A stretch of DNA of 46,435 nt. It comes from Rhodocyclales bacterium (GTDB lineage: Bacteria; Pseudomonadota; Gammaproteobacteria; Burkholderiales; Rhodocyclaceae). A program made the translations under genes and the position numbers. The notes under the pieces were generated by a model that did not search any database, was not told where the DNA came from, and saw only the letters and a program-made list of their open reading frames with translations. Position 1 is the stretch's first letter, and the number at the start of each line of letters is the position of its first letter. Where the stretch lies: assembly GCA_026399415.1 (NCBI GenBank), contig JAPLQZ010000042.1, positions 1 through 46,435 of the forward strand, read 5' to 3'. Of this stretch, positions 1 through 46,435 are shown piece after piece.

Positions 1-707
1 ACGTCCGTGTAGCGCATGCCGAGCAATTCCGCCTCGCTGTAACCGAGCATGCGGCACAAGGCCGGGTTGACGCGCCGATAGCGCATGTCCGGTCCGGCAA
101 TGCCGATACCGATCGGCGAGCTCTCGAAGATGGCGCGAAAGATCTGTTCACTTTGTTTCAACAGCACCCTGTCGGTGATGTCGGTCAGCGTCAGAAGCAC
201 AGAACCGACTGCACCGTCAACTGGCGGGTGCCGACAATCGATCAGCGCCTGAAATTCGCTGCCGTCGCCGCGCTGGAGCATCAGTTCATCAGAGCGCTGC
301 TCCTGCTGCCGCAATGTACTCAGAAATAGTCGATGCCAGCGGTCGCCGTCCCTTGCGGCGACAAATTTCGCGAAACGGCCGGAGATCAGCTTCGACCGAT
401 CCACCCCCAGCAACGCAGCTCCGGCAAGATTTATTTCCGTGATCAGGCCTTTGTCGGTGAGCGAGAGATAGCCAAGCGGCGCGAACTCATAGAGATCCAC
501 GTAACGGTCGCGAGATTCCTCCAAGGCTCTCTGCGACTCGCGCAAGGTCTCGTTCTGCATTTCCAGTTCGATCTGATGCACCTGGAGTTCATGCAGGAGT
601 TGTTCCGCCGTGCGCTTCGGGGCCTCTTTCGGCGCGCTTGCGAGCTGCGCCTCGGCTACCGCATGGAGTTGCGGATCATGCTGTTGCTTTTTTTCGGATG
701 GGTTCAT
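1..707 (-). CDS. PAS-domain sensor protein, C-terminus cut off by window edge
   Basis: About 235 codons are visible. The N-terminus is charged and helical (residues ~1-70, rich in Glu/Gln, coiled-coil-like). A PAS domain follows at ~70-190, starting near DRYVDLYEFAPLGYLSLTD and ending in the usual LTDITDR closing strand. A second PAS begins with FRAIFESSPIGIGIAG and runs off the window. The ATG at 707 is preceded by AAAGGGGG, a strong ribosome binding site. No membrane segment is seen, so this looks like a cytoplasmic sensor; the output domain (kinase, GGDEF or other) lies outside the window. PAS modules bind small ligands or cofactors, but no ligand can be named. Two inverted repeats lie just upstream. 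Confidence 0.8.
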   Translation of the reverse strand, partial: MNPSEKKQQHDPQLHAVAEAQLASAPKEAPKRTAEQLLHELQVHQIELEMQNETLRESQRALEESRDRYVDLYEFAPLGYLSLTDKGLITEINLAGAALLGVDRSKLISGRFAKFVAARDGDRWHRLFLSTLRQQEQRSDELMLQRGDGSEFQALIDCRHPPVDGAVGSVLLTLTDITDRVLLKQSEQIFRAIFESSPIGIGIAGPDMRYRRVNPALCRMLGYSEAELLGMRYTD

Positions 708-728
708 GGCCCCCTTTCTGGACCGGTG

Positions 729-746
729 CGCTGAGTACACTCAGCG
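729..746. repeat. Inverted repeat upstream of PAS sensor gene
   Basis: Eight-base arms CGCTGAGT and ACTCAGCG separated by 2 bases, 22 bases upstream of the PAS gene start and just beyond its ribosome binding site. No T-run follows on either strand, so it looks more like a protein-binding dyad than a terminator. Function is inferred from position only. Confidence 0.45.
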
Positions 747-810
747 GTATCAGTCGCCACTATCGCCACCAGCATAACCCGAAATAATGCTCTCCGATAT
801 CTGATTGACA

Positions 811-842
811 GCTCGCTAGATCGTACCAGTCGATCAGCGAGC
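811..842. repeat. Long imperfect hairpin in spacer
   Basis: GCTCGCT (811-817) pairs with AGCGAGC (836-842), and the inner GATCG (819-823) pairs with CGATC (831-835). This gives 12 pairs with a single bulged A at 818 and a 7-base loop. No T-run on either side. It lies in the 192-base stretch between the PAS gene start and the kinase-like remnant. It could be a regulatory dyad, a transcript-end structure or a dispersed repeat; no second copy was noticed. Confidence 0.45.
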
Positions 843-899
843 GAATTGGGCCTTCATTCGATTTCCCGGAGTTTGAAATCAGGCATCTGTCATCGGGTC

Positions 900-1049
900 A
901 AAACGCTACTGCGTCACGTAGTCGAGCCGCAGCACGCGCGTATCCATGATCAGCTCTACCGCAAGGTCTATTGCCGCATGTACCGGCGCCTGCAGCCGCC
1001 CTATCGGGACATCCGCGACATCACCGGCTATCCCGGCTCGGAAACGTAA
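900..1049 (+). pseudogene. Remnant resembling C-terminus of an FGGY-family carbohydrate kinase
   Basis: About 49 codons ending in TAA read with a plausible protein texture: LYRKVYCRMYRRLQPPYRDI followed by RDITGYPG. This resembles, from memory, the last helix and tail of FGGY-type sugar kinases (xylulokinase-like), where a Tyr/Arg-rich LYxxVYxxMYxxLxPLY stretch precedes the end. No kinase sequence is seen upstream: the plus strand before it is spacer and then antisense to the PAS gene. The reading would therefore be the tail of a deleted gene. The stop overlaps the 3' end of the convergent cyclase gene by 22 bases. The family call is tentative; the alternative is a chance open frame. Confidence 0.4.
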
Positions 1050-2431
1050 ACGTCGCGCCCGGCAATGGGCGGAACCTCGGCTTTAAGCGGGCCCTTGACG
1101 AAGTACATGTCAATATGGCCCTTGCCTTTGGCTTCCACCTTGCCCCGGTACTCGCAATCGAACTCTTGCCGAATCAAGTCGTAGGTATAGGCCGAGATAT
1201 TCACCCGATCGATCTCGCCGGAGCTTTCCATGCGCGACGCCACATTGACGGTGTCTCCCCATAGATCGAACGCATACTTTCGCTTGCCGACGACACCGGC
1301 CACCACCGGGCCGGAATGAACGCCGACCCGAAGTGACCACTTGAAGGCCGCTGTCCGGTTTCTGTTCTCGAGATAGCCAACCATCTGCAGTCCGGCGCGT
1401 ACGCAGCGTTGTGCATGATCGGCACAAGGCTTCGGCAACCCGGCTGCGGCCATGTAGGCGTCGCCGATCGTCTTGATTTTCTCGACGCCACACGCATCCG
1501 TGATGCCATCGAATGCGGCAAATATCTCATTGAGTTCTGCCACCATCCGGTCCGCCGGCATGGTGGAGACGGCCTGGGTGAATTCGCTGAAGTCGGTGAA
1601 CAGAATGCTCACCGATTCATGCCGCACCGGACGGGCACGGCCTGTCGACGACAATTCTTCCGCGATTTCAACGGGAAGGATGTTGTGCAGCAACTCCTTG
1701 GTGCGTACCTGTGCGTGCTGAAGTTCAAGTGTGCGCTGGGAGACCTTCTCCTCCAGTTCACGTTCCGAGCGCTGCAGGCCTTCAATCAGCGCGGTCTGCG
1801 AATCGAGTACCTCGCGGGTCTTGCGCTCATTGTCGGCGGACAGACGCACTACGACCGGGTAAAGCGCAGCACCGCAAAGCAGGGAGGCCAATCCGGCCAT
1901 CAGTGCCATGATCAGGGAACTGGTAAATATCTGGTCCCGTTGCCACGCAGGTACCACGCGCACCCCTTCGAAATATCCGGAAATGGGCCCGCTCGTATCA
2001 GTCTTGGAAGCGCGCAACGGGACAAAGACCCGCAGCACCCAATACCCTCCCGGGAGATCCAGGCTCTCGTACGACGCCGCGACATAGCCCGGCGCCGCAT
2101 GTTTCGGCAGCGACGGCTCAACCGCATCGCCTTCTGGGGTCATCGCTTCGGCGAGTTTGCGCCCCTTGCCGTCGTAAATTTCTGCGATATCAAACAAACC
2201 GCCCGAGATTGTCCTGGCGGCATTCATGGCATGTTCGGCGGAATTCGGCGCGTCCAGATTGATGGCGCTGAAGTGCCGCAGCAGTCCGCTGGATTCTTCG
2301 ATGGCGAGTGAAACGATGCCTTCCTCGGCATGTTCCCGCGCCACAAACCATGAGACAGAACTGGCGATGCCAGCCAAAATGATGCTGATGGCAGCGATAC
2401 GAATGGCCGTGCGTTTCTGAAAGTGGTTCAT
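1028..2431 (-). CDS. Membrane-bound class III adenylate cyclase
   Basis: 467 aa. An N-terminal membrane helix (~10-30) is followed by a periplasmic sensor segment of ~140 residues, a second helix (~172-197), a Glu/Arg-rich coiled coil (~200-245) and a class III nucleotidyl cyclase domain (~255-445). Visible catalytic features are the first metal Asp in SILFTDFSEF, the adenine-contacting Lys in EKIKTIGDAYMAA with its second metal Asp, and DLWGDTVNVASRME carrying the base-selecting Asp plus the transition-state Asn and Arg. The Lys/Asp pair favours ATP over GTP, so the product should be cAMP. The sensor segment has no recognised fold. The gene starts 61 bases from the stop of the DUF294 gene upstream of it in transcription, so it may be co-transcribed, but no functional tie is evident. 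Confidence 0.88.
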   Translation of the reverse strand: MNHFQKRTAIRIAAISIILAGIASSVSWFVAREHAEEGIVSLAIEESSGLLRHFSAINLDAPNSAEHAMNAARTISGGLFDIAEIYDGKGRKLAEAMTPEGDAVEPSLPKHAAPGYVAASYESLDLPGGYWVLRVFVPLRASKTDTSGPISGYFEGVRVVPAWQRDQIFTSSLIMALMAGLASLLCGAALYPVVVRLSADNERKTREVLDSQTALIEGLQRSERELEEKVSQRTLELQHAQVRTKELLHNILPVEIAEELSSTGRARPVRHESVSILFTDFSEFTQAVSTMPADRMVAELNEIFAAFDGITDACGVEKIKTIGDAYMAAAGLPKPCADHAQRCVRAGLQMVGYLENRNRTAAFKWSLRVGVHSGPVVAGVVGKRKYAFDLWGDTVNVASRMESSGEIDRVNISAYTYDLIRQEFDCEYRGKVEAKGKGHIDMYFVKGPLKAEVPPIAGRDVYVSEPG

Positions 2432-2492
2432 CGCATCGTCTTCGCGTCAGCGCGGGAAACTACCATTGTAAGGTCATCCAGAAGCACCCAAA

Positions 2493-3956
2493 TCATGATA
2501 AGTAATCCAGCCGCAAGCGCTGCTGCAGCGTGCGCGCCTGGCGAAAGGCTTCCTTGAGGATTTGCCGGTCGAGCTTGTGCAGACGGTCCGGATTGAGCCG
2601 GTTGACGGCTTCGGGAAATTCGCCGGATACCTGATTCTGCAGGCGCAGGCGCTGTATCTGGTAGAAGGCGGCCGCCATCGCTGCGGCTTCCTCGACCGGC
2701 ATCCCCAGCGCGGAGCGCACGCCACGCAGGCGCTCGACGGTGTTGGTGTATTCGATGCCGTGAGCCAGCGCGAGTATCCGCACCGCGTCGACAAACAGGC
2801 GAATCCCCTGCCCTTTGAGATCGAGAGTGTGGGGATACCTGCGGTCGTCGTTGCAGCGGAAGTCGCGCCACCAGCTCAAAGGGGGTTCCTGCTCGAGCGC
2901 ATTGGCCGCCATCGCCCGCACGAAGGCCGTGTTTCCCTTGAAGCGTTGCAGCAGCCAGTGCTGCAGCTCAGTCACCAGTTCTTCGCGGCCATAGAGCGGA
3001 CGGAAATCAAAAAAGATGCTGGCGTTGAGCAAAGACTTGGGTTCCGGCACCGAGATCCAGCCGCCGAAGGTCAGCTTCCACTCGTCGAGGGAAAGGCACC
3101 AGGCCGGGTTGCCGGCCATGATCTGCCCGGTGCACAGCGGGAACCCGCAAACGTCGAGTGCCGTATTGACGGCACGGGCGAAGGGCAGAAATTTCTGCCG
3201 CAGATCCTCTGCCTCCGCCGCCGATGCCGCCGCGAAGACGATGCCATTGTCCTGATCGGTGACCAGGGTCTGCTCCAGCCTGCCTTCCGAACCGAAGACA
3301 ATCCAGCACCAGGGCACGTAGGGAAGTTCGAACTCGCCTTCCACCAGGTCGATAACCTGCAGGGCAACCAGATCGTTGAGGGCCGCAATCCATTCGCACA
3401 AGGCCTCCGCGCCGCTGCCCTCGGCCAGACGGCGGGCGGCGAAGCGGCGCACGGCGGCGGTTTGCTCTGCAAGGGCGGCGATACTCCCGGTCGCCAGAAT
3501 GGCGTCGGCCAGACTCGCCGAATCGGCCGCCTGCATGCCGTACAGATCGCCTTGGGAAACCACATTGAAAAGACGCCCGTCGGTCCCGGTCAATATCAGG
3601 TGTCGCATGCCGCGGCGGAACATCAGCACGGTCGCCTGATGCACAGTCGCCTCCGCCGACAGGCTGGCCAGTCCGCCGGTCATGATGCCGGCCACCGGCC
3701 CGGCGAGATCGCAATCATCGTTGATGATGGAACGAATCGCATCGCGCAAGGTAACGATGCCCAGTGGCACCGAACTTTCGGTATCGACGATGACGGCCGC
3801 CTCGGCGTCCTGTGCATCGATGGCGCGCAGGGCGTCGCGCACCGAGGTCGCCGGATCGACCACCACGGGCGGCTCCAGCGGAAGATTGCGCAGCGTGGTG
3901 TTGAGGTTCACCGACACTGCGTCGAAGCTTGCTGCCTCAGTAGCGGATGCGGGCAT
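2493..3956 (-). CDS. CBS-pair and DUF294 nucleotidyltransferase-like protein
   Basis: 487 aa from ATG 3956; the open frame extends further upstream, but that part is antisense-like sequence inside the neighbour. Two CBS repeats (~15-140) end near GDLYGMQ, then comes a DUF294 nucleotidyltransferase-like domain with the GSEGR-x-EQ-x4-DQDN signature around residues 230-250 and a DUF294 C-terminal substrate-binding helical domain. CBS pairs bind adenosine nucleotides; the catalytic role of DUF294 proteins is not established. The start overlaps the end of the exonuclease gene by 20 bases, so the two are translationally coupled. DUF294 proteins next to DnaQ-like exonucleases are a recurring proteobacterial arrangement, often near acetate/solute symporter genes, but no symporter is present here. 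Confidence 0.82.
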   Translation of the reverse strand: MPASATEAASFDAVSVNLNTTLRNLPLEPPVVVDPATSVRDALRAIDAQDAEAAVIVDTESSVPLGIVTLRDAIRSIINDDCDLAGPVAGIMTGGLASLSAEATVHQATVLMFRRGMRHLILTGTDGRLFNVVSQGDLYGMQAADSASLADAILATGSIAALAEQTAAVRRFAARRLAEGSGAEALCEWIAALNDLVALQVIDLVEGEFELPYVPWCWIVFGSEGRLEQTLVTDQDNGIVFAAASAAEAEDLRQKFLPFARAVNTALDVCGFPLCTGQIMAGNPAWCLSLDEWKLTFGGWISVPEPKSLLNASIFFDFRPLYGREELVTELQHWLLQRFKGNTAFVRAMAANALEQEPPLSWWRDFRCNDDRRYPHTLDLKGQGIRLFVDAVRILALAHGIEYTNTVERLRGVRSALGMPVEEAAAMAAAFYQIQRLRLQNQVSGEFPEAVNRLNPDRLHKLDRQILKEAFRQARTLQQRLRLDYLS

Positions 3957-6096
3957 GGTAGGTTTTCTCGCTGGCCTCGCGCGCCGCGCCCAACGTGCGG
4001 ATGCCCTTGTCGGCGAGCAGCGGCAGCATCTTGAGAAAAATTTCGGCCGTGACGATGGCGTCACCGATCGCCGTGTGACGCCCCAGCACCGACACCCCCA
4101 GCCGCTGGGCGATCTCTTCCAGTCGATGCGACTCCTGATTCGGAAACAACACGGCAGAGAGCAGAAAGGTATCGAGCACCGGACGATCAAAGCAAATGCC
4201 GGTGCCAGCTTCCTTTAATTCAAGAAAGCGCATGTCGAACGCCGCATTGTGTGCCACCAGTACGGTATCCGCGACATAGGAACGGAAAATCGGCAGGACG
4301 CTATCGATCGACGGCTGCCCGGCCAACATGTCGGCCGTGATGCCGTGGATCTTCGCCGATTTTACCGGCAGGGTCCGCTGCGGATCGACCAGTTGGTCAA
4401 ACGATTCGTGGCGCAGCAGGCGGCGATTGACGATACGAACCGCCCCGATCTGGATGATCTCATCGCCCTCCGATGGCTCGAGGCCTGTGGTTTCGGTATC
4501 GAACACCGTGTAGGTGATCTGTGCCAGAAGCCGGTCATCCAGCGCCAGATCCGTCTCCTCGCCTTTGAAAAGGTCGAAGTCATAGAACTCGGGCCGGCTG
4601 TCGGCCATCGCGCTGCCCGCAACGGCGGAAGCCGCCTCCTGCGCGCTGACTGCCGGCAGCAGGAAACGAAAGAAGGCGAGATAGGAAGCGTGGTTGCGCT
4701 GAAACCAGACCTCGCCGCCGTTGCGTTCGACTACATCGCGCACCGTCAGCGGCGAAGATTCCCCGGCCACCGTCATCGGATCGAGTTCCCAGGCCATCAC
4801 GGTCTCGGTACTCATGAACACACCCGACCAGATCAGGTCGATATGCGCCATCTCGCCCTCCTGGCTCAGACGCAGCTTCAGGTCCCTGATCTGGTACTCG
4901 TCGTGCAGGCGCGCGGCAAGATAGGTCATCGCCTGCAACAGGGAGAAGCCGTCAACCTTGATCCAGACGCCCGCATCGATATCGTCGAGGCTCACCTGCA
5001 CCGGGCAGCGGTCGGCGATCCGGCGGCGGGCGGCCATCAACAGGTCGGAGCCGAGCATCTCCTCCAGCGGCCAGCGCGACTTGAGCACAGCGGCATATCT
5101 GCGCGCCGCCGATTCGACGCGTCCGGCAAGGCCCTCGGCTTCGTCACGCACCACAGCCAGGAAGCGCCGGTGTTCCTCCGCGCTCATGTCAGCGTAATCG
5201 TGCAGCGTCTCGGCGGCGGCCCGCAGATTGCCTACCGGTCCCCGGCTGCTCTCGGTGAGTTCCTGCAGCAACTGGTCGCGGGTGGACTCGCTGTCGAATG
5301 TCTCCGTCATGTCCTCGATCATCGTCATGTAGCCGGAGAGTCCGTGCGCCGCGCCCGCCTCCGCGCCGCTCGCGGTGACGCTCCCTGCCTCGGGTATCGG
5401 TGCAACGAGAACGCGCAGCAGGCGACCGGACTCACTCACTGCCACAAAATGACGATGAGTACGCCGTCGGGTATCGATGTTCTCAAGGGCATAGGCGATC
5501 AGGTGTCGATCAAAAATGCCGTAGATTGACCGGCCCAGACCCAGTGCCGCCATGCCCTGCCCCGACGAACCGGCGAATAGGGCGCGGGCGCGGCGGTTGT
5601 AGAGCAGAACCCGGCCATCCGGATTGCAGACAATGACACCCTGCGCGAGTTCCGACATGAGCACCGCGAAACGGTTGCGGTCGGCCTCTGCCGCCGCATT
5701 GGCGGCGCGGATTCGCGCGCCGATCTCCTCTTCCTGCGTCTGATGCCGCTCGGCAACACGATTGACGGCGGCAACCAGCGCCTGCAACTCGCGGCTTCCC
5801 TGCATGGTCAATCGGGTCGTCGGCTCTTTGAGCATGGTCCCGGCTTCCTCGGCAGCGCGCGCCGGCAGCACCACCAGAAACTCGTGCGCCGCCCGCAGCA
5901 TGAGAAATAGAAAAATGCAGGCGACAAAGACGATCATCAACACGGCGCCGAAGCGGCGCTCGAGAAGGGACGCAAGCAGCGCCTGCTCCTGCCCTTCAAG
6001 GCCCGAGCCGATGACCTCAACCGCCGCCAGCAGGACCGCCAGCAGGAAAACGCTGGCGACCGCGACGGCTGTTATCAGCTTGGCCCGGGATTGCAC
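3937..6096 (-). CDS. Membrane PAS / degenerate histidine-kinase / DEDDh 3'-5' exonuclease fusion
   Basis: 719 aa, GTG start at 6096. Two membrane helices (~8-30 and ~48-75) and a HAMP-like linker lead to a PAS domain (~140-240). A kinase-like region (~265-480) follows, in which the dimerisation helix reads LTESSRGPVGNLRAAAETL where an active kinase would carry HELRTPL, so the phospho-acceptor His is absent. The C-terminal domain (~525-700) is a DnaQ-type exonuclease: FDTETTG (first Asp/Glu pair), HNAAFDMRF, and HTAIGDA giving the catalytic His and final Asp. Such domains remove nucleotides from DNA or RNA 3' ends; the substrate here is unknown. It sits between a response regulator and the coupled DUF294 gene, which suggests signal-controlled nuclease activity at the membrane (inference). 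Confidence 0.85.
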   Translation of the reverse strand: MQSRAKLITAVAVASVFLLAVLLAAVEVIGSGLEGQEQALLASLLERRFGAVLMIVFVACIFLFLMLRAAHEFLVVLPARAAEEAGTMLKEPTTRLTMQGSRELQALVAAVNRVAERHQTQEEEIGARIRAANAAAEADRNRFAVLMSELAQGVIVCNPDGRVLLYNRRARALFAGSSGQGMAALGLGRSIYGIFDRHLIAYALENIDTRRRTHRHFVAVSESGRLLRVLVAPIPEAGSVTASGAEAGAAHGLSGYMTMIEDMTETFDSESTRDQLLQELTESSRGPVGNLRAAAETLHDYADMSAEEHRRFLAVVRDEAEGLAGRVESAARRYAAVLKSRWPLEEMLGSDLLMAARRRIADRCPVQVSLDDIDAGVWIKVDGFSLLQAMTYLAARLHDEYQIRDLKLRLSQEGEMAHIDLIWSGVFMSTETVMAWELDPMTVAGESSPLTVRDVVERNGGEVWFQRNHASYLAFFRFLLPAVSAQEAASAVAGSAMADSRPEFYDFDLFKGEETDLALDDRLLAQITYTVFDTETTGLEPSEGDEIIQIGAVRIVNRRLLRHESFDQLVDPQRTLPVKSAKIHGITADMLAGQPSIDSVLPIFRSYVADTVLVAHNAAFDMRFLELKEAGTGICFDRPVLDTFLLSAVLFPNQESHRLEEIAQRLGVSVLGRHTAIGDAIVTAEIFLKMLPLLADKGIRTLGAAREASEKTYHARIRY

Positions 6097-6131
6097 GATG
6101 TGATCAACTCAACCGGCGCAGCACCGGCCGC

Positions 6132-6503
6132 TCATGCCCGGTCGATCAGCGTCTTGACCTTGGCAATAAGTTCCCTGGTCGAAAACGGCTTGGTCATATA
6201 GACATCGGCACCCAGCGCCAGGCCTTTGGAGACCTCGGTATCGCGTCCCTTGGCGGTCAGCATCATGATCCGCAAGTCCTTGAACTCCGGGTCCTGACGC
6301 AGATCCTGGCACACTTCAAAGCCGTTTCGCTGCGGCATCATGACATCGAGAATCGCCAGATCCGGCCGCTCGGCGCGGACCCGGACAAGCGCCTCCGCGC
6401 CGTCATGCGCAACGACCACCTCGTAACCTTCGCGCTTGAGCAGGAACTCGAGCGAAATGACGATATTCGGCTCGTCATCGGCGATCAGAATCTTCTTGGC
6501 CAT
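6132..6503 (-). CDS. Single-domain response regulator (CheY-like)
   Basis: 123 aa from ATG 6503, preceded by GAGGGGA. It is a stand-alone receiver domain with the acidic pair Asp9-Asp10, phospho-acceptor Asp53 in LAILDVMMP, and the conserved Lys in MTKPFS. There is no DNA-binding output, so it should act by protein contact. It lies 35 bases upstream of the kinase-like exonuclease gene in the same direction. Because that kinase lacks its acceptor His, the phosphate donor for this receiver is not evident. The open frame continues upstream of 6503 but covers the terminator region and has no coding character. Confidence 0.88.
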   Translation of the reverse strand: MAKKILIADDEPNIVISLEFLLKREGYEVVVAHDGAEALVRVRAERPDLAILDVMMPQRNGFEVCQDLRQDPEFKDLRIMMLTAKGRDTEVSKGLALGADVYMTKPFSTRELIAKVKTLIDRA

Positions 6504-6610
6504 GCGTCCCCTCACCTTTTTTTCTTCTATTCGGGAGAATACACCGCTCCAGCCGCCGGGGGCAGGTTCACGTAATCCGGGCAGATCCCGGATGTCTTTC
6601 CTGGAGACAA

Positions 6611-6637
6611 TAAAAAGCCCACCGCGAAGGGTGGGCT
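6611..6637 (-). terminator. Rho-independent terminator after panD
   Basis: On the minus strand AGCCCACC, a 6-base loop and GGTGGGCT form an 8-bp GC-rich stem followed directly by TTTTTA. It lies 21 bases beyond the panD stop, as expected for the end of the pan operon. Confidence 0.9.
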
Positions 6638-6657
6638 GCTGGCGCCAGAAATGGTGA

Positions 6658-7041
6658 TCAGGCTGCCGCTTGCGCCGGGATCTGCCGGCTGTGGTGGGTG
6701 ATGCGGTTTCGGGCGTCGACATACACCAGGTCGGGCTCGAAATTCTGCAGTTCAAGCTCGTTCATCATGACGTAGGTGGCAATGATCAGCAGATCGCCGG
6801 CGGCCGCTTTGCGCGCGGCGGCGCCATTGACCGAAATCGTGCCACTACCACGCTCGGCGCGAATGGCATAGGTGGTAAATCGCTCGCCATTGTTCACGTT
6901 GTAGATGTCGATCTGCTGGTATTCCCTGATGTCCGCTGCTGCGAGCAGGTTTTCATCGATGGCGCAGGAACCCTCGTAGTGCAGTTCGGAGTGGGTCACC
7001 GTGACACGGTGCAGTTTTGACTTGAGCATCATGCGTTGCAT
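6658..7041 (-). CDS. panD: Aspartate 1-decarboxylase, pyruvoyl-type proenzyme
   Basis: 127 aa. Decarboxylates L-aspartate to beta-alanine for pantothenate and CoA synthesis, in the cytoplasm. The sequence begins [17 protein letters not shown] and reaches HYEGSCAID, so the self-cleavage site Gly24-Ser25 falls at the same number as in the E. coli enzyme. That settles the start at 7041 rather than the longer open frame. Ser25 becomes the pyruvoyl group. AAAGGG lies upstream of the ATG. It is the last gene of the pan group, 113 bases after panC, and is followed by a clear terminator. Confidence 0.97.
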
Positions 7042-7154
7042 TGACAGCCCTTTCTCATGCAAAGGCGGCAATAGACCGGGAACTCCCCTCAAGGGATCGC
7101 ATTCCCACCGTTTTTGCTTCTGGCACACCGCCGGCATGAGCGCATCGCAGTGAC

Positions 7155-7991
7155 CTAAACTTCCAGATTATCGATGAGGCGCGTGCTTCCCAAACGCGCC
7201 GCCGCCAACACCACCAACCCGGAATCGTGAGCAGATGGCAATTGTAGATCAACTTTTTTACGCAATGCAACATAATCCGGAATCCAGCCACTGGCCTGGA
7301 GTTCGAGCACCGCACTGTGCTCCAGCCCAGCCCAATCCCGGAAACCGGCGCGTACCGACTCTGCCACTTTGATCAGGATCCTATATAAATTAGGGGCTTG
7401 CGCCCTTTCAGCGGCCGACAAATAGCCGTTGCGCGAGGACAGTGCCAGCCCGTCAGCCGCCCGGACGGTCTCGCCGCCGATGATTTCGATGGGCAGGTTG
7501 AACTCCTGCGCCATGTTGCGAATAACCATCAGTTGCTGGTAATCCTTCTTGCCGAACAGCGCCGCGTCAGGCTGGGCGATCTGGAACAACTTCATCACCA
7601 CCGTCGCGACGCCGCGAAAATGCCCGGGGCGAAATTCGCCATCGAGAATACCTGCCTGCCCGGGCGGCGGTTCAATCTGGTAGGTCTGCGGCTGCGGATA
7701 CATTTCCGCCTCCAGCGGGGCAAAAAGATGGTCGACACCGGCCGCTTCCAGACGCTGGCAATCTGCGGCAAAGGTACGCGGGTAGGTTTCGAAGTCCTCG
7801 CCGGGGCGGAATTGCAGGCGATTGACGAAAATGGTCGCCATCACCTGATCGGCATGGGCCCGCGCCTGCGTCATCAGCGCAATATGGCCATCGTGCAAGT
7901 TGCCCATGGTGGGCACCAGCGCCATGCGCTTGTCCGGGCCGGCCTTGCCTCGCGCCGCGCGCAGTCCGGCAATCGTGTCGTGGATCTGCAT
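7155..7991 (-). CDS. panC: Pantothenate synthetase (pantoate--beta-alanine ligase)
   Basis: 278 aa, normal family length. Condenses pantoate and beta-alanine using ATP through a pantoyl-adenylate. Visible signatures are the nucleotide-binding [10 protein letters not shown] near the N-terminus, FVNRLQF, the FGKKDYQQL stretch in the middle, and LALSSRN, which carries the KMSKS-like loop function. Starts 15 bases after panB. The C-terminal 100 residues hold the usual dimerisation domain. Confidence 0.97.
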
Positions 7992-8006
7992 GGCTCAGAG
8001 CTTGTT

Positions 8007-8822
8007 TCAGTAGGTGTGTTCGGGCGCCGGATAACTACCGTCCTTGACCGCCTTGACGTAGGCAATCACGGCCGCATCGATGCTCGCCGCGCCTTCCATG
8101 AAGTTGCGCACGAAGCGCCCCTTCTTGCCCGGATAGACGCCGAGCATGTCGTGCAGCACCAGCACCTGACCGTCGCAGTCCTTGCCGGCGCCGATACCGA
8201 TGCTGGCGCAGACTTTCAGCATGCGGGTGATTTCACCCGCGAGTTGCGCCGGCACCATTTCCAGTACCATCAAGGCCGCGCCGGCCTGTTCCAGCGCCAC
8301 GGCGTCGCGCTTCATGCGCGCCGCGCCTTCCTCGTCGCGTCCCTGCACACGATAGCCGCCCAGCGCATGCACCGATTGCGGCGTCAGACCAATATGGGCG
8401 CAGACCGGCACGCCGCGCTCCACCATGAAATGCACGGTGTCGGCCATCACCTCGCCGCCTTCGAGCTTGACCATCTCGGCGCCCGCCGCCAGCAGTTTGC
8501 CGGCATTGCGGATCGCCTGCTCCTTCGACTCGTGGTACGCGCCGAAGGGCAGGTCGGCCACCAGCATGGGTCGCGCCGGCAGGGCCGCGACGCAGGCCGT
8601 GTGATAGACCATGTGCTCCATGGTCACTGGCAGCGTCGAGGTCTTGCCCTGGATCACATTGCCCAGCGAATCGCCGACCAGCATGACGTCGACGCCGCAG
8701 CGGTCTTCCAGCGCGGCAAAACTGGCGTCATAGCAGGTAAGCATGGAGATCTTCTCGCCTTCGCGCTTCATGCGCGCAAGCTCCGGCAGCGTGATCGGCT
8801 TGTTGCTGGCTAGGTAGGTCAT
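8007..8822 (-). CDS. panB: 3-methyl-2-oxobutanoate hydroxymethyltransferase
   Basis: 271 aa. Adds a hydroxymethyl group from 5,10-methylene-tetrahydrofolate to alpha-ketoisovalerate to give ketopantoate. Recognised by LTCYDASFA, the metal-binding [21 protein letters not shown] and LVLHDMLG. It is the first gene of panBCD, 56 bases after folK in the same direction, so it may be served by its own promoter, by read-through from pcnB-folK, or both. Confidence 0.97.
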
Positions 8823-8878
8823 GGAGTTCTAAAAATGAAGTAAACGGCGCCTAGGATACACAAACTCTTCGCCATAAC

Positions 8879-9373
8879 TCAGGCGGCCTGCGGCAGCAAT
8901 CTGGCAATCTGCTGGTCGCCACAGCGCAGCAGCAGCTCGCTCACTCTGCCGCGCCCCGGGATCGCCAGCTGCGGCGCGATTTCGGCCAGGGGCGCCAGCA
9001 CGAAGGCGCGCTCATGCAGGCGCGGATGCGGCAGGGTGAGTTGCGGGTCGTCGCTGACCGTGTCGCCGTAAAGCAGCAAATCGAGATCCAGGGTGCGCGG
9101 CGCGTTCTTCACGCTGCGCAGGCGGCCGAAGCGCTCCTCGATCGCAAACAGGGAGTCCAGAAGAGTCGGCGCCGACGACACGGCGACCAGTTCGACCACG
9201 GCATTGATGAAGTCGGGCTGATGCTTGAGACCGACCGGCGCCGTGCGATACAACGAGGATGCCGCGATGAATTCGGTCTGCGGCAGCACGCGCAGGGCAA
9301 GGATCGCCGCCTTCACCGTCGCCACCGGGTCTCCCAGATTGGCGCCCAGCGCGATGAAGCAACGCTGGCTCAC
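8879..9373 (-). CDS. folK: 6-hydroxymethyl-7,8-dihydropterin pyrophosphokinase
   Basis: 164 aa from GTG 9373; the open frame extends upstream but only over the end of pcnB. Transfers pyrophosphate from ATP to 6-hydroxymethyl-dihydropterin in folate synthesis. Signatures are FIALGANLGDP at the N-terminus, the pterin-loop SLYRTAPVG, the ATP and metal motif RTLDLDLLLYG, and LPHPRLHERAFVLAPL. The GTG is one base after the pcnB stop, with GAAGG just upstream, so it is coupled to pcnB as in many proteobacteria. Confidence 0.95.
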   Translation of the reverse strand: MSQRCFIALGANLGDPVATVKAAILALRVLPQTEFIAASSLYRTAPVGLKHQPDFINAVVELVAVSSAPTLLDSLFAIEERFGRLRSVKNAPRTLDLDLLLYGDTVSDDPQLTLPHPRLHERAFVLAPLAEIAPQLAIPGRGRVSELLLRCGDQQIARLLPQAA

Positions 9374-9374
9374 T

Positions 9375-10727
9375 TCAGCCTTCGCTGGATGTGCTGCTGG
9401 CCATGTCACCCTCGCCCGCGGGCTTCTTGCCGCGGACACGCCGCCGGCGCTTCTTGGGGCCGCTATCGGGTATCAGCAAGGCTTCGCGACCGTCAGGGTC
9501 GGTGTTCTGGAAGTCATGCCACCACGTCGCGATTTCCATGTCGATCTCGCCGCTCTCGGCACGCAAGGCGAGGAAGTCATAGCCGGCGCGAAAACGCGGC
9601 AGTTCGATCAGACGATAGGGCGATTTTCCGGCGCGTTTCTCGAAACGTGGTTGCAGGGCCCAGATATCCTTGATGTCGCCGACGACGCGGCGCGTGATGG
9701 CGAGCTTTTCGCCCTGTACGTTCAGCACTTCGTCCATCGCTTCATACAGGGCCGGAATCGGCACGTCGCCCTTGGCCTTGCGCGCTTCCCAGGAGGCCAG
9801 AACTTCGTGCCAGAGCAGGGTGGCGAACAGATAGCCGGGCGACAGCGATTTGCCGGCCTTGACCCGCGCATCGGTGCTGGCCAGCGACAGCATGACGAAT
9901 TTCTCGCCCAGCGGTTGCTCAAGGATGACGTCGAGCAAAGGCAGCAGGCCGTGATGCAGGCCGTCATCGCGCAAGCGCTTGACGCATTCGACCGAGTGTC
10001 CGGAGAACAGCAACTTCAGCATCTCGTCGAACATCCGCGCCGCCGGCACGTTTTCCATCAGGTCGGCCATCTCGCGAATGGGAGCGCGTACCGCCGGATC
10101 GAGCGTCAGCCCCAGCTTGGCGGAAAGCCGCACCGCACGCAGCATGCGTACCGGATCTTCGCGGTAACGCTGCTTCGGATCGCCGATCATGCGCAGCGTT
10201 TTTTGTTTCAGGTCGGCGACGCCATGGTGATAGTCGATCACCGTTTCGGAAGCCGGATCGTAATACAGGGCGTTGACCGTGAAGTCGCGGCGCGCCGCGT
10301 CTTCGGCGATCGAACCGAAGACGTTGTCGCGCAGCACGCGGCCGTGTTCATCCTTGACGGTATGGGCATCGTGGGCGGCGCGGAAGGTCGACACTTCGAG
10401 CGTTTCGCCGCCCTGCATCACGTGCACGATCTGGAAGCGACGGCCGATGATGCGCGCGCGGCGGAACAGCGCACGCACCTGCTCCGGCGTCGCATCGGTG
10501 GCGATGTCGTAGTCCTTGGGGTCGATGCCGGCGATCAGGTCGCGCACGGCGCCACCCACGACATACGCCTTGTGGCCGGCCTGCTGCAGGGTCTCGCAGG
10601 TGCGACGGGCACCCAGGGAAACGCGCTCGCGGCGGATGCCATGGCGCGCCACGGCAATCATGGCCGGACCGTGTGTTGCGGGAGAGTCGCCACGACGAAA
10701 AACGTGACGCAGAAACTTGCGGATCAT
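9375..10727 (-). CDS. pcnB: Poly(A) polymerase I
   Basis: 450 aa from ATG 10727, the first Met followed by the family's usual basic N-terminus (MIRKFLRHVFRRG). Adds poly(A) tails to RNA 3' ends and so promotes decay. Nucleotidyltransferase motifs are YVVGGAVRDLIAG and the catalytic DYDIATDATPEQ, then RRDFTVNALYYD and the REDPVRMLRAVR helix shared with CCA enzymes. PcnB rather than a CCA-adding enzyme is indicated by the Arg-rich N-terminus, the basic tail (KKRRRRVRGKKP) and the folK neighbour. No strong ribosome binding site is seen before the ATG. Divergent from valS, with a 181-base shared upstream region. Confidence 0.92.
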   Translation of the reverse strand: MIRKFLRHVFRRGDSPATHGPAMIAVARHGIRRERVSLGARRTCETLQQAGHKAYVVGGAVRDLIAGIDPKDYDIATDATPEQVRALFRRARIIGRRFQIVHVMQGGETLEVSTFRAAHDAHTVKDEHGRVLRDNVFGSIAEDAARRDFTVNALYYDPASETVIDYHHGVADLKQKTLRMIGDPKQRYREDPVRMLRAVRLSAKLGLTLDPAVRAPIREMADLMENVPAARMFDEMLKLLFSGHSVECVKRLRDDGLHHGLLPLLDVILEQPLGEKFVMLSLASTDARVKAGKSLSPGYLFATLLWHEVLASWEARKAKGDVPIPALYEAMDEVLNVQGEKLAITRRVVGDIKDIWALQPRFEKRAGKSPYRLIELPRFRAGYDFLALRAESGEIDMEIATWWHDFQNTDPDGREALLIPDSGPKKRRRRVRGKKPAGEGDMASSTSSEG

Positions 10728-10908
10728 GGAGATGGAATAAGGAGGATGCGGGGCTGCTGCAAGAGGCGGCAATGATAGCGGAAACGCAGTTTCAGTGGAG
10801 GCTAACGTCGGCCTCATCGACGTTAAGCGTAGCGGCCGTAGCTAAACGCCCGGCGGGCCAAGCAGCCGGCTTCCGCTAAAATCAGTTTTTTCACCAACCG
10901 CACGACCT

Positions 10909-13743
10909 ATGGAACTCGCAAAGAGCTTCGAACCCGCCGAAATCGAGCGGCGCTGGTACCCGATCTGGGAGTCGCGCGGCTACTTCGCCGCCGGCCTCGA
11001 CACCGCCAAGACCCCAGCCAGGGATAGTTTCTGCATCCTGCTGCCGCCGCCGAATGTCACCGGCACGCTGCACATGGGCCATGGCTTCAACCAGGCCATC
11101 ATGGATTCCCTGACGCGCTACCACCGCATGCGCGGCGACAACACGCTTTGGCAGCCCGGCACCGACCACGCCGGCATCGCGACGCAGATCGTGGTGGAGC
11201 GGCAGCTCGACGGCCAGGGCATCTCCCGCCACGATCTCGGCCGTGAGAAATTCCTGGAAAAGGTCTGGGAGTGGAAGGAGTATTCCGGCAACACCATCAC
11301 CAAGCAGATGCGCCGGCTCGGCACCTCGCCCGACTGGTCGCGCGAGCGCTTCACGATGGACGCCGGGCTGTCGAAGATCGTCACCGAAACATTCGTCCGC
11401 CTCCACAAGGAAGGCCTGATCTATCGCGGCAAGCGGCTGGTGAACTGGGATCCAAAACTGCTCACCGCCGTGTCCGACCTCGAAGTGGTGAACGAGGAAG
11501 AAGACGGCTCGATGTGGCACATCCGCTATCCGCTGGCCGATGGCTCCGGTTCTCTGACGGTCGCCACGACGCGCCCCGAAACCATGCTCGGCGACGTCGC
11601 CGTGATGGTCCATCCCGAAGATGAGCGCTACGCCCACCTGATCGGCAGGAACGTCGTCCTGCCGCTATGCGACCGCGAGATCCCGATCATCGCCGACAAC
11701 TACGTGGACAAGGAATTCGGCACCGGCTGCGTCAAGGTGACGCCGGCCCACGACTTCAACGACTGGCAGGTAGGCCATCGACATGGCTTCACGCCGATCG
11801 GCATTCTCACGCTGGACGCCCGCATCAACGAGCATGGCCCGGAGAAGTACCGCGGCATGGACCGCTTCGAAGCGCGCAAGGCTGTCGTCGCCGACCTGGA
11901 GGCGGCAGGCCTGCTCGACAGCGTCAAGCCGCACAAGCTGGTCGTGCCGCGCGGCGACCGTACCGGCGCCATCATCGAACCGATGCTGACCGACCAGTGG
12001 TTTGTCGCCATGACCAAGCCTGGCGCCGACGGCACCAGCATAGCCGGCAAGGCGCTGGAATGCGTCGCCTCGGGCGAGATCCGCTTCGTCCCCGAGAACT
12101 GGGTCAATACGTACAACCAGTGGCTCAACAACATCCAGGACTGGTGCATCTCGCGGCAGTTGTGGTGGGGCCATCAGATTCCGGCCTGGTACTCGGACGA
12201 CGGCCGCTTCTATGTCGCCCACGACGAGGCCGAGGCCTATGCCGAAGCCAGGCGCGACGGCTACACGGGCGGCCTCGAGCGCGACCCCGACGTACTCGAC
12301 ACCTGGTACTCGTCGGCTCTGTGGCCGTTCTCGACGCTCGACTGGACGCCGGAGTGGCCGGCGAAGTCGAACCCGGCGCTGGACCTCTACCTGCCGTCGA
12401 CGGTGCTGGTCACCGGCTTCGACATCATCTTCTTCTGGGTGGCGCGCATGGTCATGATGACCAAGCACATCACCGGCAAGATCCCCTTCAGGGACGTCTA
12501 TGTGCATGGCCTGATCCGCGACGCGGAAGGCCAGAAGATGAGCAAGTCGAAGGGCAACGTGCTCGACCCGATCGACCTGATCGACGGCATCACGCTCAAC
12601 GGACTGGTGGAAAAACGCACCACGGGCCTGATGAACCCGAGGGACGCCGCCAAGATCGAAAAGCGCACCCGCAAGGAATACCCGAACGGCATTGCCGGAT
12701 TCGGCACCGACGCGCTGCGCTTCACCTTCCTGTCGCTGGCCTCGCCGGGGCGCGACATCAAGTTCGACATGCAGCGCTGCGAGGGCTATCGCAACTTCTG
12801 CAACAAGCTGTGGAATGCCTCGCGCTTTGTGCTGATGAATTGCGAAGGACAGGATTGCGGCCTCGCCGAGCACGGTTCCGAGGCCTGCAACGGCAGCTAT
12901 CTGGATTTCTCCCCGGCCGACCGCTGGATTGTCAGCCGCCTGCAAGAGGTCGAACAGGAAGTCGAACAGCATTTCGCCGACTACCGCTTCGATCTGCTGG
13001 CCCGAGCCATCTACGAATTTGTCTGGGACGAGTATTGCGACTGGTATCTGGAACTGGCAAAAGTGCAGGTTCTGCAGGGCAACGAAGCCCGGCAGCGCGC
13101 GACGCGCCGCACGCTGGTACGCGTGCTGGAAACCGTGCTGCGCCTGGCGCATCCGCTGATTCCGTTCATCACCGAGGAGCTCTGGCAAACCGTCGCGCCG
13201 CTGGCCGGCAGGGCCGCTGCGGATGACGATTCCAGATCGTTGATGCTGCAGGCCTATCCGAAGGCCGATCTGTCGCGGTGTGACGCCGCAGCCGAAGCCT
13301 GGGTGGCCAGGCTCAAGGACATGATCAATGCCTGTCGCAGCCTGCGCGGCGAAATGAATATCTCGCCGGCATTGCGCGTGCCATTAGTCGGCGCTGGCGA
13401 TACGGCGATTCTGAGCGCCTATGCGCCCTACCTCGCGGCGCTGGCCAAGCTCTCCGAGGTCACCACAGCGGAGGTGCTGCCCGAGTCGGACGCCCCGGTG
13501 CAGATCGTCGGCGAATTCCGTCTGATGCTGAAAATCGAGATCGATGTCGCCGCCGAGAAGGAGCGCATCGGCAAGGAACTCGCCCGCATCGAAGGAGAAA
13601 TCGTCAAGGCGGAGAAGAAACTCGCCACCGAAAGCTTTGTATCACGCGCTCCGGCGCAGGTCGTGGCGCAGGAGCGCGAGCGGCTGGAAGGCTTTACTGC
13701 TCTTTGCGAGAAGCTAAAGACGCAGATCGCGCGACTGAGCTAA
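10909..13743 (+). CDS. valS: Valyl-tRNA synthetase
   Basis: 944 aa, class Ia synthetase. Charges tRNA-Val in the cytoplasm and edits threonine. The HIGH motif is HMGH at residues 55-58 after PPPNVTG, and KMSKS is at 543-547. The large editing domain carries [10 protein letters not shown]. The C-terminal ~65 residues form the valyl-specific coiled-coil arm ([15 protein letters not shown]). It stands alone on the plus strand between divergent pcnB and a convergent molybdoenzyme operon, and a strong hairpin follows it. Confidence 0.98.
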
Positions 13744-13752
13744 CCGACCAAC

Positions 13753-13779
13753 GAAATCCCGGCTCAAGACCGGGATTTC
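13753..13779. terminator. Hairpin between convergent valS and gamma-subunit gene
   Basis: A 10-bp stem (GAAATCCCGG with CCGGGATTTC) and a 7-base loop, 10 bases after the valS stop and 78 bases beyond the stop of the convergent gamma-subunit gene. The U-tract on each side is weak (TTTC). Position between convergent genes suggests a bidirectional transcription stop. Confidence 0.7.
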
Positions 13780-13856
13780 CGCACGCAAGAACAACCCATC
13801 GGTTGATCGCCTTCAGTACGTCATGATCGATACTGGCTGCGCCGCAACAAGACGGG

Positions 13857-14576
13857 TCAGAATTTTAGTTGCCACCACTCCAGCGTTACCGCCTTCAGGC
13901 CATCGCGCTCCTGATTTTCTCCATCCCAGACCGCGAATGCGATCGGCATGGTGCTTTTGCCTTGCAGGCTGGCACCCTCGTCAGATTTAACCTTCAGGGA
14001 ACGCGACAGAACCACCGCCCAGCCGCTATCCGTTCGTACTCCGGTACTCTTCAGGCCTTCGAAGGGTACCAGGGTGGAGGTGCCGAAGCCCTTGGCGACC
14101 AGGTTTTCGGTATGGCCGTTGGCCAGCCAGTGCCAGACATTCACCGCGTTCACGGGGTCGCCCATGAAGGGCGTGGTGGAGGCTTTGCCGTTAACAGGAA
14201 ACTGGACTGCCGCACCGTCCACGAACTGCCCCGTGTCCTTGATTGCCGTATTGGCGGTGCGGTCGTTCCAGGCCAGCTTCACGAACAGCCGGTCACCGGC
14301 ACGCACCACCTGAGCCGTAAGGCGCTCGGCAACGGGGGTGCCGACGATGGAGCCATGCCCGGGAAAGGCAGGCTGCAGGGCGACCTGGGCGGCCGGCGCC
14401 TTTTTCCAGATCGCCGCGTCGGGTGAGGCGGCATCCACGCCCGCCACCGAAAGGACTCGAATGGTCTTCGTCGCGGGAGCGGCTTGCACCGCGGTCGCGG
14501 CGAGGCCGACCGTCGCGGCGGTCGAGGTAAGTATGGCGAGCGCCACCAGTTGCTTCATCAGATTGCTTGGGTTCAT
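13857..14576 (-). CDS. Heme b gamma subunit of type II DMSO-reductase-family enzyme
   Basis: 239 aa from ATG 14576 (GGGAGA upstream). A Sec signal peptide ends near VQAAP (~35), so the protein is periplasmic. The rest matches the all-beta heme-b electron-transfer subunit of selenate reductase, chlorate reductase, dimethyl sulfide dehydrogenase and ethylbenzene dehydrogenase (SerC/ClrC/DdhC/EbdC): [28 protein letters not shown], and the terminal [21 protein letters not shown]. In EbdC the heme iron is held by Met and Lys; Met in PFMGDP and Lys in LVAKGFG are my candidates here. Last gene of the operon, 16 bases after the chaperone gene. It links the Fe-S chain of the alpha/beta pair to a soluble cytochrome. 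Confidence 0.85.
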
Positions 14577-14592
14577 GTGTATCTCCCGATTC

Positions 14593-15153
14593 TTAGGATT
14601 CGCTGCCGAGCCGGCCGCGGTGAGCTTCGACCAATTCGGCAAGCGCCGTCCCGAACTGCGCATACGCCGTATCCGTCGCCTCCAGCTTGCGACGGAATTC
14701 CGGCAGCCAGGCCGCGAGGTGCCTGTTGAGGAAGTCCCGGCCCGCGCGCCGGAAGGATTCCGCATCACCGCCCTTCTGCTCCGCCGCCTGCTCCTGCATG
14801 CAAAGCCAGGCGAGAAACTCGAGTTCGGTGACGAGGTGATCCGGATACTCCCGATCGGTCTCGGACAGCTTGACGTCGAAGAACTCGTAGAAGCGCAAGA
14901 GGTCTTCGAGAATGCCCTCGCGTCCCAGGTCTCCCCGGTGCATGCCTTCGAACAGGGGCACCGGCGACTTGCCGCGTCCCAGTTCGAAGGCGGCCAGGTA
15001 GTCGGCCTCCATGGCGTCCTGGCCGAGCGTCGGATCGATCAGTCCATGCTCCACCAGACGCTGCCAGGCTTCCGGATTCGGGTAGGAGAAGAGCTGAGCC
15101 ATGCCCAGATAGGCGCCCGCCAGGATGCCGGCTGCGTCGGTCTGCGCGTTCAT
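14593..15153 (-). CDS. TorD/DmsD-family chaperone for the type II molybdoenzyme
   Basis: 186 aa, all-helical, no signal peptide, so cytoplasmic. Family features are an N-terminal [12 protein letters not shown], then [22 protein letters not shown] and [16 protein letters not shown], the acidic helix seen in NarJ/SerD/DdhD proteins. These proteins bind the apo-alpha subunit and its Tat signal until the molybdenum cofactor is inserted. The start overlaps the beta-subunit stop by 4 bases. A second, different TorD-like protein is encoded upstream in the same cluster next to the other molybdoenzyme, so each enzyme seems to have its own. Confidence 0.85.
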
Positions 15154-16130
15154 AGCCGGTACCTGTCCTTGTTGGTGTAGCCGATCAGAATCTCGGTCAG
15201 CTCCGAGGGCTTTGCCTCCCGGCGCTTCTGCATCTCGCGTCCGAGGGTCTCCAGCGCCTGCTTCGTGCCGGGGCCGAACAGCGCCTCGAGATCCGCGAGC
15301 GGAATGCGCGGCTTGTCGCCCAGCCGGCCATCTTCTTCAAAAACCAGCGGCGTGGTATTCATCGGCGGCACGTAGAACACGTTGGGCTCGGTGCCATATT
15401 CGGCGTGCAAGGGTAGCGCCACCTTCCACTGCTCGACCAGCTTATGAATTGGCCCATCCTTGTCGTCGCGGTAGCCGACGAAGCGGATCTTGCCCACGCA
15501 TTGCGCCACGCAGGCCGGCGGAACGCCCTTCTCCACCCGTGGATAGCAACCGATGCATTTCTCCGACTTCTGGGTTTGCAGATTGAAATACACCTTGCCG
15601 TAGGGGCAGGCCTTGACGCAATAGCGGTAACCCTTGCAGCGCTCCTGGTCCAGCACCACCAGCCCGTCCTCCGGCCGCTTGTAGATCGCCTTGCGCGGAC
15701 AGGCCGCCAGGCATGCCGGGTTGGAGCAATGGTTGCAGATGCGCGGCAGGTAGAAATAGTGGTCGTTGGGGAACTCGCCCTTGCCCTCGTCCTCGTCCCA
15801 ATTGACACCCCAGGTGGGTTTCTCGTGCGGCACGACCTGGTTGCCCTTGCCTTGCAGCAAGACTTCTTCGAGGTTGTACTCCCAGACGCCGCCGTAGTCT
15901 TCCTTCGGCGGAATCTTGCCGTCGGTCTGCAAGGCCCCGCCCTTGAAGCCGCCGCCCTTCTGCTCCCAGTTCTTCGGGTAGCCCTTGCCGGGGCGCGTTT
16001 CCACGTTGTTCCAGTACATGTACTCGCGCCCGTCGCGGTTGGTCCACAACTGCTTGCAGGCCATGGTGCAGGTGTGGCAGCCGATGCACTTGTTCAGGTC
16101 GAATACGTAGGCCAACTGTCTCTGGCTCAT
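15150..16130 (-). CDS. Iron-sulfur beta subunit of type II DMSO-reductase-family enzyme
   Basis: 326 aa. Four cluster-binding Cys groups are visible: CIGCHTCTMAC, CNHCSNPACLAAC, CKGYRYCVKAC and the split set CIGC plus CVAQC. In the third group Tyr occupies a usual Cys position, as in NarH/SerB-type subunits where that site holds a [3Fe-4S] cluster (family knowledge), giving three [4Fe-4S] and one [3Fe-4S]. No signal peptide; such subunits are exported with the Tat-dependent alpha partner. Ten bases separate it from the alpha gene and its stop overlaps the chaperone start. It carries electrons between the gamma heme and the Mo site. Confidence 0.92.
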   Translation of the reverse strand: MSQRQLAYVFDLNKCIGCHTCTMACKQLWTNRDGREYMYWNNVETRPGKGYPKNWEQKGGGFKGGALQTDGKIPPKEDYGGVWEYNLEEVLLQGKGNQVVPHEKPTWGVNWDEDEGKGEFPNDHYFYLPRICNHCSNPACLAACPRKAIYKRPEDGLVVLDQERCKGYRYCVKACPYGKVYFNLQTQKSEKCIGCYPRVEKGVPPACVAQCVGKIRFVGYRDDKDGPIHKLVEQWKVALPLHAEYGTEPNVFYVPPMNTTPLVFEEDGRLGDKPRIPLADLEALFGPGTKQALETLGREMQKRREAKPSELTEILIGYTNKDRYRL

Positions 16131-16140
16131 GATCTGTTCC

Positions 16141-18882
16141 TCAGGCTTTCTCGACGTCGACCGTCGTTTCGTAGAAGATGCGGTTCGGATTGAAGCCGCC
16201 GGACACGTACCTGATGTGGCCGTAGCCCCCCACCAGTTCCAGCGGGTTGATCAGCTCGGCGCCGACGTCGTTGTAGTGGGTCATGTTCTTGTACAGGTAC
16301 TGCTCCCAGCCGTGCTCGGAGAACACCTGATCATCCGGCAGCGAAGGGGCCAGTTTTGCCATGGCGAAAAACTCGCCCTGCCCGTTGAATACCCGCACCA
16401 GATCGCCGTCCTTGATGCCCTTGCGGGCCATGACCTTCGCATTGAGGCAAACGTCCGGCTCGCCGCGCTGATGGCGCAGCAGCCACTTCTCGTTGCGGGC
16501 GAAGGAATGGATGCCCCAGCGGGTGTGCGGCGAGTTGGTCTTGAAGGGGTACTTCTTCGGCCCCAGGTGGCCACCCTTGACCTGCGGTTTCGGCAGCGTC
16601 GCGCCAAAGCGCTGGAACCACTCGTGGTCCACGTAGAACTGCAGGCGACCGGTGAGCGTGCCGTAGGGCTTCTTGTCCGTCACGTTCACGGTGAAGGGAC
16701 GGTAGGGCTTGTCCGCAGGCACCGGCCCTGTCTTGCCGGCCGACTCGCCCACGGCGACGAAGCCTTTCTTCATCGCCTCCTCGTAAGTGCCCGCGCCCAG
16801 TGCCTTGGAGCGCTCCATGACGAAGCGGAGCGCTTGTTCGTCGCTAACGACTTTGCCGTCCATGGTGAACTCGTCATAGACCTTGTCGAAGTCGATCCAG
16901 CTCTTGATCTCCGGGTCTTCCACCCGGGAAATGCCGCGAGCCCTGGCCCGCTCCTGGATTTTCCTGGCGAGCTCCAGGTTGATCTGCCAGTCGGTCTTGC
17001 GTTCGTACATGGGCTTGATCGGCTGGCCATAGAGATGGATGAAGCGGGTCGTCGAAGTCTCGCGGATGTCCAGTTTCTCGATCGCCGCGGCCGGTAGGAC
17101 GATGTCGGCGTACATGGCGCCCGAATTGAGACGGAAGTCCACCACCACCAGCAGTTCGCAGCGCTTGAGGAAGTTCTCCGCCAGATGGCTGTAGCCGTTG
17201 GAAGTGGCCCAGAGGTTGATGCCGCCGTTGATGTAGACCACCGGGTCCTTGATCGACTGCCACTTGGGCATCCAGCCCTTGGCCTCCGACTCCTTGCGCA
17301 GGGCCTCCATGTCGTCCACATCGAAGCCGATCTGCTCCTTCAGCTGGGCCGCGTCGTAGTAGGCCTTGGAGCGGCGGTACTGCTCGCCCCATACCCACTG
17401 GGCCAGCACCATGGAGACGCTGCGGCCCGGCCTGTCCTTCACGGCGCCGAGTTCCGTGTTCCCTTCCAGGCGCCAGCCCTCGTAGGTGGTGTCGATGGAA
17501 CCCGTGGTGCCATGGTGGCCGATCAGGGTGAGGATGAGGATCTTCAGCCGCCCGCACTGGAAGCCGTCCATGTGCTTCTGGTTGTTGTAGCCGTCGAGGA
17601 TGCGCAAGGCCTTGCACTCGGCGATCCAGCCGGCGAGCTTGCGCACCACGGTCGGATGGATGCCCGTGGTGGCCTGGGTGACCTCGGGCGTGTAAGGGGC
17701 AATCTCGGCCTTCAAGCGCTCGAAGACCGTGGTCACCTCGATGCCATCCGCCTTGAAAGTGCCCTCCAGGGCCGGATCGACGGCGCCGAGTTTCAGGGTC
17801 TTGTCCTTGCTGCCCATGCTGCCGGGCGCCGCCACGGCCTTGCCGGTTTTCGTATCCCAGACGTAGAAAATCTCTACGCTGCCGTCAGGGTTGAAGTCCT
17901 TCTCGCGCAGGAACTTGCCGTTGTCGGTGCGCACCAGGAAGGGCAGGTCGGTTTGTTCCTTGAGGTAGTCAGCCTTGTAATGCTTGCCGGCGATGAGCGT
18001 GTTCACCAGCGCCGCGGCGAGATGGGAGTCTGTCCCCATTTTCACCGGCACGAAGAAGTCGGAGTGGATCGAAGATGGATTGTAGTCCGACGAGATATTC
18101 ACCAGGCGCGCGCCGTTGTAGCGCGCTTCCATCAGGAAGTGTGCATCCGGCTGGCGTGTGACGATGGGATTCTTGTGCCACATCAGGATCAGGTCGGAAG
18201 TGAACCAGTCGTCGAAGGTGGACACGGTGCGTGCCGGCATGCGTACCGTCTGGATGCCGGGATACAGGTCACCCGTCATCGAGGAGACGTCGGGCTTGAT
18301 GGCGCCCAGCAGGTTTGCCAGCCGCGTATAGGCGGTGTTGCTGATGACCGCAAAGGGCCGCTTGGGAATGCATATATTGCCGGGGCCACGCTTGATGGTG
18401 GTGTCAATGACCTTGTCGGCGATCTCGGTCAGCGCCTCGTCCCAGGAGATGCGCTTCCACTTGCGCTCGCCGCGCGCGCCGACGCGCTTCAGCGGCCACT
18501 TGAGGAAGTCCGGCTGCTTGACCCAGGAACAGTACACGGCGCCCTTCGCGCAACCGCGCGGGTTCATGTCGGGAATGCCGGGCAGTTGCGGATACTCGCT
18601 CACCTGCTCCTCGCGCATGGGCACGCCGTTCTTCACGAACACCTTCCAGGCGCAGCCCGCCACGCAGCCGTTGGAGTGGGTGGTGAAGCCCACCGAATCC
18701 CAGGTCCATTCCTTGCGGTAGAGGTCTTCCCAACCGCGGTAGGGATAGCTCTTGAGGGGATCGTCGATGGGCAGGATTTTGGAAAAAGCCCATGCGCCGG
18801 AGGGCACGGCCATGTTGGCCAGTGCCGCGCCGGAGATCTGCAGGAACCTGCGGCGGCCGTTGCCATCGTTCGGAGTGTTCAT
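16141..18882 (-). CDS. Molybdopterin alpha subunit, type II DMSO-reductase family (selenate/chlorate reductase-like)
   Basis: 913 aa. A twin-arginine signal ([10 protein letters not shown] at ~9-18) directs export to the periplasm. The [4Fe-4S] site is His69-x3-Cys73-x3-Cys77-x33-Cys111; a His as first ligand is diagnostic of the type II subgroup. Asp205 in SMTGDLYPG is the likely Mo ligand. The remainder covers the bis-MGD binding domains to the C-terminus, complete for the family. Gene order alpha-beta-chaperone-gamma is that of serABDC, clrABDC and ddhABDC, not ebdABCD. Perchlorate reductase places Phe-Tyr five to six residues before its Mo Asp (from memory); here those are Val-Ser, which argues against that substrate. 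Selenate, chlorate, nitrate, a sulfur compound or a hydrocarbon remain possible. Confidence 0.88.
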
Positions 18883-18892
18883 CGCGCTTCCT

Positions 18893-19861
18893 CTAGGTTT
18901 GAAACGGTTGTCTGGAAATGCATGTCAAATTCATTGCTGTCGAGTAGTACGTCGTTCGGATCGCGTGCAGCGCAGCCCGCAGCTTGTCTTCCAGTTCTGC
19001 ATCGGAGCAGTCGGCTCGCAGCGGGGTACGAAAATCCACGCAGTCGTTCTGACCCAAGCACATGTGCAACATGCCATCAACACCGAGGCGCACCCGATTG
19101 CAGGTCTCGCAAAAATGCTGGGAGATGGGTGTGATGAAACCAATCTGAAAACCACCGTCGGACGACACCAGGTAGCGCGCAGGTCCGCCGCCGGGAATCA
19201 CGCCATCGACCAGGCCGAAGCGCTCACGCAGTCTTTCGCGCACCGGACGCAGATCCAGGAAGCCCGCATCGCGACCGGTCGCGCCCACCGGCATGGTCTC
19301 GATCAGGCGCAGCACGAAGCCGCGTTCCATGCAGTAGGTCACCATCGAGGTGATGTCCTCGTCGGTGGTGCCGGCCAGTGCCACCATGTTGATCTTGATC
19401 AGACGAAAACCTTCGCTGCGGGCGACTTCCAGGCCGTCGAGCACCTGCGGCAGCGCATCCCGTCGACAAATCGCGCGGACCCGCGCGCGATCGAGGGAAT
19501 CGAGGCTGACATTGAGCCGCGTCACACCGGCCTTGTGCAGACTCGCTGCGTGTTTCGCCAGTTGCGTGCCATTGGTGGACAGCGAGAGATCGTCGATGCC
19601 TGGCAGTGCCGCCAGCTGCCGTGCCAGGTCGGGCAGGTTCTTGCGTAACAATGGCTCACCGCCGGTCAGGCGGATGCGCTTCAGTCCCAGGCGGGCGAAC
19701 ACCGACAATAGCCGCTCGATTTCGTCGAAGCTCAGCCAGTTTTCCGACTCCTCGTAGCCCTTGAATCCCTCCGGCATGCAGTACGAACAGCGCAGATCGC
19801 AGCGGTCCGTGACTGATAGCCTGAGGTAGTCGACGCGGCGGCCGAAGCTGTCTTCCAGCAT
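18893..19861 (-). CDS. moaA: GTP 3',8-cyclase, radical SAM (molybdenum cofactor synthesis)
   Basis: 322 aa from ATG 19861; sequence upstream in frame belongs to the NapC-like gene. Converts GTP to the 3',8-cyclo intermediate of molybdopterin synthesis. The radical SAM motif is CDLRCSYC, with GGEPLLRKN for SAM binding, and the C-terminal cluster set is CETCNRVR...MLHMC, the GTP-binding second [4Fe-4S]. Odd point: the protein ends [16 protein letters not shown] and lacks the Gly-Gly terminus usual in MoaA, which is important in characterised enzymes. No frameshift restoring it was found. Two bases from the NapC stop and 10 bases before the alpha gene, so it is an operon-borne cofactor gene, perhaps a second copy in the genome. 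Confidence 0.88.
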
Positions 19862-19863
19862 GG

Positions 19864-20457
19864 CTAATCCATCTTGGCAACGCTCGGCCGCTTGTGGGCG
19901 AGGCCCTTGTGACAGTCGATGCAGGTCTCGCCTTTCTTCTGGCCTTCCTTGTGCCCGCGCCAGGCCGTCGGGGTCTGGGTCGCCTTGGACATGCCGTCGT
20001 AGCTGTGGCAATTGCGGCATTCCCGGGAATCGGTGGCCTTCATGCGGTCCCACTCGTGTTGTGCCAGTTCCAGACGCTTGGCCTCGAACTTCTCCAGTGT
20101 ATCGATGGTGCCCATGATCTTGCCGTAGATCTCGCCGGAGGCCTGGATCTTGCGGGCCATCTTGTGCACCCAGTCCTTCGGCACGTGGCAGTCGGAGCAG
20201 ATGGCGCGCACGCCGGAGCGGTTCGAGTAGTGCACGGTATTCTTGTATTCTCGATAGACCGTGTCCTGCATCTCGTGGCAGGAAGTGCAGAACTCCATCG
20301 TATTCGTCGCCTCTATGCCGGTGTTGAAGCCGCCCCAGAAGATTATTCCGGACAGGAAGCCGACCACTAACACCGACAGCAAGGAAAACCTGGCGTTGGG
20401 GCGTCTGAGAACTGCCCAGGCGCGCGCGAGCGCGCCCGGTGCCTTTGGATCGCTCAT
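19864..20457 (-). CDS. NapC/NirT-type tetraheme quinol dehydrogenase
   Basis: 197 aa. A cytoplasmic Arg-rich lead (~1-23) and one membrane helix (~24-46) are followed by a periplasmic domain with four heme c sites: CTSCH, CSDCH, CRNCH, CIDCH. The pattern, size and spacing are those of the NapC/NirT/CymA family, which oxidises membrane quinol and passes electrons to periplasmic reductases. It is the only evident quinol-linked membrane protein in the operon; no NrfD-type multi-helix subunit accompanies either molybdoenzyme. Its start overlaps the tetraheme cytochrome stop by 4 bases. Confidence 0.92.
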   Translation of the reverse strand: MSDPKAPGALARAWAVLRRPNARFSLLSVLVVGFLSGIIFWGGFNTGIEATNTMEFCTSCHEMQDTVYREYKNTVHYSNRSGVRAICSDCHVPKDWVHKMARKIQASGEIYGKIMGTIDTLEKFEAKRLELAQHEWDRMKATDSRECRNCHSYDGMSKATQTPTAWRGHKEGQKKGETCIDCHKGLAHKRPSVAKMD

Positions 20458-21158
20458 TCAGGAATTTCCTTGGCGGTCTTCTGGAACTCGGCGCGAACCT
20501 TCGGTAACGGTTCGCCCTCGAAGGAGCCTTTCAGCTTGTAATGCTCGTGCAGGGCCTTGGTGCGGACCGCCTTGTCGAAGTCATACTTGTACTTGGCATC
20601 GACGGCCGGCGTGAATGGCGTGAAGGGCGCCTTGGCACCCTTGAGCGGCGAACCCTGGTAGTTGAGATGGCACACCGCACAGGCGCGCTCGTAGTCGAAA
20701 ATCTCGCCCAAACCGACCAGTTTTTTGCGCGGCGTGGTTTTTGAAGCCCGCACAAACTGCTTCTCCGCCGCGGCGTGTTCGTCGCGATAACCTTCCCCAG
20801 GGCCATGGCAGGATTCGCAGCCGACCGAGCCCAATGCCATTTCGCCGCCTGGCGCCGCACCGATCTTGTAGCCACCGGGTTTGCCGTAGCCTGTGCTGTG
20901 GCAACCGATGCAGTCCTTGTCCTTGGTGTAGTCCTTCGCCGGATCGAGCTTGGCCTTCTTCTTCTCTTCCACCTTGGTGTTGGCTTTCAGGGAATCGAAA
21001 GCCTTGGCGTGGGTCGTGCCTGCCCATGAGTCGCCCTGGACGGCGTGGCATTTGGTGCAGACCGCGACGCCGACATACTCTCCAGGAGCGGCGGATACCG
21101 TTAAAGCCAGACCAAACAGCGCTGCGGCCGTCAGAATCTGTAATTTGAATCGCCTCAT
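20454..21158 (-). CDS. Secreted tetraheme cytochrome c (c554-like)
   Basis: 234 aa from ATG 21158, preceded by CAGGAGAAACGAAG. A signal peptide ends near VSAAPG. Four heme c sites are CTKCH, CIGCH, CESCH and CAVCH, with a GSVGCESCHGPGEGYRDEH stretch typical of cytochrome c554-family domains. The C-terminal ~70 residues are Lys-rich and heme-free. It is probably a periplasmic carrier between the NapC-like protein (next gene, 4-base overlap) and a molybdoenzyme. No catalytic residues for a nitrite or hydroxylamine enzyme can be asserted. Confidence 0.88.
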   Translation of the reverse strand: MRRFKLQILTAAALFGLALTVSAAPGEYVGVAVCTKCHAVQGDSWAGTTHAKAFDSLKANTKVEEKKKAKLDPAKDYTKDKDCIGCHSTGYGKPGGYKIGAAPGGEMALGSVGCESCHGPGEGYRDEHAAAEKQFVRASKTTPRKKLVGLGEIFDYERACAVCHLNYQGSPLKGAKAPFTPFTPAVDAKYKYDFDKAVRTKALHEHYKLKGSFEGEPLPKVRAEFQKTAKEIPE

Positions 21159-21212
21159 CTTCGTTTCTCCTGGTTCAAAAAGTTGTTCAAAATCGTTCAT
21201 GACCGCCGATCG

Positions 21213-22142
21213 TCAGCAGCCGCAGTCTGCTTCCACCGAGATCGCTGTCTGGGCCGATGCCTTCTCGCCGTTGGCGTCCTCGGCGCGCAGAATTACGACG
21301 TACAGTCCCTGCGTGAAGGTGTGTTCGACCTCTTTGGTTGCGGCCGATTCGCCGTCGCCGAATTCCCACGAGACAGATTTCAGCTTGCCGCTGCCGCCCC
21401 TGGGCAAAGCCTTGAGACTGACCTTGTAGGGCGCATTGCCGCGACGGCTGATGACGCCGCCGATCTTCAGGGCGAACTTGCCGCCGGCCGCCGCACCGAC
21501 TTCATCGATCAGGAGGCTGCCGCCTAGATCCCTGGAAACCTTTGTCAGCGATTGTTTGATCTTGTCATCCATGGCCGCGGTGCCGCCCGGCTTGACTCCA
21601 GCCTGGATCGTGGCTTGCGAGCCATCGTCAATACGCAGGATTTCGGTGCCCGTATCGACAACCAGGCGACCGAGCACGGTCCACGCCGTCAGGCTCTTCT
21701 TGTCCGGATCAAAGTTCAGAGCAAATTCGGCGCCCTGTGCGCGCGTGCTCAGTCCACCCATGCGGATCTGGAAATCAGCGAACAGATGCTCGGGAACCTG
21801 GGCCTTGGCGAACACGCGCCCCCTGGCGAGTTCGAGGATAGTCTGTTCCAGTTTCTTTTCGAGGTCGAACGAAACGCCCGCCAGTTCGAGCTCTGCATTC
21901 GGATAAAGCTTAACCATGCTGCCGTTGGTCCATGACAGCAGCGCCGCCGACTTGTCACGGGTCGTGATACGGTCGCCGCGCTCCAGCACGTCGCCATCCC
22001 TGGCCGGCTTCCAGTCCCTGGCTCCGCTCTTGCGAATCTCGACGCTGCCGTCGCTTTGCGAAATGCGTACGACGGATGCATCCTCCGCCGAGGCGACAAC
22101 GCTCCATAGCGCCCATACTGCAACTGCCAAAAATTTCATCAT
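21213..22142 (-). CDS. Secreted FecR-domain protein with C-terminal PKD domain
   Basis: 309 aa from ATG 22142 (AAGGAAGC upstream). A signal peptide ends near VASAEDA. A FecR-type beta domain (~25-165) includes LERGDRITTRDKSAALLSWTNGS and a segment where the protein says TRAQGAEFALNFD. A linker follows, then a PKD/immunoglobulin-like domain (~220-300) with VSWEFGDGES and HTFTQGLYVVILRAED. The chain ends EADCGC, a Cys pair at the very C-terminus. There is no membrane helix after the signal, so it is not a classical FecR anti-sigma regulator; a periplasmic or surface binding or scaffold role is inferred. It lies between a PKD gene and a cytochrome gene in a respiratory operon, an unusual place for this fold. 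Confidence 0.75.
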   Translation of the reverse strand: MMKFLAVAVWALWSVVASAEDASVVRISQSDGSVEIRKSGARDWKPARDGDVLERGDRITTRDKSAALLSWTNGSMVKLYPNAELELAGVSFDLEKKLEQTILELARGRVFAKAQVPEHLFADFQIRMGGLSTRAQGAEFALNFDPDKKSLTAWTVLGRLVVDTGTEILRIDDGSQATIQAGVKPGGTAAMDDKIKQSLTKVSRDLGGSLLIDEVGAAAGGKFALKIGGVISRRGNAPYKVSLKALPRGGSGKLKSVSWEFGDGESAATKEVEHTFTQGLYVVILRAEDANGEKASAQTAISVEADCGC

Positions 22143-22178
22143 TGCTTCCTTATGTTCGCTGACCAAGCCTGGCCCTTG

Positions 22179-22535
22179 CTACCGCATAACACCGCAGCCC
22201 TGGGACTCCGAGTCGATGGCCATGCTGGCTTTCCTGACCCGCCCGGCACCATCCTTCACCGCCAGCACCACGTCGTAGCGGCCGACGTCATATTCCTGTT
22301 CCGGTACTTCCGCCTCACTCCATTCCTTGCCATTGCCCAGGTTCCAGTGGTAGCTCAGGGGTGGCGTCAGTCCGGCAGTCTTGGCATACAAGGAAACGAT
22401 TTTCACCGCCCGATTGGTACAGAGATTCTCCGCACCGATTGCGGCCGAGGGGCCGTCCTCTGCCGGTGCCGCCAAGGGCCAAAGCCAACCAGCAAGATAG
22501 CCGCCTATCAATACACTTGCCGCGATCCTGTTCAT
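22179..22535 (-). CDS. Small secreted PKD-like protein
   Basis: 118 aa. A signal peptide ends near APAEDG (~26). The mature part is one PKD-like beta domain: PLSYHWNLGNGKEW, then a GRYDVVLAVKDGAGR strand pair. It matches the C-terminal domain of the next protein in fold and contains two Cys (LCTN near its start and GCGV near its end) that could form a disulfide. It starts 2 bases after the barrel gene stop, so it is coupled. No function is known. The pair of neighbouring PKD proteins suggests they bind each other or the cytochromes or barrel (inference). Confidence 0.65.
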   Translation of the reverse strand: MNRIAASVLIGGYLAGWLWPLAAPAEDGPSAAIGAENLCTNRAVKIVSLYAKTAGLTPPLSYHWNLGNGKEWSEAEVPEQEYDVGRYDVVLAVKDGAGRVRKASMAIDSESQGCGVMR

Positions 22536-22537
22536 GG

Positions 22538-24379
22538 TTAGAACTTGACCTCCGCGCGGAAGACGACCTCTTTCGCAGCTTTCGGCTTGCTGCCGTCAGG
22601 CAGGGTGTAGACCGCACCCGGCTTGAAATAGCCGAGGGCAATGAAACCATCCACGTGTTTGTAGATCGGGAATCCCACATTGAGGTCGAGTTCCCAACCG
22701 ACATCTCTCGTCTTGTCGAACGATGTCGCCGTACCCTGACTCCAGTCGTTCACCGGTCCGCGCCCCTTGAAGACCTCGCTGGTCGTCCAGATCCGCGTCA
22801 GTGACGGCGTCAATTTCAGTCCATGACGCGGCTCCAGGGTCGTGTCCACACGAACGTAAGTGACATTGGACAGATTGCTGTCCCAGACGTAGTACCCGGC
22901 ACGGATGTCTTCGCTGAAAATGTTGCCGAACTTGTGGCGCTCCGGGCACATGAAGAGCGCGTTGTAATTGCGCACTGTTCCATTGATCGGGTCGCTTGTT
23001 TCATTGCCCGAGCCGCGACCGAACTGCAATCCCGCAGAGAGATTGGTCAAGGAGCCGACCTTGCCGAAGTCACGCATGGCTTTGAGCAGCAGCGCATTCG
23101 CGCTCAACTTGCGTCCGGCCGCGTAATCTCCGGTAAGCGAGACAGCTTCGGCATCGAACTTCCACGATGCGAATTCCGCAGAGGCCGTAACGCCGGCCCA
23201 CAAGGGCCGGAATTGGCCATCACGCGGCAGGGTGGTGGCGTTGAAGTCCTTGTCGAGATTCATGTCGGGGTCGCCAGCTCCGCCGCGATCAACCACTTTC
23301 AATAGGTAGGGCTTGACGCGCAGCGCGCGCGAAGCGCGAATGTCGAGATCGGCGTAAAAGGCGTCAAGACTGTTGGAGGCGCCGAATATCTCCTGACGAG
23401 TGCCGCCCAGCCGTCCGCCCGTGGCGTTGAAGGTGGCATAGCTGCTATAGCCGCCGGGTACCGCCATGTAGCCGGCCGACAGCGTGGTCTGCCCCCACGG
23501 CAATTGGCCGAGCGGAACCTGGAAGCGGATGCCGTCCATCGGCCCTTCGAGCACGATTCTTTGCCCGATATCCCAGGTTTGCCGTCCGACCCGGGCCATG
23601 AATTCCGGGCTCGTGTATTGGACGAACAATTCGCGCACCAGCGGGGAGCTGGGTGTACGGAACTGTCCCCAGCGTTCCAGGGTGCCTTCGCTGTCTTCCT
23701 TCCAGTCGCTGACAAAGTTTCCCTTGTCGAGCACCAGCCGCGTCAGGAGTGCCTCATAAGTGGCGTCGATCTGCAGCGAGAAGCGGTGGTCGACAAAGGT
23801 GTTGTTGTCATATTTCCATCGCTGCAGCGGATTGCCCAGATCGAAGTTGTGGCGCGAATTGACTTGCGCCTTGTACTTTCCGGAGAAGTCGAACTGCACC
23901 TTGTCTTTTTGCGCTTCTTCGCGCTTGGCGATCTCGGCCGTGGACTTCCGGTTTTGGGTTTCCAGTACCAGAAGGCGACGGCGTGCCTCGTCGTCACGCC
24001 CTTCCGCCTTCTTGTCCACCTCAAGTTCGTCCCACTCCCCGCCGACTGCGGCGGTCTTGCCTCCGGCGGGCTTCGCCGCCGTCCCACCAGCGCCGACTCT
24101 TTCACCGGCCGGAGTTGCCCCCGGCCTCTGCGCCAGTTCTGCCCGCAATCGTCCTGTTTCCTCGCGGTACTGTGTGACTTGGGCTTCCAGTTCCTGCAAA
24201 CGCCGCAGGACTTCATTCTCCGTTGTCGCGCCCTTGGCGGCAGCGGATTTCTTCGCCACCGGGGCGGCCTGCGCCTGCTCAGCGATTCCGCCAGCGAACA
24301 CCGCGTATCCTGCAATGAGGGCACAGGCAGACACACTGCGCTTCAAATTTTTGTGGCGCACCCCGTCACTCCGGTTCAT
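22538..24379 (-). CDS. Large outer-membrane beta-barrel protein with N-terminal coiled coil
   Basis: 613 aa from ATG 24379; longer open sequence upstream is antisense-like over the triheme cytochrome gene. A signal peptide ends near EQAQAAP (~39). A coiled coil (~50-85, ENEVLRRLQELEAQVTQYR) and a Gly/Ala-rich linker follow. From ~165 comes an alternating-strand barrel with DFSGKYKAQVNSRHNFD, NNTFVDHRFSLQIDATYE, VRELFVQYTSPEFMARVGRQTW, and a terminal Phe after AEVKF, the outer-membrane insertion signal. The texture resembles alginate-export/porin-like barrels rather than MtrB, and no CxxC is seen near its N-terminus. It may admit the substrate or hold the cytochromes at the outer membrane. Operon position ties it to the molybdoenzymes. 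Confidence 0.75.
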   Translation of the reverse strand: MNRSDGVRHKNLKRSVSACALIAGYAVFAGGIAEQAQAAPVAKKSAAAKGATTENEVLRRLQELEAQVTQYREETGRLRAELAQRPGATPAGERVGAGGTAAKPAGGKTAAVGGEWDELEVDKKAEGRDDEARRRLLVLETQNRKSTAEIAKREEAQKDKVQFDFSGKYKAQVNSRHNFDLGNPLQRWKYDNNTFVDHRFSLQIDATYEALLTRLVLDKGNFVSDWKEDSEGTLERWGQFRTPSSPLVRELFVQYTSPEFMARVGRQTWDIGQRIVLEGPMDGIRFQVPLGQLPWGQTTLSAGYMAVPGGYSSYATFNATGGRLGGTRQEIFGASNSLDAFYADLDIRASRALRVKPYLLKVVDRGGAGDPDMNLDKDFNATTLPRDGQFRPLWAGVTASAEFASWKFDAEAVSLTGDYAAGRKLSANALLLKAMRDFGKVGSLTNLSAGLQFGRGSGNETSDPINGTVRNYNALFMCPERHKFGNIFSEDIRAGYYVWDSNLSNVTYVRVDTTLEPRHGLKLTPSLTRIWTTSEVFKGRGPVNDWSQGTATSFDKTRDVGWELDLNVGFPIYKHVDGFIALGYFKPGAVYTLPDGSKPKAAKEVVFRAEVKF

Positions 24380-24396
24380 CGACAATTTTGCCGGCG

Positions 24397-24969
24397 CTAT
24401 TTGGCCGCCAGCGGCGCGCCGTAGAAGGTCTTGATCTTGCTGTCCGGGCCGTGGCATTGGACACACACCAGATCCTTCAGGGTGGGCTTGAAGAGATGCG
24501 GATCTGCCTGGCGCATTGCGTTGACCGGGATGTATTGCGTCCCCTCGCCGCCGCGTACCACCAGTTTGTGCCATACGTCCAGCGGATTCTGCATGACGTT
24601 CGGGTGGTAGACGTCGCCCTTGACGAACCAGCCCTCCTTCTTCTTGGCCTTGGGTTCCGAGGGCACCACCATCTCGTGGCAGGTCACGCAATCCCGATTC
24701 TTGCCTTCGTAGGCCGTCTTGTTCGACGTGAGGTGCAACTGGTGCAGATTGGGAATATTCTTGCGCGCCGTCTTGACCTTCAAAATATCCTTGTGACAGT
24801 CGATACAAATCTGGTTCTTGGCCTTGAAATCCGGCACCTTCCCGGTGGCCGGCTTGGCAACCGCTTTCGGCGGCCAGTCGATCGGCGTCTGCGGGTCCAG
24901 TGGCTGCGATGCAAGGGTCGCTGTCGAGACCAGTGCCAGAAATGTCAAGCTCAGGATTCGGATGCGCAT
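24397..24969 (-). CDS. Secreted triheme cytochrome c
   Basis: 190 aa from ATG 24969, chosen over the Met four codons upstream because GGAGAAC sits 4 bases before it. A signal peptide ends near TATLAS. Three heme c sites are CIDCH, CVTCH and CVQCH, with further His (HQLHL, YHPNVM, WHKLV) as distal ligand candidates. The N-terminal half, with CHKDILKVKTARKNIPN, resembles NapB/c7-like small periplasmic carriers. It overlaps the end of the TorD-like gene by 19 bases and is followed by the outer-membrane barrel. Probable partner of the TtrA-like enzyme or of the barrel. Confidence 0.85.
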   Translation of the reverse strand: MRIRILSLTFLALVSTATLASQPLDPQTPIDWPPKAVAKPATGKVPDFKAKNQICIDCHKDILKVKTARKNIPNLHQLHLTSNKTAYEGKNRDCVTCHEMVVPSEPKAKKKEGWFVKGDVYHPNVMQNPLDVWHKLVVRGGEGTQYIPVNAMRQADPHLFKPTLKDLVCVQCHGPDSKIKTFYGAPLAAK

Positions 24970-25640
24970 GTTGTTCTCCATTCGGAATGAATCTGGGCGA
25001 ACATCGGCACGAATATCCGTTCGGCCCCAAGAAATTCGATGGTGAGGGTGGCCAGTGCCCGATAGATTTCGAGACTGGTCTCATTGAGAATCTTCTCGCA
25101 CAGTGGGCGATACCAGCACAGCAGATGCTCGGTGAGAAAACCGTTCTGGAAATCAATGCATCTTTGCAGTCCATCGCCATCAGGCTCATTCCAGAATTGC
25201 CTCTCGATGTCACAGAGGAACTGCATGAACTCCAGTTCCACGCCCATGTGGTCGGGAAGTTCCAGACAGGCGCCGGTCAGCTGCGCTGCCGCGTTGTCGT
25301 AGTAGAGCTTGACGGCGGCCGTCACATGCCCTCCCACGCGCTGGTTCTTGTCCGCGTAGTACGATTCGTGCGGAACGACGCCGGAGGGCAGCGCGAACAG
25401 CCGCGTCTGCTCGGCAACAATTTCCGCTTCGGCGAGTCCATCGGACACAGCGCGCCTGAAAGCCTCCGTTAGTGCGTCGGCAGCCGCGCGCAAACCACTG
25501 TTGCCCTCCGCCACCAGCCCACCCGCCCGAATCAGCGCGGACAGTTCCGGCGATGGCGGCGCCGAAAACAACGACGCCAGCAAGGCGTAGGTCTTCGCCC
25601 GACCGCTGGCAACAATTTGCATTTCGCCGGAATTGATCAC
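24951..25640 (-). CDS. TorD-family chaperone for the TtrA-like molybdoenzyme
   Basis: 229 aa from GTG 25640, one base after the preceding stop and preceded by GGAGGAAACTAAA, a much better start than the later ATG at 25622. Helical cytoplasmic protein with YALLASLFSAPPSPEL near the N-terminus, LFALPSGVVPHESYYAD and LPDHMGVELEFMQFLC in the middle, the last matching the acidic helix of NarJ/TorD proteins. Role by family: binds the apo-enzyme until molybdopterin is inserted and export can proceed. It sits in the half of the operon next to the TtrA-like alpha and beta subunits, so I assign it to that enzyme. Confidence 0.82.
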   Translation of the reverse strand: MINSGEMQIVASGRAKTYALLASLFSAPPSPELSALIRAGGLVAEGNSGLRAAADALTEAFRRAVSDGLAEAEIVAEQTRLFALPSGVVPHESYYADKNQRVGGHVTAAVKLYYDNAAAQLTGACLELPDHMGVELEFMQFLCDIERQFWNEPDGDGLQRCIDFQNGFLTEHLLCWYRPLCEKILNETSLEIYRALATLTIEFLGAERIFVPMFAQIHSEWRTTCASES

Positions 25641-25641
25641 T

Positions 25642-26820
25642 TTAGTTTCCTCCACTGAAAAAGCTTCGGGCCACGGAATCGCGACGGTCGCCGCTGACCT
25701 GACACGCGGGACAGAAAGCCAACCCGTTCCCAAGAATGCGCTCTCCGCAGCCTTGACACTTTGTCAGCCTGGCGGATATGAGCGTGACGCGGCTACGCTG
25801 GAACAACAACGCCAGGTCGACCGTCTGCCGGAGATGCAGGGCTTGGTGATAGCAGGCCAGTTCGCATACCCGACAACCAGTGCACTGTGCGGCATCGAAC
25901 TCGAGCGCGTAGTTGCCGGCTTCCTCGCGATGCGTTAGCGCGCCGGTGGGACACAGGGTTTCGCAGACATTGCAAGCGACACAACGCTGGTCGACGTCCA
26001 GTTGCCCGAGGGGAATCGCCGCTGCCAAGACGTGTTTCGATGTCACCTTCAATCCGGGCAGGGCATCCAGGACCCCCAGCAGATCCGTCCGCTTTGAATT
26101 TTCCGAGTGGCGTTGCACGATGTCACGGAAAGCTTCCGGCTCGGTGCCCCCTGCCGCCGCGATCTCAACTGGACGCTCATCGCCGCCCGATTTCAAGCGT
26201 TCGGCGATGGCTCCAAACAGCCGACGCCGTGAATTGGGCGTCCTGGCCGGCAGGCGGATCTCCTGCGCATCGCCGACCTGAACTTGCACACTCGATATTC
26301 GTGCCACACCCAAGCCGGCCGAGTCGCAAAGTGCCTGTGAAAAAGCCAGCGTGCGCTCCCACTGCTGGGCCGTCTTCCTCAGGCCGCAGCCTGAACAATC
26401 CGGCGCGCACAGTTCGACTCGCCGCGCGTCGCGCCGGATCGGCTCCAGCATCAGGGCCTCGGTCAAGCGGGAAAGACAAGGCAGCACCATGTCGGCGCGG
26501 ACCTGCGCCCGGATGCAGGCAAAGCGGAATACTTCACCCGCGCGGGCCTTCTTCGCGATACGCTCCGCCACACGTTGATCGTCTTCCAGCAGCCGGATGG
26601 CGCCATTCGGGCACGCCGATACGCAGGCGCCGCAACCAACGCACGCGGCGTTGATTTCGGCACTGTTGTTGCCAGTCCCGTCACCCAGGCGAACTGCGCC
26701 GGGGGCGGGACACACCATGGCGCACGCCGCACATTCCGACTTCGTGCTGCGGAAGCGGGAACATAGCGTGCTGTCCAGCCTCACCGGCACTTGCAGCCCG
26801 ATTTCGATCAGCGAGTTCAT
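25642..26820 (-). CDS. Multi-cluster 4Fe-4S ferredoxin-type protein
   Basis: 392 aa from ATG 26820; TTG 26835 is an alternative. No signal peptide. The first ferredoxin pair near the N-terminus is CAACAMVCP and CVGCGACVSACP. A middle region of ~170 residues contains CAPDCSGCG and no recognised fold. The second pair at ~285-335 is CVACNVCETLCP and CTGCRVCELAC. The tail has CQGCGERI and CPAC, spaced like a zinc ribbon. So up to four [4Fe-4S] clusters plus a metal knuckle. It lies between the molybdoenzyme beta subunit and its chaperone. A NapF-like cytoplasmic maturation or electron-supply role is one possibility; nothing in the sequence proves it. Confidence 0.75.
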   Translation of the reverse strand: MNSLIEIGLQVPVRLDSTLCSRFRSTKSECAACAMVCPAPGAVRLGDGTGNNSAEINAACVGCGACVSACPNGAIRLLEDDQRVAERIAKKARAGEVFRFACIRAQVRADMVLPCLSRLTEALMLEPIRRDARRVELCAPDCSGCGLRKTAQQWERTLAFSQALCDSAGLGVARISSVQVQVGDAQEIRLPARTPNSRRRLFGAIAERLKSGGDERPVEIAAAGGTEPEAFRDIVQRHSENSKRTDLLGVLDALPGLKVTSKHVLAAAIPLGQLDVDQRCVACNVCETLCPTGALTHREEAGNYALEFDAAQCTGCRVCELACYHQALHLRQTVDLALLFQRSRVTLISARLTKCQGCGERILGNGLAFCPACQVSGDRRDSVARSFFSGGN

Positions 26821-26844
26821 GCTTGCGGATACCAATGTATTGCG

Positions 26845-27468
26845 TTATTTGGACGTGTACTGCACGCTGGGTTTGGTGTCGGCGCCGCCAACACTAATGC
26901 TGACACCCTTTGCACGCCGTTCCCGCATGACCATCGTCAGTTCATTCAGTTCGCCGAAGAAGCGGACTTTGGCCGGACAGGTGGTGACGCACGCGGGTTG
27001 CAGACCCTTGTCGGTGCGATGAACACAGAGCGTGCATTTCTCCATGATCTTGGCCTCGGCGTTGAACTGGGGTGCGCCGTAGGGGCAGGCCCAGGCGCAG
27101 TAGCGACAGCCGATGCATTTGTCCTTGTTGATAAGGACGATGCCGTCTTCCTTGCGCTTGGTAATGGCGCCCACCGGGCAGGCCGCCTGGCAGGCCGGCT
27201 GCCCGCAGTGCATGCAGGGCATGGGCACGAAAGTCACGCCGACATTCGGCGTCTTGCTCGCATCGCGGAAGTCGCCTTCCTCGATTTCGATCACGCGGTT
27301 GTAATCCACGCCGACCGGCGTGTTGTTCTCCGCTTTACAGGCGATGGTGCAGGCGTTGCAGCCTATGCAATGTTCGATGTCGACCCACAGCGTGTATTGC
27401 TTGGGACCCTGCTTGGCGAAGGAGCGGTCGATGGCTTCGCGGGGGATGATGGGGCTGTATTCGGCCAT
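26845..27468 (-). CDS. Four-cluster iron-sulfur subunit of TtrA-like molybdoenzyme
   Basis: 207 aa, typical length for DmsB/PhsB/TtrB/ArrB subunits. All four [4Fe-4S] groups are complete: CIGCNACTIAC, CMHCGQPACQAAC, CIGCRYCAWAC, and CTLC with CVTTC. No Cys is replaced, unlike the beta subunit of the second enzyme in this operon. No export signal, so it should travel with the Tat-dependent alpha subunit. Ten bases follow the alpha gene. Usual membrane partners of this subunit (NrfD/DmsC type) are absent, so electrons probably arrive from a cytochrome (inference). Confidence 0.92.
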   Translation of the reverse strand: MAEYSPIIPREAIDRSFAKQGPKQYTLWVDIEHCIGCNACTIACKAENNTPVGVDYNRVIEIEEGDFRDASKTPNVGVTFVPMPCMHCGQPACQAACPVGAITKRKEDGIVLINKDKCIGCRYCAWACPYGAPQFNAEAKIMEKCTLCVHRTDKGLQPACVTTCPAKVRFFGELNELTMVMRERRAKGVSISVGGADTKPSVQYTSK

Positions 27469-27478
27469 GATGTTCTCC

Positions 27479-30409
27479 TTAGACTTTTTCTACGCGAAGT
27501 GGCGTGCCATAGCTCTGCGTTCCGCCGCCCACGGGATCGAGCATTCCACGGTCTTTCAGGACCGGGTCGGCCATGTAGAGCGGGTTGACACTGAAGCCCG
27601 CGGCGATGCGCTTGTCGTAGAACTGCGGCTTGCCGTCCGCTGCCCAGGCCTTGCCGCCGGCGCCCCAGCGCCCGTAGGAGTTGCTCACGGAGAACACCCC
27701 GGGACGGATGCGGCTGGTGACGCGAACCTGCATCTTGTACCAGCCGTTGCCCATCGATGTTTCGACGTAGGAGATATGCGTGCTGGAAGGCGATTTGACC
27801 TTGACCCAGTCGCCGGTCACGACCCCCATTTTTTGCGCATCGGCCGGGTTGATTTCCGCGAAGTTCTGCGGTTTGATCGCGGCCAGCCACAGGTTGTTCA
27901 TGGTGCGTGTCTGGGTGTGCCAGGCATCCTTGTGGGTGTGCAACTGGAATGGATACTCCTTCCAGATCGCTGGATCGAGCGGGTCTTCCTTGCAGTCGAT
28001 GATCATCCGGTACTGCGGCAGACCGTCATAGTATTTGCCGGTCATGCTGTTCTTGTTGGCCGCCACATGCGCGGCGTAGACATACAGGCCGCGTACCTGG
28101 CGCCCGCCCGGGAAGCGTGTGTATTCGCCGGCAGCATCGTACTGTTTGCTCGGATTCTCGAACTTGCCGCCGAGCTTGACCAGGCGGCTGTCCGGATCGA
28201 GACCCGGCTCGCCCTTGAAGTCGCCGTTCTTGTAATACTCGTCCCAGAACTGCCAGGATGTGAAGAGGTCCTTGCCCGGGCCGCCACCGTCCTTGCCGAA
28301 ACCCGGCAGGCCGCAGCGGATAGCCAACTGAATCAGCGTGTCGTCCGCCGTCTGCACGTCCGGATGGATGCCGCGATAACTCTTGGTCTTCGGGTCGAGG
28401 GTGCCGATAACCGGCTGCCGCAAACCCTGAACCTGGGTCTTCACCGGCGGATAGGTCTTGAAGCCGCCGAAACGCTCCAGGTACTCGGTATCCGGCAGGA
28501 CGTAGTCGCACAGCAGCGTGGTCTCGCCCATGTAGGCGTCGATGCTGACCGTGAGCGGGATGGCCTTCACGTCGAGCAGTGCGTCGATGACCGACGAGTT
28601 GAACGGCGTGGTGTAGGCCGGATCGTTGTAGTAGTTCAGATAGGCCTTGATGCGATACGGGTAGCCTTGCTTGGCCGAGGAGAAGAACTCGCTGGTCACC
28701 GTGCGCACCGCCAGCGGATACCATGGCCGCGTCGAAGTTGCCTTCTTGCCCTGATACTTGTCCTTGTGCCTATCGATGGAAACGCCCGCGACCTTGCGTG
28801 ACGGCCCGCCCACCGATCCGCCGTAAGCCTTGTGTCCGGGGATGTAGCCGCCCTTGCGATCGATGCTGTCCATCAGGATGTTCAGGGTGATCAGCGCCTG
28901 GCCGTTCCACCAGCCGTTCGACTGCTGGATCGGACCGCGGAACATCTCGATAACCGGGCGCTTGGCGCTGGAAAATTCCTTGCTCAGACGAGCGATGGTG
29001 CCGGCGGGAATGTCACAAATCTTTTCGCATTCCTCGATGGTCTTTTCGTGCGCGCGTTCGCGCAGCATGCGGAACACAGTCTTGAACTTCTCGCCCTTGA
29101 TCTCGACTTCGGCATCCAGATCTGCCGGCCCATCGACTTCGTGGAACAACGTCGGCTTGCCATTGACCAGCACCACGTAATCCGCCTGCCCCAAGCCGGC
29201 ATCCTTGCCGGAGAGGTAAAGCTTGGGCTCGGTGGTACGGACCAGGTAAGTCATGTCGCTCCAGTTGCGGCGACCGGTCTTCTTCGCTGCCTGCTCGTTG
29301 GGCAGGGCCAGGAAGTCGGCCTTGTAGCCCTTGTTGTCGATCATCCAGCGCAGCATGCCGAGCAGGAAGAAGGCGTCGGTGGAGGGCTTTAGCGGAATCC
29401 ACTCGCCCTTGCCCGACTGCAGCGCCTTTGCCGCGGCGGGGGACAGCCAGGGATCGACGATGACATGCTTGAATCCCTTTGAATCCGGACCAGTACGCTT
29501 GGCAAACTTCTGCAGGTAGCGTGCCCGTGTTTGTCCGGGGTAGTCGGCGTGGGTGATGTTCGAGCCGACGCTGATGAGGAAGGTGGTGTATTCGTAGTCG
29601 GCATAGGCGCCGATCTCGTAAGGCGGCACATTCAGCGTGTGCTCGACGACGTTGTAGAAGGTTCCCGCGCAGCGATCGCAGTGATTGAGCATGTTCGGCA
29701 CGCCCGCGGCGCCGGCGACGAAGCGCGGCGTCAGCGGCGACTGCTCGTTGCGGCCGTGGGCCCAGACAAACTGGTTGCGCTTCGGGCCATAACCTCCGGG
29801 CGGAGCCTCGTCCATGTAATCCGAATCCTCGGGACCGATCGGCTTGTCGTTGTTGAGGATGGACTTGAAGCCCTCGACCTGGCGGGTTTCCTCGCCGGGG
29901 ACATCCTTGAACAACAGCCCACCGTCAGTAATCTCGGTCAGGGCCTGTTCCCAGGAAATGGTCTTCCATTTTCCGGAACCGCGCGGCCCGACGCGCTTCA
30001 TCGGATGCTTGAGGCGGGCGGGACTGTAGAGGGCATAAATGCCGGCCTGTCCCTTGGCGCACAGGGTGCCGACGTCCTTGCCGGTGAGCCCGCCGTCGAG
30101 ATCGCTTTCCTCGACGATGTCGGCCTTGGACACGTAATCGTAGCAATTCGGGTGATAGGGGTTGCCGTCGATCTTGACCAGCTCGCCGTTCTGTATCGTG
30201 CACTGGATGCCGCAACCGCTGTGGCACATCAGGCACACGCTGCGCACGATCTTGGCGTCCGGGCCGACCATGTCCGGCTTGGACCCGGCCTTCCCTACCT
30301 GCGCCAGCCATTGCTGGGCGCTTGCCGGCTGAATCTGTGAGAAAGCCGCAACGCTTCCCGAGACTTTCAGAAAATCGCGCCGGTTGATGGAGTTCTCAAG
30401 TACTTTCAT
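27479..30409 (-). CDS. Molybdopterin catalytic subunit, TtrA/ArrA/PhsA-like
   Basis: 976 aa from ATG 30409, preceded by GGGAGGAAGC; 21 further open codons upstream are not needed. Twin-arginine signal at ~9-18 (NRRDFLKVSG). [4Fe-4S] ligands are Cys59-x2-Cys62-x3-Cys66 and then Cys117, a 50-residue gap that is longer than in most family members and contains NPYHPNCYDYVSKAD. A probable Mo-ligand Cys lies in NHCDRCAGT (244 or 247), which puts it in the Cys-ligated group with tetrathionate, arsenate and polysulfide/thiosulfate enzymes. Length is close to TtrA. Substrate not determinable. First gene of the 15-gene operon, with a sigma54-type promoter candidate upstream. Confidence 0.85.
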   Translation of the reverse strand: MKVLENSINRRDFLKVSGSVAAFSQIQPASAQQWLAQVGKAGSKPDMVGPDAKIVRSVCLMCHSGCGIQCTIQNGELVKIDGNPYHPNCYDYVSKADIVEESDLDGGLTGKDVGTLCAKGQAGIYALYSPARLKHPMKRVGPRGSGKWKTISWEQALTEITDGGLLFKDVPGEETRQVEGFKSILNNDKPIGPEDSDYMDEAPPGGYGPKRNQFVWAHGRNEQSPLTPRFVAGAAGVPNMLNHCDRCAGTFYNVVEHTLNVPPYEIGAYADYEYTTFLISVGSNITHADYPGQTRARYLQKFAKRTGPDSKGFKHVIVDPWLSPAAAKALQSGKGEWIPLKPSTDAFFLLGMLRWMIDNKGYKADFLALPNEQAAKKTGRRNWSDMTYLVRTTEPKLYLSGKDAGLGQADYVVLVNGKPTLFHEVDGPADLDAEVEIKGEKFKTVFRMLRERAHEKTIEECEKICDIPAGTIARLSKEFSSAKRPVIEMFRGPIQQSNGWWNGQALITLNILMDSIDRKGGYIPGHKAYGGSVGGPSRKVAGVSIDRHKDKYQGKKATSTRPWYPLAVRTVTSEFFSSAKQGYPYRIKAYLNYYNDPAYTTPFNSSVIDALLDVKAIPLTVSIDAYMGETTLLCDYVLPDTEYLERFGGFKTYPPVKTQVQGLRQPVIGTLDPKTKSYRGIHPDVQTADDTLIQLAIRCGLPGFGKDGGGPGKDLFTSWQFWDEYYKNGDFKGEPGLDPDSRLVKLGGKFENPSKQYDAAGEYTRFPGGRQVRGLYVYAAHVAANKNSMTGKYYDGLPQYRMIIDCKEDPLDPAIWKEYPFQLHTHKDAWHTQTRTMNNLWLAAIKPQNFAEINPADAQKMGVVTGDWVKVKSPSSTHISYVETSMGNGWYKMQVRVTSRIRPGVFSVSNSYGRWGAGGKAWAADGKPQFYDKRIAAGFSVNPLYMADPVLKDRGMLDPVGGGTQSYGTPLRVEKV

Positions 30410-30696
30410 GTTTGCTTCCTCCCGAGAAAATTCAAAATCGGACTTCAATCTTTCCAGCAATTCCTGGTTCAAAATCTGTTACTTTCCCGTAACAGCGTTA
30501 GCCGGGTACCCTCAAAAAACCACTATTGGGCTTACCCGCCGTGTTCCTTCCGACCTGGTTTCGCGCTTTCCCCGCGCTCGGTCAAGACACAAGGAAACGC
30601 CTGCACCACGGCGTGTTGCAGGTTTGTATTGGGCATGTTGCTTGCATATATCGATCGCTATCTCTGATTCAAGCCGTCGTTTCCTGCATACTGCGT

Positions 30697-30712
30697 TGCA
30701 CTAATCGGGCCA
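30697..30712 (-). promoter_or_regulatory. Candidate sigma54 (-24/-12) promoter of the molybdoenzyme operon
   Basis: Minus-strand TGGCCCGATTAGTGCA fits the consensus TGGCACG-N4-TTGCA with two mismatches, and the invariant GG and GC are separated by exactly 10 bases. It reads toward the alpha subunit gene whose ATG is at 30409, and the adjacent regulator belongs to the GAFTGA-bearing sigma54 activators, which makes the match meaningful. Transcript start would be near 30686. Confidence 0.6.
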
Positions 30713-30773
30713 CCATCCACGCGACCGCCACAACTCAGTGATTCGGAAAGGATTTTGGGACGGTCAGTTTTTT

Positions 30774-30821
30774 GGCAGCCCATGGATGGGACTTGGAGCA
30801 CCAAATCGGCAGTGCCATGGG
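30774..30821. promoter_or_regulatory. Candidate activator-binding repeat pair
   Basis: GGCAGCCCATGG (30774-30785) and GGCAGTGCCATGG (30808-30820) are near-identical direct repeats 34 bases apart, about three helical turns. They overlap the dyads CCCAT-GG-ATGGG and GGCA-G-TGCC. They lie roughly 60-110 bases upstream of the -24/-12 element, where enhancer sites of NtrC-type regulators usually sit. Binding is inferred. Confidence 0.4.
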
Positions 30822-30896
30822 GGCAAATGATTACGGCCTTGTAACCACTTACCGCAACATGGCGAAAATTGGTTACGAAATCGGAACAGATCACTT

Positions 30897-31745
30897 ATGA
30901 AACTGACACGAATTCTTGGGGTATTTGCGGCCTTGCTTGCATTTTCGGCAGCACAAGCCGATGACCGCCTCACCCCGGTCCGCATCGGCCTGACGCCGAC
31001 CTTTCCGCACGACCAATACCGTCCGCTGGAAAAGTGGCGCCTCTACATGGAGCACAAACTCCATCGTCCCGTCGAGTTCATCCGGCGCGACCGCTACATC
31101 GAAACCATGGATTTGCTGCGATTGAAGAAGCTCGATTTCGCCTGGATCTGCGACTACCCCTACGTCCATTTCAGAAAACAGGTGAAGCTGCTCGCCGTCC
31201 CGGTACATAACGGGCGCCCCACCTACCAGTCCTATCTCATCGTTCCGGCTGGCGACAAAACCACGAAATCGATCCTGGATCTGAAAGACAAGGTGTTCGC
31301 TTATACCGACCCCTACTCGAACACCGGTTATCTCACGCCCCGCTTCGAGCTCCAGCAGGCCGGCGAAGACCCGGCTCGATATTTTCGCAAGACCTTCTTT
31401 GGCTGGTCGCACCGCCGGGTGCTGGAATCCGTAGCCACTGGCCTGGCCGATGGCGGCGCCATCAGCAGCCACGTCTGGGATACCTTGTCGATCGGCAAGC
31501 CCGAGTTGACGCGGGCCACGCGCGTCGCCGCGAAATCGGCCGACTACGGCTTCGCGCCCTTCGTGGCGCGGGTGTCCGTCGGCGAGGAAGAATTCCGCGC
31601 CATGCAGAAGCTCTTGCTGGAGATGACGGCAGACGAGGAAGGCCGGGCGCTATTGAAAGAGCTGAACCTGGACGGCTTTATCGTCGGCGATACGCGCCTT
31701 TATGAGCGCACCGAACGCTTAATAAAAGCAGTCGGCGAGAAATGA
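30897..31745 (+). CDS. PhnD-like periplasmic substrate-binding protein, likely signal sensor
   Basis: 282 aa. A signal peptide ends near AAQADD (~22). The rest is a type II periplasmic binding protein of the phosphate/phosphite/phosphonate (PhnD) family: PVRIGLTPTFPHDQYRPLEKW, then LDFAWICDYPYVHF, LKDKVFAYTDPYSNTGYLTPRFEL and a GAISSHVWDTLS segment. No ABC permease or ATPase is nearby; instead a kinase and regulator follow, with a 4-base overlap. The same trio exists as AioX/ArxX with their kinases, and TtrS carries a fused PhnD sensor, so the ligand is probably an oxyanion sensed in the periplasm. Which one is unknown. Confidence 0.85.
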   Translation: MKLTRILGVFAALLAFSAAQADDRLTPVRIGLTPTFPHDQYRPLEKWRLYMEHKLHRPVEFIRRDRYIETMDLLRLKKLDFAWICDYPYVHFRKQVKLLAVPVHNGRPTYQSYLIVPAGDKTTKSILDLKDKVFAYTDPYSNTGYLTPRFELQQAGEDPARYFRKTFFGWSHRRVLESVATGLADGGAISSHVWDTLSIGKPELTRATRVAAKSADYGFAPFVARVSVGEEEFRAMQKLLLEMTADEEGRALLKELNLDGFIVGDTRLYERTERLIKAVGEK

Positions 31746-33196
31746 AATCCCTGTTCAACCTGAGCTTTCGCTACAAGATTCCCCTCTGGGGCGGCGTGCT
31801 CATCATCACCGCCACGCTGGCGGTCTCGACCGCGCTGATCGTGCAGTCCTACGACGATTTGCGTAGCGACTTGGTAAGCAGCTCGGCCAGTCTTGGCCGC
31901 ACCCTGGCGAAGACACTTTTCTCCGCCATGATCCAGGAGGAGGTATGGCAAGCCTTCGCCATCATCCGGGCGCCGCTGCATGAACAATCCGACGATAACC
32001 TGGTGCAGCCGGAGATGATCCTGGCGCTGGATCAGCACGAGCGAGTCTTCGTCTCCAGCCATCCGAAATCCGTGCCGATGCTGACTGACATTCGTCGGAT
32101 CGACGACGAGTTTGCCCGCCTCGCCGAAATGATTGTCGCCAAACCGGGGCCGGACGCGCCCATCATCGATCTCGCCGGCGCGCGGCGGTTCTACGCGGCC
32201 GTCCCGGTCGCCGAGGAAGGTGCGCGCCTGGGCACGCTGGTCATCGTTTACTCCAAGGAAGTCTTTCTGCCGCGTTTTCGAGCCGGCGCCTGGCGCGGCG
32301 CCGGCATCGGCCTGCTGGTGCTGACCGTGCTGCTGCCGATCAACTGGTACTGGGGACAGCGCACCGCAGCTCCCCTGATCGCACTCGCCAGCAGTGCGGG
32401 CGATGTGGCGCGGGGCGCGCTGCTGGCGCCGCCGCCAGACATCTACGCCTACGACGACGAACTCGGCCGATTGTTCGAAGCCTTCGGCGTGATGGTCAAA
32501 TCATTGCACGAGAAAACGCTCCTGGAGGAGGAAATGATCCGCTCCGAGCGGCTTGCGGCGATCGGCCGGCTGTCAGCCGGCATCGCCCACGAGATCAACA
32601 ATCCACTGGGCGGCATGCTGGTCGCCCTGGCGAATTTCAAGCGTCGTTACGAAGACGATGAACGTGCCGGGAAAACCGTGGCTATTCTCGAGCGAGGCTT
32701 GACCCAGATCCGCGACACGGTGAGTGCCATGCTGGTGGATGCAAAGGTCAAGGGACGAGATTTTGCGCCGCACGATCTGGAGGATATTCGGCTGCTGCTC
32801 TCCGGCGAAGCACACCAGGAGGCCGTTGAAATAGACATCGAATGCGGTTTGACCGAGCCGGTTGCGTTGCCGGCCACACTGGTGCGCCAGATCCTGTTGA
32901 ACCTCCTTCTCAATGCGGTCCATGCATCACCAGCGTCCACCAAGGTCAACTGCTCGGTGCAATTTGTGGAAGGGCAGCTACGAATCAAGACCACAAATGC
33001 CGGCAACGCAATTGCCGCCGGCCTCATGGATCATTTGTTCGAGCCATTCGTCAGTGGCAACGAGGAAGGACACGGCCTCGGACTGTGGGTTACCTATCAG
33101 ATCGTCACCCAGTTGGGCGGCCAGATTTCCGCCGAGAGCCGGGACGGACTGACGCAATTCCGGGTCATGCTACCTGTTGGAGAAAGTAATGCGTAA
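31742..33196 (+). CDS. Membrane sensor histidine kinase
   Basis: 484 aa. Membrane helix at ~15-36, a periplasmic sensing segment of ~145 residues, a second helix at ~182-205 and HAMP (~205-258). The kinase core has the phospho-acceptor His in AGIAHEINNPLGG, the N box in LLNLLLNAVHASP, and the glycine-rich box GHGLGLWVTYQIV. The HEINNP form is that of NtrB/DctB-type kinases, which pair with sigma54 activators, and such a regulator follows with an 8-base overlap. It probably reads the PhnD-like protein through its periplasmic segment. Confidence 0.93.
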   Translation: MKSLFNLSFRYKIPLWGGVLIITATLAVSTALIVQSYDDLRSDLVSSSASLGRTLAKTLFSAMIQEEVWQAFAIIRAPLHEQSDDNLVQPEMILALDQHERVFVSSHPKSVPMLTDIRRIDDEFARLAEMIVAKPGPDAPIIDLAGARRFYAAVPVAEEGARLGTLVIVYSKEVFLPRFRAGAWRGAGIGLLVLTVLLPINWYWGQRTAAPLIALASSAGDVARGALLAPPPDIYAYDDELGRLFEAFGVMVKSLHEKTLLEEEMIRSERLAAIGRLSAGIAHEINNPLGGMLVALANFKRRYEDDERAGKTVAILERGLTQIRDTVSAMLVDAKVKGRDFAPHDLEDIRLLLSGEAHQEAVEIDIECGLTEPVALPATLVRQILLNLLLNAVHASPASTKVNCSVQFVEGQLRIKTTNAGNAIAAGLMDHLFEPFVSGNEEGHGLGLWVTYQIVTQLGGQISAESRDGLTQFRVMLPVGESNA

Positions 33197-34544
33197 CGAA
33201 TCGCAGTGCGTCTGCCTGATCGAGGACGACGAGTTGATGGGTGAAGCATTGTGCGAACGCTTCGAAATGGAAGGCCTCAGTCACACCTGGCACAAGCGTG
33301 GCCGCGAGGCGCTCGCCGATCTGCGCCGCCAGCACTACGACGTCGTGGTGAGCGACATGCGCCTGCCGGACATGAGCGGAGAAGATGTATTCGTGCAACT
33401 GCGACAAGGCAAGACGGAAGCGCCGCCTTTTCTTTTCATGACAGGCTTCGGCGCCATCGATCAGGCCGTGCGACTGCTCAAGCTGGGCGCCGCCGACTAT
33501 ATTGCCAAGCCGCTGGAGATCGATGACCTGATTCGCCGCATCCGCGAGTTGAGCGAGCCCGCGCCGACAGCCGAATCGGCTTCCGCGATCCTGGGCATCG
33601 CTCCGTCAATGCGACGCATCGAACGCATGCTGCAACGCCTGGCGGCGTCGGACGGCTCGGTGCTGATTACCGGAGAGTCCGGCGTCGGCAAGGAGCACGT
33701 GGCGCGGCGGCTGCATGAACTGGCGCAGAGTTCGGGGCCCAAACCCTTCGTCGCCGTCAATTGCGCAGCCATTCCCGAAACGCTGCTCGAAGCCGAGATG
33801 TTTGGCTTCGAGAAGGGTGCCTTCACCGGCGCCGCGAAGGAACGGCGCGGCTATTTCGAGCAGGCGGATGGTGGCATCCTGTTCCTCGACGAGGTCGGTG
33901 ACATGCCGCTCGCCACCCAGGCGAAACTGCTGCGCGCGATCCAGGAACATACCGTGACGCGCCTAGGCAGCGAAACACCCATCCATGTTTCGGTGCAACT
34001 GGTCTGCGCCACACATGAGGATCTTCTCCAACTCTGCGAGGCCGGACGTTTCCGCGAGGATCTCTACTACCGGATCAATGTCGTCAGCCTGCGCGTTCCC
34101 CCGCTGCGAGAGCGGCGCGAAGACATACTCTGGCTGGCGAAGCGTTTTGCCGAGCAACAATCAGCAAAGAAGGGCGGCGTATCGTTCGGCTTCACTCCCG
34201 CAGCCGAGCGTGCCTTGTTATCCTACCCTTGGCCTGGCAACATCCGGCAGCTGAAACACTGCATCGAGCGCGCCTGTATTCTGGCGGATCGTTCGCAACT
34301 CACTCCCGAGGCGCTGCTCGGCGAGCTCCCGACTTCCGCTCCCAACACGGTCGACACTGGCAACAATCTGATCGCCTATCTGGACGTCTGCGAAAAGCGC
34401 TACATCGAGGATATCCTGGCCGTGCACACTTGGCGAGTCGGCAAAGCTGCCGAGGCACTTGGCATCAGCCGCAAGACCCTGTGGGAGAAAATGCGCAAGC
34501 ACAGTATCGCCGATAGAACCAAGGGCACCTCGTCCCCGGCATGA
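33189..34544 (+). CDS. NtrC-family sigma54-dependent response regulator
   Basis: 451 aa from ATG 33189, with GGAGAAAGTA upstream; a TTG start four codons earlier is less likely. Receiver domain with Asp56 in VVVSDMRLPDMSG; AAA+ domain with Walker A GESGVGKEH, the sigma54-contacting GAFTGA, Walker B ILFLDEVGD and the arginine-rich FREDLYYRINV; and a C-terminal Fis-type helix-turn-helix (VGKAAEALGISRKTLWEKM). An intact GAFTGA means it should activate sigma54 promoters. Candidate targets are the elements at 30697-30712 and 36031-36046. Confidence 0.95.
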   Translation: MRNESQCVCLIEDDELMGEALCERFEMEGLSHTWHKRGREALADLRRQHYDVVVSDMRLPDMSGEDVFVQLRQGKTEAPPFLFMTGFGAIDQAVRLLKLGAADYIAKPLEIDDLIRRIRELSEPAPTAESASAILGIAPSMRRIERMLQRLAASDGSVLITGESGVGKEHVARRLHELAQSSGPKPFVAVNCAAIPETLLEAEMFGFEKGAFTGAAKERRGYFEQADGGILFLDEVGDMPLATQAKLLRAIQEHTVTRLGSETPIHVSVQLVCATHEDLLQLCEAGRFREDLYYRINVVSLRVPPLRERREDILWLAKRFAEQQSAKKGGVSFGFTPAAERALLSYPWPGNIRQLKHCIERACILADRSQLTPEALLGELPTSAPNTVDTGNNLIAYLDVCEKRYIEDILAVHTWRVGKAAEALGISRKTLWEKMRKHSIADRTKGTSSPA

Positions 34545-34742
34545 GCGGTCGGGCTCGACGCCTCCCGTGACGACGATGACGCTGTCGCACGGCGAGGTGG
34601 CGGGATAGAGGTCGAACTTACACCCGAGTGGCCGTCTTGAGCGAACCGGCGACCGAAATCGCCTGTGCCACAGCCCGTGTCGAGGATCGACTCATTCCAC
34701 TCATCAAGGCAAAACGCCGGTTTCCGGTACACCAGACAGCAG

Positions 34743-35996
34743 TCAATTCGTCTTCTCTCGATTCAGGGCCATACGGGCGCGAAACACGTCGTAGGCGATT
34801 GGCTCCTTGTTCTCGTAGCCGATACGCTGCCTTCGGTCTTCGGCGAGCAGGTGATACTTTACCTGCGCCTCTATCGCAACCGCCGTTGGATCGCGACCGG
34901 GATCAGCATCAAACTGGAAAACTCTTGGCTGCCATCTCGGCAAGCGGGTATCCCCCAGCTCAACGATAAAAGGACGCCACAGGATGCTCCGCTTCAGGAC
35001 ATGAAGGTCTTCGCGCAGCACGGCGCCATTGCGATCCACAAGACGGATGGCTACAGTCAGATGGCGATCCGGCGTTCCGGTCGGAAGGTAATGCGCGGCT
35101 CCAGTATTGGTTAGCGTCAGCGTAAAGGAACGCTTTCCAGATGACGGTGTTGGCGCTTCGCGAAGCGCAGCGTCCAGTCCTTGCTTCACCATTTCCGGAT
35201 CATGCCCGCCGCGCCACAGATGTCTGCGTACCGTCCGCACCTTGCCGCCCGCAACCAGGGGCCGCTCGGCGAGCGGCATGTGGCATTTGACGCAGTCGAG
35301 CGCCGCATCGCCTGGCCCGACGGCGTCGTGGCCGACTGTGTTGTTGGTGGCGGCAGGTGGGCTGTCCTTGGCAGCGCCAGGGGTGTCACGAATCTCGGCG
35401 ACGGTTCCACAGGGGGGGAACCGGAAAAACGTGTCCCATCGATTCCCGCCGACGACGTGGCACTGGAAGCAGATTTCGTTGGGATTGGCCAGTTTTTCCA
35501 CGGGATGCGCCGCACTCTCGCTGCCGTATGGCCCGAGGATCTTGCCATCGCGGAGGTGGCAGGCCGCGCAGGTCACACCTTCGTGCTGCAGTTGCGGATC
35601 GAAGTTCGGATTCGGCTCCAGGATCGGTTGCCATTTCTCCTGGTCGTTGAACCCAACGACCTTGTGCTCCTGCTGGCGATCGAGCGGGATATGGCAGTTC
35701 TTGCAGACTTGCTGTTTGCCGTCAAACGCCCAATCCACCTGAAAATAGGGATCGGTCCAGGCTTGGCTGTGGATGCTCGTCGCCCACTCCTGGTAAAACT
35801 CCTGGTGGCAAGCGGCACAGCCGCTAGCGCTTAAGGACGGCAGCAATGGGAGCATGCCGGCAGTTGCGACCGGACGTTCAAACGCCTCCGCTACCACGAA
35901 GATGTTCATCGGCCGGATCAGTCGCCAGACCAGGAAGATAAACAACGCAACCAGGACGATGCCGACAACTACGGTCTTCCTGTTCAGGGTAAGCAT
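34743..35996 (-). CDS. Membrane-anchored pentaheme cytochrome c
   Basis: 417 aa from ATG 35996; an in-frame TTG lies five codons upstream. An uncleaved-looking N-terminal helix (~8-28) anchors it. Five heme c sites are CAACH, CKNCH, CAACH, CFQCH and CVKCH, within the first ~250 residues and arranged as in cytochrome c554-type proteins. The C-terminal ~150 residues form a heme-free beta domain (SFTLTLTNTGAAHYLPTG, VAIRLVDRNG). This architecture, multiheme plus a beta domain with a HYLPTG motif, recurs in uncharacterised multiheme proteins. Convergent with the regulator gene, and it carries its own sigma54-like element, so it may belong to the same regulon as the molybdoenzyme operon. Confidence 0.85.
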   Translation of the reverse strand: MLTLNRKTVVVGIVLVALFIFLVWRLIRPMNIFVVAEAFERPVATAGMLPLLPSLSASGCAACHQEFYQEWATSIHSQAWTDPYFQVDWAFDGKQQVCKNCHIPLDRQQEHKVVGFNDQEKWQPILEPNPNFDPQLQHEGVTCAACHLRDGKILGPYGSESAAHPVEKLANPNEICFQCHVVGGNRWDTFFRFPPCGTVAEIRDTPGAAKDSPPAATNNTVGHDAVGPGDAALDCVKCHMPLAERPLVAGGKVRTVRRHLWRGGHDPEMVKQGLDAALREAPTPSSGKRSFTLTLTNTGAAHYLPTGTPDRHLTVAIRLVDRNGAVLREDLHVLKRSILWRPFIVELGDTRLPRWQPRVFQFDADPGRDPTAVAIEAQVKYHLLAEDRRQRIGYENKEPIAYDVFRARMALNREKTN

Positions 35997-36030
35997 AATT
36001 GAATGTCCCAAGAAACAGAATCACGACAGA

Positions 36031-36046
36031 TGCATGATCCTTGCCG
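36031..36046 (-). promoter_or_regulatory. Candidate sigma54 promoter of the pentaheme cytochrome gene
   Basis: Minus-strand CGGCAAGGATCATGCA has GG and GC exactly 10 bases apart and matches the -24/-12 consensus with three mismatches. It falls within the 55-base gap between the TVP38-rhodanese stop and the cytochrome ATG at 35996, giving a leader of roughly 25 bases. Weaker in sequence than the element at 30697 but better placed. Confidence 0.42.
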
Positions 36047-36051
36047 TGGCT

Positions 36052-37020
36052 TCATCTTTCCACCGGGAAACCGCTCCGGTTCCATTCGGTCATTCCTCCG
36101 CGCGTCACGCGGATATCCGAGAATCCCTTCGCTGACAGTAGCTGTGCCGCTGTAGCGGATCGCTTGTCGGTACGGCACACGATCGCGATCGGCCGTTTCA
36201 GATAGGCATCGAGCTCCGTCGCCCGTCGTGGAAGTTCCTCCAGGGGAATACTGAGAGCTGCTGCGATGTGACCCTGTTCGCCGCAAAAATCCTTCACTCC
36301 ACGGACATCCAGAACCAGCAGGTCCTCGCCGGCATCCAGTTTCCTCTTGAGATCCTCCACGCCGAGCATGGGGGCACGGCGCATGCGGCGTATCAGGCGC
36401 GGGAGGAAAACGATCAACGCCAGCAAGCCGAGTGCCAGCAAGCCCTTCTGGATGCTTCCTGCACTCCCCTCAGCCGCCTCTCGTCCGGCATGGCCAAGAT
36501 AGGTAAAAGCGATCGCCCCCGGCAGCATGCAAATGTAGGAAGTGATGATGAAGTGGGACAACTTGATACGCGTCAATCCCAACGCATAGTTCAGCAGGTT
36601 GAAGGGGAAAAGCGGGACCAGGCGCACGAAGGCGATGAAACGCCAGCTTTCCGTCTCCACCCCCTCGATCAACTGCTTGAGGCGGCCGCCGGCCTTGCGG
36701 GCGACCCAATCGGAAGCGAGATAGCGGGCAATCAGGAAGGCCAGCGTTGCACCCACCGTGGCGCCCGTCAGGCTATAGAAAGTGCCCCAGACCGGTCCGA
36801 ACAGTGCTCCCCCGGTAATGGTCAGGACCGAACCGGGAAGGAAGAGCACGGTTGCCGCCGCATAGAGCGCCATGAAGATCAGGGGCGCCACGACGCCCGC
36901 TTCCTGCATCCAGGCTTGGAGCGCTGCGGCGGAAAACTGCTCCCGATAGACTGCCGCCAGGGCGATGCCCGCCGCGAGCGCGGTGATCAAGGTGAATCGC
37001 ATCAGCTTGGCGAAGCTCAT
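36052..37020 (-). CDS. TVP38/TMEM64 (DedA-like) membrane protein fused to rhodanese domain
   Basis: 322 aa. The N-terminal ~205 residues hold about five to six membrane segments and the SNARE-associated/VTT signature (PGSVLTITGGALFGPVWG, FVRLVPLFPFNLLNYALG). A C-terminal rhodanese domain (~220-322) has active-site Cys in AIVCRTDKRS, the loop that would carry persulfide sulfur. The fusion is known in proteobacteria, but its reaction is not established; transport or quinone-linked sulfur handling has been speculated. It is 79 bases from the cysteine desulfurase gene, so it may be the tail of the sulfur operon. Confidence 0.88.
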   Translation of the reverse strand: MSFAKLMRFTLITALAAGIALAAVYREQFSAAALQAWMQEAGVVAPLIFMALYAAATVLFLPGSVLTITGGALFGPVWGTFYSLTGATVGATLAFLIARYLASDWVARKAGGRLKQLIEGVETESWRFIAFVRLVPLFPFNLLNYALGLTRIKLSHFIITSYICMLPGAIAFTYLGHAGREAAEGSAGSIQKGLLALGLLALIVFLPRLIRRMRRAPMLGVEDLKRKLDAGEDLLVLDVRGVKDFCGEQGHIAAALSIPLEELPRRATELDAYLKRPIAIVCRTDKRSATAAQLLSAKGFSDIRVTRGGMTEWNRSGFPVER

Positions 37021-37099
37021 CTTTGCTCTCCCATTTACTGCGATTGATCGCGTAATCTCCGACCCGGCCGCGAATTGAAAGAATATGCGAGGTGGCGAA

Positions 37100-38272
37100 T
37101 CATGGTGCCACGGCGCGCCATGCTGCGATCAAGGAAGATGCCGCCAGTTCGATCTCCCGTCTCGAGGTCGGAAACCCCACCGACAGCCTTACCGCGCCGC
37201 GCGCCCGCGCTGCATCGCAACCCATCGCGGCGAGCACACCGCTGTCCCGGGATACCGTCCCCGGCACAGCCGGGGACATAACCGCGTCGGCATCGGAGTG
37301 ACAGGCCGAACCCACCGAGGCGGCGACCTCGCTCGCCGCGGCCAGCAGATCGCGCCCCGACACGCCGGGAAAGGACACGTGCAGGGTATTCGGCAGGCGC
37401 TGTTGCGGATCGCCGTTGAGCACCAGGCCCGGCACCGCGGCCGCCAGTCGGCGGTGCAGGTCGTCACGCAGGGCCGCCAGATGCCGCGTCGCGTGCGGCA
37501 GCCTTGCCCGCGCCAGTCGCGCGGCTTCGCCGAGACCGACGATTTGCGCCACGCTCTCGGTGCCGGGCCGCAGGCCGTGCTCCTGATCGGCGCCGAAGAG
37601 AATCGGCTTGAGCGGCGTGCCGCGCCGGACGTAGAGCGCGCCGATACCTTTCGGTGCATAAAACTTGTGGCCGGCCAGCGTCAGCAGCTCGATGCCGAGT
37701 TCGCCTACATCGAGCACCACCTTGCCTGCCGACTGCGCGGCGTCGGCGTGCACGATGCTGCCGTTGGCGCGGGCCAGGGCGGCGATCTCGGCCACGGGCT
37801 GGATCGTGCCGACCTCGTTGTTGGCGTGCATCACCGATACCAGGGCCGTGTCGGGCCGCAAGGCGGCGCGCAGGGCGTCGAGTGCGGCGCGGCCGCAGCC
37901 ATCGACCGCGAGCACGGTCAGATCCCATCCTGTATCGCGCAGATGCAAGGCCGGCTGCATAACGGCCGGATGCTCGACCGCGCTGACGATCAGGTGGCGC
38001 CGGTTCGGCGGCGCCGCACGGGCAAGGCCGAGCAGCGCCAGGTTGTTGGCCTCGGTAGCGCTGCCGGTGAACACGATCTCGTCCGCAGTCGCGCCGATCA
38101 AGTCGGCCACCGCTTTTCGCGCGTCCGCGACCGCCTGCCGTGCCCGCAGACCGTACTCGTGCGACGAGGACGGATTGCCGAACTGCGCCTCGATCCAGGG
38201 CCGCATCGCGGCGGCCACCTCCGGCGCGACCGGTGTCGTCGCGTTGTAGTCGAGATAGATGGGTGTGTTCAT
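37100..38272 (-). CDS. Cysteine desulfurase (NifS/IscS-like, class V aminotransferase fold)
   Basis: 390 aa. Removes sulfur from cysteine as enzyme-bound persulfide. PLP features are the Schiff-base Lys in LTLAGHKFYAPKG, HADAAQSAGK for the PLP ring, and GSATEANNLAL. The acceptor Cys is in SVGSACHSD, within the flexible loop. It is not next to iscU/iscA or other Fe-S assembly genes; instead it ends an operon with a thioredoxin-like protein, a Cys/Met PLP enzyme and an SQR-like protein. It may feed sulfur to rhodanese/DsrE carriers or to molybdoenzyme maturation (inference). Start overlaps the SHOCT gene stop by 4 bases. Confidence 0.9.
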   Translation of the reverse strand: MNTPIYLDYNATTPVAPEVAAAMRPWIEAQFGNPSSSHEYGLRARQAVADARKAVADLIGATADEIVFTGSATEANNLALLGLARAAPPNRRHLIVSAVEHPAVMQPALHLRDTGWDLTVLAVDGCGRAALDALRAALRPDTALVSVMHANNEVGTIQPVAEIAALARANGSIVHADAAQSAGKVVLDVGELGIELLTLAGHKFYAPKGIGALYVRRGTPLKPILFGADQEHGLRPGTESVAQIVGLGEAARLARARLPHATRHLAALRDDLHRRLAAAVPGLVLNGDPQQRLPNTLHVSFPGVSGRDLLAAASEVAASVGSACHSDADAVMSPAVPGTVSRDSGVLAAMGCDAARARGAVRLSVGFPTSRREIELAASSLIAAWRAVAP

Positions 38273-38505
38273 CCGCGCCGGTCCAGGTCCTGCATCTTCT
38301 GCTCGTATTCCTGCTGGTCGATCTCGCCGCGCGCATAACGTTCCCGCACGATGTCGCCGGCCGTCTTCTCGCTTGTCTGCCTAGGCAACGATCCTCTCGC
38401 CAGCCAGCGGACCATGGCAATGATGCCGACGATGAACACTCCCCAGAACAAAAGCATGAATATGGGGCCGAATCCGATGCCCCCCCAACCGAAGTCGCTC
38501 ATCAT
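38269..38505 (-). CDS. Small membrane protein with SHOCT domain
   Basis: 78 aa from ATG 38505, preceded by GGAGGGGC; sequence upstream in frame lies inside the neighbouring gene. One membrane helix (~13-33, PIFMLLFWGVFIVGIIAMV) after a Gly-rich start, then a short C-terminal helix pair VRERYARGEIDQQEYEQK, the SHOCT motif. Such proteins are common and of unknown function, perhaps in assembly of membrane complexes. It sits between two PLP enzyme genes, 4 bases after one and overlapping the other, so it is firmly in the operon. Confidence 0.85.
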   Translation of the reverse strand: MMSDFGWGGIGFGPIFMLLFWGVFIVGIIAMVRWLARGSLPRQTSEKTAGDIVRERYARGEIDQQEYEQKMQDLDRRG

Positions 38506-38509
38506 GTCG

Positions 38510-39691
38510 TTAGCCCCTCCGCGAAGTTCCGCCCAGAGCCTGGTCCAGGTCGGCGATGAGATCCTCTGCGTCTTCGAGCCCGATCGACAGACGCAGCATG
38601 GCATCCGAAATGCCGCGCCGCGCGCGCTCTTCCGGCGCCAGGCCATGATGGGTGGTAGTGCAGGGCTGCGTCACCAGGCTTTCAACACTGCCCAGGCTAG
38701 GCGCCAGCGCAAAAAGCTTGAGCCTGTCGGCGACCCCGGCAGCCGCCTCGCCGCCACCCTTGACTTCGATGGTCACCATGCCACCAAAGCCTTGCATCTG
38801 CGCCTTGGCCAGTTCGTAACCGGGGAAGTCCGGCAGGCCGGGGTAGAAGACCCGCGCAACTTGTCCATGTCGCGCCATGGCTTCGGCCACGGCCTGGGCC
38901 GTCCGGTTTTGCCGCTCGACGCGCACCACCAGCGTGCGCAGGCTGCGCGCTAGCAGGGCTGCGATTTCGGGGGCGATCATCGTACCGAGATTCTTGCGCC
39001 AGGCCCAGACCGGCATCATGAGGTCCTTGCGACCCGCCAGCACGCCTGCGGTGATGTCGGAATGCCCACCGAGATACTTGGTGGCGCTATGCACGACGAA
39101 ATCGGCACCGAGCGCGAGTGGCGATTGGTTCACCGGCGAGGCGAAAGTGCTGTCCACCGCCAGAAACGCGGCGTGACGATGACACATGTCGGCGATGCGC
39201 CGGATGTCGAGCACTTCGAGCGTCGGGTTGGTCGGCGTTTCGAGGAAGACGAGACCGCAACCGTCGGCGAGGCGACTTTCGGCAATGTCGAGTTCGCTGC
39301 CGAGCAGCAGGTGGGTGCGGATGCCGAGCATGCCGATCTGGTCGTGGAGCAGTTCCAGCGTGCCGCCATAGGCGTCGCCCAGACAGACGATACCCTCGTG
39401 ACCATGGGCAAAGAACAGCGCAGATTCGGCCGCCATGCCGGAGCAGAAGGCCCAGGCCATTTCCGCCCCTTCGACATTGGCGAGTTTGGCCTCCAGTGCC
39501 TGAATGGTCGGATTGAGACCGTAGCGCGTATAGAGGCTGCCGGGCTTCCTGCCATCGACCACGTCGAGCAGGTCGGCAGTCGAGGGGAACTTGAAGGTCG
39601 TGGTGTTGTAGATCGGCGTGTGCGGCGAACCGTGCGCATCCTCGATTTCGCCGGCATGGACGCAACGAGTGGAAAGGGCTTCGTTCATCAT
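38510..39691 (-). CDS. Cys/Met metabolism PLP-dependent enzyme (MetB/MetC/MetZ-like)
   Basis: 393 aa from ATG 39691; the longer open frame upstream overlaps the TlpA-like gene without merit. Family features are TPIYNTTTF, YTRYGLNPT, FCSGMAA, LETPTNPTLEV, VDSTFASPVNQ, and the PLP Lys in HSATKYLGGHSD. These enzymes act at the gamma or beta carbon of sulfur amino acids or their homoserine-ester precursors (cystathionine synthesis or cleavage, sulfhydrylation, methionine lysis). Sequence alone does not separate these reactions. With SQR-like, DsrE-like and desulfurase genes nearby, sulfide or persulfide assimilation is plausible. It overlaps the TlpA-like stop by 4 bases. Confidence 0.88.
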   Translation of the reverse strand: MMNEALSTRCVHAGEIEDAHGSPHTPIYNTTTFKFPSTADLLDVVDGRKPGSLYTRYGLNPTIQALEAKLANVEGAEMAWAFCSGMAAESALFFAHGHEGIVCLGDAYGGTLELLHDQIGMLGIRTHLLLGSELDIAESRLADGCGLVFLETPTNPTLEVLDIRRIADMCHRHAAFLAVDSTFASPVNQSPLALGADFVVHSATKYLGGHSDITAGVLAGRKDLMMPVWAWRKNLGTMIAPEIAALLARSLRTLVVRVERQNRTAQAVAEAMARHGQVARVFYPGLPDFPGYELAKAQMQGFGGMVTIEVKGGGEAAAGVADRLKLFALAPSLGSVESLVTQPCTTTHHGLAPEERARRGISDAMLRLSIGLEDAEDLIADLDQALGGTSRRG

Positions 39692-40260
39692 GTTTTCCCT
39701 TGCTTGAGTAATTCCCTGAGCTGCTCGACGATCACCGGATCGTCGAATTCGCGACCGCCGGCGGCGCGCAGTGCCAGGCGGCCCTGACGGTCGACCACCA
39801 GGGTCGTCGCCAGTCCCATGATCTGCCAGCGCGCCATCGCCTGCGCGTCGCGGTCGAACAGCACCGGGAAAGCGGGCGTGGCGGCGAAGGAAAACACGGT
39901 CTCCATGTCTTCGCCGACATTGACCGCGATCACCTCGAACTCGGCCGGCCTGAAGAGTTTGCGCACCCGGCTGAGCGAAGGGAATTCCGTGCGGCAGGGC
40001 GGGCACCAGGTCGCCCAGAAATTCACCAGCACCAACTTGCCGCGATAGCGCGCCAGATCGATGATCTTGCCATCCATGTCCGGCAAGGCAAGAGTCGGCG
40101 CTGGCGGCACGCCGACTACCGACGACATGCCTCGACCCTGCGCCCGGGCCGCGGGCAAGGCGGCCAACAGCGCAAGCCCGGCGGCGGCGGCGAGAAAATC
40201 GCGGCGCTCAGTTGCCAACTGAGTCACGGCTGCAGGCGAGTTGGTCGAGAACGATTTCAT
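39688..40260 (-). CDS. TlpA/ResA-like thiol-disulfide oxidoreductase
   Basis: 190 aa from ATG 40260 (AAAGGGAGACC upstream), which makes the start overlap the preceding gene by 53 bases; later in-frame starts are possible. N-terminal signal with a twin-arginine look (ERRDFLAAAAGLALLAALPAARA), so a periplasmic location is expected. The thioredoxin fold carries the WCPPC redox motif in VNFWATWCPPCRTEFPSL and a cis-Pro-type loop at ATTLVVDRQG. Such proteins reduce disulfides, for example in cytochrome c maturation. In this operon it could service the envelope proteins or sulfur carriers. Confidence 0.9.
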   Translation of the reverse strand: MKSFSTNSPAAVTQLATERRDFLAAAAGLALLAALPAARAQGRGMSSVVGVPPAPTLALPDMDGKIIDLARYRGKLVLVNFWATWCPPCRTEFPSLSRVRKLFRPAEFEVIAVNVGEDMETVFSFAATPAFPVLFDRDAQAMARWQIMGLATTLVVDRQGRLALRAAGGREFDDPVIVEQLRELLKQGKT

Positions 40261-40765
40261 GGTCTCCCTTTTCATCATGGTAACGGGCGATGAGACGGAA
40301 GCCGTCGGGCAGCGGCGCTTCCAGCGTCGCCATGCCCATGATCCAGTCGCCCGGCTCGAAAATGTTTTCCGCCTGGAACTGCGCCCAGCGGAAAGCGATT
40401 CGCGCCGCTTCCGGCACCTGCGCCCTGGCCCATTGAATATCCCATTCGCTCGGCAGCCGCAAGCGCACTGGGCGACCGTCGGCGCCGATGGCGTGCCAGT
40501 CGGCGAGCCGGGTACTCAAAGCAACAGCTCCGCCATTTTGCAAGGACAAGGAAAAGCCGCAGGCTTGCGCATAGGGTCGGATCGTCTCCGCAGCGAAGCC
40601 GCGCGCGCTGTAAAAAGCCGTGCGTGCCGCGATTCCCATCGGATTGGCGGAGAGCGTTACGGCGCCCTGCATGACGCGATGGCGCCATTCAATATCCTCG
40701 TCGGCCCGGCCAGCACCGGCCAGCATGGCCAGCGTTGCAAGGAGGACGAAATGCCGGATCGACAT
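40208..40765 (-). CDS. Secreted protein of unknown function
   Basis: 185 aa from ATG 40765, chosen because a signal peptide follows directly (RHFVLLATLAMLAGAGRADE); a GTG at 40801 is an alternative and no strong ribosome binding site is seen. The mature part is mixed, with a Trp-rich middle (WDIQWARAQVP, FRWAQFQAENIFEPGDWIMGMATLE) and two Cys (YAQACGFS and LACSRD) that could form a disulfide. No family is recognised. It lies between an outer-membrane barrel and a TlpA-like thioredoxin in a tight operon, so it may be a client of that thioredoxin. Confidence 0.7.
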   Translation of the reverse strand: MSIRHFVLLATLAMLAGAGRADEDIEWRHRVMQGAVTLSANPMGIAARTAFYSARGFAAETIRPYAQACGFSLSLQNGGAVALSTRLADWHAIGADGRPVRLRLPSEWDIQWARAQVPEAARIAFRWAQFQAENIFEPGDWIMGMATLEAPLPDGFRLIARYHDEKGDHEIVLDQLACSRDSVGN

Positions 40766-40819
40766 CGCCAGGAAATTTCTCGGAACGGCGGCAGCATTCA
40801 CGCGGACGATATTCCAATC

Positions 40820-42043
40820 CTAGAATTCATAGCGCAGTTGCAGATAGACATTGTCGTCGCGCGCCAACTGCCCGAACTGGCCCCAGGGCTTGCCAGCGTA
40901 ATAGTTGGCGCCGACGGCACCCCAAATCTTGTCGGTGAAGCTGTAGCGCAACTCGGGGTTCACGAAGTGGTCGCCATTGCTGTCGTTGTAGGACGCGTAC
41001 ACCGAAAGCCGCAGCGTCTGGTGCAGGAAGAACTGCGTCCAGCGCGCCGTGACGGTGTGGCTCCAACGCTTGTCGATCGGAAAGCCAGCGGGCAGCGCGG
41101 CGCGATAGGCGTCGTAATCGTGCATGTGCTCTACGTAGTACTGGAAGCCGAGCGAGACATCCTCCATCGGCTGAATCTGATAACCGGCCAGTAGCCGGGT
41201 TTGCGAGTTGGGCACGGTGAAGTCGCTGCCCGAACGGTCCTGGCGCGAGTCGTACCAGGCTGCCTCCAAGTTGAGTACGCCGTCGCCGGCGCGACCGGAA
41301 GCGCTGGCGCCATAGACCGAGAGTTGCGGATAGAAGTAGCTGATCCGGGTCGGCGCCGTCATGCTGTCCGGACGCATCGAAGGTGTGCGCTGGAAGCCGC
41401 GGTAAAGGTAGAGCGCCGCATCCCAGCCGCCGACATCGCGATAGATGCGCAGGCCGACATCGCCCTGCTCCGGCTTGATGGTGCCGCGCGTGGTCACGGC
41501 CGGCATCGGGTCGTAGAGATGGAAGCGCCGCGCATCCGGAATACTGCTTTCACGGAATGTAGGCGACAGCACAAATTCGAAATTGGCGAACTCGGGGTAG
41601 GCGCTCAGTTTTACCGCATCGACGCCACGCTTCAGGTAGTCCAGCGGACGTCCGCTGAACAGCGCTTCGTGATCCTTGGGGAAGACGTCATTGACGAAGA
41701 CCAGGTCGCCCAGTCCCCAGGTAATGACCTGCCGACCGATACGCGTATCCCAGTTGCTCGCCGTGTAGTCGACATACAATTCGCGCAGTTCGGACTGGTC
41801 CTGACGCCCGAGATGATCCCAGGCGAGGTCGCCCTTGGCCAGCAGGTGCCAGGGGCCGTTGCTGGCGTCCAATTTGAGTTGAGCGCGTTCCTCCAGCCAC
41901 TTGTAATGACGCCCATCCGGATTCGCGTCGCGGGTATTGAAGGCCGTGTTTTGCTGCAGGAAGCCGGAGAAAGTCACATCCGCCCGCGCCAGCATCGGTG
42001 CCAGCAGAAGCACTGCCGAGAACGCGATGCGTGCGAACATCAC
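40820..42043 (-). CDS. Outer-membrane beta-barrel protein
   Basis: 407 aa. A signal peptide ends near ARADVTF. The mature chain is alternating-strand throughout: FSGFLQQNTAFNTRD, RELYVDYTASNWDTRIGRQVITWG, QYYVEHMHDY, YASYNDSNGD and a terminal QLRYEF with the Phe needed for outer-membrane insertion. The GRQVIxWGLGDLVFVNDVF segment is characteristic of DUF1302-like barrels that accompany RND exporters. The start overlaps the LolA-like gene stop by 4 bases. Together with that gene and the RND gene it probably builds an export or envelope-lipid system; the cargo is unknown. Confidence 0.82.
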   Translation of the reverse strand: MMFARIAFSAVLLLAPMLARADVTFSGFLQQNTAFNTRDANPDGRHYKWLEERAQLKLDASNGPWHLLAKGDLAWDHLGRQDQSELRELYVDYTASNWDTRIGRQVITWGLGDLVFVNDVFPKDHEALFSGRPLDYLKRGVDAVKLSAYPEFANFEFVLSPTFRESSIPDARRFHLYDPMPAVTTRGTIKPEQGDVGLRIYRDVGGWDAALYLYRGFQRTPSMRPDSMTAPTRISYFYPQLSVYGASASGRAGDGVLNLEAAWYDSRQDRSGSDFTVPNSQTRLLAGYQIQPMEDVSLGFQYYVEHMHDYDAYRAALPAGFPIDKRWSHTVTARWTQFFLHQTLRLSVYASYNDSNGDHFVNPELRYSFTDKIWGAVGANYYAGKPWGQFGQLARDDNVYLQLRYEF

Positions 42044-42831
42044 TCAAGCCACTTGCGTGGCGGCTGACGCAGGAAGCGCTCCGAAAAAAGGCTGTCCTCG
42101 ATGCCGACTTCGTAATCGGTGCTCGCATAGGCCGCTTCGGTGCGATGGCCGGTCTGCTGGTTCTTCATGGTGCGCCGGATCACCGTGGGATGCCCCTTGA
42201 TCACCACCACCTCGTCGGCAGTGAACAGCTTGTAGGCCGCTCCCTTGCGGTCGAACTGATCCTCCTTGAGCGGCAGGAAATTCGCTTTGTCTACCCAGGT
42301 GATCTTGTGACCGAAATCCGCATCGCCCTTCTTCGGCGTGCTCTTGACCACGTAGCAGTCGTGGCCGCCGATCTTCTCCTCGCGCTCGATGACATGGCTG
42401 TCGTCCTCGATGTCGCGGCCCGACACGTCCTCGTAGGTGAAATCCGAGCCGACGAAGCTCGAACGATTGTCCTGCGCGGCGATGCGCTTGACCATATTTA
42501 CCGCCGGAATGAACATCCAGCGGTCGTCGTCCTTCGCCGGATACTTGTATGTCATGAAGCTCATGTCTTTCACGTCGGCCGGCTTGAAGAAGACCATGAA
42601 GTATTTCTGGTCGCCCCCCGCTTCGCCGAAGTTCTTGCGCAGCATCACCAGTTCGCGCACCCGCTCGCCACCGTCCTTGCCGATCAGCTTCATGGTGACC
42701 CGGGCCTTGAAATCCTTGCCCGGATAAAGGAAGGCCGCCTGCGATTTCTTCATCACTTCTTCGCCGGTAAGTGCCATTGCCGGCAAGGGCAGCAAGGCCG
42801 CCAGCACCAACCACCAGAGTCTGGATCTCAT
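42040..42831 (-). CDS. LolA-like outer-membrane lipoprotein-sorting protein
   Basis: 263 aa. A signal peptide ends near PAMALTG (~21). The body follows the half-barrel fold of the LolA-like sorting-protein family: EVMKKSQAAFLYPGKDFKARVTM, KYFMVFFKPADVKDMSFMTY, DDRWMFIPAVNMVKRI, DFTYEDVSGRDIEDD and KITWVDKANFLPLKEDQFD. These proteins are usually encoded beside RND exporters, as here (4-base overlap with the RND stop), and are thought to carry a hydrophobic cargo through the periplasm. The cargo is unknown. It differs from housekeeping LolA, which is not RND-linked. Confidence 0.85.
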   Translation of the reverse strand: MRSRLWWLVLAALLPLPAMALTGEEVMKKSQAAFLYPGKDFKARVTMKLIGKDGGERVRELVMLRKNFGEAGGDQKYFMVFFKPADVKDMSFMTYKYPAKDDDRWMFIPAVNMVKRIAAQDNRSSFVGSDFTYEDVSGRDIEDDSHVIEREEKIGGHDCYVVKSTPKKGDADFGHKITWVDKANFLPLKEDQFDRKGAAYKLFTADEVVVIKGHPTVIRRTMKNQQTGHRTEAAYASTDYEVGIEDSLFSERFLRQPPRKWLE

Positions 42832-45137
42832 TTTGTTTCTCCTTGATCAATCAACCAGCGCTGGCCCAGCATGATCAGCGCCGGCAGCAGCAGCAGGGTG
42901 AGCAGGGCCGAGATCAGCATCATCGAGACGATGAAGGCGCCCACCACGACATAGGGTGTCAGCGGCGCCGCCATCATCACCGAGAAAGCGGCGGCGAACA
43001 GTACTGCGTTGCGCATGATGCCCTTGCCCGGCCGCGCCGCGGTCCACACGAGGCTCTCTGTCGCCGTCTCGCCAGCGCCGACTTCTGCGCGATGCTGGCG
43101 GAAGCGGCTGACGAAGTGGATCGCAAAATCCACCGCCATGCCCAGCGAGAGCGTGCTCATCACCGACAGCGGCATGTCGAAATCCTTGCCGACAAAGCCG
43201 ACCACCCCATAGATCATCAGGATCGTGAGCAGCAGCGGAACGTAGGCGATCAATGCCCATTTCAGCGAGCGGAAATCGAGGGCCAGAATAAGCAGCACCA
43301 CCACGATGGCCAGACTGAAGCCGAGCAGCAGATCGCCCAGCACCTCGTCGTTCCAGACCAGGTTGAAGTAAGCAATGCCCGCCGGCTTTGCCTTGACCGC
43401 CATGGGATTGGCCTTCTGGTAGCTCTCCGCCGCGGCGATCACCTGGCGCATGGCATCGGCATCCCAGGTCTTCATCTGCACCCACAGATTGGCTTGGCGG
43501 AAGCCCGGATCGACGACGTTGTTGAGGTCGGCGGGCTTGGCCGACATGCTGAACAGAAACAGGTACTGGCCGACCGTATCCTGCGTATCGGGCACGACGT
43601 CGAACTTCGGGTCGTCGTCGTGCAACACGCGGTTGATCCGCTTCACGTAGTCCGCCACCGAAAAGGTCTTGCCGACTGCCGGAAGTTTCTCCAGGTGGCG
43701 TTGCAAACCTTCCAGCCAGCGCATTGCCTCGGGCCGTTTGATGAATTCGTCTTCGTTCGCGCTCACCACCAGATACCCCAGCGAGGTGCCGCCAAGCGCC
43801 TGGTTCATTGCCGTATCGGCGACGCGGATTTCGCTGTCGGCCTTGAACCAGGCCACCAGGTTGTTGTTGACGTGAATCTTCGAGGCGCCCCAGACCGAAA
43901 CCGCCGCCAGGACCAGCACCACGCTCAAGGTCAGCGCCGGCCGGAGCGCACCGAAGGTCGCGATGCGGCCAAGCGTGCGTGCGACCGGATCTGCTGCCAC
44001 ATCCTCGCTTCCGGTGGCTTTCTGCAGACGGTCCTCCCGGACGAAGGTCAGCACGGCGGGAATGAAACTAAAGGACAGCAGGCGCAGCACCACGGTGCCG
44101 AAGGCGATCAGCCCGCCGAACACCTGGACCGGCACGATGTTCATGAACAGCAGCACGGCGAAACCGGCCGCCGTGGCCAGCGCGGTGAAGCGCACCGGCC
44201 GGCTCACGGTAGCCATGGTCTGGCGAATCGCCGCCAGCTTGTCGCCACCTTCGCGGTAACGGAAGTAGAACTCGTTGAAAATGTGGATGCTGTCGGTGGC
44301 GATGGCCATCAGGAATACCGGCGCCATCGAACTCATGATATGCACCGGGAAGCCGGCGCCGATCAGGAGGCCGATGCTCCAGATGATGGCGATCATCGAC
44401 ACGGCCATCATGGCCGCCGAAAGCGCCAGGTTGCGGAACATGAGTTGGATCGCTGCAAACATGATCATGCCGGCGATGGGCGAAAACATCGCCATCAACT
44501 TGAACATCTCGGCGCCGAAGGTGTCGCGCGCCACCGGGTCGCCGGCGACGTAGTAGCGCTCCGGACCCTTTTCCCTGGCGACGACCTCGCGAATCTTGTC
44601 GGCGATCTCGGCGCCGTTGGCGCCCTTTTCCAGCGGCACGTAGATTGCCGTGGTCTTGCCGTCCTTCGACATGACGCGGTCGATGAACAGAGAATTGCCG
44701 AACAACGCCTTGCGCAATGCCTCGACTTCGGCCTCCGTCTTCGGCGCGGCGCGCATCAGCGGTCCGACATTCAACGTTCCCTCGGATGCGGTGACGTTGG
44801 TGATGGTGGTGAAACCATTCACGTCGCGGCTCGCCACACCGTCCAGCGCAAGCACGGCATCGGTAATGCGGGCGATGCGGCCGAGCGTGTCCAGGTTGAG
44901 TACGCCGGCGGCGTTCTCGATGCCGACGACGATGGTGTCTTCGTAAAGCGCGAATGTGTGGTCCACCTTGTCGTTCCAGACCCGCACGTCGGAGGTCTCC
45001 GGCAACATGTGCTTCGGGTTGGTGTCGGTGCGGATTTTCGGAAACTGGGTGAGAAACAGCAGGGTCAGCAGCGCCGCCGCGAAGAGCACCCATTTCGGCC
45101 GGGCAATGGAAAATTCAACCAGGGAAAATTTAGTCAT
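42828..45137 (-). CDS. RND-superfamily exporter (MMPL-type)
   Basis: 769 aa with about 12 membrane segments: one near the N-terminus (~13-30), a first bundle around 215-370, one around 400-420, and a final bundle at ~610-760. Two large periplasmic loops lie between. Typical stretches are MFSPIAGMIMFAAIQLMF, SSMAPVFLMAIATDSIHIFNEF (the Asp-bearing helix of this family) and STLSLGMAVDFAIHFVSRF. It belongs to the MMPL/HpnN-like branch, proton-driven exporters of lipids or hydrophobic compounds. No membrane-fusion protein gene is nearby; the LolA-like protein and barrel that follow may fill the periplasmic and outer-membrane roles. Confidence 0.9.
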   Translation of the reverse strand: MTKFSLVEFSIARPKWVLFAAALLTLLFLTQFPKIRTDTNPKHMLPETSDVRVWNDKVDHTFALYEDTIVVGIENAAGVLNLDTLGRIARITDAVLALDGVASRDVNGFTTITNVTASEGTLNVGPLMRAAPKTEAEVEALRKALFGNSLFIDRVMSKDGKTTAIYVPLEKGANGAEIADKIREVVAREKGPERYYVAGDPVARDTFGAEMFKLMAMFSPIAGMIMFAAIQLMFRNLALSAAMMAVSMIAIIWSIGLLIGAGFPVHIMSSMAPVFLMAIATDSIHIFNEFYFRYREGGDKLAAIRQTMATVSRPVRFTALATAAGFAVLLFMNIVPVQVFGGLIAFGTVVLRLLSFSFIPAVLTFVREDRLQKATGSEDVAADPVARTLGRIATFGALRPALTLSVVLVLAAVSVWGASKIHVNNNLVAWFKADSEIRVADTAMNQALGGTSLGYLVVSANEDEFIKRPEAMRWLEGLQRHLEKLPAVGKTFSVADYVKRINRVLHDDDPKFDVVPDTQDTVGQYLFLFSMSAKPADLNNVVDPGFRQANLWVQMKTWDADAMRQVIAAAESYQKANPMAVKAKPAGIAYFNLVWNDEVLGDLLLGFSLAIVVVLLILALDFRSLKWALIAYVPLLLTILMIYGVVGFVGKDFDMPLSVMSTLSLGMAVDFAIHFVSRFRQHRAEVGAGETATESLVWTAARPGKGIMRNAVLFAAAFSVMMAAPLTPYVVVGAFIVSMMLISALLTLLLLPALIMLGQRWLIDQGETK

Positions 45138-45152
45138 GTTCGCGTCACCAGG

Positions 45153-46298
45153 TTAGAACTGGCGCCAGAGCCAGTATTTTTCGTAGAGCACCTTGCCCAG
45201 ATGCCAAATCGGATTTGGATAGCGCATGCGCACGTCCGGCGTCGGCTCGGCGTAAAAGTTGCCGCTGCCGACACCGGCCATGCCACCGCCGGTTTCCAGG
45301 AAACACATGCCATGCCCGTCGAAGCTCGCCGCCTCGCCCTGTCCGGTCCAGGCGCGGGCGATGTTTTTCGCCACCACCCGGGCCTGGCCGTTGGCGAAGA
45401 CGCCCGCCTTGGGCAGCGGCCGCCCCATTTTCAGCGGAATCGAGGTGACGTCGCCGATGGCATACACCGCCGGAAATTGCGTTTCCAGCGTTTCGCGGTT
45501 GACGGCGATCCAGCCCGATTCGGCACAGAGCCCAGATGCCTTGACCACGGCCGGCGCGCGGTGCGGCGGTACGTAGAGCAGCAGATCGAAGGCAGCCACG
45601 GCGCCGTTGGCGAAATGCAGCTTGCCGGCCTCGACCTTGGTGACCTGGTGGGTAGGAAAGTAGGGGATGCCCTTTTTCTCCAGCATCCCGGTGACCTGGG
45701 CGCCGACGACGGGCCCGGTGACCAGCATTGGCGCCGGTTCGGCGGCATAGACAGTAACCGTGGTTTCCTGACGCAGGCGACGCTTCTTGCACCATGCATC
45801 GACCAGCATCGCCGCCTCGTAAGGCGCCGCCGGGCATTTGTAGGCGGGAGCGGCCGTGAGCACTACGATGCGGCCGCCCTCGAAGGTGTCCAGCGCATCA
45901 CGAATTTCCTGGGCGCCCTCAAGCGTGTAGAGATTGTGGCCAGCCTCGGCGAGGCCCGGTATCGCCTCCGGTGCGTAGTCCGCACCCAAGGCCACGACCA
46001 TGGCGTCGCCGGTCAGCGTCTTGCCGCCGACGTCGACCGACAGCGTGGCGGGATCGATGCGCGTGAGTTCGCCCGTGACAAGCTCAATGCCCTTTGACGA
46101 TAGCGCAGACAGCGGGCGCGTGAATGCCGCCGCATCGTTGTCGCCGGTCATGTGCCACAGAAGCGAGGGCGCAAAGACATGATTGCGCTCGCGTTCGACG
46201 ACGACGACACGATGCTCCGGCGGCAGCAGTTTGCGCAGGGTTTCAGCGGCAACGATGCCGCCGATGCCGGCGCCGAGGATGAGCGCGGTCTTGTCCAT
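45153..46298 (-). CDS. Sulfide:quinone oxidoreductase-like flavoprotein
   Basis: 381 aa. N-terminal FAD-binding GAGIGGIVAAETL (~9-21), second dinucleotide-type region, and YAIGDVTSIPLKMGRP for FAD. Two Cys sit where the redox pair of SQR and flavocytochrome c sulfide dehydrogenase lies: Cys155 in AYKCPAAPYE and Cys332 in GHGMCFLETGGG. The C-terminal PIWHLGKVLYEKYWLWRQF is amphipathic and aromatic, like the membrane-binding tail of SQR. No signal peptide. It would oxidise sulfide or a persulfide and reduce quinone, with an SQR-like but not certain assignment. The ATG shares its A with the stop of the DsrE-like gene. Confidence 0.75.
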   Translation of the reverse strand: MDKTALILGAGIGGIVAAETLRKLLPPEHRVVVVERERNHVFAPSLLWHMTGDNDAAAFTRPLSALSSKGIELVTGELTRIDPATLSVDVGGKTLTGDAMVVALGADYAPEAIPGLAEAGHNLYTLEGAQEIRDALDTFEGGRIVVLTAAPAYKCPAAPYEAAMLVDAWCKKRRLRQETTVTVYAAEPAPMLVTGPVVGAQVTGMLEKKGIPYFPTHQVTKVEAGKLHFANGAVAAFDLLLYVPPHRAPAVVKASGLCAESGWIAVNRETLETQFPAVYAIGDVTSIPLKMGRPLPKAGVFANGQARVVAKNIARAWTGQGEAASFDGHGMCFLETGGGMAGVGSGNFYAEPTPDVRMRYPNPIWHLGKVLYEKYWLWRQF

Positions 46299-46435
46299 CA
46301 GAACACCAGCACCTTGTCAGCCCACTCGGTCCATTCGGTCAGGATCTCCATGGTGCCACGCTTCGCGCCCTCGATAAGGCGCTCGTCGGCCATGCCGCGC
46401 GCATCCATGCAGGTACCGCATACGGAGATCTCTCC
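46298..46435 (-). CDS. DsrE-family protein, N-terminus beyond window
   Basis: Only the last 45 codons and stop are present: EISVCGTCMDARGM, then a helix and a terminal WADKVLVF strand. The Cys-x2-Cys stretch and ending match DsrE/DsrF-like sulfur carrier proteins, in which a Cys holds persulfide sulfur. The stop overlaps the SQR-like start (TGATG), so the two are coupled. This fits transfer of sulfane sulfur between the flavoprotein and carriers. Confidence 0.75.
   Translation of the reverse strand, partial: GEISVCGTCMDARGMADERLIEGAKRGTMEILTEWTEWADKVLVF

Follow-up and report, generated by a model that had tools for sequence, protein, structure and literature searches.

A standing question is by what route selenite is reduced downstream of Ser-type selenate reductases. 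For Enterobacter, the available part of PMC12724226 assigns the selenite step to a separate system. The Cys-type molybdoenzymes include SrrABC of Bacillus selenitireducens, which acts on selenite, and SrdBCA of Bacillus selenatarsenatis, which acts on selenate, as given in the accessible text of PMC10100899 and PMC7331816, where Srr is grouped with PsrA/PhsA. The available portion of PMC6549141 describes, for the arx cluster (arxXSR/arxB2ABCD) and for the aio and arr regulators, a divergently oriented binding protein, kinase and regulator, and places ferredoxin-type and TorD-type genes next to the Arx enzyme.

The window analyzed here is the whole stretch of 46,435 nucleotides of a Rhodocyclales contig. 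Fifteen minus-strand genes, designated A to O, were found within positions 13857-30409:

27479..30409, minus: A, TtrA-like molybdoenzyme, 976 aa, Tat-type start (PF04879/PF00384/PF01568)
26845..27468, minus: B, DmsB/TtrB-like Fe-S subunit (family models)
25642..26820, minus: C, ferredoxin-type protein with several 4Fe-4S motifs (family models)
24951..25622, minus: D, TorD/NarJ-type chaperone (family models)
24397..24969, minus: E, triheme cytochrome, three CXXCH (motif and family models)
22538..24379, minus: F, 613-aa outer-membrane barrel, AlgE-like (Alginate_exp; family and structure model, 18 strands)
22179..22535, minus: G, small PKD protein (family models)
21213..22142, minus: H, FecR and PKD protein with an invariant CxC at the C-terminal end (family models and homologues)
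20454..21200, minus: I, c554-type tetraheme cytochrome, four CXXCH (motif and family models)
19864..20457, minus: J, NapC/NirT-type tetraheme quinol dehydrogenase, four CXXCH (motif and family models)
18893..19867, minus: K, MoaA (TIGR02666, above cut-off)
16141..18882, minus: L, SerA/ClrA-type molybdoenzyme with the aligned Asp of the GD motif (TIGR03479)
15150..16130, minus: M, SerB/ClrB-type Fe-S subunit (TIGR03478)
14593..15153, minus: N, SerD/ClrD-type chaperone, NarJ/TorD-type (TIGR03482)
13857..14576, minus: O, SerC/ClrC-type heme b subunit (TIGR03477)

With the chosen starts, gaps between neighboring genes measure 2-36 bases, 36 being the widest, and overlaps measure 4-19 bases, which bears out the compact run reported in the preliminary description. 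The parts named there (a NapC-like quinol dehydrogenase, tri- and tetraheme cytochromes, the 613-aa barrel, PKD proteins, MoaA and two chaperones) were all recovered by family models. Promoter-like sites inside the run (1, shuffle mean 3.2) and terminator-like sites on both strands (15, shuffle mean 16.5) did not rise above the shuffled expectation. Two modules can be distinguished: A-H, with the molybdoenzyme A, Fe-S proteins, a chaperone, the triheme cytochrome, the AlgE-like barrel and the PKD/FecR proteins, and L-O, of SerABDC/ClrABDC type; I (c554), J (NapC) and K (MoaA) lie in between.

The 15-gene run combines two unrelated molybdoenzymes through which the cell probably respires an oxyanion such as selenate. 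We favor, at a probability of roughly 0.4, the view that both enzymes belong to one unit of anaerobic respiration whose oxyanion is most likely selenate. What is directly visible in the sequence is the gene content, the recurrent linkage of the halves, a regulator type in common, no chlorite dismutase (Cld) near L, and a clade-specific [Cys/Sec]xxC motif in A.

The genes L-O encode a complete SerABDC/ClrABDC-type enzyme, as had been claimed. All four subunits exceed their type II model cut-offs (L, 1324.8 bits against 984.75; M, 582.3 against 480.7; N, 168.1 against 152.3; O, 219.6 against 169.85) in the order alpha-beta-chaperone-gamma. Subunits and order are those of SerABDC from Thauera selenatis and ClrABDC from Ideonella dechloratans, with an identity figure against ClrA only: L shares 82.5% identity with the ClrA proteins from Ideonella and Alicycliphilus, and in the tree it lies near Ideonella ClrA but separate. 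In contrast to both systems, L-O follows a TtrA-like module together with c554, NapC and MoaA, lacks a neighboring Cld, and is accompanied by a PhnD-like/kinase/sigma-54 trio.

The enzyme A had been called TtrA/ArrA/PhsA-like. TtrA is indeed nearest, both as best equivalog model (369.5 bits) and, as the TtrA/SrdA group (SrdA placed by description), among the groups compared; however, A stays far under the cut-offs of the TtrA (1750 bits) and ArrA (81.1 bits, cut-off 1600) equivalogs. It is 27-36% identical to the TtrA group, and its homologues form a deep clade apart, on a branch of 1.86, adjoining TtrA-type rows. The predicted Mo ligand, Cys247, aligns with that of the TtrA group, whereas Cys244 is clade-specific (13 of the 23 family rows were used for this alignment, and 4 of those 13 entered the tree). 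The placement of Cys244 beside Mo is taken from alignments, since the structure model of A (mean pLDDT 37.9) was discarded. Unlike TtrA, A belongs to a unit in which the family-model search found no NrfD anchor among the 15 proteins. SrrABC and SrdBCA, as characterized in the accessible text of PMC10100899 and PMC7331816, can be likened to A by description only, as Cys-type enzymes for selenium oxyanions, and Srr, with PsrA/PhsA, is by description set apart from A beside TtrA. Among candidate assignments, C as NrfD anchor was rejected in favor of a ferredoxin-type Fe-S protein, and F as Mtr-type conduit was rejected after its model (pLDDT 61.6) proved 18-stranded with AlgE as best match.

The pairing of a Cys-type with an Asp-type molybdoenzyme, pointed out in the preliminary description, recurs in other genomes with a common regulator. 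L (at least 82%) is present in 11 of the 20 A-bearing genomes (G199, with two L copies, counted once), in ten of them on the contig of A, and three of these pairings are the exact contiguous 15-gene set. The remaining nine carry A without L, and module A without L spans four phyla. Together with an extra L-type copy in Sedimenticola selenatireducens that has no adjoining A, this indicates that the single unit first envisaged, although its pairing recurs, consists of two separable modules. Among 199 family genomes, A was found in 7 (its own at 100%, six at 83-97%) and L at 82% or more in 5, all among those seven (four candidates scored per genome); among 369 class genomes, A, or L above 42%, was found in the own genome only (two candidates per genome), and weaker copies may be missed in both searches. 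A partial homologue of 44% with Trp at the Cys244 position (L074) was excluded from the table of 24 loci. No A homologue of at least 60% was found on plasmids.

The halves are apart in one Rhodoferax MAG and two Sedimenticola. Judged by the refuting condition of the preliminary description, they can be independent loci; when separated, however, the regulator type remains common to both, as does the contig in G205 and the two Sedimenticola, and in S. selenatireducens 17 kb lie between them. Sedimenticola, although of another class, preserves a close order, and the genomes that carry the contiguous form are drafts or metagenome-derived. The recurrence of the gene order across genera, and of module A-H across phyla, is more than chance. 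According to the available part of PMC5052931, S. selenatireducens grows by respiration of selenate but not of arsenate. In both Sedimenticola genomes, the stretch from L to A holds a 57-58% homologue of a possible accessory gene:

34743..36011, minus: 422-aa protein with five CXXCH

In place of L, a PhsA/PsrA-like enzyme comes after module A in L056, L065 and G168, and G001 and G121 carry a type II molybdoenzyme of 41-42% near A. Rhodanese, DsrE-like, cysteine desulfurase and flavocytochrome-c-like genes are present in the window or in relatives.

Divergently from A lies a regulator of the Aio/Arx/Ttr-like kind, composed of a PhnD-like protein, a kinase and a response regulator (X-S-R), with two sigma-54-like sites:

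30897..31745, plus: X, PhnD-like periplasmic binding protein (PF12974)
31742..33196, plus: S, sensor histidine kinase (HisKA/HATPase)
33177..34544, plus: R, sigma-54-dependent response regulator (family models)
30697..30712, minus: sigma-54-like site upstream of A (consensus match only, 2 mismatches)
30631..30646, plus: sigma-54-like site upstream of X-S-R (consensus match only, 2 mismatches)

For X, phosphonate models give higher scores than the putative selenate model, which reaches 77 bits against a cut-off of 250. X-S-R is common to three arrangements of the halves, and where these are separated, the same type of PhnD-like sensor, kinase and sigma-54 regulator stands ahead of L. Of 12 loci with X-S-R, 11 have a sigma-54-like site (at least 10/12) ahead of A, against 0 of 7 without it, meaning without close homologues, since some such loci carry distant (22-40%) ones; in one of the 11, G121, this match falls within X, and the site between the genes reaches a score of 9. 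Upstream of L, such a site occurs in 4/4 cases where the halves are apart and in 0/6 where they are contiguous, as compared with 21 of 438 other genes. Over the whole window, sites were weakly enriched (24 against a shuffle mean of 15.48; 4 of 100 shuffles reach as many). Left out of these tallies are the second pieces of A genes that are split (G207, L062, L065, L071); L114, which comes from the genome of L055; L109 (G209), which scores 8 on a split contig; L072, where A opens the contig and so has no DNA ahead of it; and the L of G121, which the gene caller did not call.

A belongs to a little-known enzyme family, and in some of its relatives a selenocysteine appears to lie next to the metal site. 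Nine A homologues, from Nitrospirota and Desulfobacterales, contain an in-frame TGA three residues ahead of the predicted Mo-ligand Cys, at a position where the remaining homologues with a read motif have Cys (scoring covered two candidates per genome, and weaker copies may be missed). A replacement of the Mo ligand itself by TGA was dropped after alignment of that Cys. An 8-pair SECIS-like hairpin 3' of the TGA is the best fold in 8 of 9; in L073 an alternative fold is slightly better over 39 bases. The 42 bases from the TGA are 100% invariant in five sequences, against 36-74% for other in-register windows (L073, out of register downstream, was left out). Moreover, selB scores above cut-off in all nine genomes, and ARAGORN detected a tRNA-Sec in five of the six genomes examined, with none found in G211. 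The accessible selenoproteome literature names FdhA and FwdB among molybdoenzymes, and the open-licence reviews, in the parts available, do not list an A-type selenoprotein.

Among the rival readings, the one that survives best, though unlikely, is that A reduces a sulfur compound of the tetrathionate, thiosulfate or polysulfide type, or another oxyanion, and has only the regulator, MoaA and the cytochromes in common with the SerABDC-type enzyme. The top TtrA score and the position on a long branch next to TtrA-type rows point this way, as do hosts such as Sulfuritalea, Sulfurisoma, Thermodesulfovibrionia and Desulfobacterales MAGs, the nine genomes without L, and the rhodanese, DsrE-like and accompanying genes mentioned above. 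The distance of A from TtrA, in both score and identity, argues against it, and it leaves unexplained that one regulator with sigma-54-like sites accompanies both A and the Ser/Clr-type enzyme. Selenite is one candidate substrate among several, because A groups beside TtrA-type enzymes.

It is improbable that the halves perform unrelated jobs at a site that collects transferred respiratory genes: the additional PhsA-like and type II enzymes near A would fit, but one regulator trio precedes either half, sites precede L only where it stands apart, A is present in 5/5 L-bearing family genomes, and Sedimenticola retains the close order. Somewhat more improbable still is an oxidation by A, as by ArxA, coupled to a reduction through a common cytochrome pool. 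The opposite-strand X-S-R and the ferredoxin and TorD genes do resemble the arx cluster as presented in the available portion of PMC6549141. By its ArrA score (ArrA model only), however, A is not ArxA/ArrA, and it groups beside TtrA-type rows; A-H lacks an ArxC-type anchor and has additional barrel, PKD/FecR and heme proteins. A DsrO-like/NrfD pair, the pattern of a quinol-linked enzyme, precedes A in L065, which is usual for reductases and no proof of direction. Least probable of all is that L-O is a chlorate reductase in a unit serving chlorate, for despite the identity of L to ClrA and the 89.6% to ClrA of one S. selenatireducens copy, that copy is the one without adjoining A, Cld was found near L in none of the 20 A-bearing genomes (in three it occurs, and its contig then also carries a PcrA-like gene of 36-37%), and 8 of 11 L-bearing assemblies have no Cld anywhere. 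An absent Cld may also reflect an assembly gap, the own genome being 85.8% complete.

Two consecutive reductions of one oxyanion, suggested in the preliminary description, still seem the best-fitting reading; what we infer are all substrates, the paths and direction of electron flow, and the functions given to C, F, G and H. In the favored selenate unit, X would sense the oxyanion in the periplasm, and S and R would activate a sigma-54 promoter before A, and also before L where the halves are apart. J would oxidize quinol and pass electrons to I and E. The SerABC-type enzyme L-M-O would reduce selenate to selenite, and A-B would carry out the following step, most likely that from selenite to Se(0). 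Maturation of A may fall to C and D, and that of L to N, with K supplying cofactor precursor; F would be an outer-membrane channel, and H perhaps binds a reduced chalcogen via its CxC tail. A doubtful extension would make A-H an undescribed family of respiratory chalcogen-oxyanion reductases, with Sec or Cys by lineage, in which a second thiol or selenol is catalytic, H accepts or carries the reduced chalcogen on its CxC and F provides entry or export, and which together with SerABDC would form the complete respiratory path from selenate through selenite to Se(0). The second thiol or selenol in question stands three residues from the Mo-ligand Cys of A.

If the selenocysteine assignment is true, an oxyanion reductase with Sec next to its Mo ligand, and not in the ligand position, would bring a further molybdoenzyme family into the selenoproteome and offer a natural Cys/Sec comparison within one active site. 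If the proposed function is true, A-H would give Ser-type selenate respirers a dedicated selenite reductase; the locus offers a candidate enzyme for the selenite step and a cultured host, Sedimenticola selenatireducens.

The contig under study (C40 of a 3.1-Mb draft genome of 315 contigs, 85.8% complete) carries 15 minus-strand genes, A to O, separated by 2-36 bases or slightly overlapping. This bore out the preliminary description of a tightly spaced run of such genes, whose families were matched by Pfam and NCBIfam. Internal promoters and terminators, either of which might split the run, were predicted from the sequence and showed no excess within it.

Genes of the run (13857-30409, minus strand; by Pfam and NCBIfam, L-O each over curated cut-offs) and divergent genes
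A: TtrA-like molybdoenzyme
B: DmsB/TtrB-like Fe-S subunit
C: ferredoxin-type Fe-S protein
D: chaperone
E: triheme cytochrome
F: barrel
G: PKD protein
H (21213-22142): FecR and PKD protein
I: c554 tetraheme protein
J: NapC/NirT
K: MoaA
L, M, N, O: type II alpha, beta, chaperone and heme b subunits
X, S, R (30897-34544, plus strand, divergent): PhnD-like binding protein, kinase, sigma-54 regulator

Three CXXCH motifs were found in 21/23 matched stretches of E, several of which share a genome; the sequences with fewer (L050 and L065) are cut or partial. F was modelled as an 18-stranded AlgE-like barrel. The C-terminus of H has an invariant CxC in 19/19 sequences, a tail that presumably resembles those of sulfur carriers, e.g. 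SoxY or DsrC.

A scored 369.5 bits with the TtrA profile (cut-off 1750) and 81.1 bits with that of ArrA (cut-off 1600). In a tree that included TtrA-type rows its clade has a branch of 1.86 changes per site (support 100/100), its sister being uncertain because of long outgroup branches. The family search found no NrfD protein among the 15 genes. In L065, a Nitrospirota locus, A comes after a DsrO-like/DsrP-NrfD pair, and L062, L063, L070 and L071 too have a B-like match upstream; it looks as if one quinol module replaces another.

The nearest homologues of A came from Rhodocyclaceae and Sterolibacteriaceae MAGs. A was present in 7/199 family genomes (its own and six at 83-97%; next best match 36%) and L, at 82% or more, in five, all among these seven. 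Among 369 class genomes, A occurred in the own genome only and L elsewhere reached at most 42%. Across 84,980 species genomes the scan found 25 A loci, of which 24 were tabulated and one (L074, 44%, partial) was left out. H was found in 18/24; the six loci lacking it (L050, L062, L063, L069, L070, L073) stop short of its place. F accompanied H in 17/18 (missing in L061), and I and J were present in 11 and 10 of the 24, all Proteobacteria. L (at least 82%) occurred in 11 of the 20 A-bearing genomes searched, in 10 of them on A's contig, the G209 locus being split between contigs. The co-occurrence of all 15 genes, to which the preliminary description had pointed as a check, held as an exact set in three genomes (layout (i) below); A stood without L in 9/20. 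A PhsA/PsrA-like molybdoenzyme lies behind the A module in L056 (20434-22851), L065 (20479-22848) and L041 (G168, contig end); the three are 70-89% alike and take the position of SerABDC in other genomes. In L089 (G121:C10) and L091 (G001:C139) the contig of A bears a second type II molybdoenzyme (41-42%), roughly 7-11 kb upstream of the A gene.

Three layouts of the A- and L-bearing loci, (i)-(iii), were compared:
ARRANGEMENTS
Layout (i) is a single run, complete in the window, G001 and G207, which have exactly the 15 genes, and with losses in G121 (G, J, K), G041 and G025 (K) and G206 (I; J partial, K past O). The A gene of G207 is split into two frames (L066 10001-12770), either by a real lesion or by an assembly error. 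In layout (ii), of Rhodoferax G205, A-K are followed by R-S-X divergent from L-O; in layout (iii), of both Sedimenticola, R-S-X divergent from L-O is followed after about 17-18 kb by A-J, from which G and K are missing. Another contig of S. selenatireducens bears R-S-X/L-O a second time, accompanied by a MoaA-like gene and lacking A. Since R-S-X stands beside the A half or the L half in different layouts, this shared regulator type goes with either. A -24/-12-like site (at least 10 of 12 positions; longest-ORF gene starts) was present upstream of A in 11/12 loci with close X-S-R homologues and in 0/7 without close ones, some of which have distant homologues (22-40%). In G121 the match of at least 10/12 falls inside X; its intergenic site has a score of 9, the same as the one in G168. 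Upstream of L the site was present in 4/4 loci where L stands apart and in 0/6 where it is contiguous (background 21/438 other genes). The gene directly past O is valS in the window (10909-13743) and likewise in G001 and G209; the unit therefore seems to occupy the same chromosomal site in all three.

Six loci of the 84,980-genome scan share an in-frame TGA at a single codon of A. Among 395 Nitrospirota genomes 13 have A, six with TGA (three new), six without and one partial, and TGA-bearing homologues total nine genomes (L062, L063, L065, L070, L071, L073, L143, L146, L149); the codon is TGC or its like in 12 homologues without TGA. Five sequences agree in all 42 bases counted from the TGA (other in-register windows 36-74% invariant), and this stretch folds into a SECIS-like 8-pair hairpin, the best fold in 8/9. 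selB was present in 9/9 of these genomes and tRNA-Sec in 5/6 tested. G960 (L145) has TGC, an intact hairpin and no selB over cut-off, which likely represents a recent reversion with the hairpin as a relic, although this assembly is small (1.8 Mb). Alignment with ArrA, FdhA and TtrA gave Cys247 as the predicted Mo ligand, and therefore the Cys/Sec at 244 sits three residues before it ([Cys/Sec]xxC); at position 244 the other aligned rows show Gly, Ala, Thr or Trp. The available parts of the literature list Cys as the ligand in the TtrA/SrdA lineage and in that of ArrA (PMC7331816, PMC10100899) and name FdhA and FwdB as Sec proteins of this superfamily (PMC9312934, PMC13188914). The window's own genome has selB over cut-off (G000:C259 98-1987); no tRNA-Sec exceeded the gathering score in this incomplete assembly, the best hit reading as tRNA-Ser.

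The identity of L to the ClrA proteins of Ideonella and Alicycliphilus is 82.5%, so that Ser and Clr are not separable by identity alone. An Asp of L aligns with the GD of PcrA. Cld was never found near L among the 20 A-bearing genomes; it occurred in three, in each case sharing its contig with a PcrA-like gene other than L, at 36-37% (L096/L099, G001:C122; L094/L097, G207:C73; L095/L098, G199:C26), putative (per)chlorate loci separate from the 15-gene unit. In S. selenatireducens, the A-less copy of L is 89.6% and the A-linked copy 82.3% identical to Ideonella ClrA. The available account of a strain of this species lists ClrA-like, SerA-like (serABDC order) and PcrA-like genes and respiration of selenate and not of arsenate, and its accessible text does not mention A (PMC5052931); by elimination among these genes, the A-linked copy is the SerA-like one.

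Flank genes (34743-46298)
Five-CXXCH protein
VTT-rhodanese
Cysteine desulfurase
Cys/Met PLP enzyme
Thioredoxin-like protein
DUF1302-like barrel
LolA-like protein
MMPL protein

This flank is conserved: in Sedimenticola the stretch from L to A contains homologues of six of these (five-CXXCH, VTT-rhodanese, Cys/Met PLP, barrel, LolA-like, MMPL), the cysteine desulfurase not among them and the thioredoxin-like protein matched by eye only. Sedimenticola, G001 and G041 have a SAM methyltransferase, recognised by eye, close to the locus; SefB, a SAM methyltransferase adjoining SefA in T. selenatis according to the available part of PMC3975340, offers an analogy only.

The main rival explanation is that A acts on a sulfur substrate. 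The occurrence of A without L in nine of 20 genomes and the PhsA-like enzyme in L's stead in three count against a reading with two reductases. Gene content, linkage, the shared type of regulator, the lack of Cld near L and the [Cys/Sec]xxC motif are visible in the sequences; the substrates, the routes and the roles of C, F, G and H are what we infer here. The best reading of the run is a respiration unit of two reductases that answers to a single oxyanion sensor, in which L-O would reduce selenate and A would catalyze the second step, probably on selenite.
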